Shown piece after piece: positions 1 to 64,000 of a stretch of DNA of 64,000 bases. Below the pieces are notes generated by a model. It saw only the letters and a list, made by a program, of their open reading frames with translations, ran no database searches and was not told the DNA's origin. The stretch covers positions 1 to 64,000 of the forward strand of contig JAFEDI010000078.1 of the NCBI GenBank assembly GCA_018241725.1. The letters are read 5' to 3'. Position numbers and translations under genes: made by a program. Numbering within the stretch: the first letter of the stretch is position 1; each line of letters starts with the position of its first letter. The stretch is from Pseudomonadota bacterium (GTDB taxonomy: Bacteria; Pseudomonadota; Gammaproteobacteria; Burkholderiales; Rhodocyclaceae).

Positions 1-177
1 ATCTTCATCGGATGCCCAAAAAGGCAGGAAACTACACAATTCAGGCCGCGGTGAACAGTCACGTCACGAATTTGTTGCGTTTTAAGAGGGGCGTTTCACT
101 ATGCAAAGTAGGTGCGATTGCCCTGGGGGCGGCGCCTTTCCTCTATCTTCTGCTGAATGGGTTCTGGGGCTTATATT

Positions 178-1437
178 TCAGCCGCGACGCATTGCATCAA
201 AGAATTCATTGTTATTTTTTGTGGCCTTGATTTTATCGAGAAGGAATTCCATTGCATCGATGTCGTCCATCCCATAAAGCAATTTGCGGAGCACCCAGAC
301 CTTCTGAAGTACGTCGGCTTTGAGAAGAAGTTCTTCTCGGCGGGTGCCAGAGCGGTTAACGTTAATTGCCGGATAAACCCGTTTTTCAGCCATCCGGCGA
401 TCCAGATGGATCTCCATATTGCCGGTGCCTTTGAATTCCTCGTAGATGACATCATCCATTCGGCTGCCGGTATCAATAAGAGCCGTTGCGATAATTGTCA
501 AAGAGCCACCCTCTTCGATATTCCGGGCCGCGCCGAAGAAGCGTTTGGGCTTTTGCAGTGCGTTTGCGTCTACGCCACCAGTCAAAACCTTGCCAGAGGC
601 AGGGACGACCGTATTGTAGGCTCGCGCCAAACGCGTCAAGGAGTCAAGAAGAATAACAACGTCCTTCTTGTGTTCTACCAGGCGTTTCGCCTTTTCGATC
701 ACCATTTCAGCCACTTGTACATGCCGAATAGCAGGTTCGTCAAAGGTTGACGCAACAACTTCACCCTTCACTGAGCGTTGCATTTCAGTGACTTCTTCAG
801 GGCGCTCATCAATGAGAAGTACGATTACAACGACGTCTGGGTGATTTGACGTGATCGAGTGAGCGATGTGTTGGAGCATCACCGTCTTGCCGCTCTTCGG
901 GGGGGCGACTAGGAGTCCTCGCTGCCCTTTGCCGATAGGGGAGATCATGTCAATCACCCGAGAGGTGATGTTCTCTTCACCACGGATATCCCGTTCCAGT
1001 TTCAGGCACTGGTTAGGATGAAGGGGGGTCAAATTCTCGAAAAGAATCTTGTGCTTTGATGCCTCGGGAGGCTCGAAGTTTACTTTGTCGACCTTAACCA
1101 GCGCGAAGTATCGTTCGCCATCCTTCGGCGTACGAATTTCACCTTCGACTGTATCTCCTGTATGGAGATTGAAGCGCCGAATTTGGCTTGGAGAAACATA
1201 GATGTCGTCGGTCCCCGCCAAGTACGATGTATCTGGCGATCGCAGAAAACCAAAGCCATCGGGCAAAACTTCCATGACTCCATCACCGTAGATGGGTTCG
1301 CCCTTCTTGGCACGGTTCTTGAGTAGCGCAAAGACAAGTTCTTGCTTGCGCAGGCGATTGGCACCTTCAATTTCGTTGGCGATTGCCATCTCAAGCAATT
1401 GACCAACATGGAGGGACTTCAGCTCCGAGAGTTGCAT
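178..1437 (-). CDS. rho: Transcription termination factor Rho
   Basis: Hexameric RNA-dependent ATPase that terminates transcription. The protein has 419 residues, the usual length. The N-terminal Rho domain begins [10 protein letters not shown], the cold-shock RNA-binding domain covers about residues 50-120, the P-loop PPKSGKT is at 179-185 and the Walker B strand VILLDSLTR at 261-269. The start at 1437 is chosen because MQLSELK is the family start; an in-frame extension to 1530 is unlike Rho. It lies downstream of trxA on the same strand, a common pairing in proteobacteria. Confidence 0.97.
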
Positions 1438-1601
1438 GGCGGGCGGCGGTGAGGGGGTAGGGAAGTGAATGACGTGGAGCGCGACAGAGTTGTCGCGATT
1501 TTGCGCAGCGGTAGGATACCTGAACTGCATTTAGCTGCCTGCGCTGCCACTTTTTAGGGCGGTCCAGGCTGCTACGAAGAATTCCTTTAACTTAACCCGA
1601 T

Positions 1602-1928
1602 TTACAGGTTGCTGTCAATGAAAGCAGTCAGTTGGGACTTTGACAGTGAGCCAACCTTGGTTGCTTCGATGTTGCCACCCTTGAAGAGCATGAGCGTAGG
1701 AATTCCCCGGATGCCATATCTGGTCGGAGTTTCCTGATTTTCATCAATGTTCAGCTTCGCGACCTTGAGCTTCCCAACATACTCTTGGGCCACTTCGTCG
1801 AGGAGGGGAGCGATCATCTTGCATGGGCCGCACCATTCTGCCCAGTAGTCCACAAGCACGGGGCTGGTGGATTGGAGGACTTCCGCTTCGAAGTTTGTAT
1901 CTGTGACGTAGTGGATATGTTCGCTCAT
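1602..1928 (-). CDS. trxA: Thioredoxin 1
   Basis: Cytoplasmic disulfide reductase of 108 residues, standard length for TrxA. The active site WCGPC has its cysteines at residues 33 and 36, and the cis-proline motif GIPTLMLF follows. The start at 1928 has a GAGGA ribosome-binding site; an in-frame extension to 2006 has no thioredoxin similarity. It is transcribed toward rho with a gap of about 165 bases and divergently from the ferredoxin gene. Confidence 0.96.
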
Positions 1929-2280
1929 GATCCTCACGCATTCAGGGGGGGGCGACGTTGCGAGGGAGGAGGTAGTGAGTTGTTCGATGCAGCCCAATCC
2001 ACGCAACGAGATAGGATGGTTGGCGGGATGCTAGCGAATCTTGATCAGCAAGAAAAGCATTTTTCTCCCCTGTTTGGCTAAAAATTGTGGTAGCAGTAGT
2101 GGTGTGGCGAGCGCCCCATGTGCTGGATCGTACCTCCCCAGACGACGGAGAGCCCATACGCCGGGCGCTCCCGCAGTGGCGAATGGGGTATATTTCCATA
2201 CTTCAACTATTTACGACGAAGCTGGTTTTCGTGACCGCATCTGCGAGCCGCCAGCTCCAAGACATACAGGAGTACGCCCC
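1929..2280. other. Divergent intergenic region trxA / fdxA
   Basis: These 352 bases separate two divergent genes and should hold both promoters. An A/T-rich stretch around 2040-2095 is the likeliest promoter zone. I see no convincing open frame, tRNA or strong hairpin. The only clear signal is the AGGAG ribosome-binding site just before the ferredoxin start at 2281. Confidence 0.5.
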
Positions 2281-2604
2281 ATGACTTATGTTGTTACCGA
2301 AAACTGCATCCGTTGCAAGTACACCGACTGTGTTGATGTTTGCCCGGTGGATTGTTTTCGAGAGGGGCCGAACTTCCTCGTGATCGATCCGGAGGAGTGT
2401 ATCGATTGCACATTGTGCGTGGCTGAGTGCCCGGCTGAAGCTATTTTTGCTGAGGATGATGTTCCCGCCGGCCAGCAGGGATTCATCGCTCTTAACGCCG
2501 AATTGGCTGCTCAGTGGGCGCCGATCGTGGAGCGCAAGGATCCTCCGGCCGACGCTGACCAGTGGCGTGGCGTCGTGGATAAGTTGAAATTCCTGGAGCG
2601 CTGA
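2281..2604 (+). CDS. fdxA: 7Fe ferredoxin FdxA
   Basis: Small electron carrier with one [3Fe-4S] and one [4Fe-4S] cluster, 107 residues, the usual FdxA length. Cysteines at 9, 12, 17, 21, 25 and then 40, 43, 46, 50 form the cluster motifs ([20 protein letters not shown]). The Azotobacter-type C-terminal extension is present. The start follows AGGAG and gives MTYVVTENC, the canonical N terminus. The gene is probably monocistronic. Confidence 0.94.
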
Positions 2605-2765
2605 AGCAGGAAGGACTGAGCCGAAAATAGACAGTTCCTGGTGTGTGAGCCGCATATAAGGGAAGGCCCTGATATCTGGGGACTTTTCGCTGCCTCCGCA
2701 ATCGAATACTATCGGATGAAATAATCATCTTCAGGCGCGTCGGCGCCACTCATAGGAACGAAAAA

Positions 2766-3215
2766 ATGCTGGTCAGTGAAATTCTCGCGATCAAAGGCAA
2801 GGTCCTTTTCACCATAGCACCAAACAAGGCGCTCTCCGAAGCGGTTGCTATTATGACGGAGCAGGATGTCGGGTCTTTGGTTGTGTTTGACAAAGGGCGT
2901 ATGGCTGGTCTGTTGACCTTCAGGGAAGTTTTGCTCGGTACCCAGAAGGCGGGTGCTGCATGGCAGGATCTTTCTGTGGCAGACGCAATGCTGACAACTC
3001 CAGTCGTAGCTGCGCCCAATATGGAAATGGATGAGTTGCGTCGACAAATGGTCGAGCACCATCAGCGCTATCTTCCTGTTATGGACGATGCGGTTCTTCT
3101 TGGTGTGGTTTCTTTCCACGATGTGGCCAAGGCGGTGCTCGAGGAGCAGAGTTTTGAGAATCGGATGCTTAAGAACTACATTCGGAACTGGCCTGCTGAG
3201 GAAGATCAGGTGTGA
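2766..3215 (+). CDS. CBS-domain pair protein
   Basis: 149 residues made almost entirely of two CBS domains (about residues 8-60 and 73-130), a fold that binds adenosyl ligands and senses energy or ionic state. No catalytic domain is fused. Stand-alone CBS proteins are common in Betaproteobacteria and their partners are mostly unknown. It lies between fdxA and an acyl-CoA ligase without obvious coupling to either. Confidence 0.88.
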   Translation: MLVSEILAIKGKVLFTIAPNKALSEAVAIMTEQDVGSLVVFDKGRMAGLLTFREVLLGTQKAGAAWQDLSVADAMLTTPVVAAPNMEMDELRRQMVEHHQRYLPVMDDAVLLGVVSFHDVAKAVLEEQSFENRMLKNYIRNWPAEEDQV

Positions 3216-3441
3216 TTGAAGTAATAGCTGCACTGCAGGCCTATGTCGCGGTTGGCGTGCAGGGCAGGGGCTGATTGCTGCAAGGTGTGCCACACGAGAA
3301 GGGCACCGTCCAAAAAACCGGTATGTTGGGAACTGATCCTCGCATAATGGATTAAGGCGCTCGTAAAGGTTGGCGCCGGCGATAAGGCGATGCCTTGTCT
3401 GCCGGTTTCCCTCTAGTGCGACCAATGGCAGAGGAGACCAC

Positions 3442-5118
3442 ATGGATAAGCTCTGGCTGAAGAGCTACCCCGATGGTGTGCCTGCGGAGATTGATCCGGC
3501 GGAATTTTCTTCCCTTGTTGATTTATTTGACAAGAGCGTCCGTGCTTTCGGTGCGCATGTCGCGTATGTCTGCATGGGTAAGGCCATGGACTACGCCGAA
3601 CTGGATGCGAAATCCCGTGACTTTGCGGCTTATCTGCAAGGTGTGTTGGGCCTCGGCAAGGGGGCTCGGGTTGCGCTCATGATGCCGAACTGCCTTCAGT
3701 ACCCCGTTGCTATGTTTGGGATATTGCGTGCGGGCGGTACTGTGGTGAACGTCAATCCCTTATATACGGCACGAGAGTTGGAGCATCAACTGCGTGATGC
3801 CGAGTGTGAGGCCATTGTCATCGTCGAGAACTTTGCGCACACCCTTCAGGATGTGATCGAGCACACTGCTGTGCGCCATGTCGTTGTGACGGGATTGGGT
3901 GACCTGCTGGGTTTTCCGAAATCTGCGCTTGTGAACTTTGTTATCCGCCATGTGCGAAAAATGGTTCCCGCGTGGGATTTGCCAGGGTGTAAGAGATTCC
4001 GCGTGGCATTGGATCTGGGACGCCGCTGCGAGTTTAAGCCTGTCGCTATTGGTCACGATGACCTTGCTTATCTGCAGTACACGGGAGGCACGACTGGCGT
4101 TGCAAAGGGTGCCATGCTGACGCATGGAAATATCGTTGCGAATTTGCAGCAGGCCCATGCGTGGATAAGCCCTTATGTGAAGATTGCTTCAGAAGTCATC
4201 ATCACCGCTCTGCCGCTCTATCACATTTTTTCACTTACCGCGAACTGCCTGACTTTCTTCAAGATCGGCGCAACAAACGTACTCATTACAAACCCGAGGG
4301 ATATCCCGGGGTTCGTTGTGGAACTGGGGCGCCATCGCTTCACGGTGATCACCGGGGTCAATACCTTGTTCAACGCCTTACTGAACGATCCTGGGTTCTC
4401 CCATCTTGATTTCTCTTCATTGAAAATTGCGCTGGGCGGTGGAATGGCTGTTCAGCAGGGGGTGGCAGACCGTTGGAGGAAGGTGACTGGCAAGCCTTTG
4501 GCCGAGGCTTACGGTTTGACTGAGACGTCTCCTGCGGTCTGTATCAACCCCCTCGATTTGCCCGAATTCAATCACTCCATCGGACTTCCGATCTCGTCCA
4601 CAATCATTAGTCTGCGTGATGATGACGGGAGGGAGGTCGCATCAGGGGAGGCGGGGGAGTTGTGCGTGAAGGGGCCGCAGGTGATGAAGGGCTATTACAA
4701 GCGCCCCGAGGACACGGCCAAGGTTTTTACGCATGACGGTTTTTTGCGAACCGGCGATGTGGCGACTATTGATGCCGATGGTTTTGTTCGCATTGTTGAT
4801 CGCAAGAAGGACATGATCCTTGTGTCGGGCTTCAATGTTTATCCAAATGAGGTCGAAGACGTGGTTGCAAGTCACCCTGGTGTGCTGGAGGTCGCGGCGC
4901 TTGGTGTTCCTGATGAGCACTCCGGCGAGGCGGTCAAGATCTTCGTTGTGCGCAAAGATCCAAAATTGACCGCAGGGGCCTTGATCGATCACTGTCGTGC
5001 GGGATTGACCGGGTATAAGGTACCCCGATTCGTGGAGTTTCGTGAATCCTTGCCCAAGAGTAACGTGGGAAAGATCCTGCGCCGCGTCCTGCGGGACTCT
5101 GGACAGGCGGCGAACTGA
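3442..5118 (+). CDS. fadD: Long-chain fatty acid-CoA ligase
   Basis: AMP-forming acyl-CoA synthetase that activates fatty acids with ATP and CoA. 558 residues. The AMP-binding motif [12 protein letters not shown] lies near residue 215, the adenylate motif AYGLTETSP follows, and the FACS motif [20 protein letters not shown] with K/RD lies near 435. The C-terminal lysine region SNVGKILRR is intact. The start at 3442 follows a strong GAGGAG site; the in-frame extension to 3370 lacks similarity. fadD is the family name; substrate chain length is inferred. Confidence 0.92.
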
Positions 5119-5190
5119 TTTGACAAAAAAGAGCTTGTGTTTGCGGCAGGAACTGAAGAATAATTGTGAAGTAGTCTTGTATATGACCTT

Positions 5191-5268
5191 ATGAACCTGA
5201 TTGCCCGCTCCCTTCCTGTCGACGTAGTTGTAGTACGCGTAGTAAGCGTAGGTGTGCGCGCGTCGTAA
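5191..5268 (+). CDS. ivbL: ilvBN operon leader peptide (IvbL type)
   Basis: A 25-residue peptide beginning MNLIARSLP with nine valines, mostly clustered in VVVVRVV and the following VG. Six of the nine valine codons are GTA, which is rare in this GC-rich genome. The E. coli IvbL leader has the same VVVVRVV pattern. Position, composition and the strong terminator 34 bases downstream support attenuation: scarce Val-tRNA would stall the ribosome and let transcription enter ilvB. The ribosome-binding site is weak and translation is not shown. Confidence 0.85.
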   Translation: MNLIARSLPVDVVVVRVVSVGVRAS

Positions 5269-5301
5269 GGGTCCGTAGGTAATCAGTAAAGAATTTTCAG
5301 A

Positions 5302-5339
5302 CCCCCGCCGGCGCGCAACCGGCGGGGGTTTTGTTTTTT
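5302..5339 (+). terminator. ilvBN attenuator terminator
   Basis: Perfect 10-bp stem CCCCCGCCGG / CCGGCGGGGG (5302-5311 and 5319-5328) with a short loop, followed by TTTTGTTTTTT. It lies between the leader peptide and ilvB, the position expected of an attenuator rather than an end-of-operon terminator. Confidence 0.9.
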
Positions 5340-5391
5340 GTCCCCTGGCCCGGAACGTTGTACGGCTCCCAAAGCCTCAAGGAGAATTTTG

Positions 5392-7056
5392 ATGATGCAA
5401 ATGACTGGAGCAGACCTGATTGTGAAGCTGCTCGAACGGCAGGGTATCAGCACTATCGCGGGTGTTCCTGGCGGTGCCGCCCTGCCGATGTATGACGCGC
5501 TTTCCAAGAGCGAGAAGATTCACCACGTGCTGTGTCGTCACGAGCAAGGTGCGGGCTTCATCGCCCAGGGTATGGCGCGCGTATCCGGCCGTCCGGAAGT
5601 GTGTCTGGCCTCGAGCGGCCCAGGAGCAACCAACCTCATCACGGCGATCGCTGATGCCAAGTTGGACTCCATCCCCATCATCGCGCTGACTGGCCAAGTA
5701 CCCTTGTCGATGATCGGTACGGATGCCTTCCAGGAGGTGGACACCTACGGGCTCACGATTCCGATCACCAAGCACAATTTCCTGGTTCGTTCCGCCAAGG
5801 AGTTGCTGACGGCAATCCCGGCCGCCTTCCGTATCGCGATGTCCGACCGGCCTGGCCCTGTTCTGGTGGATGTGCCCAAGGATGTGCAGAACCAGATCGT
5901 GAGCTTCGAGGAATATCCCGATGTGGTGGTGCCCGATGCTGCGCCCAGCTTCGACATCGGCGCGATCGAAGAGATTGCGAAGATGATCGAGGCGGCCGAG
6001 CGCCCCGTGCTTTACCTCGGCGGTGGTGTGATCCACTCCGGCGCATCGCAGCTCGCGGTGACGCTGGCGGAGCAGGCGTCCCTGCCGACCACGATGACGC
6101 TGATGGCGCTGGGCGCCATGCCGATGGATCATCCGTTGTCGGTCGGGATGCTCGGCATGCATGGCGCGCGTTACACCAACTATGTCCTCGAAGAGGCCGA
6201 TCTGTTGATCTGTGTCGGCGCCCGTTTCGATGACCGTGCTATCGGCAAGACCGCCGAGTTTTGTCCGAACGCCAAGATCATCCATATCGACATCGATCGT
6301 TCAGAGCTGCACAAGGTCAAGACGGCGCATGTGGCGATTGCCGGTGATGTGGGGCAGGTGCTGTCCGAACTGCTGCCGCGCGTGAAGCCCCAGTTGCGCA
6401 AGCGTTGGTTGTCCCACGTGGAGAGCCTGAAGGGGCGCTTCCCGCTGGCCATGCCCGGTGTGGACAATCCCCGTTCGCCGTATGGCCTCATCCATGCGGT
6501 TGCCAGTTGTCTGGACGATAGTGCCATCATCACCAGCGACGTGGGCCAGCACCAAATGTGGGTTGCGCAGGCCTATCCGTTCCGCCGTGCCCGCCAGTGG
6601 CTCAACTCCGGCGGCCTCGGCACCATGGGCTTCGGCTTCCCGGCGGCGATCGGTGCGGCTTTGGCGGAGCCCGAGCGTACGGTGGTCTGCTTTTCCGGCG
6701 ATGGCAGCCTGAAGATGAACATTCAGGAGATGGCGACTGCGGCTCAGGAGAACGCCAATGTGAAGATCGTGTTGTTCAACAACCAGTCCCTGGGGCTGGT
6801 GCATCAGCAGCAGAATCTTTTCTATGGCAAGCGCATCATGGCGTCCCGCTACGAACGTCCCACCGACTTCCTGAAGATCGCTGAGGGTTTTGGCATGCGT
6901 GCCGTTGATCTGGATCCGGCGCCCAATCCCCGTGCCGTGTTGGCCGAGGCGCTCAATACGCCGGGACCCTGCCTGATCCACGCAACCATCGACCCGAACG
7001 AATTCGTTTACCCCATGGTGCCGCCGGGTGCCGCCAACTCCGAGATGATCGGCTGA
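5392..7056 (+). CDS. ilvB: Acetolactate synthase large subunit
   Basis: ThDP- and FAD-dependent acetohydroxyacid synthase catalytic subunit, first common step of valine, leucine and isoleucine synthesis. 554 residues with the three-domain TPP-enzyme layout. The catalytic glutamate lies in LCRHEQGAGF near residue 49; the ThDP/Mg motif GDGSLKMN continues to NN near 435-465. The start follows GGAG; a second ATG three bases later is equally possible. The valine-rich leader and the short regulatory subunit downstream make this the IlvBN-like isozyme. Confidence 0.94.
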   Translation: MMQMTGADLIVKLLERQGISTIAGVPGGAALPMYDALSKSEKIHHVLCRHEQGAGFIAQGMARVSGRPEVCLASSGPGATNLITAIADAKLDSIPIIALTGQVPLSMIGTDAFQEVDTYGLTIPITKHNFLVRSAKELLTAIPAAFRIAMSDRPGPVLVDVPKDVQNQIVSFEEYPDVVVPDAAPSFDIGAIEEIAKMIEAAERPVLYLGGGVIHSGASQLAVTLAEQASLPTTMTLMALGAMPMDHPLSVGMLGMHGARYTNYVLEEADLLICVGARFDDRAIGKTAEFCPNAKIIHIDIDRSELHKVKTAHVAIAGDVGQVLSELLPRVKPQLRKRWLSHVESLKGRFPLAMPGVDNPRSPYGLIHAVASCLDDSAIITSDVGQHQMWVAQAYPFRRARQWLNSGGLGTMGFGFPAAIGAALAEPERTVVCFSGDGSLKMNIQEMATAAQENANVKIVLFNNQSLGLVHQQQNLFYGKRIMASRYERPTDFLKIAEGFGMRAVDLDPAPNPRAVLAEALNTPGPCLIHATIDPNEFVYPMVPPGAANSEMIG

Positions 7057-7075
7057 GCCCGCAGGAGAGAACACT

Positions 7076-7411
7076 ATGTCCGAACAAAACACCAATCTTT
7101 CCGAGTACATTCCCGATGTGCCCGAACATACGGGCTTCAAGAAGGTTGTTCTTGAGTTGGGTGTGGCCAATCACCCAGGGGTGATGAGCCACATCTGTGG
7201 TCTGTTTGCCCGGCGGGCCTTCAACGTGGAAGGCATCCTGTGCATGCCGGTCGGCTCCGGCGAGACTAGCCGCATCTGGCTGTTGATTTTCGAGGATGAG
7301 CGTCTCGAGAAGATGATTCGCCAAGTCGAGAAGCTCGAGGACGTCCTCTACGTGAAGCAGCATGATGGCGAACACCCGGTGTTTGGCCGTCTGGACGAGT
7401 TCTTCAAGTAA
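7076..7411 (+). CDS. ilvN: Acetolactate synthase small subunit, short form
   Basis: Regulatory ACT-domain subunit (111 residues) that binds branched-chain amino acids and activates IlvB. It has only the ACT domain (VVLELGVANHPGVMSHICGLFARRAFNVEGI) and lacks the long C-terminal domain of IlvH, matching IlvN-size proteins. The start follows GGAGAG, 19 bases after ilvB, so the two are cotranscribed. Confidence 0.9.
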   Translation: MSEQNTNLSEYIPDVPEHTGFKKVVLELGVANHPGVMSHICGLFARRAFNVEGILCMPVGSGETSRIWLLIFEDERLEKMIRQVEKLEDVLYVKQHDGEHPVFGRLDEFFK

Positions 7412-7422
7412 CACGCTCCCCA

Positions 7423-7451
7423 CGCGCCGCCGGCCTCGTGCCGGTGGCGTG
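7423..7451. terminator. Hairpin after ilvN
   Basis: Stem CGCCGCCGGC / GCCGGTGGCG with a five-base loop right after the ilvN stop. No U-tract follows, so it may be an mRNA-stabilising hairpin or a weak terminator before aroC. Confidence 0.5.
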
Positions 7452-7510
7452 CTAGACTCGAACACTACGGCTTTCGTCGTCTTTTATTTCCTGTATCCGC
7501 GAGTCTTCCC

Positions 7511-8650
7511 ATGTCCGGTAATACCCTTGGCACGCTCTTCAGCGTCACTTCCTTCGGAGAATCCCATGGCCCCGCCATTGGCTGTGTGGTGGACGGCTGT
7601 CCGCCGGGATTGAAGATCAGTGAGGCCGATATCCAGGCTGAGCTGGATCGGCGCAAGCCGGGTACGTCCCGGCACGTGACCCAGCGCCGGGAGCCGGACG
7701 AGGTCGAGATCCTGTCGGGGGTCTTCGAGGGTGTTACGACCGGTACGCCCATCGCATTGCTGATTCGCAACCAGGATCAGCGCTCCAAGGACTACGGCAA
7801 CATCGCGGAGAGTTTTCGTCCGGGGCATGCCGACTACGCTTACTGGCAGAAGTACGGCATTCGCGATTACCGCGGCGGTGGCCGTTCGTCGGCCCGCGAA
7901 ACCGCGGTGCGCGTGGCGGCTGGAGCGATCGCGCGCAAGTGGCTGCAGGAGTGCTATGGCGTGGTGATTCAGGGGTACATGTCACAGCTCGGCCCTGTCG
8001 ACATTCCCTTCGTGTCGTGGGACGAGGTGGATGGCAACGCGTTTTTTGCACCGAATCAGGCCATCGTTCCGCAACTCGAAAGCTACATGGATGATCTGCG
8101 CAAGTCCGGAGACTCTGTCGGTGCGCGGATCAATGTCGTAGCGACCGGCCTGCCGGTCGGCTGGGGCGAGCCCGTGTTTGATCGTCTCGATGCCGACATC
8201 GCTTACGCGATGATGAGCATCAACGCGGTGAAGGGCGTGGAGATCGGTGCCGGTTTTGCCAGCGTCGCCCAGCTGGGGACGCAGCACTCGGACGAAATGT
8301 CGCCGGAAGGCTTCCTGTCGAACAACGCCGGTGGTGTGCTGGGCGGGATATCTACTGGGCAGGACATCCTGGTCAGCATGGCGATCAAGCCCACGTCCAG
8401 TACCCGTCTTGATCGCCACTCCATCAACAAGGCTGGGGAGCCCGTTGTAGTGAATACCCACGGTCGCCATGATCCATGCGTCGGCATTCGCGCCACGCCC
8501 ATCGCAGAGGCCATGCTGGCGATCGTGCTGATGGATCATGCTTTGCGTCATCGTGCCCAGAATGCCGATGTGGAGTGCTCTACGCCAAAGGTGGCCGGGT
8601 TGGCGCCGGCTGGCAAGCAGGCCGTGCCGTCTCCCCGTCCGAAGGCTTGA
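7511..8650 (+). CDS. aroC: Chorismate synthase
   Basis: FMN-dependent enzyme converting EPSP to chorismate, last step of the shikimate pathway. 379 residues. Signatures [18 protein letters not shown] (residues 16-33), the [12 protein letters not shown] region near residue 120 and the C-terminal [10 protein letters not shown] are all present. It stands between ilvN and an MFS gene and is followed by a good terminator. Confidence 0.97.
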
Positions 8651-8726
8651 TCGCGTTCAACTTTGCGTCTGGAGGACAGGCGTGGAGTTCCTTGCCTGGC
8701 ACGGGTGAGGTTCTGGCAGATGGAAG

Positions 8727-8749
8727 GAGCGCTTTCGGGCGCTCTTTTT
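8727..8749 (+). terminator. Terminator after aroC
   Basis: Stem GAGCGC / GCGCTC (8727-8732 and 8739-8744) with a six-base loop, followed by a run of Ts. Typical intrinsic terminator about 75 bases after aroC. Confidence 0.85.
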
Positions 8750-8784
8750 CTTGGTAGTGACCGGGGTTGCCCCCAATATCTCTG

Positions 8785-9936
8785 ATGATTCCCTACTGGC
8801 GCCTGTCGGGTTATTACTTCTTCTACTTTGCCTTCGTCGGCGCTTTTTCACCGTACTTTGGCCTTTATCTGCAGTCGGTCGGTAGCTCAGCGGCCGAGAT
8901 TGCAGTGCTGATGTCCCTGATGTCGGTCATGAGGACGCTTGCGCCGACCTTGTGGGGGTGGCTGGCCGATCGATTTGGCACGCGTGCGCCTATCGTCCGT
9001 CTGTCGGCTGTGCTATCCGTGCTGGGTTTCTCCGGCTTTCTGCTCAGCAATGCCTATGGGGTGCTCTTTGTGAGCATGGCCTTCCTGGCTTTCTTCTGGA
9101 GCGCCGCCTTACCGTTGGTGGAAACCTTGACCTTTGCGCATTTGGAAGGGAGGGCCAGTCGCTATGGCAGCATCCGGGTGTGGGGGTCCGTCGGTTTCGT
9201 ACTGGCTGTACTCGGGTTGGGTTATCTGCTTGATGAAATGCCGATCAGGAACCTGTTGTGGGTGACGCTGGCCATCCTTGCAGGCATCCTGGCGTGTGCC
9301 CTGGCGATCCCTGAAGTCCGAAAGGCACGGGAGACGGTGGCGTCCGCTTCGCTGGGGAGCATTCTCCGTCGCCCAGAGGTGAGGGCACTGCTGACGGCCT
9401 GTTTTTTCATGTCGGCCGCCCATGGAGCCTTGTATGTCTTCTACTCGCTGCATCTCGTTGCTCATGGATACAGCAAGACCTTCGTCGGCTGGATGTGGAC
9501 TCTTGGGGTGCTGGCCGAGATCCTGGTTTTCATGGGTATGCCCCAATTGCTAAAAGCGTTTTCCCTGCGTAATTTGCTTCTCTTCAGTTTTGCTGCTGCA
9601 GTCTTCCGTTTCGTGATGATCGGCTGGGGGGCTGATTCGCTAGTCGTGCTGGCGCTGGCTCAGTTGCTGCATGGCGCGACCTTTGGTTCTTACCACGCGG
9701 CGGCCGTGGCTGCCGTCAATCGGTGGTTCGGCGCCCAACACCAGGCGCGAGGGCAGGCCCTGTATGGGAGCATTTCCTTCGGCGCCGGCGGGGTGCTCGG
9801 CGGGCTGATCAGTGGTTATACGTGGGAGCTTGTCGGTGCCGGATGGACTTATACCCTCGCTTCGGTATTCGCATTGATGGGTCTGGTAGCCCTTAGTCGC
9901 GGCTGGCGGGATCGTTTGGCCGTCGAGACTGTCTGA
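8785..9936 (+). CDS. MFS transporter (HcaT/MFS_1-like)
   Basis: Inner-membrane major facilitator of 383 residues with about 12 hydrophobic segments. The N terminus WRLSGYYFFYFAFVGAFSPYFGLYL and the loop GWLADRFGTR (MFS motif A-like) resemble the MFS_1-like/phenylpropionate permease group. The substrate cannot be read from the sequence. Start ATG at 8785; a TTG extension to 8767 is possible but less likely. Confidence 0.85.
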   Translation: MIPYWRLSGYYFFYFAFVGAFSPYFGLYLQSVGSSAAEIAVLMSLMSVMRTLAPTLWGWLADRFGTRAPIVRLSAVLSVLGFSGFLLSNAYGVLFVSMAFLAFFWSAALPLVETLTFAHLEGRASRYGSIRVWGSVGFVLAVLGLGYLLDEMPIRNLLWVTLAILAGILACALAIPEVRKARETVASASLGSILRRPEVRALLTACFFMSAAHGALYVFYSLHLVAHGYSKTFVGWMWTLGVLAEILVFMGMPQLLKAFSLRNLLLFSFAAAVFRFVMIGWGADSLVVLALAQLLHGATFGSYHAAAVAAVNRWFGAQHQARGQALYGSISFGAGGVLGGLISGYTWELVGAGWTYTLASVFALMGLVALSRGWRDRLAVETV

Positions 9937-9965
9937 AATCAACTGAACAGGATGTCGGGAGCAGG

Positions 9966-10808
9966 ATGAGAGCTGGGTTCGAATGGTGGCGCATGCTGGG
10001 CACGGCGCTGCTGGCGGTGAGCGGCCTGGTGGCCTGTCAGTCCGTGCAGACGACGCAGTCCGGTGCTGTCGGCGTAGAGCGTCGGCAGATGATGATGGTT
10101 TCTTCCAAGGAGATGGAGCAGGCTTCTGCCCAGAGTTACCAGAAGATTATCGCAGAGGCCGCTCAGAAAAATGCGCTGAACCAGGATCGGGGCGAGGTTG
10201 AGCGGGTGCGTGCGGTGGCCCGTCGCCTGATTCCGATGACGGGGATTTTCCGTCCCGATGCGCCTGGTTGGAGATGGGAAGTGAATGTGCTGAGCTCGAA
10301 AGAGCTCAACGCGTGGTGCATGGCTGGTGGAAAGATCGCCTTCTACAGCGGCATCATCGAGCGCCTGGACCTGACCGACGACGAGATTGCCGCGATCATG
10401 GGGCATGAAATTTCCCATGCGTTACGTGAGCACGCGCGGGAGAGGGCCTCTCAGGCGATGGTGACCAATATCGGCGTCAACGTGCTTGGCGCAGCTCTCG
10501 GCGTGGGCCGGGCGGGAACAGACTTGATCGGCAGCGCGGCGAAGCTCAGTTTCGAACTGCCCAACAGCCGCGAGCATGAGACCGAGGCTGACCGTATGGG
10601 TGTCGAACTGGCAGCGCGGGCAGGTTATGACCCGCGGGCTGCCATCAGTCTCTGGCAGAAAATGGCCAAGGTCTCCAATGGTCCCCAGCCCCAATGGCTA
10701 TCGACCCACCCGTCCAATGAAACCCGCCAGCGTGACCTGACGGAGTACGCCGCCCGTGTGATGCCCCTTTACGAGCAAGCTACTCAGCGCGCAAGGCCTG
10801 TGAAATAA
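9966..10808 (+). CDS. M48 family metalloprotease lipoprotein
   Basis: 280 residues. The signal peptide ends in lipobox LVAC (Cys24), so the mature protein is probably a membrane-anchored periplasmic lipoprotein. The zinc motif HEISHALREH is near residue 142, and the third ligand region SREHETEADRMG near 200 is intact. Similar to LoiP/YcaL-type proteases involved in outer-membrane quality control; the exact role is inferred. Confidence 0.9.
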   Translation: MRAGFEWWRMLGTALLAVSGLVACQSVQTTQSGAVGVERRQMMMVSSKEMEQASAQSYQKIIAEAAQKNALNQDRGEVERVRAVARRLIPMTGIFRPDAPGWRWEVNVLSSKELNAWCMAGGKIAFYSGIIERLDLTDDEIAAIMGHEISHALREHARERASQAMVTNIGVNVLGAALGVGRAGTDLIGSAAKLSFELPNSREHETEADRMGVELAARAGYDPRAAISLWQKMAKVSNGPQPQWLSTHPSNETRQRDLTEYAARVMPLYEQATQRARPVK

Positions 10809-10842
10809 TTAAAGTTTTTCCGCCCTCAGCTCTACTTCGCCC

Positions 10843-12252
10843 ATGCAAGCGCAAACGCTTTACGAAAAATTGTGGTCGAGCCACGTGGTGCACGTCGAGG
10901 ATGACGGCACGGCGTTGATCTACATCGACCGTCACCTGGTTCATGAAGTCACCAGCCCGCAGGCCTTCGAAGGCCTCAAGTTGGCCGGGCGCAAGCCATG
11001 GCGCGTGAACTCCATCGTTGCGACGGCCGACCACAACACGCCGACCGATCACTGGGAAATGGGCATTCAGGACCCGGTATCCCGTCAGCAGGTTGAAACC
11101 CTGGACAGCAACATCCGTGAAGTCGGCGCGCTGGCCTACTTCCCGTTCAAGGACGAGCGCCAGGGCATCGTGCACGTGATCGGACCCGAGAACGGCGCGA
11201 CGCTGCCCGGTATGACCGTCGTGTGCGGCGATTCGCACACTTCGACTCACGGCGCGTTTGCCTGTCTGGCCCATGGCATCGGTACGTCCGAAGTCGAACA
11301 CGTGATGGCCACCCAGTGCCTGCTGCAGAAGAAATCCAAGACGATGCTCGTGCGGGTCGACGGCATGCTTGGCGCGGGCGTGACCGCCAAGGATGTGGTC
11401 TTGGCCATCATCGGTCGTATCGGCACCGCCGGCGGTACCGGCTATGCCATCGAGTTCGGCGGCAGCGCGATCCGCAGCCTGACGATGGAAGGCCGCATGA
11501 CCGTCTGCAACATGGCGATCGAGGCAGGGGCCCGCGCTGGCCTGGTGGCGGTGGACGAGCAGACCATCGCCTATCTGAAGGATCGTCCGTTCTCGCCGCG
11601 CGGCGAGGTGTGGGATCGCGCCGTAGAGTACTGGCGCACTCTGCACTCTGACGACGGCGCTCATTTCGACGCAGTCGTTGCACTCGATGCTGCACAGATC
11701 AAGCCGCAGGTGACCTGGGGGACCTCGCCCGAGATGGTCGCGCCGATCGACGGCATCGTTCCCGATCCGGCCCTCGAAAAGGATCCGGTGAAGCGCGAAG
11801 GCATGGAGCGCGCGCTGCTGTATATGGGCCTTACGCCCCGGACGCCGATCAAGAACATCGCCATCGACAAGGTTTTCATCGGTTCCTGTACCAATTCGCG
11901 CATTGAGGATCTGCGCGCCGCTGCTTATGTCGCGCGCGGTCGCCGCAAGGCCGATAACGTCAAGCAGGTGCTGGTGGTGCCGGGCTCGGGTCTCGTCAAG
12001 CGTCAGGCCGAGGCCGAAGGGCTTGACAAGATCTTCGTCGCCGCAGGTTTCGAGTGGCGCGAGCCGGGGTGCTCCATGTGCCTGGCAATGAATGCGGATC
12101 GGCTGGAGCCGGGCGAGCGGTGTGCGTCCACGTCCAACCGTAACTTCGAAGGGCGTCAGGGCGCCGGTGGTCGTACCCATCTGGTGAGCCCCGCCATGGC
12201 GACTGCTGCGGCGATCGCCGGGCATTTCGCTGATGTTCGCGAACTGGCCTGA
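10843..12252 (+). CDS. leuC: 3-isopropylmalate dehydratase large subunit
   Basis: Aconitase-family [4Fe-4S] subunit for the second step of leucine synthesis. 469 residues. Cluster cysteines lie in FIGSCTNSR and in CSMCLAMN near the C terminus. The N terminus [16 protein letters not shown] is typical. First gene of the leuC-lipoprotein-leuD-leuB run; works with LeuD. Confidence 0.97.
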
Positions 12253-12272
12253 GCATCCGGAGAGGTTGCGCT

Positions 12273-12398
12273 ATGCGTAAATTCACCGCATTGCTCGGTG
12301 CATTGGTCGTCGTGCTGCTGAGCGGCTGCAATACCGTTCAGGGCATTGGCAAGGATATTGAAAAGGGTGGCGAAGCCATCCAGAAGGCGGTCAAGTAA
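12273..12398 (+). CDS. Entericidin-like small lipoprotein
   Basis: 41 residues: signal peptide [19 protein letters not shown] with lipobox LSGC at Cys19, then a short helix-forming tail ending AIQKAVK. It fits the entericidin A/B (EcnAB) family of tiny membrane lipoproteins. The stop overlaps the leuD start (TAATG), so it is translationally coupled within the leu operon. Why a lipoprotein sits between two subunit genes of one enzyme is unknown. Confidence 0.88.
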
Positions 12399-13036
12399 TG
12401 AATCCCTTCCGTAAACTCGATGGCCTCGTGGCGCCGATGGATCGCGCCAACGTGGATACCGATGCCATCATTCCGAAGCAGTTCCTGAAGTCGATCAAGC
12501 GCAGTGGCTTCGGTCCCAACCTGTTCGACGAGTGGCGTTACCTGGATGTCGGCCAGCCTGGCCAGGATTGTTCCACGCGTCCCAGGAATCCAGACTTCGT
12601 ACTCAATCAGCAGCGTTACCAGGGAGCGCAAATCCTGCTTGCCCGTGACAACTTCGGTTGCGGCAGCTCGCGCGAGCACGCACCGTGGGCGCTGGAGGAT
12701 TTCGGTTTCCGCGTGATCCTTGCGCCGAGCTTCGCCGACATCTTCTACAACAATTGCTTCAAGAACGGCCTGCTGCCGATCAAACTGGCGGCGTCGGAAA
12801 TGGACGCGCTGTTTGCCCAGTGCCAGGGGACCGCCGGCTATCGCCTGATGGTGGATCTGGAAGCCCGGACGATCACCCGCCCTGACGGCAAGATCATCCC
12901 CTTCGAAGTGGATGCCTTCCGCCGAGAGTGCCTGCTCAACGGATGGGATGATATCGGTCTCACGCTGCGGCACGCCGACAAGATCCAGGAGTTCGAAGCG
13001 CGTCGGCGCATTGACCAACCCTGGCTGTTTGCCTGA
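12398..13036 (+). CDS. leuD: 3-isopropylmalate dehydratase small subunit
   Basis: Swivelling-domain subunit that pairs with LeuC. 212 residues, standard length. Motifs [13 protein letters not shown] near residue 17 and [16 protein letters not shown] near 80 are complete. Its ATG overlaps the stop of the preceding small lipoprotein gene. Confidence 0.97.
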
Positions 13037-13075
13037 TCGGCGCCTGGCGCCCCTGTAACGAATTCGATTTAGAAA

Positions 13076-14143
13076 ATGACGATCAAGATTTGTGTTTTGC
13101 CCGGTGATGGCATCGGTCCCGAAATTATGGAACAGGCCCTGCGTGTGCTTGAGGCGGTGCGCGGCGACGGTTTCGACTTTGTGGCCGAGACGGCCCTGAT
13201 CGGCGGCTGTGCCGTCGATGCCACCGGCACGCCGTACCCTGAGGCAACCAGCAAGCTGGCCAAGGATGCCGACGCGATCCTGCTGGGCGCCGTGGGCGGC
13301 CCGCAGTGGGACTCCCTGCCGCGTGAGCAGCGTCCCGAGCGTGGCCTGCTGGCCATCCGCAAGGAGCTCAACCTGTTCGCCAACCTGCGTCCGGCTATCC
13401 TCTATCCGGAGCTGGCTAACGCCTCCACGCTGAAGCCTGAAGTGGTGTCCGGTCTGGACATCCTGATCGTCCGCGAACTGACCGGCGATATCTATTTTGG
13501 CCAGCCCCGCGGCATCCGCGAGGAAAACGGCGAGCGTGTAGGCTTCAATACTATGGTGTATGCGGAGTCCGAAATCCGCCGTATCGGCAAGGTGGCCTTC
13601 GAGGCCGCCCGCAAGCGCGGCAAGAAACTGTGCTCGGTCGACAAGATGAACGTCCTGGAGTGCACCCAGCTGTGGCGTGACGTGATGATTGAGCTGTCAG
13701 CCGATTATCCTGACGTCGAGCTGTCCCACATGCTCGTGGATAACGCCGCGATGCAGCTCGTGCGCGCACCGAAGCAGTTCGACGTGATGGTGACCGGCAA
13801 CATGTTTGGCGACATCCTGTCGGATGAGGCCTCTATGCTGACCGGCTCTATCGGCATGCTGCCGTCGGCCTCCCTTGATGCCAACAATAAAGGCCTCTAT
13901 GAGCCAAGTCATGGTTCTGCACCGGATATCGCCGGCAAGGGGCTGGCCAACCCACTGGCAACCATTCTGTCGGCGGCGATGATGCTGCGCTATACCTTCA
14001 ACCTGGAGGCGCACGCTGCCCGCATCGAAACCGCCGTGAAGAAGGTGCTGGCTGCTGGTTATCGCACTGGTGATATCTATGAGGCGGGCACCCGTCGCGT
14101 GGGCACCAAGGAGATGGGCGACGCCGTGATCGCGTCCCTCTGA
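13076..14143 (+). CDS. leuB: 3-isopropylmalate dehydrogenase
   Basis: NAD-dependent oxidative decarboxylase, third leucine-specific step. 355 residues. The substrate loop ([15 protein letters not shown]), catalytic Tyr/Lys in [10 protein letters not shown] and VDKMNVL, and the cofactor motif [14 protein letters not shown] are present. 39 bases after leuD, same operon. Confidence 0.97.
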
Positions 14144-14180
14144 GCACAAGAAGACAATTCAAGCCTGATTGGGGATCAAT

Positions 14181-15305
14181 ATGAAAAGAGTAGGTCTGGT
14201 TGGCTGGCGCGGGATGGTCGGTTCCGTGCTCATGCAGCGCATGCGTGAGGAAAACGACTTTGCGTTGATCGAGCCAGTGTTCTTCACCACGTCCAACCCG
14301 GGCGGCAAGGCACCGAGTTTCGGCAAGGAAGCGCCCCCGCTGAAGGATGCGAAGAACATTGATGAGCTGAAGGCGCTCGACATCATCATTACCTGCCAGG
14401 GTGGTGATTACACCAATGAGGTGTATCCGAAGCTGCGTGCTGCCGGCTGGAATGGTCACTGGATCGACGCTGCTTCCTCTCTGCGCATGGATCCCCGTGC
14501 CGTGATCATTCTTGATCCGGTGAACCAGAACGTCATTAAGGACTCCCTGGTCAAGGGCGGTCGCGACTGGATCGGCGGCAACTGTACCGTGTCCCTGATG
14601 TTGATGGCTCTGGGCGGCCTGTTCCAACGCGACCTCGTCGAGTGGGCGACCTCCATGACCTATCAGGCTGCCTCCGGCGCGGGTGCGCAGAACATGCGTG
14701 AGCTGCTGACCCAGATGGGCGAGCTGAATCGTTCGGTCAAGGAATTGCTGGATGATCCGGCCTCTGCGATCCTCGACATCGACCGCGAAGTGGCCGGCAC
14801 GATGCGTGACGACGCCTTCCCGGCTTCCAACTTCGGCGTGCCGCTGGCTGGTTCCCTGATTCCGTGGATCGACAAGGATCTGGGTAACGGCCAGTCCAAG
14901 GAAGAGTGGAAGGGGGGCGTCGAGACCAACAAGATCCTCGGCCGTGGCGAAGGTTTCGGGACGCCGGTCGTGCCCATCGACGGCCTTTGCGTGCGTATCG
15001 GTGCGATGCGCTGCCACAGCCAGGCTTTGACGCTGAAGCTGAAGAAGGATCTCCCGATCGACGAGATCGAAGGCATGCTGGCTAGCGCCAATGACTGGGT
15101 CAAGGTCGTTCCGAACAAGCGTGAAGAGTCTGTGCGCGATCTGACGCCGACCGCCGTGACCGGCACCTTGACGGTCCCTGTCGGCCGCCTGCGCAAGCTG
15201 GCGATGGGCGGGGAGTACCTGTCGGCCTTCACCGTTGGTGACCAGCTCCTGTGGGGTGCCGCGGAGCCGCTGCGGCGCATGTTGCGCATCCTGCTCGAGG
15301 ACTGA
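14181..15305 (+). CDS. asd: Aspartate-semialdehyde dehydrogenase
   Basis: NADPH-dependent enzyme leading to lysine, threonine and methionine. 374 residues, the length of the gamma/beta-proteobacterial Asd. N-terminal [15 protein letters not shown], catalytic cysteine in [10 protein letters not shown] near residue 134, and catalytic His in [11 protein letters not shown]. The start at 14181 follows GGGGATC; the in-frame extension to 14169 is not needed. Confidence 0.96.
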
Positions 15306-15329
15306 TACTTCGCCGCATCGTTGTTTGAA

Positions 15330-15366
15330 TGCCGTTCCGCGTTAGCTGAACGGCATTTTCTTTTTG
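15330..15366 (+). terminator. Terminator after asd
   Basis: Stem TGCCGTTC / GAACGGCA (15330-15337 and 15348-15355) followed by TTTTCTTTTTG. It ends the leu-asd operon and separates it from fimV. Confidence 0.88.
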
Positions 15367-15482
15367 TGTTGGATGCTGTGTTGGACTAGCGGCTTGGCTG
15401 TTGAGACGGAAAGGGCTGTAGTGTGCTGAGTTTGCAATATGCATGCCGGGCTTGAGGTGGAAACTTCAAAAACGGCTTGAAC

Positions 15483-15511
15483 TTGCCACTCCAAACCCAT
15501 GATGTTATGTT
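15483..15511 (+). promoter_or_regulatory. Candidate sigma-70 promoter of fimV
   Basis: TTGCCA (15483-15488), a 17-base spacer and TATGTT (15506-15511), ending 32 bases before the proposed fimV start. It lies in a 176-base gap after the asd terminator, where a promoter is expected. Confidence 0.45.
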
Positions 15512-15543
15512 CATCAATAACTTGATTCTGATGATCAGCCTTC

Positions 15544-18441
15544 GTGCATAAGAACTCTGTGAATAGCCGGCTCAAGCTCACTCTGCTCGCTGCGTCAATC
15601 GGCGCGCTCTCTCTCGGTGCCAACGCGGCAGGTCTGGGGCGGATCACCGTCCTGAGTGGGCTGGGGCAGCCCTTGCGGGCCGAGGTGGAGGTCGCAGCTA
15701 CCCCCGAAGAACTCCAGAACATGACGGCGCGTCTGGCGTCAGCGGAGGCTTTCCGGCAGGCGGGTGTCGATTACGCGCCGTCAATCAATGGTCTGCGTAT
15801 GGCCATCGAGCGGCGGACTGGTGGTGCCGTTGTCAAGGTCTCCAGCGACCGGCCGATCAACGAGCCGTTCGTCGATATGCTGGTCGAGTTGAACTGGGCG
15901 GCTGGACGACTTATCCGGGAATACACATTCCTTCTGGATCCGCCCGATACCGGGGCAGGGCGCCATGCGGCTCCAGTGGCCGCTCCGGAGATTCGTTCGG
16001 ATTTCGGTGCGCGTCGTGCAGAAGCTCCCGCCGCAGTGCGCCGTCCGGCGTCGACTACGCGTGCAGTGCGGGAAAATGGCGGTGCAGGCAAGACCTATCT
16101 CGTCAAGCCGGGGGATACGCTTCACGCGATTGCGGCTGAAAATCGACCGGATGGTGTTTCTATGGAGCAGATGCTTGCCGCGTTGTTCCAAGGGAACCGT
16201 TCTGCCTTTGATGCCAATGATGTGAATCGGCTGCAAGCCGGCAAGATCCTGCGCATCCCTGACGCAGAGACTGTTCGGCAGGCTGGTGGTGGCGAGCGTA
16301 GCCAGATCGTCGGCAAATCTTCCGACTTTGGGCGTTATCGGCAGAAGCTGGCTGAGCAGGCCGTCAACGCGCCAGCGAAGGAAGCCCCGGCGCGTCAGGG
16401 AAGTGGCGGCCGGATTGGAGCCAAGATTGATGACCGGGCGGCGGTGTCGGCCGGCTCGACGGATCAGTTGAAGGTCTCAAAGAGCGATGAAGGACGGGCT
16501 GGCGGGCTTGGTGGAGACAAATCAGGGGCTCGGCTACAGGCTCTGGAAGAAGATATCGTTTCCCGCGATAAGGCGCTGAAGGAGGCGAACAATCGACTCG
16601 CCGATCTTGAAAAGAGCATCAAGGAGCTTCAGCGGCTTGTCGAGTTGAAGAGTCAGGGGTTGGCGCAAACGGCTGAGCAAGCGAAGCCGGCTGCCCCGGC
16701 AGCGTCTGCTGAACCGCCGGTTGTTGCTCCGGCGAACCCGGCGGGTGCTACGGTCGACACTCTGCCCGTTGCGAAGGCGCCGGAGCCCGTTCCCGAGCCT
16801 GAGTCCAAGCCGGCCCAGCAGGTGCCGCCGCCTGCTCCTCAACCTGCCTCGCCTCCGCCGAAGCCTGCCGAAGTCACTCCACCTCAGGTTGCTCCGCCCG
16901 AAGATCTTTCCCTGCTCTTGGGGGGGGGAGGAATTTTGGCGCTGCTGTTGGGCTGGGGGGGGTACAAGGTTTACCAGCGTCGTAAGGCACAGGCCGCTCC
17001 AAGCACGACCTCCGCGCTGTCGGAATTCGGGGAGGCTTCCAATTCTGTCTTCGGCAGTTCGGGCGGACAGAGTGTGGATACCGGAAGCAGCAGCCAGATT
17101 CAGACGGATTTCAGCCAGTCGGGTTTGTCGTCGATTGATACCGATGAGGGGGTCGATCCGGTCGCTGAGGCCGACGTGTACATGGCTTATGGCCGGGATG
17201 CGCAGGCCGAGGAGATTCTGCTTGATGCCTTGAAGACCGATCCGGGGCGTACTGGCGTCCATCTGAAGCTGCTGGAGATTTACGCCCAGCGGAAGAACTT
17301 GAAGCAGTTTGAGACGACCGCAACGGAGCTCTATTCGTTGACGGGGGGGAATGGGCAGGATTGGGAAAAGGCAGCTGCCCTTGGGCGCAAAGTCGACCCC
17401 GATAGCCCCCTATATCGCATCCCGACGCCTGGCGTCGCAGCAAACGTAAATGTGGCGACTCCTCCGGTTGCGCAGGCGATTGCCCCGGTTGCCACGGGGG
17501 GTATGCAGGTGCAGGCCCAGGCCAGAACGCCCGAATTGCGTGAGTCAGAGCCCGTTATGGGGCGAGAGGATCCGCTAGAGTCGCCTTCGCAGTTGAAGGA
17601 CACCTGGGCGTTGCCTGGGGAACTCAATCAATATGCCAGTCTTGAGGATATTGACAGGGTTGCATCTACGCCAGCTCCAGGTGCAGAGGTGCCGGATGTC
17701 GGGGTGCTCGATTTTGATCTGGATCTCAATGCAGACGATGTCGCAGGTGGTGAAGAGCTTTCGAAGGGCGGCCACTCCCCGACGGTCAGTGCCCTGGATT
17801 TCGATCTGGGATTCGATAATGAGCCTGCGCCAGTTCCGCAGACGACCCGGGTGGACAATGAGCGTATGCCAGCGAGTCTGGAGGCCACGTCGACGCGTCC
17901 TCAGCATGTGACCGACGACTACAGTTTGCCCGATCCCAGTGACCTCGACTTCGAGATCAGTTCGGAGTTTGGTGAGCATCACCTTGAGCCCGCGTCTGAC
18001 GTGACGGTCAATGTGGACCTTACCGCCACGCTCGCTGACGAACCGCTTCGCGACGAGGCTGGGGCCTCTACGATGGACCTGGAAAAAACCAGTTTCGATA
18101 GCAGCCTGCTGGACTTTGATTTCGAACTCGATGAGAAACTGGATGACAAGGAAATGACGGCGACGCGTCCTTTCGATCCGGTCGTTAATTTGGACTCAAT
18201 TGACCTCGATCTGCCTTCGGATCTCGACTCCGTGGCGGAGCTTCCGGATGCTGGACCCCCGACCGAACCGCCGCTTGATCTGGAGCTGCAGCAGGAGGTG
18301 GCGACCAAGCTGGAGCTGGCGCGTGCCTATGAGGAGATGGGCGACAAGGATGGGGCGAGAGAGCTGGTCGAGGAAGTCTTGCGGGAAGGGGCTCCGCTGC
18401 AGAAGGATGAGGCTCGTAAGATCCTTGCCCGTCTTTCGTGA
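15544..18441 (+). CDS. fimV: FimV-like polar hub protein
   Basis: 965-residue inner-membrane protein of the FimV/HubP family, involved in type IV pilus assembly, twitching and pole organisation. In order: signal peptide ending ANAAG, FimV N-terminal domain (GRITVLSGLGQPLRAEVEV), LysM domain near 180-240 (TYLVKPGDTLHAIAAENRP), coiled coil near 335-380, Pro-rich linker, a transmembrane segment near 457-477, a long acidic cytoplasmic part, and the C-terminal FimV helix pair LARAYEEMGDKDGARELVEEV. The GTG start is uncertain; a second GTG lies five codons later. Confidence 0.93.
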   Translation: MHKNSVNSRLKLTLLAASIGALSLGANAAGLGRITVLSGLGQPLRAEVEVAATPEELQNMTARLASAEAFRQAGVDYAPSINGLRMAIERRTGGAVVKVSSDRPINEPFVDMLVELNWAAGRLIREYTFLLDPPDTGAGRHAAPVAAPEIRSDFGARRAEAPAAVRRPASTTRAVRENGGAGKTYLVKPGDTLHAIAAENRPDGVSMEQMLAALFQGNRSAFDANDVNRLQAGKILRIPDAETVRQAGGGERSQIVGKSSDFGRYRQKLAEQAVNAPAKEAPARQGSGGRIGAKIDDRAAVSAGSTDQLKVSKSDEGRAGGLGGDKSGARLQALEEDIVSRDKALKEANNRLADLEKSIKELQRLVELKSQGLAQTAEQAKPAAPAASAEPPVVAPANPAGATVDTLPVAKAPEPVPEPESKPAQQVPPPAPQPASPPPKPAEVTPPQVAPPEDLSLLLGGGGILALLLGWGGYKVYQRRKAQAAPSTTSALSEFGEASNSVFGSSGGQSVDTGSSSQIQTDFSQSGLSSIDTDEGVDPVAEADVYMAYGRDAQAEEILLDALKTDPGRTGVHLKLLEIYAQRKNLKQFETTATELYSLTGGNGQDWEKAAALGRKVDPDSPLYRIPTPGVAANVNVATPPVAQAIAPVATGGMQVQAQARTPELRESEPVMGREDPLESPSQLKDTWALPGELNQYASLEDIDRVASTPAPGAEVPDVGVLDFDLDLNADDVAGGEELSKGGHSPTVSALDFDLGFDNEPAPVPQTTRVDNERMPASLEATSTRPQHVTDDYSLPDPSDLDFEISSEFGEHHLEPASDVTVNVDLTATLADEPLRDEAGASTMDLEKTSFDSSLLDFDFELDEKLDDKEMTATRPFDPVVNLDSIDLDLPSDLDSVAELPDAGPPTEPPLDLELQQEVATKLELARAYEEMGDKDGARELVEEVLREGAPLQKDEARKILARLS

Positions 18442-18470
18442 GGTTTTGCTGTTCGTTTGATGAGAGCAAG

Positions 18471-19076
18471 ATGATTTCCCTGCACCCGGCGACACGTCTT
18501 GTCGCCTGGGCAGCGCTGGTAATCTTGGCGCAACTGGCCCGAGGTCCCTGGTTATGGGGCCTCGGGCTTGTTGTTCTGGTGGGCGCATTTTTATTTGCCC
18601 GGCATCGCGCGTGGCGGCTCGTCAAGCGCGTGCGTGTGTTGCTGCTGGTGTTGTGGGTGCTGTTCGCGCTGTTTACTCCCGGCGAGCTGGTTGTCCCATT
18701 CCTGGGGAACGCCGGCCCGACGCTCGAGGGTATCGCGGCGGCATCCATGCATTGCGTGCAGTTGCTTGTCGTGGTGCTACTGGTGGCGGTGCTGCTGGAA
18801 TCGACGTGGGATCAGGAACTGGTCACCGGCTTGATGGTGCTGGCGGGACCTTTGGGTAGGCTCGGATTGCCGGTGGAGCGCCTTGCCGTGCGGGTGTTGC
18901 TGGTTTTTCGTTACGTGGAAAGCCCTCCCAATGGTGGGTGGCGTGCGTTGCTCGTTCACGACGACACCTTGCTTGCCGTGGAGAGCCTGTGTATTCGAAC
19001 GCTTCCTCTACGTTGGTGGGATGGGCTTGTCGCAGGGAGTGTGGTGGTGTTGATCTTGTTGGGAGCTCTCCATTGA
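18471..19076 (+). CDS. CbiQ/EcfT-like inner-membrane protein
   Basis: 201 residues with about five hydrophobic segments, resembling the transmembrane (T) component of ECF-type importers. No ATPase or substrate-binding (S) gene is adjacent, so transport function is unproven. It sits between fimV and truA and overlaps the truA start by four bases. Start ATG at 18471. Confidence 0.6.
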   Translation: MISLHPATRLVAWAALVILAQLARGPWLWGLGLVVLVGAFLFARHRAWRLVKRVRVLLLVLWVLFALFTPGELVVPFLGNAGPTLEGIAAASMHCVQLLVVVLLVAVLLESTWDQELVTGLMVLAGPLGRLGLPVERLAVRVLLVFRYVESPPNGGWRALLVHDDTLLAVESLCIRTLPLRWWDGLVAGSVVVLILLGALH

Positions 19077-19867
19077 GGATTGCGATAGGCGTCGAGTACG
19101 CCGGGAATGCATTTCTGGGGTGGCAGACGCAGCCCCATGGGCGGACGGTTCAGGATGTACTGGAGCGGGCGTTGGCCGTCATCGCCCAGCATCCGGTTGC
19201 CGTGGTGTGTGCTGGGCGAACGGATACCGGCGTGCATGGCAGCATGCAGGTGGCCCACTTCGATACTGTTGCCAAGCGTCCGCTCGAGGCCTGGGTGCGC
19301 GGTGTCAACAGCCATCTGCCGGCCAGTGTCGGTGTGCTGTGGGCTGTGGAGGTGGATGGGGAGTTTCACGCACGGTTCAGTGCCGAGTCCAGACATTACC
19401 GTTATGTGCTGCTCAACCGGAGAGTGCGTCCCAGTCTGCTGGAGGGGCGTGTCGGCTGGATCCATGGTGAGTTCGATGTGGGGCGGATGGCCCGGGCGGC
19501 GGAGTGCCTGATCGGCACTCACGATTTCACGTCGTTCAGGGCGGCCGAATGCCAAGCCAAATCGCCGGTCCGGCAGATGCATTCGGTATGTATCCACCGC
19601 GAAGGCGAGGTGGTGCTGTTCGACTTCCATGCCAATGCCTTCTTGCACCACATGATCCGTAACCTCGTGGGCTCGCTTGTCTATGTGGGGCTTGGACGCA
19701 AGTCCATCGAATGGATGGCGGAAGTGCTCGCCGCGCGTGACCGAACCCAGGCTGCACCGACGTTCGCACCCGGCGGCTTGTACCTGTCGGGGGTCGAGTA
19801 TCCCGAGCGGTGGCCCTTGCCGGGTGGCGGGCGTATCATCGCGCCTCCCCAACTCCTTGTACCGTGA
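19073..19867 (+). CDS. truA: tRNA pseudouridine(38-40) synthase
   Basis: Modifies uridines in the tRNA anticodon arm. 264 residues. The catalytic Asp is in AGRTDTGVH near residue 52; C-terminal FHANAFLHHMIRN is present. The TTG start at 19073 gives the family N terminus LRIAIGVEYAGNAFLGWQ, overlaps the upstream stop (TTGA) and has GGGAG before it. No ATG or GTG in this frame fits, so a TTG start is inferred. Confidence 0.93.
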   Translation: MRIAIGVEYAGNAFLGWQTQPHGRTVQDVLERALAVIAQHPVAVVCAGRTDTGVHGSMQVAHFDTVAKRPLEAWVRGVNSHLPASVGVLWAVEVDGEFHARFSAESRHYRYVLLNRRVRPSLLEGRVGWIHGEFDVGRMARAAECLIGTHDFTSFRAAECQAKSPVRQMHSVCIHREGEVVLFDFHANAFLHHMIRNLVGSLVYVGLGRKSIEWMAEVLAARDRTQAAPTFAPGGLYLSGVEYPERWPLPGGGRIIAPPQLLVP

Positions 19868-19872
19868 GCGCC

Positions 19873-20496
19873 ATGCATCGGACGCGTATCAAGATCTGTG
19901 GTCTGACCCGGGAGGAGGACGTCCTCGCGGCAGTGAACGCCGGGGCTGACGCCATCGGTTTCGTCTTCTATCCGCCCAGTCCGCGCTTCGTGGGTTTCGA
20001 GCGGGCCGCCGAGCTGGCCCGGCTGGTGCCGCCCTTCGTCACAGTCGTCGGTCTGTTCGTCAACGCTGAGCGCAGCTATGTCGAGGCGGCCAGGGCTGTG
20101 GTGCCGCTGCAGGTGCTGCAGTTCCATGGTGACGAGAGCGAGGCCCAGTGTCTCGGCTACGGCCTGCCTTACATCAAGGCGGCGCGGATGCGACCCGGGC
20201 TTGATCTGCTAAAATACGCGGCTTGCTACCCTGCTGCCCAAGGTTTGCTCCTTGATGCCTTCGTCGAAGGCTATGGCGGCGGGGGGGAAACTTTTGACTG
20301 GTCGCTTATTCCTTCCCGGCTGCCTGTGCCGCTGATCCTGTCCGGTGGGCTGCACGCGGGTAACGTGGAGGAGGCGCTGCGGCGCGTCCAGCCTTGGGCC
20401 GTGGATGTGTCGAGCGGCGTGGAAGCCGCGAAGGGCGTCAAGGACGCTGCCAGGATCACCGAATTTGTTGCCGGAGTTCGACATGCACATGGCTGA
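19873..20496 (+). CDS. trpF: Phosphoribosylanthranilate isomerase
   Basis: TIM-barrel enzyme of tryptophan synthesis. 207 residues. N-terminal [28 protein letters not shown] carries the catalytic Cys; the Asp region [16 protein letters not shown] is near the C terminus. An alternative GTG at 19864 overlaps the truA stop. It overlaps trpB by 14 bases; truA-trpF-trpB-trpA order is typical of Betaproteobacteria. Confidence 0.96.
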
Positions 20497-21694
20497 TGCC
20501 CCTTACGATCTACCCGATGCGCGCGGCCATTTTGGTCCTTATGGCGGCGTGTTCGTCGCGGAAACCCTTATTCCTGCACTGACCGAACTGCGTCAGGCCT
20601 ACGAGGAAGCCCAGCAGGATCCGGCTTTCATGGCCGAGTACGCCTACGAGCTGAAGCATTACGTCGGGCGCCCGAGCCCGATCTACCATGCCAAGCGCTG
20701 GACCGAACTGCTCGGTGGCGCGCAGATTTACTTGAAGCGCGAAGACCTCAACCATACCGGCGCCCACAAGGTGAATAACTGCATCGGCCAGGCCATGCTG
20801 GCCCGCCGCATGGGCAAGCCGCGGGTGATCGCCGAAACCGGTGCCGGGCAGCACGGCGTAGCTACGGCCACGGTGGCGGCCCGCTATGGCATGGAGTGCG
20901 TCGTGTACATGGGGTCGGAAGACGTGCGGCGGCAGGCTGCCAACGTGTATCGCATGAAGCTGCTGGGCGCCACGGTGGTGCCGGTGGAGAGCGGCTCCAA
21001 GACCCTCAAGGATGCGCTCAACGAAGCCATGCGCGACTGGGTCACCAACATCGGCAATACCTTCTACATCATCGGTACGGTGGCGGGCCCGCATCCCTAT
21101 CCGATGATGGTGCGCGACTTCCAGAAGATCATAGGCGAGGAGTGCATCGAGCAGATGCCCGAGATGGCTGGTCGCCAGCCCGATTACGTGATTGCGTGCG
21201 TGGGCGGCGGCTCCAACGCGATGGGGATCTTCTACCCCTACATCGAGCATAAGGATGTCCGTCTGGTGGGTGTCGAAGCGGCCGGTAGCGGCATCGAAAC
21301 GGGCATGCACGCGGCCTCCCTGTCGGCAGGGCGTCCCGGCGTGCTGCACGGCAACCGCACCTATCTCCTGCAGAACGAGGATGGCCAGATCATTGAAACC
21401 CATTCTATTTCAGCCGGTCTGGATTACCCTGGCGTCGGTCCCGAGCATGCCTGGCTCAAGGACATCGAGCGCGCCGAGTATGTGGGCATCACCGATGCGG
21501 AAGCGCTGAAGGCGTTCCACGACATCTGTCGCTTCGAAGGTATCATCCCGGCACTGGAGTCGTCCCATGCCCTGGCCTACGCGGCCAAACTGGCGCCGAC
21601 GCTGCCGAAGGACAAGGTTCTGCTCGTCAACCTCTCCGGCCGGGGCGACAAGGATATGCATACCGTCGCCGAGAAATCCGGCATCCAGTTTTAA
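20483..21694 (+). CDS. trpB: Tryptophan synthase beta subunit
   Basis: PLP enzyme joining indole and serine. 403 residues. The PLP lysine is in HTGAHKVNN near residue 94, and the phosphate-binding GGGSNAMG is near 240. The start at 20483 follows GGAG; an in-frame ATG six bases later is an alternative. Start lies inside the end of trpF. Confidence 0.97.
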
Positions 21695-21701
21695 CCTCTT
21701 C

Positions 21702-21733
21702 ACGGCCTTGCCGGCCATAGTCGGCAAGGCCGT
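21702..21733. other. trpB-trpA intercistronic hairpin
   Basis: Perfect 12-bp stem ACGGCCTTGCCG / CGGCAAGGCCGT with an eight-base loop. It lacks a U-tract and lies between coupled genes, so it more likely stabilises or processes mRNA than terminates. Confidence 0.6.
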
Positions 21734-21752
21734 TGATCATTCGTACCCATTC

Positions 21753-22565
21753 ATGTCCAGAATTCAACGAACCTTCAAGCGGCTCGAAGGCGAAGGCCGC
21801 AAGGCGCTCATTCCCTTCATCACCGCCGGAGATCCCGCACCCGAGATGACCCTGCCGTTGATGCAGGCACTGGTTGCGGGCGGGGCTGATGTCATCGAGC
21901 TCGGCGTTCCGTTTTCCGACCCGATGGCGGATGGGCCGACCATCCAGCGCGCCTCTGAACGGGCCCTGGCCGCCGGCATGAGCCTGCGCAAGGTGTTCGA
22001 CATCGTGCGCGCCTTCCGTGCGTCGGGGGATGAAACCCCGATCGTGCTGATGGGCTATGCCAACCCGATCGAGGCCATGGGGATGGGGGCTTTCACACAC
22101 GCAGCCGCGGATGCCGGTGTCGATGGCGTGCTGGTGGTGGATTACCCGCCCGAGGAGTGCCAAAGCTTCGCTGAAGCCTGTCGCACTGTGGGCCTCGATC
22201 CGATCTTCCTGCTGGCGCCGACCTCCACCGAACAGCGCTTCGCTGATGTGGAGGCTGCCGGTAGCGGCTACATCTATTACGTCTCCCTGAAGGGCGTAAC
22301 CGGGTCGGCCACACTCGACCTCGATGAAGTCGCCCGTCGCATACCCATCATTCGCGAAAAGGTCGGCATGCCGGTAGGCGTCGGCTTCGGTATCCGTGAT
22401 GCGGAGACGGCAGCGCGCATTGCCGGCCTTGCCGACGCGGTGGTGATCGGCAGCCGCATCATCGAGGAGATCGAGCAAAGCGAGCGCGCTGAGGCGCCGG
22501 CTCGCGTGCAGGCCTTCATTCGGGGCATTCGTGAAGCGATGGACGCTGCAGGGGAGCAGCAATGA
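21753..22565 (+). CDS. trpA: Tryptophan synthase alpha subunit
   Basis: TIM-barrel subunit cleaving indole-3-glycerol phosphate. 270 residues. The catalytic Glu is in [14 protein letters not shown] near residue 49, and GVGFGIRD and GSRII form the phosphate site. ATG at 21753 gives [11 protein letters not shown]. It overlaps the accD start by four bases. Confidence 0.97.
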
Positions 22566-23437
22566 GTTGGCTGACCAAGCTGCTGCCGCCAAAGATCAAG
22601 CGGGATGTGCCGTCTGCACGCAAGTCGATTCCCGAGGGCTTGTGGAGCAAGTGCCCATCCTGCGAAGCGGTGCTCTATCGTTCCGACCTGGAGAGTAACC
22701 TCAACGTCTGCCCAAAGTGCGGGCATCACCAACGCATCCGTGCGCGTCAGCGCATCGACTACCTGCTCGATCCGGAAGGGCGTTTCGAGATCGGCGCCGA
22801 AGTGGTGCCCGTCGATCCGCTGAAGTTCAAGGACTCCAAGCGTTATCCGGACCGGCTCGCCGCGGGGAACGAGGATACCGGTGAAGCCGACGCTCTGGTG
22901 GTGGTGCAGGGGGCGATCAAGACCGTGCCAGTCGTGCTGGCCTGTTTTGAGTTCGAGTTTCTCGGTGGCTCCATGGGCTCAGTGGTCGGCGAACGTTTCG
23001 TGCGCGGCGTCAAAGCTGCCCAGGAACAGCGTCTGCCCTTCATCTGTGCGACGGCCACTGGTGGTGCGCGGATGCAGGAGGGTCTGTTCTCCCTGATGCA
23101 GATGGCTAAGACCACGGCCTCCATTACGCGCCTTGCCGAGCGTCGTCTGCCTTTTATCACCTTGCTGACCGACCCGACGATGGGCGGGGTGTCCGCCAGC
23201 TTTGCCTTCATGGGCGATCTGGTGATCGGCGAGCCGGGAGCCCTGATCGGCTTTGCCGGTCCGCGAGTCATCGAACAGACGGTACGCGAAACGCTGCCCG
23301 AGGGCTTCCAGCGTTCCGAGTTCCTGCTCGAGAAGGGCGCTCTGGACATGATCATCGATCGGCGCGAACTGCGCGACCGACTCCCCGAACTCATCACTCT
23401 TCTCACGCGCCAGCCGTCGGTTGGCGGCGTTGCCTGA
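22562..23437 (+). CDS. accD: Acetyl-CoA carboxylase carboxyltransferase beta subunit
   Basis: Carboxyltransferase beta chain for malonyl-CoA synthesis. 291 residues. The N-terminal zinc ribbon has CPSC and CPKC near residues 32-54; the crotonase-like domain carries [16 protein letters not shown] overlap with trpA implies coupling. Confidence 0.97.
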
Positions 23438-23440
23438 TCC

Positions 23441-24715
23441 ATGCAATTGCCCGAAACACTTGAAGGCTGGCTGGACCTGCTGGAAGCACGCCACGGCCAG
23501 GCCATCCAGCTTGGCCTGGACCGTGTCCGCCAGGTCCGCGAAGCGCTGAACCTGCCCCAGACCTGCCCGGTCTTCACCATCGGTGGGACCAATGGCAAGG
23601 GCTCTACCTGTGCGCTGCTGGAGTCGGTGCTGCTGGCGGCCGGCTACCGCGTGGGTCTATACACCTCGCCCCATCTGCTGCGCTACAACGAGCGTGTGCG
23701 TATCGATGGCCGCGAGGTGGGCGACCAAGCCCTGGTCGAGGCTTTTGCCGAGGTCGAGCGCGCACGTGGTGAGACGCCGCTGACTTATTTCGAGCACGGA
23801 ACGCTGGCGGCCTGGGTTGCATTCTGCCGGGCCGGGCTCGATGCGATCATCCTCGAAGTCGGCCTTGGCGGGCGGCTCGACGCAGTCAATGTGTTCGAGC
23901 CCGACTGCGCCATCGTTACCAGCGTGGCCCTGGATCACATGGAGTTCCTGGGTAATGATCGGGAGACGATCGGCTTCGAGAAAGCAGGCATATTCCGAGC
24001 CGGCAAGCCGGCGATCTGCAGTGATCCGCTGCCGCCTGCATCCCTGCTGGCCCATGCTGAAGCCATTGGTGCGCGACTGCTTGTCAGCGGTCGTGATTTC
24101 GGTTTTTCCGGTGACCAGCAGCAGTGGGCGTTCTGGCTGGCGGGCGGAGCGCGCCGCGGCGGGATCGCCTATCCGGCACTGCGGGGTACCAATCAACTGC
24201 TTAACGCCTCAGCCGTGATGGCTGCGTGTGAGTCGGTGCGGGACATCCTGCCTGTGCCGATGCAGGCTATCCGCCAGGGCTTCATGCTGGTGGATCTGCC
24301 CGGGCGCTTCCAGGTACTGCCGGGGCGTCCGTCGGTGATTCTCGATGTGGCCCATAACCCTCAGGCTGCCGGGGTGCTCAACGAGAACCTCGCCAGCATG
24401 GGCTTCTTCCCGGAAACCTGGGCGGTGATCGGTATGCTGGCCGACAAGGATGTGCCGGGCGTTATCCGTTTGCTGCGCGACCGGGTGGACCACTGGCTGG
24501 TGGCAACGCTGCCCGGTCCGCGGGGCCTGGAGGCGGAGCGCCTTGCCGCTATCCTGCGAGAAGCGGGGGTGAGTGTTGATATCTCGGAGTTCGAGTCGCC
24601 GAGCGCAGCTTATCGAGCGGTACGTGGCCAGGCTGCCGAGGGTGATAGAATCGTGGTCTTTGGCTCCTTCCTCACGGTAGCCGACGTTCTGGCAGCCGCC
24701 GGGGCGTCCAAATAG
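23441..24715 (+). CDS. folC: Folylpolyglutamate / dihydrofolate synthase
   Basis: ATP-dependent ligase adding glutamate to folates. 424 residues. P-loop GGTNGKGSTCALLE near residue 48; Mur-ligase C-terminal domain with LDVAHNPQAA. Four bases after accD, same operon. Confidence 0.95.
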   Translation: MQLPETLEGWLDLLEARHGQAIQLGLDRVRQVREALNLPQTCPVFTIGGTNGKGSTCALLESVLLAAGYRVGLYTSPHLLRYNERVRIDGREVGDQALVEAFAEVERARGETPLTYFEHGTLAAWVAFCRAGLDAIILEVGLGGRLDAVNVFEPDCAIVTSVALDHMEFLGNDRETIGFEKAGIFRAGKPAICSDPLPPASLLAHAEAIGARLLVSGRDFGFSGDQQQWAFWLAGGARRGGIAYPALRGTNQLLNASAVMAACESVRDILPVPMQAIRQGFMLVDLPGRFQVLPGRPSVILDVAHNPQAAGVLNENLASMGFFPETWAVIGMLADKDVPGVIRLLRDRVDHWLVATLPGPRGLEAERLAAILREAGVSVDISEFESPSAAYRAVRGQAAEGDRIVVFGSFLTVADVLAAAGASK

Positions 24716-24728
24716 GTATTGCTGCAAG

Positions 24729-25592
24729 ATGGCCGATAACGATTCCCAGATCGACCTGAAGAAGCGCGCGCGTCGTCGCCTGGTGGGGTCTGCCGCGCTG
24801 GCCCTGGCTGCCGTAATCGTCCTGCCGATGGTAATGGATCACGAGCCGCGGCAGACGGTGCCCGATGTGCAGATCCGCCTTCCGAGCCAGGAGGGCAGCA
24901 ATTTCACGTCGCGGGTGATCACTGGCAAGGCGCCTGCGCCGTCCCAACCTGTGGCAGGAACCGTTGTCGAAGAAGCGGTTGTACCTGAGGTGGACGACGG
25001 GGCGCACCACAAGGATGACGGCGACTTGCCACCGCCGCTGCTGAAGCCGGGGCAGGAACTGCTGCCGCCCTCCAAGCTCAAGAAGGAGGCAGCCAAGGCG
25101 GACCCAAGGCCTGAGCCGCTGAAGAAAGCGGAAGCCAAGCCCGAACCTGCAAAAAAGCCGGACCCCAAGCCGGAGCCGCCGAAGAAGGCGGAAGCCAAAC
25201 CCGATGTAAAAAGGCCTGAGGCCAAGCTCGAAGCCAAGTCCGATCCCAAGCAGAAGGAAAGGGAGCGGGAAAAGGAAAAAGAGAAGGCCGAGGCCGATAA
25301 GGCTCACGCTGACACCGAGCGCGCCAAGGCCTTGTTGAGCGGTGCTGCTCCCAAGGAGACGAGCGCGGGCGGAGCCCATGTCGTGTCGCTCGGCGCCTAT
25401 CGCGAGGTGGCGAACGTGACAAGTCTGCGCGCCAAGTTGAAGGCGGAGGGCTACGCTTCATACGTGGAGCCGCTGGGTGACAAGATCAGGGTCCGCGCCG
25501 GCCCTTTCCCCAACAAGGCAGCTGCCGACAAGGCGGCCGCCCGGATCAGCAAGATCCTTGGAGTGCAGGCGTCGGTGGCGTCCAAGCCTTGA
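24729..25592 (+). CDS. dedD: SPOR-domain cell division protein (DedD-like)
   Basis: 287 residues. One transmembrane segment near 20-36, a Lys/Pro/Glu-rich linker with repeated KPEP- and KKAEAKP-type units about 115-190, and a C-terminal SPOR domain (about 212-285) that binds denuded septal peptidoglycan. The folC-dedD-cvpA-purF order is conserved in proteobacteria, which supports the assignment. Confidence 0.88.
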   Translation: MADNDSQIDLKKRARRRLVGSAALALAAVIVLPMVMDHEPRQTVPDVQIRLPSQEGSNFTSRVITGKAPAPSQPVAGTVVEEAVVPEVDDGAHHKDDGDLPPPLLKPGQELLPPSKLKKEAAKADPRPEPLKKAEAKPEPAKKPDPKPEPPKKAEAKPDVKRPEAKLEAKSDPKQKEREREKEKEKAEADKAHADTERAKALLSGAAPKETSAGGAHVVSLGAYREVANVTSLRAKLKAEGYASYVEPLGDKIRVRAGPFPNKAAADKAAARISKILGVQASVASKP

Positions 25593-25604
25593 CGTGCAAT
25601 TCCT

Positions 25605-26096
25605 TTGAACGGGTTTGATTACTTCCTGCTGGCCGTCGTGGGCGTGTCGGCAGTTTTGGGTTTTTGGCGGGGCTTGCTTTCGGAGTTGGTGGCGCTGTGC
25701 GCGTGGGTGCTGGCCTTCATGGCGGCCAAGACCCTAACCGGCAGCGTACAGCCTTTCGTGGCGGTTCTGGTAAAGGAGCCGGTGCTGCAGGTGCCGGCAG
25801 CGTTTATTTCGATTTTTGTGGTCGTACTGATTCTTGTGGCGATCCTGCGCTGGGCCCTGGGCGAACTTGTCAGGGCGGCAGGGCTGGGTTTCGCGGATCG
25901 TTTTCTCGGCGCATGCTTCGGTGCGGTCCGAGGTGGCGTGATCGTGTTTGCAGTGGCGTTGCTCGTCGCCCTCGGCGGCTTCGCCGGAAGCAGGTGGTGG
26001 CAGGAGGCGAGCTTCTCTGCTCCCCTTGAAGCCGCTGTGCTGGCTTCCAAACCGTGGCTCCCCGAGCTTCTGGCAAAGAGACTTAGATACCGATAG
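25605..26096 (+). CDS. cvpA: CvpA family inner-membrane protein
   Basis: 163 residues with four hydrophobic segments. N-terminal [30 protein letters not shown] is characteristic of CvpA. Start is TTG at 25605; no ATG or GTG in this frame fits. Directly upstream of purF as in E. coli. Its biochemical role is unresolved. Confidence 0.9.
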
Positions 26097-26106
26097 GTGG
26101 TTTGAA

Positions 26107-27636
26107 ATGTGTGGCATTCTGGGCGTAGTAGCGACAACCCCCGTCAATCAGCTCCTTTATGATGGCCTGCAGGTGCTACAACACCGTGGTCAGGACGCAG
26201 CGGGTATCGCCACTGCGGAAGGTGGGCGGTTTCACATGCACAAGGCGTCGGGCCTCGTGCGCGACGTGTTCCGGACCCGGAACATGCGGGATCTGCCCGG
26301 CAACATGGGCATCGCCCATGTTCGATATCCGACTGCCGGTTCGGCGTCGGCTGCTGCAGAGGCCCAGCCTTTCTACGTGAACTCGCCTTTCGGCATCATG
26401 TTGGCCCACAACGGCAACCTGACAAATGCGGAAGAGCTGCAGCGGGAAATGTTCCTGTCCGATCTGCGGCACATCAACACCAACTCCGATTCGGAAGTGT
26501 TGCTCAACGTGCTGGCCCACGAGTTGCAGGCGGCTGCAAAGAGCTTCCGCCTGGATGAGGAGACTGTTTTCGACGCAGTGGCCGGCGTGCATCGCCGCTG
26601 TCGTGGCGCCTACGCGACCGTGGCGATGATCTCCGGAACTGGCCTGCTGGCTTTCCGTGATCCCTACGGGATCCGCCCGCTGGTCATCGGCCGTAACGAT
26701 ACGCCCAACGGCGTTGAGTGGCTGATTGCTTCCGAGAGCGTGGCGCTGGACGTGATGGGCTTCAAGCTGGTGCGCGACGTGGCGCCGGGCGAGGCGATCC
26801 TCATCGATACCGAAGGGCGTTTCCATAGCCGTCAGTGTGCGACCCACACGGTGCATGCGCCGTGTATGTTCGAGTTCGTGTATCTGGCCCGTCCGGACTC
26901 GTTGATCGATGGCATCTCCGTTTACGATGCGCGTATCAACATGGGCAGTTCCTTGGCCAAAAAGCTGCGCGAGACCCTGCCGCATCTTAAGATCGATGTG
27001 GTCATCCCGATTCCCGACTCCAGCCGTCCGTCGGCGATGGAAATGGCTCATCGCCTGAACGTGCCATACCGCGAAGGCTTCGTGAAGAATCGCTACATTG
27101 GCCGTACCTTCATCATGCCCGGGCAGGCGATCCGCAAGAAGTCGGTGCGCCAGAAGCTCAATACCATTCACCAGGAGTTCAAGGGCAAGGCCGTGCTGCT
27201 GGTGGACGATTCCATCGTACGCGGAACCACCAGCCGCGAGATCGTGCAGATGGCGCGGGATGCTGGGGCGACCAAGGTGTACATGGCCTCCGCTGCGCCC
27301 CCGGTGCGTTATGCGAACGTTTACGGTATCGACATGCCGACCAAGGCCGAGTTGATCGCTAGCGACCGTACAGAAGCGGAGATCTGTGCGGAGATCGGTG
27401 CCGATGCACTGATCTACCAGGACCTGGAAGACTTAAAGGATGCGGTGAAGGCGCTGAATCCGGCGGTTTCCGTCTTCGAAACCTCCTGTTTCGATGGCAC
27501 TTACGTAACTGGCGACGTAACCCAGGAGTATCTGAGCGGTATTGAAAACCAACGTAGTTGTGCTGCTGGCAAGCCGGCCGGTGAAGAAGGCGGTGGCCAG
27601 ATGGACCTCAACCTGATCTCCCGCAGCGAAAGCTGA
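26107..27636 (+). CDS. purF: Amidophosphoribosyltransferase
   Basis: First committed enzyme of purine synthesis. 509 residues. The N-terminal nucleophile Cys2 (MCGILGVV) shows the start is exact. The glutaminase domain is followed by the phosphoribosyltransferase domain with PRPP motif [13 protein letters not shown] near 365. Ten bases after cvpA. Confidence 0.97.
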
Positions 27637-27782
27637 TAATGAACCCGGTGGGGGATCTGGATGCAAGTCCAGCGCCCACCACCCTTGGTCATCTCGTTGT
27701 ATGCACGTGGGGCCCAGGGGCGTGAAAGTCTGCTAGGTCCGGCGCTGATCTAAGCGCGGCTGAGGCAAGTCTGTCGGTTTGT
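27637..27782. other. purF / lpxH convergent gap with folded element
   Basis: Between convergent genes. A nested fold is visible at about 27652-27688: GGTGGG pairs with CCCACC and encloses CTGGA / TCCAG. No U-tract follows on either strand, so it is not a plain terminator. A 28-codon frame starts at the ATG just after purF but has no ribosome-binding site. metZ, which often follows purF in Betaproteobacteria, is absent. Confidence 0.4.
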
Positions 27783-28517
27783 TCACAGGGGCTGGCGGGA
27801 GAGTTTCCCGTCTGCCCATGTCAGTACTTCTCCAGAGGCCAGTTCGGCCTCGACTCTCCAGTCAGCCAGCACCCAGCGTTCGCAGCGATGTCCGTCCACT
27901 TCGATCTGGTGGACCGCTGGTCTATGGGTGTGCCCGTGAATCAGCAGCGGGAAGCCGTGTTCGCGCAGTAGCGCCGCAACCGTATCGCCATTGACGTCCA
28001 TGATCGCCGCGTCCTTCTCGGACTTGGCGGTCTCGCTCTTCTTGCGCACGCCGGCGATGATCTGCTTACGGACGGCCAGCGGCTGTGTAAGGAATTGGGC
28101 TTGCCAGGCTGGGTTGCGCACCTGATTGCGGAAAGCTTGGTAGGCGAGATCATCGGTGCACAGGCTGTCGCCATGGCATAGTAACGTACGCTGTTCACCC
28201 AGCTGGATCAGCGTCGGCTCATCGAGGATATGCAGGCGTGCGCGGGTCGCGAATTCGCTGCTCAGTAGAAAGTCGCGGTTGCCTGCCATGAAGTGGACCT
28301 TGCAGCCACCTTCGGCAAAGACGGCGAGTGCTTTGGCAACGCCGTGGTTGAGCGGATCGTCCAGATCGTCATCGCCGGCCCAGTATTCGAACAGATCACC
28401 GAGTATGTACAGGCTGTCGGCTGCCTGGGCGGGGCCGGTCAGGTAATGTTCGAACAGGGCGGTGAGTTCAGGGCGATCAGCGCTCAGGTGCAGATCGGAG
28501 ATGAAATGGATTTGCAT
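27783..28517 (-). CDS. lpxH: UDP-2,3-diacylglucosamine diphosphatase
   Basis: Peripheral inner-membrane Mn-phosphoesterase of lipid A synthesis. 244 residues. Metal motifs FISDLHL (residues 5-11), GDLFEYW, GNRDFLL and HGHTHRP are all present. It follows the two cyclophilin genes on the minus strand with short gaps, suggesting one operon. Confidence 0.96.
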   Translation of the reverse strand: MQIHFISDLHLSADRPELTALFEHYLTGPAQAADSLYILGDLFEYWAGDDDLDDPLNHGVAKALAVFAEGGCKVHFMAGNRDFLLSSEFATRARLHILDEPTLIQLGEQRTLLCHGDSLCTDDLAYQAFRNQVRNPAWQAQFLTQPLAVRKQIIAGVRKKSETAKSEKDAAIMDVNGDTVAALLREHGFPLLIHGHTHRPAVHQIEVDGHRCERWVLADWRVEAELASGEVLTWADGKLSRQPL

Positions 28518-28541
28518 GATGCTGGTCGCCCTGGAGTCTTC

Positions 28542-29036
28542 TTAGATGACTTCGGCGCGGGTGATGACCACGTCTTCCTTCGGCACGTCCTGGTGGAAGC
28601 CGGCGGAGCCGGTCTTGACACCCTTGATCTTCTCGACGACGTCGAGGCCCTCGGTAACGTGGCCAAAGACACAGTAGCCCCAGCCCTGGATGTCGGGGGA
28701 GCGGTAGTTGAGGAAGTCGTTGTCACCCACGTTGATGAAGAACTGGGCCGTGGCGGAGTGCGGATCCTGCGTGCGGGCCATGGCGATGGTGCCGATCTCG
28801 TTCTTCAGACCGTTGTCGGCTTCGTTCTTGATCGGTGCTTGGGTAGCCTTTTGCTTCATGCCCGGCTCAAAGCCGCCGCCCTGAATCATGAAACCGTTGA
28901 TCACGCGGTGGAAGATCGTGTTGTCGTAGTGGCCGGCTTCCACGTAGGCGAGGAAGTTCTTGACGGTTTCGGGGGCCTTTTCGGCGTCCAGTTCGAGGAC
29001 GATGTCGCCGTGGTTGGTGCTGAGTTTGACAGCCAT
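28542..29036 (-). CDS. ppiB: Cytoplasmic peptidyl-prolyl isomerase (cyclophilin)
   Basis: 164 residues, no signal peptide. Cyclophilin active-site blocks [15 protein letters not shown] and [21 protein letters not shown] are intact. The start at 29036 gives [10 protein letters not shown]. It lies just downstream of a second, secreted cyclophilin of closely similar sequence, consistent with a local duplication. Confidence 0.95.
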
Positions 29037-29064
29037 GAGTGCTCCTGTTGGTTTGTGTGAGGTT

Positions 29065-29634
29065 TTACTTGCCAGCCTGCTCGGGCAGCTGCCGGACAGA
29101 CTGGATGGTGACAGGCGTGGCCGGGACATTCTGGTGGAAGCCCCGATTGGCGGTGGGCACTTTGCCGATCTTGCGAACGACGTCCATGCCGTTGGTGACC
29201 TTGCCGAAGACCGCGTAGCCAGCGCCGTCAGGCGACGGGTAGTTCAACGGGCGGTTGTCTTCGAGGTTGATGAAGAACTGCGCGGTGGCGGAGTTTGGGT
29301 CCTGGGTGCGGGCCATGGCGATGGTGCCGGCGTCGTTCTTGAGGCCGTTGCGGGCTTCATTCGGGATCGGCGCACGGGTGGCTTTTTCTTCCATGCGGGT
29401 ATTCATACCGCCGCCCTGAATCATGAAGCCGTCGATGACGCGGTGGAAGATCAGTCCGTCGTAAAAGCCGCTTTTCACGTACTCGAGGAAGTTAGCCACC
29501 GTTTTGGGGGCCTTTTCCGGGTAGAGCTCGAGCACGATAGTGCCTTCGCTGGTTTTCATCTCGACCTGAGGATTGGCGGCCAGGGCGAACAGGCTGTGGC
29601 CAGCGAGTGCGAGGGCCAAGAGGGCTTTCTTCAT
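29065..29634 (-). CDS. ppiA: Periplasmic peptidyl-prolyl isomerase (cyclophilin)
   Basis: 189 residues with signal peptide [19 protein letters not shown] cleaved before ANPQ, so periplasmic. Blocks [15 protein letters not shown] and [21 protein letters not shown] match cyclophilins. It overlaps the upstream TPR gene (ATGA-type overlap). Confidence 0.94.
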
Positions 29635-30233
29635 TGGGTGTCCTTGGGAGCGGTGATGGTCGGGGCGGGGCGAGCGGGCAAGGTGGCAGGTGTCGTGGCC
29701 AGAGGAGAGGGCGCGACGGCTTTGGCGGGCGAGATACTCGTAATCTCGCGGATGATCGATATTCTGTGTCGAGTCGCTGCGTTGGAAGGATCCAGGGATT
29801 GTGCTTTGTCGTAGGCTTGGCCAGCTAGTCCCGCGTAGACATCGCCGAGGTTCTCGTGGGCGGTAGCATAGCCCGGACGCAGCCGGATGGCCGCTTCCAG
29901 CTCAAGGCGTGCCTTGTCGTACTGCTTTTGTTTGGCATGCAGGACAGCCAGATTGTTATACGGCTCAGGCAGGTTGGGATAGTCTTCGGTGAGCTTCTGG
30001 AAAACGGCTATCGCATCGGCGTCGCGGTCGAGCTCGGCGAGGGCGACTCCCTTCAGAAAACGCAGTTGCGCATCTCGTGGCTTGCTTGTCAGCAGCGCAT
30101 CGGTGCGTTCGACAACACGGCCGAATTTTCCTTGGGAGAGTAGGCCCTGCAGGTCTTGCACGGATTCGGCCTTGACCGAGCTGCACACCAGGATGTGGAG
30201 GAACAGGGCGGCGGCCAGGGCTCGTTTTGACAT
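29631..30233 (-). CDS. TPR-repeat periplasmic protein
   Basis: 200 residues: signal peptide ending SSVKA, about three tetratricopeptide repeats (30-150; for example [28 protein letters not shown]) and an Ala/Pro-rich tail. First gene of a TPR-ppiA-ppiB-lpxH unit, overlapping ppiA by four bases. A scaffold or assembly role is inferred only from the repeats. Confidence 0.85.
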
Positions 30234-30458
30234 GTGTTATGATCAGGGCCCGTGGGTAAGGTACGCAGGCGTTGTGGCAGGAGCGATTCAGCTATAAGCG
30301 CGGCATTTTACCAAGAAGCGTAGTTGCCGACCATGAGCCCCCTCATGGCCCAGGCTCAAAGGTTTCTCCTTTCGATTTTGGCAAGGTCTGTTTGCCTGCC
30401 ATTGGCGGCGTGATGCCGCTTTCATTTTCAATCGGCTTTCTGGCTAGCGATTTCCCCC

Positions 30459-31841
30459 ATGTTGAAACTTCATAACTCCCTTTCACGCAAGAAGGAGCAG
30501 TTCAGCCCCATCGAACCTGGCAAGGTCCGCATGTATGTTTGCGGAATGACGGTTTACGACTACTGCCATCTGGGGCATGCGCGCGTGATGGTGGTGTTCG
30601 ACATGGTGGCGCGCTGGTTGCGTTCAAGCGGTTACGCCGTGACCTATGTGCGCAACATCACTGATATCGACGACAAGATCATCAAGCGTGCGCAGGAGAA
30701 CGGAGAGAGCATCCGGGCCCTGACGGACCGTTTCATCGCTGCAATGCATGAAGATGCGGATGCACTGGGTGTATTGCGTCCAGACCATGAGCCGCGCGCC
30801 ACTGAGTTTGTACCGTCCATGCAGCGCCTGATCGGCGATCTGGAGCGCCACGGCCTGGCCTATCAGGCCGCCAATGCGGATGTGTGCTATTCGGTGCGCA
30901 AATTCGATGGCTACGGCAAGTTGTCCGGCAAGTCCCTCGACGAACTGCGCGCCGGCGAGCGGGTTGAAGTCGCGGGGGGCAAACACGATCCACTCGATTT
31001 CGTGTTGTGGAAGCATGCGCGTGCGGAGGAGCCGGAGGAGGTAAAGTGGGATTCTCCATGGGGACCTGGCCGCCCGGGTTGGCATATCGAGTGCTCGGCG
31101 ATGAGCTCCGAGTTACTGGGTGATCACTTCGATATCCACGGCGGCGGCGCTGACCTGCAGTTCCCCCATCATGAGAACGAGATTGCCCAGAGCGAGGGCG
31201 CGCATCAATGTTCCTTCGTCAATTACTGGATGCACAACGGGTTCGTCCGGGTGGACGACGAGAAGATGTCGAAGAGTCTCGGCAATTTCTTCACCATTCG
31301 CGATGTGCTGAAGGATTACGCGCCTGAAGTGGTGCGCTTCTTCATCCTGCGGGCCCACTATCGTAGTCCGCTCAATTACTCGGATGCTCACCTGGAAGAT
31401 GCCCGCAGTGCTCTGTCGCGCTTGTACACGGCGCTGCGCAATGTTCCGGCGGTGGGCGCGATCGAGATCGATTGGGCCACGCCGGCTGCAGCGCGCTTCA
31501 GGTCGGCCATGGACGATGACTTCAACACTGCGGAAGCCTTGTCGGTGTTGTTCGACCTGGCTAACGAGGTGAATCGATCCCGGTCGGCTGATGCCGCCGC
31601 GGAACTCAAGGCTCTGGGCAGCGTGTTGGGTTTGCTGGAGCAAGACCCGACGGTCTTCCTGCAAGCTGGCGTCGATGGCGATGTAGGGGGGGGGGCTGCC
31701 ATCGAAGATAAGATTGCCGCCCGTATCGCTGCCAAGAAGGCAAAGGACTTTGCCGAGGCTGACCGGATACGAGCTGAACTGCTGGCAGACGGCGTCGTCC
31801 TCGAAGACACGCCCCAGGGGACGATCTGGCGGCGTGCCTGA
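30459..31841 (+). CDS. cysS: Cysteinyl-tRNA synthetase
   Basis: Class I synthetase, 460 residues. The HIGH-type motif appears as HLGHARV near residue 39 and the KMSKS loop as KMSKSLGN near 270; zinc ligands Cys28 ([10 protein letters not shown]) and later Cys/His are present. Divergent from the TPR gene. Confidence 0.97.
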
Positions 31842-31888
31842 CTGCTTGCTGACTGTATTGTGCCACTATGGGCGTCTTCGCCACATGG

Positions 31889-31924
31889 AAAAGGCCCTGG
31901 GAACTGCCGGTTCCTAGGGCCTTC
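31889..31924. terminator. Bidirectional terminator cysS / Liv binding protein
   Basis: Stem AAGGCCCTGGGAAC (31891-31904) pairs with GGTTCCTAGGGCCTT (31909-31923) around a four-base loop, with A- and T-containing flanks. It separates two convergent genes and probably serves both. Confidence 0.85.
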
Positions 31925-31952
31925 CCGTTTCAGAGGTCACGTCCTATGTCGT

Positions 31953-33116
31953 TCAGTGCAGGACGCGCCCGTCGCGGCCCAGCACGGTGAGGTCGACAAA
32001 GCGTGATCCGTTGTGATTGGTCGGTGTGTAGGTGACACGATAGCCGCCGACATCGATGCTGCCGCCTTCGAGTACCGATACCATCTTCTCTCGACTGGGT
32101 TCCTTGCCCGCCTTTTTGAGCGCCTCGCCGACCACCTTGGCATTGATGTAGCCTTCGATGCCGTAGTAACTGTAATTGCTGTGTTTGGCGGATGCTTGTA
32201 ACGCCTTCTGATACTCCTTGACGATGGATTGTGTGTCGTTCCAGGGGTAGGGCATGACCTGGGAGATGCCAATGCCGTGCGCATCCTTTGCGCCCAGTTC
32301 GCTTACCAGCAGATCGGCTCCGATGGGTGACAACGTCGAGAACTGGGGCATCTGCCCGGCCTTGCGCATTTGCCGGATGAACTCGGCGCTGGGCTTGTAA
32401 AGGGTTGCCATGATGACAGCCTGAGGGTCCGTCTTGGCGATCTGGGCGACGGCGGGACCGACATCGAGTGAGTTGCGTTCGATCGAGCCGACGGCGACTG
32501 GCTTCAGCTTGTGGTGGGCCAGCGTAGCGCTCACACCTTCCAGCCCCGACTTGCCGAATCCATCGTTCTGGTAGAACACCGCAATGTTGGTGATCCCCAG
32601 GCCGACGAGGTGATTGACGATGGCCTCCGTTTCGTCGGCATAGCTGGCGCGCAGGTGAAACATGTAGCGATTGACCGGACTGCGCAGGCTGCCGGCTCCG
32701 CTGATGGTGCCGATCAGGGGCACCTTGGCTTCGCTGAACACCTTCATGGCTTCCGTGGTCGGGGACGACCCATAGAAGGCCATCAGTGCGAAAACCTTGT
32801 ACTCGTTGATGAGCTTGCGGGTATTGGCAACGGTCTTATCCGTTTCGTAGCCGTCGTCGAGGGCGACCAGCTCTATCTTTCGGCCGTTGATGCCGCCAGC
32901 AGCGTTCAGTTGTGCGAAATAGGCTAGGGCGCCCTCCTTCATTTCCTTGCCGTAAGCGCCATTGGGACCGCTGAAGGGGGCAGACATGCCCAGCGTAATG
33001 GTGGTGTCTCCTACGCCTGGATCGGCTGCCTGGGCTGGTGTCCCTGACGCCAGCATCAAGCCGGCGCCAATACAGGTGATCAGTTTCTTAATGGTGTGGA
33101 AGGGCATCATTGTCAT
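31953..33116 (-). CDS. Branched-chain amino acid-type ABC substrate-binding protein
   Basis: 387 residues, signal peptide ending PAQA before ADPG, then a periplasmic type I binding fold (ITLGMSAPFSGPNGAYGKEMKEGALAYFAQLNAAGGINGRKI). It resembles LivK/HAAT proteins. No permease or ATPase gene is nearby, so it is an orphan whose ligand and partners are unknown. Confidence 0.9.
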   Translation of the reverse strand: MTMMPFHTIKKLITCIGAGLMLASGTPAQAADPGVGDTTITLGMSAPFSGPNGAYGKEMKEGALAYFAQLNAAGGINGRKIELVALDDGYETDKTVANTRKLINEYKVFALMAFYGSSPTTEAMKVFSEAKVPLIGTISGAGSLRSPVNRYMFHLRASYADETEAIVNHLVGLGITNIAVFYQNDGFGKSGLEGVSATLAHHKLKPVAVGSIERNSLDVGPAVAQIAKTDPQAVIMATLYKPSAEFIRQMRKAGQMPQFSTLSPIGADLLVSELGAKDAHGIGISQVMPYPWNDTQSIVKEYQKALQASAKHSNYSYYGIEGYINAKVVGEALKKAGKEPSREKMVSVLEGGSIDVGGYRVTYTPTNHNGSRFVDLTVLGRDGRVLH

Positions 33117-33181
33117 TATTTTTTGTTAATCAAATCGGAGCCGGCCACGAGTATAGGACAAAAAAAATGCCTTTCGGAAAG

Positions 33182-33218
33182 CACACGGGCCGACGTTGAA
33201 ACAACGTCGGCCCGTGTG
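33182..33218. terminator. Strong hairpin after dnaJ
   Basis: Perfect 16-bp stem CACACGGGCCGACGTT / AACGTCGGCCCGTGTG with a five-base loop. On the minus strand a small second hairpin and an eight-T run follow (33160-33180). It ends the grpE-dnaK-dnaJ operon. Confidence 0.85.
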
Positions 33219-33243
33219 TCAGGGTGCTGCAGTGCGGCAATAA

Positions 33244-34371
33244 TCAAGCGCCGAAGAAATCCTTCACTTTGTCCATCCAGGATTTTGCCTTCGGGTTGTG
33301 ACGCTCCGCGTTGGACGATGCGATCTCATCGAATTCCCGCAGCAGTTCCTTCTGGCGATCAGTCAGCTTGACGGGGGTTTCCACTATGACGTGCACCATC
33401 AGGTCGCCGGGGGCGTGGCTGCGTACGTTGCGGATGCCCTTGCCGCGCAGGCGGAAGACCTTGGCGCTCTGGGTTTCGGCCGGAATGCGAATGGCTGCTG
33501 CACCGTCAAGCGTTGGAATCTCGATCTCGCCGCCCAGCGCCGCAGTCGTGAAGCTGATCGGCATCTCGCAATGGAGATCGTCGCCATCCCGCTGGAAGAC
33601 GGGGTGTTGCTTGATGTGGATCTCTACGTAGAGATCGCCAGCGGGGCCGCCGTTGACGCCGGGCTCGCCATGGCCGCTATGGCGTAGGCGCATGCCGTCG
33701 TCGATGCCCGCAGGGATCTTCACTTCCAGGGTCTTCTGGCGCTTGATCCGGCCGGCGCCGCCGCAGGACGTGCAGGGCTCGGGGATGATGCGGCCGCTGC
33801 CGTGGCACTTCGGGCAGGTCTGCTGGATCGAGAAGAAGCCCTGCTGGATGCGCACCTGACCGGCGCCGCCGCAGGTGGGGCAGGTTTTGGGCTGAGTGCC
33901 CGGCTTGGCGCCGCTACCATGGCAGCTGTCGCATTCCTCGAGGGCGGGAATGCGGATGGTTTTCTCGGCGCCGCGGGCGGCTTCCTCGAGGGAGATCTCC
34001 AGGTTGTAGCGCAGGTCGGCGCCGCGATAGACGTTGGAACGCCCGCGTCCGCCGCCACCACCGAAGATGTCGCCGAAGATGTCGCCGAATGCGTCGGCGA
34101 AGCCTTCGAAGCCCTGGCCACCACCACCGCCGCTGCCCATGGATGGATCCACGCCGGCATGGCCGTAGCGGTCATACGCCGCGCGCTTGTTGCTGTCAGT
34201 GAGGATCTCGTAGGCCTCCTTGACCTCCTTGAACTTCTCCTCGGCTTCCTTGTTGTCCGGGTTGCGGTCCGGGTGGTACTTCATGGCCAGCTTGCGGTAG
34301 GCCTTTTTCAGTTCATCCTCGGAGGCGTCGCGATTGACGCCGAGGATCTCGTATAAATCCCGTTTCGCCAT
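33244..34371 (-). CDS. dnaJ: Chaperone DnaJ
   Basis: 375 residues, Hsp40 co-chaperone of DnaK. The J domain has the HPD motif (KYHPDRNP), followed by a Gly-rich region with repeated GGGG, the zinc-binding domain with four CxxCxGxG repeats ([32 protein letters not shown]), and C-terminal substrate domains. Last gene of the operon. Confidence 0.98.
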
Positions 34372-34400
34372 TTTTGGGTGCTCTGGCTATCTTGTGGAAA

Positions 34401-34442
34401 GGCCGAGCCGAGCGGCGCGCGGGGCGCCGGCATGGCTCGGCC
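34401..34442. other. dnaK-dnaJ intergenic hairpin
   Basis: Stem GGCCGAGCC (34401-34409) / GGCTCGGCC (34434-34442) enclosing a second GC-rich hairpin (GGCGC / GCGCC). No U-tract, so likely a processing or stability element lowering dnaJ relative to dnaK. Confidence 0.5.
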
Positions 34443-34476
34443 GGAACTGTCGATTCGGCAGTGATGCCGGACAGGC

Positions 34477-36414
<1,938 letters not shown>

Positions 36415-36483
36415 GAGTTTTCCTTCAGTTCGAATTCTGTTTGACATGCGCTCTGACGGGGGCGGAGCGCTGGCTTGTTACCG

Positions 36484-36511
36484 ATATGGGGATGCCGTCG
36501 CCGCTTTCAAG
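36484..36511 (-). promoter_or_regulatory. Sigma-32 promoter of dnaK
   Basis: On the minus strand CTTGAAA (36505-36511), a 13-base spacer and CCCCATAT (36484-36491): a perfect match to the heat-shock consensus CTTGAAA-N13-CCCCATNT. The -35 lies inside the last codons of grpE, about 70 bases before the dnaK start. Confidence 0.85.
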
Positions 36512-37097
36512 CAGCAGATTTGGCTTTCGACACGACCACGAGCGCCGGGCGGATAGTGCGGTCGTGCAGTAGGTAACCCTTCTGCAGCACATTGATCACC
36601 GTGTTGGGTTCGCCGTCGGCCTCGATGGCGCTGATCGCCTGATGCTTGTTCGGGTCGAACTTCTCGCCAACCGGATTGACCTCAACCACATTGGCGCCCT
36701 GAAAGGCAGAGACCAACTGTTTGAGTGTCAGCTCGACGCCCTGCTTGAAGCTTTCGAGGGTAGCGTTCTCGGTGGCGAGGGCGGCTTCGAGGCTGTCCTT
36801 GACCGGTAGCATGGCCTGGGCGAACTTGTCGGCGGCAAACTTGCCGGCCTTGGCGATGTCGTCCTGGGCCCGGCGGCGGACGTTTTCAGTCTCGGCCTTG
36901 GCTCGCAACCACGCATCATGGTGCTCGGCAGCCTTCAGTTCGGCTTGGCGGAGTTGTTCGGTAAGGTTGGGCAGGGAGTCGACACTCGGCGCATCCGCGG
37001 GCTGGGAAACGTGCTCGGCCTCAGTGCCGGCGGCGTTTTCCACGAGTTCCGGGGTCCGCGTTTCTTCTGCGTTCGGCGGGGTGTCTTGATCTTGCAT
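36507..37097 (-). CDS. grpE: Nucleotide exchange factor GrpE
   Basis: 196 residues. An acidic N-terminal tail, a long coiled coil (about 40-110; [28 protein letters not shown]) and the C-terminal beta domain with [27 protein letters not shown]. Start preceded by AAGGAG. Works with DnaK and DnaJ, next in the operon. Confidence 0.97.
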
Positions 37098-37127
37098 GGG
37101 TAGGGCTCCTTTTTGGGACTCGCGGTA

Positions 37128-37155
37128 ACTTGGGGGCGCAGGTTAAGATTTCAAG
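37128..37155 (-). promoter_or_regulatory. Sigma-32 promoter of grpE
   Basis: Minus strand CTTGAAA (37149-37155), a 13-base spacer and CCCCAAGT (37128-37135), close to the heat-shock consensus and about 30-60 bases before grpE. No CIRCE inverted repeat (TTAGCACTC type) is present here although hrcA lies in the window. Confidence 0.8.
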
Positions 37156-37259
37156 GGGCAATTTTCATCGATGCCGCCTTGTATCCACTGTGGGTGTAAA
37201 ATTTCGTTGAATCCGGCGTGTCCCGGTCATCTTTCCAGGCTCTGGGGCGTAAAACAGGT

Positions 37260-38621
37260 ATGGAACAAGAACCCAGCAAGATCGGTAAATACAAGCTGCT
37301 CCGCGAGGTGGGGCGTGGCGCTACGGCAACTGTTTATCTGGCCGAGCACCCCCAGTACCCGGAGCCGGTTGCCCTCAAGCTGATCCGTTTCGATGACAAG
37401 TCGAAGGACGAGGCGAAGTGGAACCGTCGGCTGCTCAAGCTGTTGAGAGCGGAGATGGATGTGTCCCGTCGTCTGGACCACCCGAACATCATCAAGATCT
37501 TCGATACGGCGGTCGAGAAGGACTACGCCTATATCGTCATGGAGTACTTCCCGGGCACGACGCTGGAGCCGTATTGCACTTTTCAGAATCTTTTGCCGCA
37601 GCACAGGACGATCGGAATCATCTTCAAGTGCTGCATGGCACTGGATTACGCCTATCGCCAGGGCATCGTACATCGGGACATCAAGCCGGCCAATATCCTG
37701 ATCGACGAGCAGGACAACATCAAAATTACGGATTTCGGGCTTGCCCTCAATATCAGCAAGAAGAGCGAGTCCGACTCGACCTTCATCATGGGGGTTGGCT
37801 CTCCGGCTTACATGAGCCCGGAGCAGATTAAAGGTTACCCGCTGAATCAGAAGACCGACCTGTTTTCGCTCGGGGTCGTGCTCTTCCACATGTTGACGGG
37901 GCGCCTGCCGTTCCGTGCCAAGAATCCGGCCCAGTTGATCTACAAGATCCTGAATACCGAGCCTCCGCTCGTCTCGCAGATCAACGCAGATTTGCCGGAG
38001 CAATTGGATACCGTCATCCGAAAGGCGCTTGAGAAGGATCTGTATTCCCGCTACAAAAATGGCGCAGACTTTGCCAAGGACTTGTCAGCCGTCAGGTACA
38101 AGATCCTCGACGACACGAGTTTGCCGCAAGATACAACGCGCTTTTCAATTTTGCGAAAAATGCCGTTTTTTGTGGAGTTCGAAGATGTGGAAATCTGGGA
38201 GATTCTGCGTATTTCCCGCTGGCGCAAGGTAGATTCGAACACTTTATTGATGCGGGAAGGAGATTCTGACCAGCGTTTCGGAATCGTCATCGACGGGCGT
38301 GTGGAGATTTCCGTCGATGGGCATCGCGTCAGCGAGTACGGCTACGGCGAGGTGTTTGGTGAGCTGGCCTATCTCGACCAGCAGGACCACAAACACATGA
38401 ATACGGTGGTCACGACAACGTCCACCGTGTATCTGGAGTTGAATCCGGCTTCATTGTCCCTGGCGACGGATGAATGCCAGGAAGCATTCCGTTCGAGGCT
38501 CGTTACCGTCATCGCACGTCGTCTGGGGCAGGCTCAGCGGGATCTGGCGCAGAATGGGCCGCCCGCAGAGCGCATCACGGCGAGCGGTTTCGGGATGGAA
38601 CTTCAGTTGGTAGATAACTGA
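37260..38621 (+). CDS. Ser/Thr protein kinase with C-terminal cyclic-nucleotide-binding-like domain
   Basis: 453 residues. The Hanks-type kinase domain covers residues about 10-270: Gly loop VGRGATATVYL, ATP lysine in ALKLI, catalytic loop HRDIKPANIL, DFG in ITDFGLAL, and the APE-like SPEQIKG. Residues about 310-430 form a CRP-like cNMP-binding fold (FGIVIDGRVEISVDGHRVSEYGYGEVFGELAYLD). No transmembrane helix. Start ATG at 37260. Divergent from grpE. Allosteric control by a nucleotide is inferred. Confidence 0.9.
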   Translation: MEQEPSKIGKYKLLREVGRGATATVYLAEHPQYPEPVALKLIRFDDKSKDEAKWNRRLLKLLRAEMDVSRRLDHPNIIKIFDTAVEKDYAYIVMEYFPGTTLEPYCTFQNLLPQHRTIGIIFKCCMALDYAYRQGIVHRDIKPANILIDEQDNIKITDFGLALNISKKSESDSTFIMGVGSPAYMSPEQIKGYPLNQKTDLFSLGVVLFHMLTGRLPFRAKNPAQLIYKILNTEPPLVSQINADLPEQLDTVIRKALEKDLYSRYKNGADFAKDLSAVRYKILDDTSLPQDTTRFSILRKMPFFVEFEDVEIWEILRISRWRKVDSNTLLMREGDSDQRFGIVIDGRVEISVDGHRVSEYGYGEVFGELAYLDQQDHKHMNTVVTTTSTVYLELNPASLSLATDECQEAFRSRLVTVIARRLGQAQRDLAQNGPPAERITASGFGMELQLVDN

Positions 38622-38628
38622 CCCGGAG

Positions 38629-39078
38629 TCATGGAGCGGGGCTGCCGAGATTTGCGTGGGCCCAATGCTGGATATCCTGACGGCCAATGGCTCCGGAATG
38701 TCGCGCAAGCTCCCTGCCTTTTTGCATGAGAACCAGCGTCGGGATGCTGCGGATGCCGAAGCGTGCCGCCAGACCGGGTTCTTCCTCCGTATCGACTTTG
38801 CCGAGCCGGATCTGGGGTTCAAGGACTGTTGCTGCAGCTTCGAACGAAGGGGCCATGCTGCGACATGGTCCGCACCAGGGAGCCCAGAAGTCCACTAGCA
38901 AAGGAATGTCGCTGTGTTCTGCGTGAGCAGAAAAATTGCTTCTTGTCAGATGGATCGGGTGCCCAGTAAAAAGGGCGCCTTTGCATTTGCCGCAATGTCC
39001 GGCGTCTCGTAGGCGTATTGCGGGCATGCGGTTGAGTGCGTTGCAATGGGGGCAGGCGATCAGCAAAGGGGCGCTCAT
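38629..39078 (-). CDS. trxC: Thioredoxin 2 with zinc ribbon
   Basis: 149 residues. The N-terminal zinc motif CPHC...CGKC (residues 9-32) is followed by a thioredoxin domain with WCGPC near residue 68 and GIRSIPTLVL. This architecture defines TrxC, a cytoplasmic oxidative-stress thioredoxin. Convergent with the kinase gene. Confidence 0.95.
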   Translation of the reverse strand: MSAPLLIACPHCNALNRMPAIRLRDAGHCGKCKGALFTGHPIHLTRSNFSAHAEHSDIPLLVDFWAPWCGPCRSMAPSFEAAATVLEPQIRLGKVDTEEEPGLAARFGIRSIPTLVLMQKGRELARHSGAIGRQDIQHWAHANLGSPAP

Positions 39079-39233
39079 GGCAGGGCTCCGGATGGGTTCG
39101 GCTTACATTGGGGAGCAATCCGGGGTTTCAAGTGGTGACGAGTGGATATATTGTGAAAATCTAAAGTTCCACTAAATTCGGCCGAAATCCAGCTTGTATC
39201 GCAACATCTGTGCGAGGCGGAGGGAGGTGGCGC

Positions 39234-39758
39234 GTGGGTCGGGGCAGCACATACGGGATCAGTCGGGTCGATAACGAAACCAGTCGTACCCATGGTTGGC
39301 TGGTGACGATCCAGCGGCGCGGCGTGATCTATCGCAAGCACTTCAGCGACGGCGTCTTCGGCGGGCGGCAGCGTTCGTTCGTAGCTGCAAAAGCGTATCG
39401 GGACGAAATCATCGCCGCCCATCCACCGCTGTCGATGCAGGAATACTCCAACATCGTCAAGAAGAACAACCGTTCGGGTGTCGTGGGAGTGTGCAGATAC
39501 TGTGCATCCGAAACCCGCGATCTGCCTGAAGAAAAGCAGCGCTGGTTCTGGGTGGCGTCGTGGCCCTTGCCGGATGGGAAGCGCAAGCGAGTCAAGTTCT
39601 CCGTCAAGAAGTACGGCGAAGACGGCGCCTTCCAGATGGCCATGGACGCCAGGTCGGCGGCGCTTGGCAAACTGGTCGGTGCCTTCGATCCCGGGGCTGT
39701 GCGGCGCAAGCCACTCAGGCGCCATACGGCGGTCGTGGGCTCTGCTACTTCGCGCTGA
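39234..39758 (+). CDS. AP2-like domain protein
   Basis: 174 residues. N-terminal YGISRVDNETSRTHGWLVTIQRRGVIYRKHFSDGVFGGRQRSFVAAKAYRDEII has the beta-sheet-then-helix pattern of AP2/integrase-DNA-binding-like domains, and a second related module (KKNNRSGVVGVCRY...WVASWPLPDGKRKRVKFSVKKYGEDGAFQMAMDAR) follows. DNA binding is inferred. The GTG start at 39234 is chosen for its GGAGGGAGGTGG site and family-like N terminus; 39210 is the alternative. Confidence 0.75.
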   Translation: MGRGSTYGISRVDNETSRTHGWLVTIQRRGVIYRKHFSDGVFGGRQRSFVAAKAYRDEIIAAHPPLSMQEYSNIVKKNNRSGVVGVCRYCASETRDLPEEKQRWFWVASWPLPDGKRKRVKFSVKKYGEDGAFQMAMDARSAALGKLVGAFDPGAVRRKPLRRHTAVVGSATSR

Positions 39759-39767
39759 CTTCTGCAG

Positions 39768-40112
39768 CTAATCCTTGTCGCCCAGGGCCATGCTGACCAT
39801 CCAGGTCAGCAGGCTGTAAAGCAACGCGCCCAAGAACGCCGTCGGAAAATCTGGCACGACGAAGCCGTGCACCAGACCGGACACGAACCAGAACATCAGG
39901 GCGTTGATGACCAGCGTGAACAAGCCGAGGGTCAGGATCGTGATCGGCAGGGTCACGATAATCAGGATCGGCCGGATGATTGCGTTCACAAAGCCCAGCA
40001 GGAGCGCACTCACCAAGGCGGCGGAATAGCTGTCGACGTGGATGCGGGTGAGCACTTCCGGGATCAGTATCAGCGCGACCGCGTTGAGCACCCAGCGTAA
40101 AAGGAGCTTCAT
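39768..40112 (-). CDS. Phage-holin-family-4-like (YvlD) membrane protein
   Basis: 114 residues with four hydrophobic segments. The motif GFVNAIIRPILIIVTLPITILTLGLFTLVINALMF is diagnostic of the YvlD/PF04020 family. Despite the family name it is a chromosomal membrane protein and not part of the inserted phage-like element. Start at 40112 with AAGGAG upstream. Confidence 0.9.
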   Translation of the reverse strand: MKLLLRWVLNAVALILIPEVLTRIHVDSYSAALVSALLLGFVNAIIRPILIIVTLPITILTLGLFTLVINALMFWFVSGLVHGFVVPDFPTAFLGALLYSLLTWMVSMALGDKD

Positions 40113-40155
40113 GATTGTCCGTTTCTGCCGCGGCTGGCCGGCGTGCCGATTGTGG

Positions 40156-41256
40156 TCATGATGCTGCGCCCATGGCGCGGGCGCGCTCCGTCTGGCGGGC
40201 CAGCGCATCCCGGTCCGGGCTCGCTTCGTCGAGCCAGTAACCCAGCTGGCGGAGGCTCAGCTTCATCAAGGTTTCGATCCAGTCCTGGCGTTCGTTCAGG
40301 CAGGGGATGTAGCTGAAGCGCTGGCCACCGGCGTGGAGGAAGGCCTCCCTGCATTCCATGTTGATTTCTTCGAGTGTCTCGAGGCAGTCAGACACGAAAC
40401 CCGGGCACATGACATCCACGGATGAGGCTGTCTTGTTGCGCGCCAACTGCTCCAGCGTGGGCTGCGTGTATGGGGTGAGCCACTCGGCCTTGCCGAAGCG
40501 CGACTGGAAGCTGACGATGACGCGCTCCTCCGGCAATTGCAGAGCCTCGCGCAGCAGGCGGGCGGTCTTGTGGCACTCGCAGTGATAGGGGTCGCCCAGA
40601 TCCAGCGACCGGCGAGGAATGCCGTGGAAGCTGAGAACGAGCTTGTCGGCTTGCCCCTCTTTCTTCCAGTGGTCGCGCACCGACTGGGCCAGGGCTGCAA
40701 TGTAGCCCGGGTCGTCACCGAAGCTGCGTACGTAGCGGATTTCCGGAAGGTTACGCCAATGGCGCAGGCAGTCGGCCACGTCGTCGATGACCGTCGCGGT
40801 CGTGCTGGCGGCGAACTGAGGGTAGAGCGGGACGACAAGGATGCGGTTGCAGCCGGCGCTGCGCAGTGCATCGAGCTGCTTGCGGATGGACGGTTGGCCG
40901 TAACGCATGGCCCAGCTCACCTGCAGGTTCGGCTGGCCCGCGTGGGTCAGGAACCCGGCCAGCAGCTTCGCCTGCTTTTCGGTGTGGACCTTGAGCGGCG
41001 AGCCTTCGTCGGTCCACACGCTGGCGTACTTGGCGGCAGATTTTGCAGGCCGGGTACGCAGGATGATGCCGTTGAGGATAGGCCACCAGATGAGGCGTGG
41101 AATCTCGACGACCCGCGGGTCGGACAGGAACTGCTTCAGATAGGGCCGAAGGGCGTCGGCGCTTGCCGCGGCTGGGGTGCCGAGATTGACCAGCAGGATG
41201 CCGATGCGGGGTATCTGGCCATGGGTATGGGCTGGCTCCTGCCAGTATCGGGGCAT
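40156..41256 (-). CDS. hemH: Ferrochelatase
   Basis: Inserts Fe(II) into protoporphyrin IX. 366 residues. LLVNLGTPAAASADALRPYLKQFLSDPRVVEIP, the catalytic His in LSFHGIPRRS near residue 210 and QSRFGKAEWLTPYT are present. Lies directly downstream of hrcA on the minus strand. Confidence 0.96.
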   Translation of the reverse strand: MPRYWQEPAHTHGQIPRIGILLVNLGTPAAASADALRPYLKQFLSDPRVVEIPRLIWWPILNGIILRTRPAKSAAKYASVWTDEGSPLKVHTEKQAKLLAGFLTHAGQPNLQVSWAMRYGQPSIRKQLDALRSAGCNRILVVPLYPQFAASTTATVIDDVADCLRHWRNLPEIRYVRSFGDDPGYIAALAQSVRDHWKKEGQADKLVLSFHGIPRRSLDLGDPYHCECHKTARLLREALQLPEERVIVSFQSRFGKAEWLTPYTQPTLEQLARNKTASSVDVMCPGFVSDCLETLEEINMECREAFLHAGGQRFSYIPCLNERQDWIETLMKLSLRQLGYWLDEASPDRDALARQTERARAMGAAS

Positions 41257-41267
41257 GTCGGCTTTCG

Positions 41268-42296
41268 TCAGTTGTGGCCCGAAAGGGCGCTGGTTAGGAG
41301 GCGGGCGGTCACATCGACGATCGGAATCACCCGCTCGTAAGCCATGCGGGTCGGGCCGATGACGCCGACGGAGCCGACCAACTGCCCGTCTACTTCATAA
41401 GGTGCGGTGATGACGCTGCAGTCGTCGAGGGGGCTCAGCCCGCTCTCGCCGCCGATAAAGATCTGCACGCCCTGGGCGCGATTGGAGATGTCGAGCAACT
41501 GCATGAGGCCGGTCTTCTGTTCGAACAGCTTGAAGAGTTCGCGCAGGCGGGCCATGTTGGAAGACAGGTCTTCCGCATCGAGCAGGTTGGTTTCGCCGGA
41601 GATCACGTAGGTGCTCTGGGTTTCCTCGAGGGCTTCGCTGCCAGCCTCGACGGCTGCGCTCATGAGGTCGGTCATGTCGGAGCGGAGTTGCTTGAGCTCG
41701 TCCTGGATGCGCGTGCGGATCTCGGGAAACGCCAGGCCGGCAAAGTGCTGGTTGAGGTAGTTTGCAGCGGTGACCAGCTCGGCCGGGTTGTAGTGGCGCT
41801 TGGTGAACAGGATGCGGTTCTGCACGTCGCCACCGGTGGTGACGAGGATCAGCAGGACACGGGTTTCCGACAGGCTGACAAACTCGATCTGGCGGATCTT
41901 GATGGCGTCCTGCTTCGGGGAGATCACGACGCCGGCAAAGTGTGTAAGGCCCGACAGCAGCTGAGAGGCGGCGTTGATGACCCGCTGCGGCTCGCCGGGC
42001 TGGATCTGGCCCTTGATCTCCCGCATCTGGCCCAAGTCGATGGGCTGCACCGTGAGCAGGCTGTCGACGAAGAAACGATAACCGCGCGCAGTGGGTACGC
42101 GGCCGGCCGAGGTGTGCGGGCTGGTGATGAAGCCCAGTTCTTCCAGGTCCGACATCACGTTGCGCACCGTTGCCGGGGACAGCTTGAGGCCGGAATGGCG
42201 CGACAGGGCACGCGAGCCAACCGGCTGGCCTTCGGCGATGTAGTGCTCCACAAGGGTCTTGAGGAGGATTTGCGAACGTTGATCGAGGCTGGTCAT
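41268..42296 (-). CDS. hrcA: Heat-inducible transcription repressor HrcA
   Basis: 342 residues. Winged-helix N-terminal part ([27 protein letters not shown]... [30 protein letters not shown]) followed by the GAF-like domain. It represses genes carrying CIRCE operators; no CIRCE is visible in this window. Start at 42296; the in-frame extension to 42404 is not conserved-looking. Confidence 0.96.
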
Positions 42297-42427
42297 GGCA
42301 GAGGACTCGGAGAGACGCTGGGATTCTAAGGAAGGGACGCGCTCATGAGAAGCATGAATGGTGCCGGTTGATTCTGTTTTGTCTTGGTCGCCTGCGGCGT
42401 CCATGAATAATGTGGTTTAATCGGTGC

Positions 42428-43312
42428 ATGACCTGCGAGTTCAAGACGATTGCGCTGATCGGCAAGTATCAGAGCCCCGAGGTGGCTGAAGCGGTGCTTC
42501 GGCTGGCCAATCATTTGCGCGGCCTGGGGCTCCAGGTGCTGATCGAGCAGGGGACCGCCAGTTCCACTGGGCTGACGGCGGGTTTTTCCGTCGCCAGCTA
42601 TGAGGAGATCGGCGTTCAGGCGGATCTCGCGGTCGTACTTGGGGGCGATGGTACGCTTCTAAATAGTGCATGTCGGCTGGCCGAGTACGAAGTGCCGTTG
42701 GTTGGCGTCAATCAGGGGCGGCTCGGCTTCCTGACTGATATCTCACGGGAAGTCGCGCTGGAAAAGATCAGTGAGGTGCTCGAGGGGCGGTATTCGGAAG
42801 AAAGCCGCGTGCTGCTCGACGCCGAAGTGCTTCGCAATGGAAAGCGCGTGTTTCATACGGTGGCGCTCAATGATGTGGTGGTCAATAAGGGCGATCTCGG
42901 GCGCATGATCGAGTTCGATCTGCGTATCGACGGAGAGTTCGTCTATACCCAGCGTTCGGACGGCATGATCATTTCGACGCCGACCGGCTCAACGGCCTAC
43001 GCGCTGTCAGCCAATGGCCCGATCCTGCATCCGAGCGTGGACGGCATCGCGCTGGTGCCTATGTGCCCCCACACGTTGACCGCGCGTCCCATCACGCTGC
43101 CGGATCGCTGCCGCATCGAGATCGTGCTGCTGCCGCCGCACGACTCCCGCGTGCATTTCGACGGACAGACGCGCTACGACACGCGGGCGGGCGACACCCT
43201 GCAGATCACCCGTTCTCCCCACCGGGTGCGTCTGCTGCATCCTGTGGGCTACAGTTATTTCGCCATGCTGCGCGAAAAGCTGCACTGGAGTTCCGCGCCC
43301 CGCCACGGCTGA
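42428..43312 (+). CDS. nadK: NAD kinase
   Basis: 294 residues; phosphorylates NAD to NADP. GGDGT motif in VVLGGDGTLLNS near residue 75, NE/D motif as LNDVVVNKG, and the Gly-rich PTGSTAYALSANGP. Divergent from hrcA, 131 bases apart, and followed closely by recN. Confidence 0.97.
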   Translation: MTCEFKTIALIGKYQSPEVAEAVLRLANHLRGLGLQVLIEQGTASSTGLTAGFSVASYEEIGVQADLAVVLGGDGTLLNSACRLAEYEVPLVGVNQGRLGFLTDISREVALEKISEVLEGRYSEESRVLLDAEVLRNGKRVFHTVALNDVVVNKGDLGRMIEFDLRIDGEFVYTQRSDGMIISTPTGSTAYALSANGPILHPSVDGIALVPMCPHTLTARPITLPDRCRIEIVLLPPHDSRVHFDGQTRYDTRAGDTLQITRSPHRVRLLHPVGYSYFAMLREKLHWSSAPRHG

Positions 43313-43338
43313 TCCGCTCAATTTTTCTCTCTGCCTTC

Positions 43339-45006
43339 ATGCTGCGTCATCTTTCCATTCGCGACTTTGTGATCGTCGATCAACTCGAACTCGAGTTCGA
43401 GGCCGGTTTCGGTGCATTGACTGGCGAGACAGGCGCGGGTAAATCGATCCTGCTGGATGCCCTGGGGTTGGTGCTGGGCGGCAAGGCCGAGAGCGGGGTT
43501 GTGCGGACCGGGCAGGCCAAGGCGGAGATCCTGGCGGAGTTCGATCTCCCGGAAGATGGCGCGTTGCGGGACTGGCTGGTCGAACAGGAGCTGGATTCCG
43601 GTGACGGCTCGGTGCTGATGCGTCGGGTCATCGACAGCAGCGGGCGCTCCAAAACGTGGCTCAACGGTGTTCCGGTGGTGCTGGCCCAGATGCGGGCTGC
43701 AGGGGAGTGGCTGGCGGACATTCACGGCCAGCACGCCCACCATGCGCTGTTGCGTACGGAAGCCCAACTGGAGCTGGTGGACGCCCACGGCGGCCTGGCT
43801 GTGCGGGCATCCGAGGTGGCCGACTTGTACCGCGCCTGGTCTGCCCTGCGACGGGCGCGGGAGGTAGCGGAGCATGGAGCTTTGAGCACCGAGCGGGAGC
43901 GCGAACTGCTGGCCTGGCAGGTCAGCGAATTGCGTGAGCTGGCCTTCGATCCCCACGAGTGGGCGACGCTCAACCAGGAGCAGACCCGCCTGGCTCATGC
44001 TGCAGGGTTGATCGCGGGCAGCACGGAGGTGCTGGAAGGTCTGGCAGACAGTGACTACGCGCTAGTGTCGCAACTCGACCACCTGCTTGCGCGGGTGGCT
44101 GACATGGCGCAGCACGATGGCCAGCTTGCCGACGTGCAGGAACTGCTGGGGAGCGCCAGCATCCAGCTCGACGAAGCTCTGCATGCGATGCGTCGCTATC
44201 GAGACCGGCTTGACGTGGATCCCGAGCGTCTGGCAGAGATCGATCAGCGCATCCACGCGATCACCAGCATGGCGCGCAAGCACAAGGTGGCGCCCGAGGC
44301 TTTGCCCGATCTGCAGGCTGATAGCGTGCTGCGCCTGGAGCGCCTCACGCGGGAAGCCGACCCGGAGGCGCTGGCCCGGGAGGAGTCGGCTGCTAAAGCG
44401 CGCTTCGTGGAGGCCGCCGAACGCCTGTCGGTGGTGCGCCGCGGCGTGGCGGCGGCGCTGTCGGAGGCGGTGACCGATGCAATGCAATCGCTGGCGATGG
44501 CCGGTGCCCGCTTTGAGATTGCTGTCCGGGCGGTGGAGGAGGGCTGTGCCAGCGGGCTCGAGACGGTGGAGTTCCTGGTGACCGCAAATGCCAGCCAGCC
44601 GCTGCGTCCCCTCGCCAAGGTCGCGTCTGGCGGGGAGTTGTCACGGATCGGTCTGGCGATTCAGGTCATTGCGAGCCGCAATGCAGCTACGCCGACGCTG
44701 ATCTTTGACGAGGTCGATGTCGGTATCGGCGGGCGGGTGGCCGAGATCGTGGGGCGTCTGCTCAAGCAGATCGGGAGTGATCGCCAAGTGCTGTGCGTGA
44801 CCCATCTGCCCCAGGTGGCGGCTCAGGCTGACTGGCAGTGGACCATCGCGAAGGAAACCCGGGACGGTCAGACGCTTTCTCGTGTGAAGAGTCTGGCGCC
44901 TGTCGAGCGCGTCGAGGAGATTGCCCGGATGCTGGGTGGCGTACATATCACTGATACAACCCGCGACCATGCAGCCGAGATGCTGGGCCTGCAGCGCGCC
45001 GACTGA
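43339..45006 (+). CDS. recN: DNA repair protein RecN
   Basis: SMC-like ATPase for double-strand break repair, 555 residues. Walker A GETGAGKS near residue 30, two coiled-coil arms, and the C-terminal signature ASGGELSRIGLAIQV with LIFDEVDVGIGG (Walker B). The ATG at 43339 gives MLRHLSIRDFVIVD; longer in-frame starts overlap nadK. Confidence 0.96.
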   Translation: MLRHLSIRDFVIVDQLELEFEAGFGALTGETGAGKSILLDALGLVLGGKAESGVVRTGQAKAEILAEFDLPEDGALRDWLVEQELDSGDGSVLMRRVIDSSGRSKTWLNGVPVVLAQMRAAGEWLADIHGQHAHHALLRTEAQLELVDAHGGLAVRASEVADLYRAWSALRRAREVAEHGALSTERERELLAWQVSELRELAFDPHEWATLNQEQTRLAHAAGLIAGSTEVLEGLADSDYALVSQLDHLLARVADMAQHDGQLADVQELLGSASIQLDEALHAMRRYRDRLDVDPERLAEIDQRIHAITSMARKHKVAPEALPDLQADSVLRLERLTREADPEALAREESAAKARFVEAAERLSVVRRGVAAALSEAVTDAMQSLAMAGARFEIAVRAVEEGCASGLETVEFLVTANASQPLRPLAKVASGGELSRIGLAIQVIASRNAATPTLIFDEVDVGIGGRVAEIVGRLLKQIGSDRQVLCVTHLPQVAAQADWQWTIAKETRDGQTLSRVKSLAPVERVEEIARMLGGVHITDTTRDHAAEMLGLQRAD

Positions 45007-45018
45007 GGCCCGCGAAGT

Positions 45019-45471
45019 TCAGGAGCTCGTGATGGGGCCGCTGCCCGGGCGGTTGGGGCAGGGGTCCTTCTTGCAGTCAGCGTACAGATAAAGCGCGTGT
45101 TCGCGAACGGCGAAACCGCGCTCTTCGGCAATCCGGTTCTGTCTTTCCTCGATGGCAGGGTCGAAGAACTCTTCCACCTTGCCACACTGCAGGCATACCA
45201 GATGGTCGTGGTGGTGCCCTTCATTGAGTTCGAAGACCGCCTTGCCGGACTCGAAGTAATGGCGTTCGAGCAGGCCGGCCTGTTCGAACTGGGTGAGCAC
45301 GCGATAGACCGTGGCCAGTCCGATGTCCATGTCTTCGGCGATCAACAGGCGATAGACGTCTTCGGCCGTCAGATGGCGATTTTCCACCTTCTGGAACAGA
45401 TCGAGGATCTTGAGTCGCGGGAAGGTGGCCTTGAGGCCGATACTCTTTAGGTTTTGCGAATTACTGGACAT
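45019..45471 (-). CDS. fur: Ferric uptake regulator Fur
   Basis: 150 residues. Winged-helix DNA-binding half ([16 protein letters not shown]...[34 protein letters not shown]), metal site HHHDHLVC and two Cys pairs (CLQC and CKKDPC). Start at 45471 gives [16 protein letters not shown]. Divergent from bamE, the usual beta-proteobacterial arrangement. Confidence 0.96.
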
Positions 45472-45594
45472 GGGAGCCCCGAAAACTTGGATGCGGCGGT
45501 CGAAAGTCCGACCGGCCCCGTATGATATAGTTTCAGACCATCCTTGAGAATGCGACCTTTCGGCCGACTCCCATTCCCGCCTTCCAGAAACGCC

Positions 45595-45942
45595 ATGCGC
45601 AAACTGTTCTCTTCTGTTCTGCTGGTAGCTGCTCTTTCCGGTTGCACTACCGTCGGCGACTTTTTCAAACCCTACAGAATCGATGTCCGGCAGGGCAATT
45701 TCGTGACCCAGGAAATGGTGTCTCAGCTCAAGTCCGGAATGACGCGGGATCAGGTGCGTTTCGTGCTCGGGACGCCGCTGGTGACCGATGTCTTTCATTC
45801 GGACCGCTGGGACTATGTCTACCGTTTTCAGCCGGGCAAGGGCAGTCTGCAGGAGCGTCGCCTGACCGTGATTTTCGAGGACGGCAAACTCGTGCGCCTC
45901 GAAGGGGATGTCCGCGCAGGCGAGGCGCCTTCGCAACCCTGA
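45595..45942 (+). CDS. bamE: Outer-membrane assembly lipoprotein BamE
   Basis: 115 residues. Signal peptide with lipobox LSGC; the SmpA/OmlA domain has [43 protein letters not shown]. Part of the BAM complex. Located between fur and dapB as in many Betaproteobacteria. Confidence 0.95.
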
Positions 45943-45968
45943 TGGGCGGGCTCGGCGGAGCCTCTTAA

Positions 45969-46796
<828 letters not shown>

Positions 46797-46837
46797 ATCG
46801 GCCAACCGCGGTTCAAGCCGCGGGACATCCTGCCGAT

Positions 46838-47356
46838 ATGGCAGGGTGTCCAACAGTGGTTGGGGAGGGGGTGCCCTCACATCCATACGTTTGTAGTCGT
46901 GAGGCCGCCGATTTGACCGATCCAGCGATCACCCCCTTTCTTGCCGATGCCGAGCTTGGGCAGGCGCTGAGGGCCTTTGTAGCCGCCGGTGTTGCGGCGG
47001 GGGCCATCGAGCCGGTGGGTGACGTTCTGTGTGCTCCGGCAGGGGAAATCCTGGAGGCCCTGCAAGGGCTGCTTCTGTCCCAGGAGGTCGCAAAACGGGA
47101 AGCGCGGGATCTGCGCGAGCGTCTGGGGCTTGCCATGCAGAATACCGAGGCAGGTCTGTGGGACTGGGACCTTCTCGATGGCACACTGGTCATGGATGCG
47201 CACTGGCAGGAAATGCTGGGTTATGGTGTCGCGGAACTGTCCAGCGATTTTTCCTCCTGGATGCCGCTGCTGCATGAGGACGACCGGGAGTTGCTGCATC
47301 ACCAGGTGGTGGCGCATCTGCGTGGAGAGCTTAAGAGGAGGAGAGATATTCCATAG
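46838..47356 (+). pseudogene. 5' part of interrupted hybrid histidine kinase
   Basis: 172 codons before a stop inside the inserted element. Residues up to about 164 are host-encoded: an N-terminal region, a coiled segment (LSQEVAKREARDLRERLGLAMQNTEAG) and the first half of a PAS domain (GLWDWDLLDGTLVMDAHWQEMLGYGVAELSSDFSSWMPLLHEDDRELLH). The last eight codons come from the element. Joining codon 47330-47331 to 60735 restores a continuous frame. The start is uncertain: this ATG lies in a small hairpin (CCTGCC / GGCAGG), and an in-frame GTG at 46871 is an alternative. Confidence 0.85.
47326..47331 (+). repeat. Left copy of target-site duplication
   Basis: AGAGCT here and again at 60729-60734. 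The exact duplication is 4 to 6 bp because the flanking bases of the element are ambiguous. It fits the short (5-bp) duplication made by Mu-type transposition. Confidence 0.75.
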
Positions 47357-47403
47357 GGCCTGAGCGCGATAATTCCGCGCCTTACCGAGATACTCAGGGA
47401 TAT
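47341..47403 (+). repeat. Left-end transposase-site-like repeats L1-L3
   Basis: Three copies of a (C/G)GMGATA-type core all reading inward: GAGAGATATTCC (GATA at 47345), GCGCGATAATTCC (GATA at 47368) and CCGAGATACTCAG (GATA at 47389). Spacing is 23 and 21 bp, about two helical turns. The first two lie 13 and 36 bases from the end, matching the right end. Confidence 0.7.
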
Positions 47404-47466
47404 ATCGCTCGCTCCACTGAAAATAGTTTCACTGTGGCGAAAGGTGCGGCGCCGCGTCGCTTTCGG

Positions 47467-47796
47467 TCAAAGAGCGGTGGATTTCAGGGCGGACAGGGAC
47501 GCCGCGACATCCTCCGGGAGGGCGTCCGTTCGAATCGCCACGGCCTCGTTTGTCGAGAGGTCAGTGATCGTCACGAGCGTGTTCCCGTCACCATGGATTG
47601 GCGATGTTCCTGCACGGTCAGCGTTCTTCAGCAACTGGGCGTGACGATGCAGGGCGCTGCGGGAGAACTTGATGCCAGCTGCGGCAAGCTCCGCGATACA
47701 CGTTTCGATGCAGCCGTACAGATACCGCCTGAGCGTGCTGTCGACTTTGGCTCGATCCTCATCACTTAGCCGTGTGAATGTTTTGTTGCGCCCCAT
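47467..47796 (-). CDS. DUF3486 (Mu gp27-like) protein
   Basis: 109 residues. Residues 1-65 (LSDEDRAKVDSTLRRYLYGCIETCIAELAAAGIKFSRSALHRHAQLL) match the DUF3486 helix-turn-helix pattern, including the S-K/R-SA-H/L-HR-HGQ signature of Mu gp27, a packaging-associated (small-terminase-like) gene of transposable phages. The ATG at 47796 has GAGGA upstream; the longer in-frame start at 47994 lacks similarity. It is alone on the minus strand, away from the capsid genes, with no large terminase. Confidence 0.75.
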   Translation of the reverse strand: MGRNKTFTRLSDEDRAKVDSTLRRYLYGCIETCIAELAAAGIKFSRSALHRHAQLLKNADRAGTSPIHGDGNTLVTITDLSTNEAVAIRTDALPEDVAASLSALKSTAL

Positions 47797-47990
47797 TTCA
47801 GTATTCCTCGCTCGATGATCTGAACCGAAACGATAACGGGATGGCGCGAGATAATCCCAATGACGGAGGTCAGCGAGTGGGCAGCGGCCCCGACCAGAGA
47901 CAGGCGCCCACACGGCCAGGCGCACGCCGGTAGGGGCGGTGCCGGACAGGCTCTGGCCGATCTGCCTGGGCCGCGAGACATACCGCGCTA

Positions 47991-48746
47991 TCAAGCGTCT
48001 GCGGGTGGATCAATGAAGCCGAGGGCTGCGATGAACTCGGCAAGCCCACCGCGCGAAGCTTGAGCGCGTTCCGCAAGCGTCTTCGCCTGAGGGTGGCCCT
48101 GGCTGGCGATCAGGGATGTCATGAGCACCAGAAACCCGATTTCAGCACATGCCAATAGCGCCCGGCGCAGCTCCCACGAATGGGGGCCATGCGCATAGAC
48201 GAAGTTCAGCAGGTAGGTGTCGTCCCGTTCCTTAATCCCGGTGCTACTCACGATAGTGCGGCTGTTCGGATGGGCACCGAAATCGATAATCAAGTCATAT
48301 CCTTTCTTCACCAAATCGGAGAACTGTGCACCTTGCTCCTCGGCCAAGTAGGAGAACATCTTCGTCGCCGTGAATTCAGACCGGCACCGAATTCGAGATT
48401 CGTCATCGCAGTCCCGATGCAACCACACATCCCCTAGTTCGGGTTTGACGGCAATTGCATTGGCGTACAGGGCGCTTTCCAAGGCGCCGCGGAGCGTCAT
48501 GAAAACAGCCATGAGCTGCCCGGAAAGGGCCAAGAAGAGGGCCGCCCGAAAGGATGCGTGCGCGTTGAGGACCAACACAGCGGCCGACGTCGGCTTTACC
48601 TTCCCGGCCTCCCCTATCCAGTCAATGAACACCTGGTCGATTTCCCGCAGATAGGCCAAAGGACCGGCAAGCTCCTTCTCCGTTACCTGAGAGATTACGC
48701 GGACGGATTTAAGGAAGTTCTGAAAAGAAGGATCGTTATTTGACAT
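47991..48746 (-). CDS. Unknown 251-residue protein (element cargo)
   Basis: Predicted soluble, largely helical protein. Visible motifs are an R-GALESALYANAI helix, SEFTATKMFSYLAEE, IDFGAHPNSRTI and a hydrophobic C-terminal helix LLACAEIGFLVLMTSLIA. The pattern faintly recalls helical HEPN-like or DUF5677-type proteins but I cannot support a family. It sits upstream of and reads toward the DUF3486 gene. Position as single cargo between phage modules is typical of defence or superinfection genes, which is only inference. Confidence 0.7.
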   Translation of the reverse strand: MSNNDPSFQNFLKSVRVISQVTEKELAGPLAYLREIDQVFIDWIGEAGKVKPTSAAVLVLNAHASFRAALFLALSGQLMAVFMTLRGALESALYANAIAVKPELGDVWLHRDCDDESRIRCRSEFTATKMFSYLAEEQGAQFSDLVKKGYDLIIDFGAHPNSRTIVSSTGIKERDDTYLLNFVYAHGPHSWELRRALLACAEIGFLVLMTSLIASQGHPQAKTLAERAQASRGGLAEFIAALGFIDPPADA

Positions 48747-49056
48747 AGGCAAGACCTTGGTTTTCGCAGGCTTGAAGCTCGGGCGTGAGCTTTTCGATTG
48801 AACTCAGGCGAGGCATGGTGAGGCTTCCAGTTGGGGGCGGACACTCGCCCTGCGTGTAGATGAGAGATCGATATTCTATCCGTGCATCGGTACTCAATCG
48901 CAGCCTCGAAATGAGCGTGACTGGCAGTGAGAATTTCCGCCTCCAATTCGAAACCCGGCCCGCCGGGCTGTTCGAATCAAATACCCGATTCGAATTCCAG
49001 AATCGGCCGTTTTGACGGCTAGGATGCAGCCATCAACTCAGCCAGGAGCCGACGCC
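48747..49056. other. Divergent regulatory region in the element
   Basis: 310 bases between divergent genes. It contains the inverted repeat TTCGAATC-N8-GATTCGAA (48971-48994), two further TTCGAA-type half sites near 48950 and 48994, and no credible gene. Promoters for both flanking genes are expected here. Confidence 0.55.
48971..48994. promoter_or_regulatory. Candidate operator, inverted repeat
   Basis: Perfect 8-bp inverted repeat TTCGAATC / GATTCGAA separated by eight bases, with an extra ATTCGAA half site at about 48950. The spacing fits a dimeric repressor site. It lies 63 bases before the 49057 gene and faces the divergent minus-strand gene. Confidence 0.5.
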
Positions 49057-49389
49057 ATGAACACCACGAAGACCCCCAGCAATCGCCCCACCCGGCCTGC
49101 CCTTCGCTTGGTCGAGGAGTCGAGCCAGTTGGACCGCCTGCAGCACCGCATCCAGCTGCTGGAAGGACAAATGAACGCCATGGCGCAGGCCTGGTTGTAC
49201 CTCGCAGCCGAGTGCGAGATGCAAGGCGGATTTAGCCTGGAGCGGATGGAAGAGTCGCTGAAGAACAAGCACTGGCCGCGCTGTGTGGACGTCAATGACA
49301 ACGCCCGGAACACCCTGTATTGGCTGTGCTACGAACTCTCGGCGGCGCGTAACGTCCGGGCGGCCCGAGCACGTGACCAGGACGTGTAA
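49057..49389 (+). CDS. Small helical protein of unknown function
   Basis: 110 residues: basic N terminus, a coiled helix (QLDRLQHRIQLLEGQMNAMAQAWLYLAAECEMQGG) and a second helical part ending NVRAARARDQDV. I do not recognise a family. The ATG at 49057 is chosen over an upstream in-frame start because it follows the A/G-rich AGGAGCC. A terminator follows directly. Confidence 0.65.
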   Translation: MNTTKTPSNRPTRPALRLVEESSQLDRLQHRIQLLEGQMNAMAQAWLYLAAECEMQGGFSLERMEESLKNKHWPRCVDVNDNARNTLYWLCYELSAARNVRAARARDQDV

Positions 49390-49411
49390 AGCAGCACCGC
49401 CGTAGGCGCGG

Positions 49412-49435
49412 GGTTCTGCCACGGCAGAACCTTTT
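49412..49435 (+). terminator. Terminator in the element
   Basis: GGTTCTGCC / GGCAGAACC (49412-49420 and 49423-49431) followed by TTTT. Ends the small gene at 49057-49389. Confidence 0.7.
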
Positions 49436-49457
49436 CCGCGGGCGGCGGATCGCCTGG

Positions 49458-49515
49458 TAACGCAAATAAAATTAAATCAATGCGTTATAGGGATTGGCCT
49501 TCCGCCGCGGCGGAA
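49458..49515. promoter_or_regulatory. A/T-rich inverted repeat and 16-bp palindrome
   Basis: TAACGCA (49458) and TGCGTTA (49481) flank an A/T-rich core, followed by the perfect palindrome TTCCGCCGCGGCGGAA at 49500-49515. Likely promoter and operator for the secreted-protein gene at 49669. Confidence 0.4.
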
Positions 49516-49668
49516 AAATCCCTTCCGTCCGCAGAACTCCAGGCGATGAATTCCGAACAGCCATCGTTTCACTGCAACTCCGATCCAGTCCATGAAGCCA
49601 TCGCGTCACCGCGCCTCACAAATTGCTCGGGCATAATCCTTCATCATCAAAACACAGGACGTTCAGCC

Positions 49669-50142
49669 ATGAAACGAATCGTCTTCGCTTTGTTCATTGT
49701 CTCCACGCCGGTACTGGCTGCCGAGTTCGGGTGGAAGTGCCCTGGCGGTGAGGTCGGGGTGGGCCGGGCATCGCCGTGCCCCGGTGGCGTCAAGCTCTAC
49801 CTGGACGATATGAACACGGCGCAGTTGAACGCCTACACCAAGGCGCAATCGGCCCAGGATCGGAAGGACGAACTGGCGCGCAAGGCCGAGTCAGCCAAGC
49901 TCAAGGCCGAACAGGACGCAAAGGATGCAGCTTTGCTGAAACTGTGTGGCAAGCTGGATGGCGAGCCAGTCCTTGGCATGACGGAAGAGCAGTTCGTGAA
50001 ATGCACCATGTTCGGCGAGCCGGCCACCAAGAACTACACCGTCACGCCCAACGGCAAGATGGTGCAGTACGTGTACAGGTCCTCGGTCTGGCACGGGTTC
50101 GCGTATTTCAGGAATGGCCGCCTTACCTCCTACCAGTTCTAG
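49669..50142 (+). CDS. Secreted protein of unknown function
   Basis: 157 residues with signal peptide MKRIVFALFIVSTPVLAA, a short CPGG-containing segment (WKCPGGEVGVGRASPCPGG), a charged helix (AQSAQDRKDELARKAESAKLKAEQDAKDAALLK) and a C-terminal small beta domain (NYTVTPNGKMVQYVYRSSVWHGFAYFRNGRLTSYQF). The last part resembles the beta-stranded outer-membrane-lipoprotein-like fold of SmpA/BLIP type (G...L/V.G.TEEQ) but I do not assign it. ATG at 49669. Confidence 0.7.
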   Translation: MKRIVFALFIVSTPVLAAEFGWKCPGGEVGVGRASPCPGGVKLYLDDMNTAQLNAYTKAQSAQDRKDELARKAESAKLKAEQDAKDAALLKLCGKLDGEPVLGMTEEQFVKCTMFGEPATKNYTVTPNGKMVQYVYRSSVWHGFAYFRNGRLTSYQF

Positions 50143-50162
50143 GCCGGTGTTGTTGCTCCTGG

Positions 50163-50190
50163 TCAAATTCATCGACGTCGACGAATTTGA
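50163..50190. repeat. Palindrome P1 of dispersed family
   Basis: 28 bp, arms TCAAATTCATCGAC / GTCGACGAATTTGA, 13 of 14 positions pairing. Confidence 0.8.
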
Positions 50191-50351
50191 TGGGAATGAC
50201 GTGGCGGACCGCTCGGTTAATGATGTCTGCCACGCTTAAGCTAACCAGTCCTGAGCTCGAATCAAAACGGCAGGCGCTTGCCGTTTTGGGAAAAACCAAG
50301 CTCTGCGAGCTGCTGTAATACAGGGCAAGTCGTTGGTCATGGCCTTGGTCA

Positions 50352-50373
50352 AATGCGTCGATGTCGACGCATT
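50352..50373. repeat. Palindrome P2 of dispersed family
   Basis: Arms AATGCGTCGA and TCGACGCATT are perfectly complementary around a TG centre. Confidence 0.8.
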
Positions 50374-50378
50374 CTGTC

Positions 50379-50402
50379 AAAACGTGCGTCGACGCACCAT
50401 TT
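50379..50402. repeat. Palindrome P3 of dispersed family
   Basis: Perfect 14-bp core GTGCGTCGACGCAC, extended to AAA...TTT flanks with two mismatches. Confidence 0.75.
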
Positions 50403-50445
50403 AACGGCCAGTCAGTCCACGCTTGCATTGCGTGTGAGAGTTTCC

Positions 50446-50469
50446 AAACCGTTCGTCAACGCACGATTT
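50446..50469. repeat. Palindrome P4 of dispersed family
   Basis: Arms AAACCGTTCGT and ACGCACGATTT around CA; 9 of 11 positions pair. Confidence 0.6.
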
Positions 50470-50504
50470 GCTAGCGGTCGGTAAGTTCGCAGAGTGGCCG
50501 CCAA

Positions 50505-50526
50505 AATGCGGCGTCAACGCCGCATT
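50505..50526. repeat. Palindrome P5 of dispersed family
   Basis: Arms AATGCGGCGT and ACGCCGCATT are perfectly complementary around a CA centre. Confidence 0.8.
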
Positions 50527-50562
50527 CATGAACGCGACCAGCTTTCGCTCTAAAAAAACTTG

Positions 50563-50592
50563 TTGCGCTATGCAAAAGGTGTTCGCTATGAT
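50563..50592 (+). promoter_or_regulatory. Promoter-like sequence before the small RNA
   Basis: TTGCGC (50563-50568), an 18-base spacer and TATGAT (50587-50592). A transcript would start near 50599 and meet the terminator at 50653-50685. Confidence 0.4.
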
Positions 50593-50598
50593 CGAAGC

Positions 50599-50686
50599 GT
50601 CGTTGAAACAGAAACGACCTGAGCTTGGCAGCTCGGTTATAGTTGGCGCACGAGCCGCGCCATTGTGATTTGTCGCGGCTTTTTTG
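50599..50686 (+). ncRNA. Candidate ~88-nt structured small RNA
   Basis: Three consecutive hairpins: GTCGTT / AACGAC (50599-50618), CTGAGCT / AGCTCGG with one GU pair (50619-50636), and terminator AGCCGCG / CGCGGCT (50653-50680) followed by six Ts. A promoter-like sequence ends seven bases upstream. It could be a free regulatory RNA or an attenuated leader of the DUF3102 transcript. Expression is untested. Confidence 0.5.
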
Positions 50687-50715
50687 TGCGCGCTCGGTGT
50701 CGCTCAATGGGCGGG

Positions 50716-50794
50716 CCGGGTGGGAGGGCTTCGGCCCTGCCGGTGCCAACTACCGGTCTGCCAACCTGCCCGGTTCCGCTCGCCCTCTTGGCAG
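50716..50794 (+). ncRNA. C4-antisense-like structured RNA region
   Basis: Outer stem CCGGGTGGG / CCTGCCCGG (50716-50724 with 50765-50773, two GU pairs) encloses two hairpins: AGGGC-TTCG-GCCCT with a stable UUCG loop, and CCGGT / ACCGG. A competing pairing CTGCCAA / TTGGCAG (50758-50764 with 50788-50794) is also possible. The fold, and the conceptual peptide NGRAGWEGFGPAG across it, recall the C4 antisense RNA / ash region of P4- and P1-type elements. Assignment needs a covariance-model search. Confidence 0.5.
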
Positions 50795-50833
50795 GGGGCT
50801 GGCGGAAATGCAAACCGCTAGTTGGAGTGCACC

Positions 50834-52630
50834 ATGAACACCCATTCCGTCCACGAGACCGGCATTCTGCCGCCTTCGAGTTCCGTAGCACCGGATCTAC
50901 TCCCCGCCATTCCGGAAACGCTTCCGCCGGGCTATCGCCTCCCCGACGACTGCACCGATCCTGACCTGATCCAGCGTTACATTGCCGCGCAGATGGGGCG
51001 TACGGTGGAAACCTGCCTAGAGATCGGCCGTGGGCTGATTGCGCTCAAGACAACATGCGCGCATGGAGAGTTCTTGAATCGGCTGCGGGAGTTGGGTATC
51101 AATCAGGGTGTGTCATCACGCTTCATAGCTGCTTTCCGCAGGTTCTCAAATGTCGCGACGTCGCGACATTTGGCCACCGTGGGTAAGCAGTCGAAGCTCT
51201 TCGAACTGCTGCCGCTGGATGATGAACAGATCGAAGAACTTGCCGTACAAGGGCAGACCGGACCGCTGGTCTTGAGCGAGATTCCGTCCATGACGGTCAA
51301 GGCTGTGCGCGAGACGGTTCGGAAGATCCGGGAAGAGCGTAAACAGGTCAGTGATGCTCTCCTGGACGACAAGCGTCAGCAGCTTGTGGGTGCGTCTCTT
51401 CACAAGAAGAAATGTCTCGTTGACGAGACATTTGACAGAGCAGAGGAAGCTCTCCAGCCCGGTGACCGCATCGAAAGCCACCTCGCCCGCCGCCCTGGCA
51501 CCGTGGTCAAGGTCTACCCCGACGGTAGCGCCTGCGTATGCTGGGATGAAGGCGAACCGCAACCCGAGGGCATGGGGCATGAGCGGGTTCCTCGGCAGTT
51601 CCTGATACGGGTTTCCGCCCAGCCTGAGGCTACCGAGACCCCGGCGCCTGACGTAACCGATCCGGACGGACAGGCGCCGCTCCAGTGCGACCTTCTGGTC
51701 CGTGCCTTTCCCGCGTTCCGCGTCGATGATCGCGTGGAACACCTGGTCAGCGGCCGGCAAGGTCGCGTGCACAGCATCGTCTGCAATGTCGGCGTTGTCG
51801 CCGTCTGCTTCGACGGCGATGAAGGTGGCCCGGCGCTCTGCATGTCCGGAGAACTCGAACTGGTGGAGCCCTTGCCGGACTCCCTGCGGGTCCATGAGCC
51901 GCAACCCGGCGGCGGCACTGGGCCTGACGGATTGGAGCACATCCGCCGCGTCGATACCACGCTGCGCGTCCACTTTGGCGGGCGGATGTTTGACGTATCG
52001 CAGGACGGCGTCCAGGTCGGCGATGCGGTGTTCTGCCGGGCGGATGACAACGGGCCGTTCATTTACGTGAGGCGGGCGTGGGCAGCGCAACCCGAATTCA
52101 TCGCACCGCTCGTTCGTCACAATGATGGGCCATCGGCTTGCCTGGATGGACAGCGGTCAAATCGCCCTGGCTTGAGCGTGGGCGACCGGGTGGCGCACCG
52201 CGAGGACGGCGCGCTCGGCTACGTGCATAGCCTTCCCGGCGGTGCCGCCGTGCGGGTGGTTTGGGACAGCGGAACGGCCAACCGGCCGAGCTTGTGCCTG
52301 GAGGAGGAGATTGAACGGACGGGTGAGCCGCCCGCCGCCATGGCCCTGGGTGGAACAGCGGAACCGCGCTCTGGCAGCTCGCAGCCGGGCGATAGCGAAA
52401 CAGCCGAGGCGTGCAACCTCGAAACCGTGCAACTGAACCATCGCCGGGCCTATCTGCTTGAGCGAATGCGGGTTGTGCTACGCCATGCCGATGCCCTGGA
52501 GATGAACGCGATTGACGATGCCCTGGAGGCGCTGGTCAATGACGTCCAGTCGGGCCGCTACGTTCCCGGTCTTGTCGCGGACGACTACGAGCTGACCCGC
52601 CGGTTCTGGATCGAAGGGGGTGTGAAATGA
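50834..52630 (+). CDS. DUF3102 protein with three SH3/KOW-like repeats
   Basis: 598 residues. Residues about 48-190 match DUF3102 (CLEIGRGLIALKTTCAHGEFLNRLRELGINQGVSSRFIAAFRRFSN), a helical family common in mobile elements and resembling ParB/KfrA-type DNA-binding modules. Three repeats of GDRVxH...G.V..I...V.V.WD...P..CL..E lie at 209-262, 297-346 and 448-496. The C-terminal 530-598 is helical. Two perfect palindromes of the element's repeat family lie inside the coding sequence (codons 105-113 and 193-200). ATG at 50834 has GGAG at good distance. DNA binding is inferred. Confidence 0.8.
   Translation: MNTHSVHETGILPPSSSVAPDLLPAIPETLPPGYRLPDDCTDPDLIQRYIAAQMGRTVETCLEIGRGLIALKTTCAHGEFLNRLRELGINQGVSSRFIAAFRRFSNVATSRHLATVGKQSKLFELLPLDDEQIEELAVQGQTGPLVLSEIPSMTVKAVRETVRKIREERKQVSDALLDDKRQQLVGASLHKKKCLVDETFDRAEEALQPGDRIESHLARRPGTVVKVYPDGSACVCWDEGEPQPEGMGHERVPRQFLIRVSAQPEATETPAPDVTDPDGQAPLQCDLLVRAFPAFRVDDRVEHLVSGRQGRVHSIVCNVGVVAVCFDGDEGGPALCMSGELELVEPLPDSLRVHEPQPGGGTGPDGLEHIRRVDTTLRVHFGGRMFDVSQDGVQVGDAVFCRADDNGPFIYVRRAWAAQPEFIAPLVRHNDGPSACLDGQRSNRPGLSVGDRVAHREDGALGYVHSLPGGAAVRVVWDSGTANRPSLCLEEEIERTGEPPAAMALGGTAEPRSGSSQPGDSETAEACNLETVQLNHRRAYLLERMRVVLRHADALEMNAIDDALEALVNDVQSGRYVPGLVADDYELTRRFWIEGGVK
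51147..51172. repeat. Palindrome P6, inside the DUF3102 gene
   Basis: Perfect 26-bp palindrome; half is CAAATGTCGCGAC. Encodes part of SNVATSRHL. Confidence 0.85.
51410..51433. repeat. Palindrome P7, inside the DUF3102 gene
   Basis: Arms AAATGTCTCGT and ACGAGACATTT pair perfectly around a TG centre. Encodes part of KCLVDETF. Confidence 0.85.
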
Positions 52631-53145
52631 ACACCCGTAACCACGACAATCCGGCCATGACGGATCCGCAGGGATGGGATGCCGCCGCGGCGCTGATCGG
52701 TGCCGAGGAGGATGCCCTGTGGGATAAGTGCAATGAGCTGGACGCGGCCCTGACGCGAACCCGCGCCCTGCTGCGCTCGATTTCCTGCCTGATTCTCGAG
52801 AGTGACTTCCGGGTCGATGACGTGATTGAACTGGTGGAGTGCGCGAAGGAGACCCTGGAAGCGAAGGGAGAGGAACCGCTCGACTTCGTGATGGATTTTC
52901 GGCGCAACACCCAGAAAGCCATTTACGACCATCTGTTTCCCAAGCCGCAGAGCGCACCTGTGGCAGCTCCGGAAGATACGGCCGATCTGGCGCAGCAGCA
53001 GGAGGCCATCCAGGCCGATATCACCAAGTTGCTTACCGAGGCCGTCCGGCCCTATTGGACGAAAGCCGACAGCGTTGGCGAGAACAAGCCCGTGGAGCGT
53101 GCAGCGAAGCGCAAATCGAAGGCCGGAAAGAAGGAGGTGCACTGA
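52627..53145 (+). CDS. Unknown 172-residue protein
   Basis: Helical, acidic N-terminal two-thirds (ALIGAEEDALWDKCNELDAALTRTRALLRSISCLILE...) and a basic Lys/Arg-rich tail ending KSKAGKKEVH. No family recognised. Its ATG overlaps the stop of the DUF3102 gene (ATGA), and its own stop overlaps the next start (TGATG), so the three genes are coupled. Confidence 0.7.
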   Translation: MNTRNHDNPAMTDPQGWDAAAALIGAEEDALWDKCNELDAALTRTRALLRSISCLILESDFRVDDVIELVECAKETLEAKGEEPLDFVMDFRRNTQKAIYDHLFPKPQSAPVAAPEDTADLAQQQEAIQADITKLLTEAVRPYWTKADSVGENKPVERAAKRKSKAGKKEVH

Positions 53146-53369
53146 TGGACCACGGACAAGCGTTGCGCCTTGCTTTCCTTCGGCGCCAGGCGCGGCGGAG
53201 CAAGGCCGCGAGAGTGGTTGGCTGGCTGGGGAGTGCCTACCGGGCCTGCCGGAGCCCGCGAAAGCCGGACCCGCTCGCCGGGCTGGAGGTTGGCCTGGTA
53301 GATAAGGACGGGCTTCCGTGCCTGGCCTTCAGGATCGGTGCTTCGGTCAGATCCGCCCCCCGACCTTAG
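53145..53369 (+). CDS. Small basic protein of unknown function
   Basis: 74 residues, Arg-rich (LRLAFLRRQARRSKAARVVGWLGSAYRACRSPRKPDPLAGLEVG). The start overlaps the preceding stop. Translational coupling and the terminator 33 bases downstream support a real gene at the end of this operon; no function is suggested. Confidence 0.55.
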   Translation: MDHGQALRLAFLRRQARRSKAARVVGWLGSAYRACRSPRKPDPLAGLEVGLVDKDGLPCLAFRIGASVRSAPRP

Positions 53370-53401
53370 CCGATGATGGTATCCGCCGACCTTCATCACT
53401 G

Positions 53402-53426
53402 AACCGCCTGCAATGGGCGGTTTTTT
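53402..53426 (+). terminator. Terminator ending the early operon
   Basis: AACCGCC / GGCGGTT (53402-53408 and 53416-53422) followed by TTTTTT. Confidence 0.85.
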
Positions 53427-53663
53427 ATTGCCCGCTTCCGATCTGCTGCCGGTCTGTCCAAATGGGCATCAAGGGGCGGCGCTGTGCAGGCCTGCAGACC
53501 CGTCCCAAACGCTCCCTATTCGTCCCAAAAACAAAATACGTGCATCGGTGCGAAGTTCATTTTTTTTGCAATGGTGAGCCTCGTGGGTGTTACAGGTTGC
53601 TCGCCCACTCTGAACGCGAAGTGCTGCATAGGCTACGTCCAAAGATTTCTTGTGGTTTGTTAT

Positions 53664-53683
53664 TAATTGAATTGGTTCAATTA
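53664..53683. promoter_or_regulatory. Candidate operator before the Mor-family gene
   Basis: Perfect 8-bp inverted repeat TAATTGAA / TTCAATTA with a four-base centre in an A/T-rich zone, 62 bases before the activator gene. Confidence 0.5.
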
Positions 53684-53744
53684 GTTTTCGCGTAAAAAAA
53701 TGGGAAATTGAACAGACTCATTGGGTTTTTGGAAGGATCGGATT

Positions 53745-54146
53745 ATGCCCAAAAAGCGTGATGGGGGAGACTTCATTGTCGAGTTCACGGAAAGCGTGAA
53801 GAGATTCATGGTTGATTCTGGAGTCTCAGAATCTGTCGCAGATTTTGTGTCTGTCGAAATGGCCAATTTCATATGTAAGGAGTGGGGCGGTTCGCAGCCA
53901 TACATACCCGTGAAGTTGCATGCGCAGAAGGACGAATGCTGCGCGAAGATTTATGACGACTTCTACTTCAAAAAGAAGACTCTTCACGAGATTTCCTCTG
54001 AATACAGAATATGCCATCGAGTGATCCGCAAATATCTAAATGCGGAGGGCTTGAGGCGCCAAGAGCAACGACGTATCGAAGACGCCGCAAGGAAGGAAGA
54101 ATCTCAAAGAGCTAATTGGCAGCGCTGGAAAAAGGAAAATTGTTGA
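53745..54146 (+). CDS. Mor/C-family transcription activator
   Basis: 133 residues. Residues about 25-110 match the Mor family of Mu: the dimerisation part (FVSVEMANFICKEWGGSQPYIPVK) and the helix-turn-helix (AKIYDDFYFKKKTLHEISSEYRICHRVIRKYL). Mor and C switch on middle and late transcription in Mu. Here it directly precedes the capsid gene, overlapping it (TGATG), so it probably activates its own structural operon. ATG at 53745 follows GGAAGGA; a TTG at 53721 is possible. Base composition is more A/T-rich than its neighbours. Confidence 0.82.
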   Translation: MPKKRDGGDFIVEFTESVKRFMVDSGVSESVADFVSVEMANFICKEWGGSQPYIPVKLHAQKDECCAKIYDDFYFKKKTLHEISSEYRICHRVIRKYLNAEGLRRQEQRRIEDAARKEESQRANWQRWKKENC

Positions 54147-55108
54147 TGATGAGTCCATCTGAAATCCGCTTGAAGCAGAGCCCGGTCCTCAGCAGCCTTC
54201 TGCTTGGGATGGGGCAAGGGAGCTTCATCGCGGAGCGTGTTTTTCCGCGTCTCCCGCAAGCGTTGTCCGGCGTCACGCTCGCCCAGTTGGGTGACGAGCG
54301 TTTCCGCAAGTACAACTTGCGCCGTGCGCCTGGCACGCCGACCAAGCGGGTCAGCATCAAGTACGAAGGGAAGGTCTATACGGTGAATGAAAGCGCCGTG
54401 GAGATTCCGATTCCCCGCGAGCTGATCCGTGAGGCGGATGAATCGCGCAAGCTGAATGTTTCCAACCACCTGGATATTTCGCGGATAGCGGTCATGACGG
54501 CCCATGACATCCTACTCATGGATTACGAGCTGGACGCCGCAGCCTTGGCGACCAATCCAGCGTCCTACGCGTCCGGACATGTCGTCGATCTGGCCGGTGT
54601 GACCAAGTGGGGTACGGACACCGGTACGCCGGTCAGTGATATTGAGGCCGCCGGTAATCTGATCCGCAAGAAGACAGGACGCCGCCCCAATCAACTGACC
54701 CTTTCCGCCGATGCATTTACGGCCATTCGCCGGAGCCTCGATATTCAGAGCTACCTGCCGGATAGCCAACTCGGCCGGGCGAGCATTGAGGATCTGAAAA
54801 GGATTCTGCAACTGGATGAAGTCCAGGTCGGCGATGCGGTTTGGAAAGATGAAACCGACACCACCCGTGACGTCTGGGGGAACAACGCCGTTCTCTCCTA
54901 CGCCCCACAGGTAAGCGCCAATGGGGAGGCCGACATCTCGCTGGCTGCACCGGCCTTTGGCTTTACCAGCGTCATCGAAGGGCATCCCTACATGGAGCCG
55001 CCTTACTACTCCCCTGGGGAGAAGTCGTGGATGTTCGGGGCGACCTACGAGCGGCAAGCCAATATCGCATTTGATACCGCGGCCGTTCTCTTTCGCAATC
55101 CGCTGTAA
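54146..55108 (+). CDS. Phage major capsid protein
   Basis: 320 residues with HK97-fold type sequence: FRKYNLRRAPGTPTKRVSIKYEGKVYTVNESAVEIPIPRELIREADE, the ALATNPASYASGHVVDLAGVTKW strand-loop, and the C-terminal AAPAFGFTSVIEGHPYMEPPYY. It resembles coat proteins of Mu-like and related prophages. Start at 54146 or the ATG three bases later. First structural gene; no portal gene precedes it. Confidence 0.85.
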   Translation: MMSPSEIRLKQSPVLSSLLLGMGQGSFIAERVFPRLPQALSGVTLAQLGDERFRKYNLRRAPGTPTKRVSIKYEGKVYTVNESAVEIPIPRELIREADESRKLNVSNHLDISRIAVMTAHDILLMDYELDAAALATNPASYASGHVVDLAGVTKWGTDTGTPVSDIEAAGNLIRKKTGRRPNQLTLSADAFTAIRRSLDIQSYLPDSQLGRASIEDLKRILQLDEVQVGDAVWKDETDTTRDVWGNNAVLSYAPQVSANGEADISLAAPAFGFTSVIEGHPYMEPPYYSPGEKSWMFGATYERQANIAFDTAAVLFRNPL

Positions 55109-55146
55109 CTGGGATTCGCGACCAATCCAAATCTTGGAGAATTGAT

Positions 55147-55893
55147 ATGGCTGAACAGATCGAAGTTGGAAGCGCGCTCAAGGTATTGAACGAGCACCAG
55201 GCTAAAGCCCAGGAGCTGCGGGAGCGCTTGGAACACGTGAGCGGCGCGGCGGCAACGTGGCGTGAGTCCCTGGCCGACTACCAGCGTGCAACCCCCGATC
55301 TTGCCGCACTGGAAAAGGCGGAATCGGATGCCTTGGCCGCTGTTGCCTTGGGCGAGGTGGAGCAGGAAACTGCCGACCGTGCATCCAGCCTGCTGGCCGA
55401 GGGCCGGCGCCTGGCGGGGGAACTCGGGCCGAAGATCAAGACGGCGCACAGCACCATCGCCGGTCTGGAACGCAAAGGTGAGGAGATCCGCGCAACTCTG
55501 GCGCAATTCGAGACGGCGCGAGCCTCAAAGCTGAAGGCCTTCCTGGTCGAGGAGATGGAGGCGGAGGCAGCCCGTTACGTGACCGCCGCAGCTGCCTTGA
55601 TCCGGCACCATTCGCGCATTCGCGCGTTGGGCCGCTTGGCTCAGAAGGCCGGACTCGCGACCCAACTGACAGGCGCGGACTTGAAGCTGGTGATTGGCCG
55701 CATGGAGTCGCTGAAGGCCTTCGCCGGGCAGCAGTCCAACCCCCACAAATCGTTCTTGATGTTCGAGGGCGGTATCACTGGGCAGGATCAGACCAAGAGC
55801 CAGGCGGCCGAACGCGACGAGCGCCAGCGCTTGACGGCCGAACTGGGTATCGAGTTCGAGTCCGAACTGCAACCTGCCGGCGAAGGAGTCTGA
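55147..55893 (+). CDS. Coiled-coil phage protein
   Basis: 248 residues, predicted mostly helical with long heptad-like stretches (EHQAKAQELRERLEHVSGAAATWRESLADYQRATPDLAALEKAESDALAA). It lies between capsid and protease-like genes. Position and shape suggest a scaffolding or head-completion role; no family is assigned. Confidence 0.7.
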   Translation: MAEQIEVGSALKVLNEHQAKAQELRERLEHVSGAAATWRESLADYQRATPDLAALEKAESDALAAVALGEVEQETADRASSLLAEGRRLAGELGPKIKTAHSTIAGLERKGEEIRATLAQFETARASKLKAFLVEEMEAEAARYVTAAAALIRHHSRIRALGRLAQKAGLATQLTGADLKLVIGRMESLKAFAGQQSNPHKSFLMFEGGITGQDQTKSQAAERDERQRLTAELGIEFESELQPAGEGV

Positions 55894-55894
55894 C

Positions 55895-56605
55895 GTGAAC
55901 CTCTCCGATCAAGAGCTCCACGCCAAAGCGCAGAGCTATGCCCGTGAGAACCGCGTGAGCTACGCGGAAGCCCTATCGGCCGTGGTCGTGAGCTTCTCCA
56001 GCACGCAGGTTCAACCTATGACCGCTGCTTACAGCGAAGGCGGTTTGTCGGATGCGGAAATTGACCAGCGCGCCAAGGTATATGCCCGTGAGCACAGCGT
56101 GAGCTACGCCGAGGCGCTGACGCAGGTTTGCACGATAACGACTTGCTTTCGGGAAGGTGGAGCCATCGTGGCTTTCAGTGAAGCTGCTCAGATTGTTGAA
56201 GGGCAGTGGATCGACATCTTTCGCGCCGGAGAGCACATCGATGATTCCGGTGTATCTCATCGTTTTAGCCAAGCGGATGTCGCTGGTATGGCGGCGTTTT
56301 ACAACCCTGCTCTTCGTGAGGCGCCGTTGGTAATTGGACACCCGGAAACGGATGGCCCAGCGCATGGCTGGGTGGCCGGACTTCGGGCTACACCCGATGG
56401 CATGTTGCAGATGAAACCCAGCCAGGTGGAGGCGCGCTTTGCGGAGCAACTGAGAGCCGGGCGTTTCAAGAAGCGCAGCGCGGCGTTCTATCCGCCGAAC
56501 CATCCGGGCAATCCGTCCCCTGGTAAGTGGTACTTGCGGCATGTGGGTTTCTTGGGTGCTCAGCCGCCCGCCGTGGCCGGCCTTCGGGATCTGGCGTTTT
56601 CCTGA
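55895..56605 (+). CDS. Capsid protease-like protein
   Basis: 236 residues. The C-terminal two-thirds (DIFRAGEHIDDSGVSHRFSQADVAGMAAFYNPALREAPLVIGHPETDGPAHGWVAGL...FKKRSAAFYPPN...YLRHVGFLGAQPPAVAGLRDLAF) match the phage prohead protease-like family found near capsid genes, with the conserved GHP and KKRSAAFY. The N terminus has two copies of a motif (SYARENRVSYAEALSAVV and YAREHSVSYAEALTQV). It follows, rather than precedes, the capsid gene, unlike most phages. Confidence 0.75.
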   Translation: MNLSDQELHAKAQSYARENRVSYAEALSAVVVSFSSTQVQPMTAAYSEGGLSDAEIDQRAKVYAREHSVSYAEALTQVCTITTCFREGGAIVAFSEAAQIVEGQWIDIFRAGEHIDDSGVSHRFSQADVAGMAAFYNPALREAPLVIGHPETDGPAHGWVAGLRATPDGMLQMKPSQVEARFAEQLRAGRFKKRSAAFYPPNHPGNPSPGKWYLRHVGFLGAQPPAVAGLRDLAFS

Positions 56606-56607
56606 TT

Positions 56608-56635
56608 GACCGCCGGCGGGATGCCGGCTTTTTTA
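56608..56635 (+). terminator. Hairpin between head and tail genes
   Basis: GCCGGC / GCCGGC with a short loop followed by TTTTTT, just after the protease-like gene. Could limit read-through from head genes into the tape measure gene. Confidence 0.6.
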
Positions 56636-56647
56636 CATGGAACCGAG

Positions 56648-56917
56648 ATGAGCAAGATTCAAGAGGCGCTCGAAGCTGCCAAAGCGGCGTTGACGGCGCG
56701 GCCGCGCCTGGTTGTGACGGTCAATGATTTGAACATGGCGCAGGCGGACTTCAACCCCTATGCGACGGAATTGGCGATGATCGAAAGAGCGCTGATTGAA
56801 GTTTCCTACCTCGATGTCGGGCTGCGCAGCCTGCTGGCTGAAAAGGCGGCGAGTCTTGCCGAGGCGGAGCGAGATCCGATTGACGTGACGGTTGCCAAGG
56901 GCGCGGGGGCTGTATGA
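56648..56917 (+). CDS. Small phage protein
   Basis: 89 residues, helical (KIQEALEAAKAALTARPRL... LAMIERALIEVSYLDVGLRSLLAEKAASLAEAERDP). ATG at 56648 follows GAACCGAG. Its stop overlaps the tape measure start by four bases. Location suggests a tail assembly chaperone or head-tail protein; unproven. Confidence 0.65.
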   Translation: MSKIQEALEAAKAALTARPRLVVTVNDLNMAQADFNPYATELAMIERALIEVSYLDVGLRSLLAEKAASLAEAERDPIDVTVAKGAGAV

Positions 56918-59900
56918 GTGGAGAAATCCGGGCGAAGGTCATCATTGATGGCGACCCCAAGGGCCTGCGCACGGCGCTGGCCCAGTCCGAGGCCGACCTG
57001 GCCAAGTTGGACGCCACCGGCCGTAAGGTGCAGATCCTGGAAGGCGCCATCCAGAACGCCAAGGATGCCCGCGCCGCCATGCTGGAAGCGCGGACCTCTG
57101 CCCAGACCCTAGACGAGCAGCTCGCATCCGCCAAGGGCGCCGGCGCTGGGAAGGAAGCGATCAAGCTGCTCGAGCAGGCGGTGAAGTCAGCCAACGCCGA
57201 GGTGAAGGCGTCGGAAACCGCTTGGGAGCAGTCGCGCCAGAAACTGGATGCGGCACGGTCAGCAGCATCCGCCGCCGGTGTCGATACCCGCAACCTGGCG
57301 TCCGAGCAGTCCCGCCTGAAGGCGGAAACGGAAGCTGCCGCCGCAGCGGTGCAGCGCAGTGCGCAGGCGCTGGAGGATGCAGCGCGGGCCAGCCAGGAAA
57401 AGCTCGCCCAAGATCGGGCCGCCGCAGCCGAAGAGCAGCGCCTGGCACAGATCGTCGAAATGAACACGACGCGGCAGCGCCTGGCTGCGCAGGAACTGCT
57501 TGAGGCCGAGCGAAAGGCCTATGCGGAGGCCGAAACGGCTTCAGCTCGCGCTACTGCGGCACGTGAGGCCGAGGCGCGAGCCGTCGAAGCCTTTGCAGCT
57601 CGGACCAAGAAGGCGCTGTCCGATTCGTTCTCTGCTGTCGGCATTCGAGGCAGTGCAGAGATCCAGGCGGAAATCCTCAACATTCAGCAATCACTGCTGA
57701 AACTGGGTGCCAGCGCCAAGATATCCGGTGCCGATTTTGATAGGGCCTTTGCTGAGGCAAAAACTCGGATTGCTGCGCTGGAAGCTGAAATGAACGGCGT
57801 GGTTCCGGCCATTGATCGTGTTGGAACTGGCGCCAAAGGCTTGAAGGGGGATTTCGCGGCACTCGCTGGGCAGTTTGCCGGTATCGCGATCGCAATGCAG
57901 GCGGGTCAAGCCTTCATCACGGCAAACAGCCAGATGGAAAGCCTGTCGCGCACCCTCAAGCAGCTGACAGGTGATAGCACCAAGGCGGCCGCTGAGCTGG
58001 AATATATCCGTGGCGCCGCCAACCGGATGGGGCTGGACGTCTTGGAAGCGTCCAAGAGCTACACCCAGTTGCTGGCGGCGACCAAGGGAACGGCGCTGGA
58101 AGGCGACAGCGCCAGGAAGGTGTTTGAGGCGGTCGCCGGTGCGATGGCCAGCCTCGGCAAGAGCAGTGCCGAGACAAACAATGCCCTGATGGCCGTGAAT
58201 CAGATGGCCAGCAAGGGCACGGTGCAGATGGAGGAGCTGAAAGGCCAACTGGGCGAAGCTCTGCCGGGCGCCTTGAAGGCGGCGGCGGATGGCGCCGGCC
58301 TGACCGTCTCCGAGATGAGCAAGATGATCGAAAGCGGTGAGGTTCTCGCGGAAGATCTGCTGCCAGCGCTGGCCAAAGGGCTCACCGAGATGTACGGCGT
58401 TGGCAAGACCAACAATGACACCTTTGTCGCCAGTTGGGCACGCCTCAAGAACACGGTCACTGACACGCTGCAGGTGATCGGCGATAGCGGCGTGTTCAAG
58501 GTTCTGACTCAGACGGTAAGCGGCGCGACGCAGGCCTTGGGCGTCTTTACCGTAGGTGCGGAAGCGTCGGCAAAGAAGATTGGCGTGATGGCCGCCGCCA
58601 TTGCCAACGGGGACTTTGGTCTAAAAGGGTTTTCAGATCGGGCGAAGCAGGCGCTGGGTGAAATCGACATCCAGACGGAAAAAAGCCTGCAAAAGATCAC
58701 TCAGGCGAGCTCGGGGGCCAGCACGGGGATCGCAGGGGCCGGAAAGGCCGCTGAGGATGCCGGAAAAAAGGCCGCAGATTCATCCAGCGGATGGCTTGCG
58801 GCTGAAAATGCGTATTCGCAGGTCGAACAGGCCAGCAAAAAGCAGATTGACCGCCTGAAGACTTTGCAGGACGCCGCGGACTCAGGCGGGGCGGCCATGA
58901 AGGCCTTCGCGGACGTCTTCGGCACCCAGGTTGAAAAGCTCACTGCCGCGACACAGGCCGCCAAGGCCCATGAGGATGCCAGCCGGGCACTGGCGGACCA
59001 GGTTAAGGCCGATCTGGAGATTGCCAAGGCCAAGCTGGTCTCCCTGGAGCAAGAGCGCGACGCCAATGGGAAACTGACCGACGCGAAGGAAAAGCTGCGG
59101 GAGAAACTGCAAGACACCATTCTTACCAAGCAGGCAGAGGCCGATAAGACGGAACAGGCCACCGCTGCGGCCCATTCGGCGACCCTGCAGGCGGAAGCCG
59201 CCACCGCAGTCTTTGCGGACCATGCCAAACAGGTCTACGCGCTGCGTGACGCTTGGCAGGCTGCGGAAGCCGAGTACCAACGTTTGTCCGTCTTGAACAG
59301 CCAAGGCGTCAGTGTCTCCAAAGAGCTGAAGGCGGCCGACGAAGCACGTGCCAAAGCGCTGCTCCTGTACCGGGATGCGCTCTCCGATGCGACGGCCGCC
59401 GCTGAACGCCATGTTGCAGCTGAGAAGAGCGCAGCCAGCATTCAACAATCTGCGCTGCAGAACGACCTATACCGGGCGAACACCATCCTGGAGGTCGCGA
59501 AGCAACGGGGCAATGAAAAGGAGATAGCCCAAGCTCAGATTGCTGTCTGGCGCATTGAATTGGAGATCAACGAAGCGCAGGCACTCGCCTCCAGGAAGGA
59601 GGCCGAGGCCATGGAGCTGGTAGCCAAGGCGAAGCGCGCCGAACTGGAGGCTTCCGGCGGGCTGACGGAGGCGAAGAAGGCCGAACTGGCGCTGGCGGAT
59701 GCCAACGTGAAGGCCAAACAGTTGGAGGCCGAAAAGTACGACCTGGTGGCCGACCGCATGCGGAAGCTGTCATACGAAACCAACGAGCTGAAATCGAGCT
59801 TCGGCGACCTATCATCTTCCGCCGACCAGGCCGCCGCATCAGCGGACCGTGCTGCCGCCAGTTACGACGGGCTGGCTTCGTCCATCCGTTCCGCCGGCCA

Positions 59901-60339
59901 GGCCAAGGATGGCTTCGTGCGGAACACCAACGGTGAAATCGTCACGACCGGTCCGGATGTCGCCGGCTTGGCGGTCAAGAACACGCAAACGCCGGAGCAG
60001 GCGAAAATCTTCGAGGAGGTCTTCAACTTCTACTACCAGAAGGCCTCTCAGGATCCGTCGAACTACTCATCGATGCAGGGCCTGCAATACGGGGCCATTG
60101 AGCGTGCAGCAGCAGCGGCTGCTGCGGCCGAGGCGCAACGACGAACATCTCAGAGCAGTGGAAGCGCCTCTTCGGCGTCCTCCTCTTCATCTGGGGCAAG
60201 CAGTTACCCGTTGAATGGGCAAACGATCAAGATCGACATAACTGGAAATGGTGGCTCCGCGGCGGCGTACGTGAACGATCAGGCCTCTGCTGACGCCCTT
60301 GTACGCATATTGAAGAGCTCCCTCGCGGGAAGATCTTGA
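56914..60339 (+). CDS. Tail tape measure protein
   Basis: 1141 residues. The N-terminal 250 residues are Ala-rich coiled coil. The TMP N-terminal domain lies about 290-500 (MESLSRTLKQLTGDSTKAAAELEYIRGAANRMGLDVLEASKSYTQLLAATKGTALEG...AVNQMASKGTVQMEELKGQLGEALPGALKAAADGAGLT). A second coiled coil and a Ser/Gly-rich tail follow. Tape measure length sets phage tail length. No tube, sheath or chaperone partner genes are present, so partners would be supplied in trans. ATGA overlap with the preceding gene. Confidence 0.88.
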   Translation: MSGEIRAKVIIDGDPKGLRTALAQSEADLAKLDATGRKVQILEGAIQNAKDARAAMLEARTSAQTLDEQLASAKGAGAGKEAIKLLEQAVKSANAEVKASETAWEQSRQKLDAARSAASAAGVDTRNLASEQSRLKAETEAAAAAVQRSAQALEDAARASQEKLAQDRAAAAEEQRLAQIVEMNTTRQRLAAQELLEAERKAYAEAETASARATAAREAEARAVEAFAARTKKALSDSFSAVGIRGSAEIQAEILNIQQSLLKLGASAKISGADFDRAFAEAKTRIAALEAEMNGVVPAIDRVGTGAKGLKGDFAALAGQFAGIAIAMQAGQAFITANSQMESLSRTLKQLTGDSTKAAAELEYIRGAANRMGLDVLEASKSYTQLLAATKGTALEGDSARKVFEAVAGAMASLGKSSAETNNALMAVNQMASKGTVQMEELKGQLGEALPGALKAAADGAGLTVSEMSKMIESGEVLAEDLLPALAKGLTEMYGVGKTNNDTFVASWARLKNTVTDTLQVIGDSGVFKVLTQTVSGATQALGVFTVGAEASAKKIGVMAAAIANGDFGLKGFSDRAKQALGEIDIQTEKSLQKITQASSGASTGIAGAGKAAEDAGKKAADSSSGWLAAENAYSQVEQASKKQIDRLKTLQDAADSGGAAMKAFADVFGTQVEKLTAATQAAKAHEDASRALADQVKADLEIAKAKLVSLEQERDANGKLTDAKEKLREKLQDTILTKQAEADKTEQATAAAHSATLQAEAATAVFADHAKQVYALRDAWQAAEAEYQRLSVLNSQGVSVSKELKAADEARAKALLLYRDALSDATAAAERHVAAEKSAASIQQSALQNDLYRANTILEVAKQRGNEKEIAQAQIAVWRIELEINEAQALASRKEAEAMELVAKAKRAELEASGGLTEAKKAELALADANVKAKQLEAEKYDLVADRMRKLSYETNELKSSFGDLSSSADQAAASADRAAASYDGLASSIRSAGQAKDGFVRNTNGEIVTTGPDVAGLAVKNTQTPEQAKIFEEVFNFYYQKASQDPSNYSSMQGLQYGAIERAAAAAAAAEAQRRTSQSSGSASSASSSSSGASSYPLNGQTIKIDITGNGGSAAAYVNDQASADALVRILKSSLAGRS

Positions 60340-60377
60340 TTTCGTGTCTCACCTTTTTCCAGACCAGGATAGCCAGC

Positions 60378-60614
60378 ATGAGCAACGAACTAATTTATTT
60401 TCTCCGTCAAGCGGTTCCAGGCGCCCCTCTCCTGATTGGGACAATTGTTCAAGAAAGCGCTGGTGAATATACGATTCAGCAGCCAGACGGCTCTCTCTCT
60501 AAGGCACGTAGTGTTGCCAGCTTTTCAGTTGGAACCACCGTACTCTTCCGCCCAGGCGGTGTCATTGAGTCTGAGGCTCCGGGGTTCGGTGATTTCATTG
60601 AGATCGATGTTTAG
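60378..60614 (+). CDS. Small protein at the right end of the element
   Basis: 78 residues, beta-rich (ELIYFLRQAVPGAPLLIGTIVQESAGEYTIQQPDGSLSKARSVASFSVGTTVLFRPGGVIES). Looks like a small OB/SH3-like fold; family unknown. ATG at 60378 chosen over an in-frame upstream start. Last gene before the right end repeats. Confidence 0.6.
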   Translation: MSNELIYFLRQAVPGAPLLIGTIVQESAGEYTIQQPDGSLSKARSVASFSVGTTVLFRPGGVIESEAPGFGDFIEIDV

Positions 60615-60633
60615 GCGGCGGGTCTTCGGCTTT

Positions 60634-60728
60634 CACTATCTCGTGGCGTAAATTTGTTACGGTGTGCGAAAGTCCCGTCCCTCTCGTTTATCTCGCCTCA
60701 GCGCCGGCATTTATCGCGGCGCGCTTTA
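60634..60728 (-). repeat. Right-end transposase-site-like repeats R1-R3
   Basis: Reading inward from 60729: CCGCGATAAATGCC (GATA 60712-60715), GGCGAGATAAACG (60689-60692) and CACGAGATAGTGA (60637-60640). The first two lie about 14 and 37 bases from the end and 23 bp apart, mirroring L1 and L2; TGAG before the second copy is shared with L2. Confidence 0.7.
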
Positions 60729-60734
60729 AGAGCT
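60729..60734 (+). repeat. Right copy of target-site duplication
   Basis: AGAGCT, matching 47326-47331. Confidence 0.75.
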
Positions 60735-62889
<2,155 letters not shown>

Positions 62890-62914
62890 TTTGTCTGCAT
62901 CCCTACAGTCGGGT

Positions 62915-62944
62915 TTGCCGGCAGAGGTGGCTTCAGGCTATAAT
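62915..62944 (+). promoter_or_regulatory. carA promoter
   Basis: TTGCCG (62915-62920), an 18-base spacer and a perfect TATAAT (62939-62944). Confidence 0.75.
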
Positions 62945-62958
62945 TAGAAAGTTTCTTA

Positions 62959-62988
62959 CGGGATGGCCTTCAGGGCGATCCCGTTTTT
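62959..62988 (+). terminator. Leader hairpin before carA
   Basis: Stem CGGGAT-G-GCC / GGC-G-ATCCCG followed by TTTTT, starting about 15 bases after the -10 box. It lies between promoter and gene, so it may act as an attenuator for carbamoyl phosphate synthesis; alternatively it ends the kinase transcript. Confidence 0.6.
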
Positions 62989-63047
62989 CATGTGTAGCCC
63001 GGCTACGCATGCAAGTCGTCCAATCACAAGATTTCGAGGAGTTCGCC

Positions 63048-64000
63048 GTGTCAGCTTTCCCGCCCGCCATTCTTGTTCTTGCCGACGGGACGGTGTTCTA
63101 CGGCAAAGGCATCGGGGCCATTGGTGCAACGGTCGGCGAGGTGGTGTTCAACACTGCCATGTCCGGCTACCAGGAAATCCTTACCGACCCGAGCTACTGT
63201 AGCCAGATCGTCACGCTCACCTATCCGCACATCGGAAACACCGGTATCAATCGGGAAGATAATGAAGCCACCAAGGTTTTTGCTTCCGGCCTGGTGATTC
63301 GAGATTTGCCGCTGGTGGCGTCCAACTGGCGTAGCGAGCAGTCGCTGGATGCCTATCTCAAGGCCGAGAACATCGTCGCGATCGCCGGTATCGATACCCG
63401 CAAGCTCACGCGCATCCTGCGTGAGAAGGGGGCCCAGAGCGGCGCTATCGTAACGGCGGCAACGGCTGCCGAACTGAACGTGGAGGCCGCGCTCGCACAG
63501 GCCCGGGCATTCCCGGGGCTCGCCGGCATGGATCTCGCCAAAGTTGTGTCCGCCACTGAGTCTTATCCCTGGACGGATGGGGAGTGGCGTCTGGACGCCG
63601 GCTACGTGGCCCAGGAGAACCCGCGTTTTCACGTCGTAGCCTACGATTATGGCGTCAAGCGCAACATCCTGCGAATGTTGGCCGAGCGTGGTTGCCGCCT
63701 GACGGTAGTGCCCGCCCGGACTCCCGCCGCGGACGTGCTGGCCCTCAATCCCGATGGTGTCTTCCTGTCCAACGGGCCTGGCGATCCCGAGCCCTGCGAC
63801 TACGCTATCGAGGCGATCCAGCAGGTGCTCGCGAAGGGTATTCCTACCTTCGGCATCTGCTTGGGGCACCAGTTGCTTGCACTGGCGTCCGGGGCCAAGA
63901 CCATGAAGATGAAGTTCGGCCACCACGGCGCGAACCATCCGGTGAAGGATCTTGATTCCGGCCAGGTGCTGATCACCAGCCAGAACCATGGTTTCGCTGC
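63048..64000 (+). CDS. carA: Carbamoyl phosphate synthase small subunit (partial, 3' end outside)
   Basis: At least 317 codons visible, open to the window end. N-terminal domain [47 protein letters not shown], then the class I glutaminase domain with [10 protein letters not shown] and the nucleophile Cys in [15 protein letters not shown] start at 63048 is chosen because GAGGAG lies six bases before it; an in-frame ATG at 63009 lacks one. Product feeds arginine and pyrimidine synthesis. Confidence 0.95.

Follow-up and report, generated by a model that had tools for sequence, protein, structure and literature searches.

P4-like satellites and PICIs have site-specific integrases, and the PLE satellites of Vibrio cholerae also move by an integrase. 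MITEs and mini-Mu, the latter being a laboratory derivative, resemble the element described here in having helper-like ends without a transposase and, as proposed for the element, in being moved by the transposase of another element. Satellites typically integrate via tyrosine integrases, and chromosomal ones without an integrase are likely inactivated, according to the available part of a published account (PMC10690885). MITEs are described, in the portion of the source at hand, as about 300 nt long and free of protein genes (PMC11389934). Some capsid-forming PICIs have putative tape measure genes, as stated in the accessible text of PMC12987554. AH14b of Pseudomonas sp. ANT_H14 is a small prophage reported in the capsids of a larger prophage; in the available sections of its description it differs from the present element by a P4-type integrase and the absence of structural genes (PMC4936722). 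No transposing satellite was found in the accessible text of the open-access literature searched (preprints excluded), and the satellites described there are integrase-based.

Here we analyze a 13,397-bp element that occupies positions 47332-60728 of the window, i.e., of the whole 64,000-nt stretch of DNA under study. It is inserted into a PAS sensor-kinase gene. Joining the two flanks restores an uninterrupted kinase reading frame, and the kinase is whole in relatives. Among the 22 other genus genomes searched, 18 have a best match that spans nearly all of the 274-aa query, with 61-96% identity. The sequence AGAGCT is present on both sides of the element (left copy 47326-47331, right copy 60729-60734, 6 bp each). 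Intact ends and a clean target duplication had been claimed in a preliminary description of this DNA, and both are present. However, the duplication is better read as 6 bp than as 5 bp, because three other complete copies of the element and the helper prophage of the same genome show exactly 6 bp.

That helper is the one Mu-like prophage with transposase genes in the window genome, and it encodes the only TnpA of this type there (phrog_310, 4e-109). It spans contigs C126 and C69 and has a 6-bp target duplication, ACAATG, on these two contigs. The preliminary description had proposed looking in this strain for a Mu-like prophage with matching ends, and this prophage fits. The left end of the element (47332-47460) is 71% identical to that of the helper over 120 bp and has repeats GAGATATTCC near +12 and GCGCGATAATT near +33, which look like transposase sites and are treated as candidates. 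At the right end (60650-60728) the outermost 22 bp are identical to the helper's right end, about half of these bases being already fixed by the pattern that located the latter. The right-end pattern search gave no control matches. The left-end pattern with up to two mismatches gave four matches in the own genome versus two for the reversed control, with none in the other three genomes; the own-genome matches were therefore not used as evidence.

The helper TnpA has about 50% identity to its counterparts in the Pseudomonas phages Fc02 and H71 and presumably belongs to a B3-like group. A BcepMu-like label was withdrawn: the TnpA matches 58 phage records, of which 51 are Pseudomonas phages and none Burkholderia in a tally by name. 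Genome G382 likewise carries a Mu-like prophage with this TnpA type, whose right end was not found. Only two of the four genomes holding complete copies of the element have such a TnpA.

The helper TnpA, TnpB, TerL, and portal proteins, whose family assignments were checked, were used as queries against the element (E<=1), and the only match (E 0.04) was a 32-residue piece of the TnpA tail. In the G382 prophage each of these four queries detected its gene. Scans of the element ORFs (10 with Pfam, 9 with NCBIfam, and 16, including one repeat, with PHROGs, plus a small Arg-rich ORF) revealed no integrase, large-terminase, portal, or transposase families. Both approaches bear out the earlier claim that the element has no transposase or portal. 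The genes for an autonomous phage cycle (TnpA, TnpB, TerL, portal) are thus missing, as the general definition of a satellite asks. Among the features of Mu-type phages, the transposon ends and a short target duplication are present, and an own transposase A and ATPase B are not.

The leftmost gene (47467-47796, minus strand) encodes a small-terminase-like protein of 109 aa, which had been described as DUF3486. Its N-terminal part does match the gp27/DUF3486 DNA-binding domain (Pfam 9e-4, under the curated cut-off; phrog_426 terminase small subunit 9e-5), but the C-terminal half is different; the homologue in G303 matches phrog_426 with 8e-12. Next to it lies a cargo ORF (47991-48752, minus strand; phrog_36906, function not assigned), whose position is occupied by another gene in G303 and G163. 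All further genes are on the plus strand. The early part includes a conserved small protein (49057-49389), an ORF without a phage-family match (49480-50142), and a protein (50834-52630) composed of a phrog_1748 domain, a marker domain that we take to be KOW-like, and a TnpA-tail-like piece. It is followed by an early protein (52627-53145) with conserved counterparts in G007 and G288, and by a small basic ORF (53145-53369), assigned by its position and likeness to one in relatives, with no sequence match at E 1e-3.

The activator and structural genes listed in the preliminary description are all present, the coiled coil as a family marker and the others by family or profile matches. They are a Mor-family activator (53721-54146; PF08765, 5e-12), a major capsid protein (54146-55108; phrog_1005, 1.6e-70), a long coiled-coil protein that is a head-assembly candidate (55147-55893), a rearranged capsid protease (55895-56605; head protease phrog_976, 1.5e-60), and a tape measure protein of 1141 aa (56914-60339; phrog_2335 2e-39, TIGR02675 2e-16). 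In the protease, two copies of the motif that is C-terminal in the phage protein sit at the N terminus, and the scaffold region is absent. Residues 1-200 of the tape measure share 86% identity with their helper counterpart, a protein of 1241 aa; tblastn gives 47% over residues 4-535, and full-length BLASTP matches are weak. A small protein (56606-56917) overlaps the start of the tape measure gene, and the homologue of another (60378-60614) adjoins the helper's right end.

An origin by internal deletion of a full-length Mu-like prophage had been named as a possible refutation. Such a prophage exists in the own genome, but a simple internal deletion of it is rejected: the two capsid proteins are only 66% identical, the protease is rearranged, the capsid gene precedes the protease gene in the element and follows it in the phage, and copies of the element recur.

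The other possible refutation, that no other copy with these genes exists, does not apply either: copies with core genes were found at other sites and in other genera. Several core genes are common to seven other loci (in G303, G163, G382, G007, G362, and G199, and MAG L102), which agrees with the general view of satellites as recurrent families with marker genes distinct from those of the helper. Complete copies range from 7,797 to 17,251 bp (the longest includes an IS21-like insert), and two are 13.40 and 13.46 kb in length; for G163 and G382, the duplication itself was used in locating the ends. The boundaries are further supported by a second, truncated copy in G303, whose left end begins at the same base with a different flank (99.4% identity over 1,123 bp). 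The order of the early genes is constant, while the protease and the tape measure exchange places. The protease has the same rearrangement in every copy that has one, with two or three copies of the motif. Among the loci seen, this copy has a capsid gene and G199 has one joined to a protease, the others none. A weak tail-assembly-chaperone match adjoins the tape measure in G163. The KOW-like profile matches 10 of the 395 genomes of the host family, with other core genes alongside in seven. A 6-kb contig of G288 has the rearranged protease together with Mu-type TnpA, TnpB, and GemA, and therefore some relative has its own transposase. In a protease tree of 32 rows (37 before five duplicates were dropped), the six rows of the element family do not form a strict clade, phage L013 being among them; a single clade is not rejected (p-AU 0.36).

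Several loci were excluded from the family: those in G006, G010, and G012 (L186-L189) with single KOW-like domains, of which L188 and L189 are also tape-measure-like, and L099 and L104, where this domain is the sole match. The small-terminase-like protein has 19 weak matches in genomes of the host family. Five were examined (G288, G139, G338, G429, and G047), and G288 was relevant. No core gene was found in the G139 region examined, and none besides the terminase-like part in G338 and G429, the latter also having a tape measure. In G047 a protease was found together with matches to an early gene and to the terminase-like part, with the KOW-like domain and the coiled coil absent. Among six further coiled-coil matches, G054, G346, and G209 are without a core gene and G128 has the coiled coil alone. 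Matches of one wrong-frame query (L090_tcmP) were disregarded. No near-identical DNA turned up when the element was compared with phages by megablast, and the G303 element has only short cargo matches in plasmids. Neither the cargo ORF nor the small-terminase-like protein matches a phage record. Viral contigs scanned with the coiled-coil, small-terminase-like, and KOW-like alignments yielded no relative by this pattern method, which finds close relatives only.

Judged from its sequence, the element has no transposase gene of its own, has helper-like ends, and has relatives with core genes at other sites flanked by 6-bp duplications. We consider it likely that it belongs to a family of helper-dependent satellites that parasitise Mu-like transposable phages. 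At the sequence level, there is good support for the earlier proposal that shared ends let the helper's transposase mobilise it. Upon helper induction, helper TnpA and TnpB would work on the end sites common to both elements, and the satellite would be transposed and hence amplified. Its Mor may turn on its late genes. Packaging would be carried out by the helper terminase, perhaps steered by the small-terminase-like protein, and would yield modified particles with helper proteins. The rearranged protease, which keeps two or three copies of the motif ending the phage protease-scaffold protein and has lost the scaffold part, may build or redirect heads together with the coiled coil and, in this copy, its own capsid. 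Of the proposal that an own capsid set redirects packaging, the recurrent protease stands, but among the loci seen the capsid is limited to this copy and the fusion in G199. The satellite tape measure would enter tails otherwise made by the helper and, by analogy with a published case in PLE satellites, may set their length.

With Mu-like phages carrying this TnpA, the element shares the ends, the 6-bp duplication, Mor, the capsid, the protease domain, the N terminus of the tape measure, and the right-end gene; it differs by the lack of TnpA/TnpB, large terminase, and portal, by the rearranged protease, and by its own marker genes. As in P4-like satellites and PICIs, head size and packaging may be redirected, and an own capsid is shared with capsid-forming PICIs; however, it has no site-specific integrase, unlike P4-like satellites, PICIs, capsid-forming PICIs, and PLE. 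An own tape measure is common to the element and PLE, the length difference from the helper's protein being about 100 aa here and 95 in PLE11, as given in the part of the source available (PMC12987554). The likeness extends to the chaperone match in G163, but the transposon ends indicate a different mobility, and we do not claim membership in PLE. MITEs differ in having no protein-coding genes, whereas 86% of the element lies within the 14 ORFs counted.

It is unlikely that the element is a decaying Mu-like prophage, now immobile, that lost most of its genes via deletions and rearrangements. The surrounding phage-type genes, the helper-like relative in the same genome, and the IS21-like insert in G163 would fit such decay. 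So would the truncated copy in G303 and the TnpA-tail and TnpB pieces retained in T. butanivorans. However, exact duplications and intact ends are found in all four complete copies, from three genera, the genes are tightly packed with overlaps, and dN/dS is below 1 (0.15 to 0.65 for seven gene pairs). Moreover, the same marker genes occur in several genera, and neither the KOW-like domain nor the coiled coil was found in the 68 phage-contig loci (62 with tnpA) or matched any of 50,697 phage records.

A non-autonomous transposon, i.e., a natural mini-Mu that is moved by the helper transposase and whose head and tail genes have no role in packaging it, would be enough to account for the shared ends and the missing transposase. 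The late gene set does vary among copies, and the tape measure and coiled coil were not seen in the 7.8-kb copy. Nevertheless, the identical protease rearrangement, which is under constraint, the retention of Mor, and the occurrence of tape measures, albeit from different families, in several copies make this reading quite improbable. Least probable of all is a helper-inhibiting island, whose incomplete head and tail proteins would disrupt helper assembly and shield the host, transfer being secondary: cargo differs by copy and in part matches candidate defence models (PDC-M30A 7e-14, 1TM-TIR 3e-7), and helper tails are attacked by satellites described in the accessible text of PMC12987554, but the conserved ends and duplications are left unexplained, and such a role is compatible with the satellite reading.

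The helper-dependent elements described here are probably the first recognised satellite family that amplifies and integrates by transposition. Such a family would parasitise the helper at three levels: the transposase by way of copied end sequences (in T. butanivorans also by a protein that fuses the TnpA tail to the ATPase domain of TnpB and lacks the nuclease), the head by way of a protease that carries several scaffold-tail motifs and redirects head size, and the tail by way of a substitute tape measure. If the satellite borrows the helper transposase, this would be an alternative to the integrase route, with insertion at many sites, and the satellite would be amplified by the very act that replicates its helper. 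Satellites were recently discovered to swap tail parts, and a Mu-type example would be added here. Natural pairs, in the window strain and in T. phenylacetica B4P, would make satellite biology and Mu-type transposition testable together.

The element (47332-60728) splits a gene for a PAS-containing hybrid kinase, whose reading frame is unbroken once the two flanks are joined; the resulting protein has a near full-length best match with 61-96% identity in 18 of 22 further genomes from the genus. The clean target duplication claimed in the preliminary description is present, although it measures 6 bp (AGAGCT), one base more than was called there. Exact 6-bp duplications flank all four complete copies, namely those of the window (13,397 bp), G303 (13,462 bp, CCGAGC), G382 (7,797 bp, GTTGGT) and G163 (17,251 bp including an IS21-like insert, CGATGG), the placement of the ends in G163 and G382 being aided by the duplication itself. 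The left end of a second G303 copy begins at the identical base within a different flank and is 99.4% identical over 1,123 bp, after which an IS21-like element (as we read its ORFs) interrupts it; at a third G303 locus the outer 43 bp are identical. Two G303 sites are perhaps relics of Mu-like insertions: a left-end locus (L155, 439-1221) with a gpG-type gene as its sole neighbour, and a right-end-like site (L167, about 670) close to a methylase gene.

Fourteen ORFs cover 86% of the element. The leftward genes are a cargo ORF and one for a protein of 109 aa whose DNA-binding domain is that of the small terminase of phages. The rightward genes encode small early proteins, a 602-aa protein, Mor, the major capsid protein, a coiled coil, a protease, a tape measure and two small proteins. 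The 602-aa early protein consists of a phrog_1748 domain and a domain that we take to be KOW-like (the label is our own). TnpA, TnpB, TerL and portal queries, obtained from the prophage of the same genome and confirmed by family, matched nothing in the element but a 32-residue TnpA-tail piece (E 0.04), in agreement with the earlier view that it has neither transposase nor portal. The same queries recover all four genes in a G382 prophage.

A Mu-like prophage with matching ends, which the preliminary description had recommended looking for, is found in the same genome. Its left and right ends lie at C126:34281 and C69:10093, with ACAATG in each flank. The outer 22 bp of its right end are identical to those of the element, about 11 of these bases being preset in the search pattern and the outer 11 free. 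An alignment of the two left ends shows 71% identity across 60 columns, and their sites are equally spaced. Residues 1-200 of the element tape measure are 86% identical to those of the helper's, and the remainder is much less similar. The genome has one TnpA of the helper type (phrog_310, 4e-109), nearest to those of phages such as Escherichia PhiKM, Klebsiella KP12 and Pseudomonas Fc02 and H71 (about 50-52%). The comparable G382 prophage has a 48% identical TnpA; its left end was located, and a search for its right end found none. A TnpA search of G303 and G163 gave no match, so the copies there may rely on phages that enter the cell, or may have become stranded.

The rearranged protease and reversed gene order of the element argue against its being a simple internal deletion of the prophage in the same genome. 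In the phage of the same genome, the protease gene precedes the capsid gene and encodes a protease domain, a coiled-coil scaffold-like region and a C-terminal motif resembling AxxYAxxxxVxYAEALxxV, which we infer to bind capsid. The proteases of the element, G303 and G163 have two to three copies of the motif at the N terminus and miss the scaffold-like region, and the capsid gene of the element precedes the protease. A tree of the proteases clusters six family members with phage L013 (support 90/92); it does not show the six as a strict clade, nor is such a clade rejected (p-AU 0.36). A KOW-type element in G199 (L185, contig C59, 6535-12946) has a 671-aa fused protease-capsid ORF downstream of Mor; its ends were searched for and not found.

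Pieces of TnpA tail and TnpB in the early proteins suggest that the family descends from a transposase-bearing ancestor. The T. butanivorans counterpart of the 602-aa protein, a 661-aa ORF (L184, G362:C102, 2469-4454, minus strand), comprises phrog_1748, KOW-like domains and, at the C-terminal end, matches to the TnpA tail (E 4e-13) and the TnpB ATPase domain (E 2e-18; also phrog_296, 2e-22). TnpA residues before 372 gave only a 23-residue chance-level match there at E<=1. The 602-aa protein keeps a TnpA-tail piece of 32 residues, 47% identical (E 8e-4 when compared with this single protein). A 6-kb contig of G288 (L135, C86, 49-5537) carries the C terminus of a Mu-type TnpA (PF09299), TnpB, GemA, a small-terminase-like protein and Mor together with the rearranged protease, and is perhaps a phage or a self-moving, transposase-bearing relative.

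A coiled-coil search of 297 family genomes matched seven, including the own genome; among them, G163 and G303 carry the core gene set. The small-terminase-like profile matched 23 of 395 family genomes, strongly in four (G000, the own genome; G163; G303, twice; G382) and weakly in 19. The KOW-like profile matched 10 of 395, seven with neighbouring core genes (G000, G007, G163, G199, G303, G362 and G382) and three in different or ambiguous contexts (G006, G010 and G012), and among 399 genomes of the order only the own one. Seven loci were picked up across 84,980 species genomes; in two of them (L099 and L104) the KOW-like domain was the sole match. Named carriers are Thauera phenylacetica B4P, T. 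aminoaromatica S2, T. butanivorans and Zoogloea sp. MAG.273. In G006 and G012 (L188, L189) the domain lies near a stretch resembling a tape measure, surrounded by genes of a different kind of mobile element; these loci may represent a distinct satellite that includes a tape measure. One G047 locus (L133, C190, 9685-12980) matches an early gene, the protease and the small-terminase-like protein but lacks the KOW-like domain.

The phage controls comprised 68 viral-contig loci, some of them fragments, fetched by capsid (7) or by the 602-aa protein (61). TnpA was present in 62 and TnpB in 58, the small early protein in five and a weak small-terminase match in 16; the KOW-like domain and the coiled coil were found in none of the 68. 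Among 50,697 phage records, none matched the G303 KOW-like protein or the coiled coil of the window; part of the C-terminal region of the G303 protein has a match in one Pseudomonas plasmid.

Early gene order is constant across copies. The protease precedes the tape measure in the window and G007, and follows it in G303 and G163; the tape measure families also differ, that of the window being phrog_2335 and the best match of the G303 protein being phrog_24. Between G163 and G303 the cargo is 94% identical and the KOW-like proteins about 44%, which suggests that swapping took place. In the G163 copy (L090), the regions 9011-9580 and 10412-10777 (minus strand) match a tail-assembly chaperone, weakly, and a head-scaffold type, and a cargo ORF (15136-15804, minus strand) matches the candidate defence model 1TM-TIR (3e-7). 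Pairwise dN/dS between copies was 0.65 for the KOW-like, 0.38 for the phrog_1748-type and 0.39 for the early protein, and 0.15 for the cargo; values for the tape measure (0.17), coiled coil (0.33) and protease (0.20) are rough because synonymous change is high (dS 1.1-2.1).

Sequence comparison shows a recurring family with shared ends and matching duplications, and found no transposase in the element. A review (PMC11389934) includes P4-like, PICI, cfPICI, PLE, PICMI, VEIMEs, tycheposons and other satellites and handles MITEs apart; the open-access literature searched, which excludes preprints, yielded no transposing satellite. PLE satellites are described, in PMC12987554, as building their own tape measure, 95 residues different, into chimeric tails; the element's differs from the helper's by 100 residues (1141 vs 1241). 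We rate the element as a probable phage satellite whose proposed way of moving is absent from the portions of the literature compared. Helper proteins would transpose it, and it would be packaged, changing the head size and the tail.
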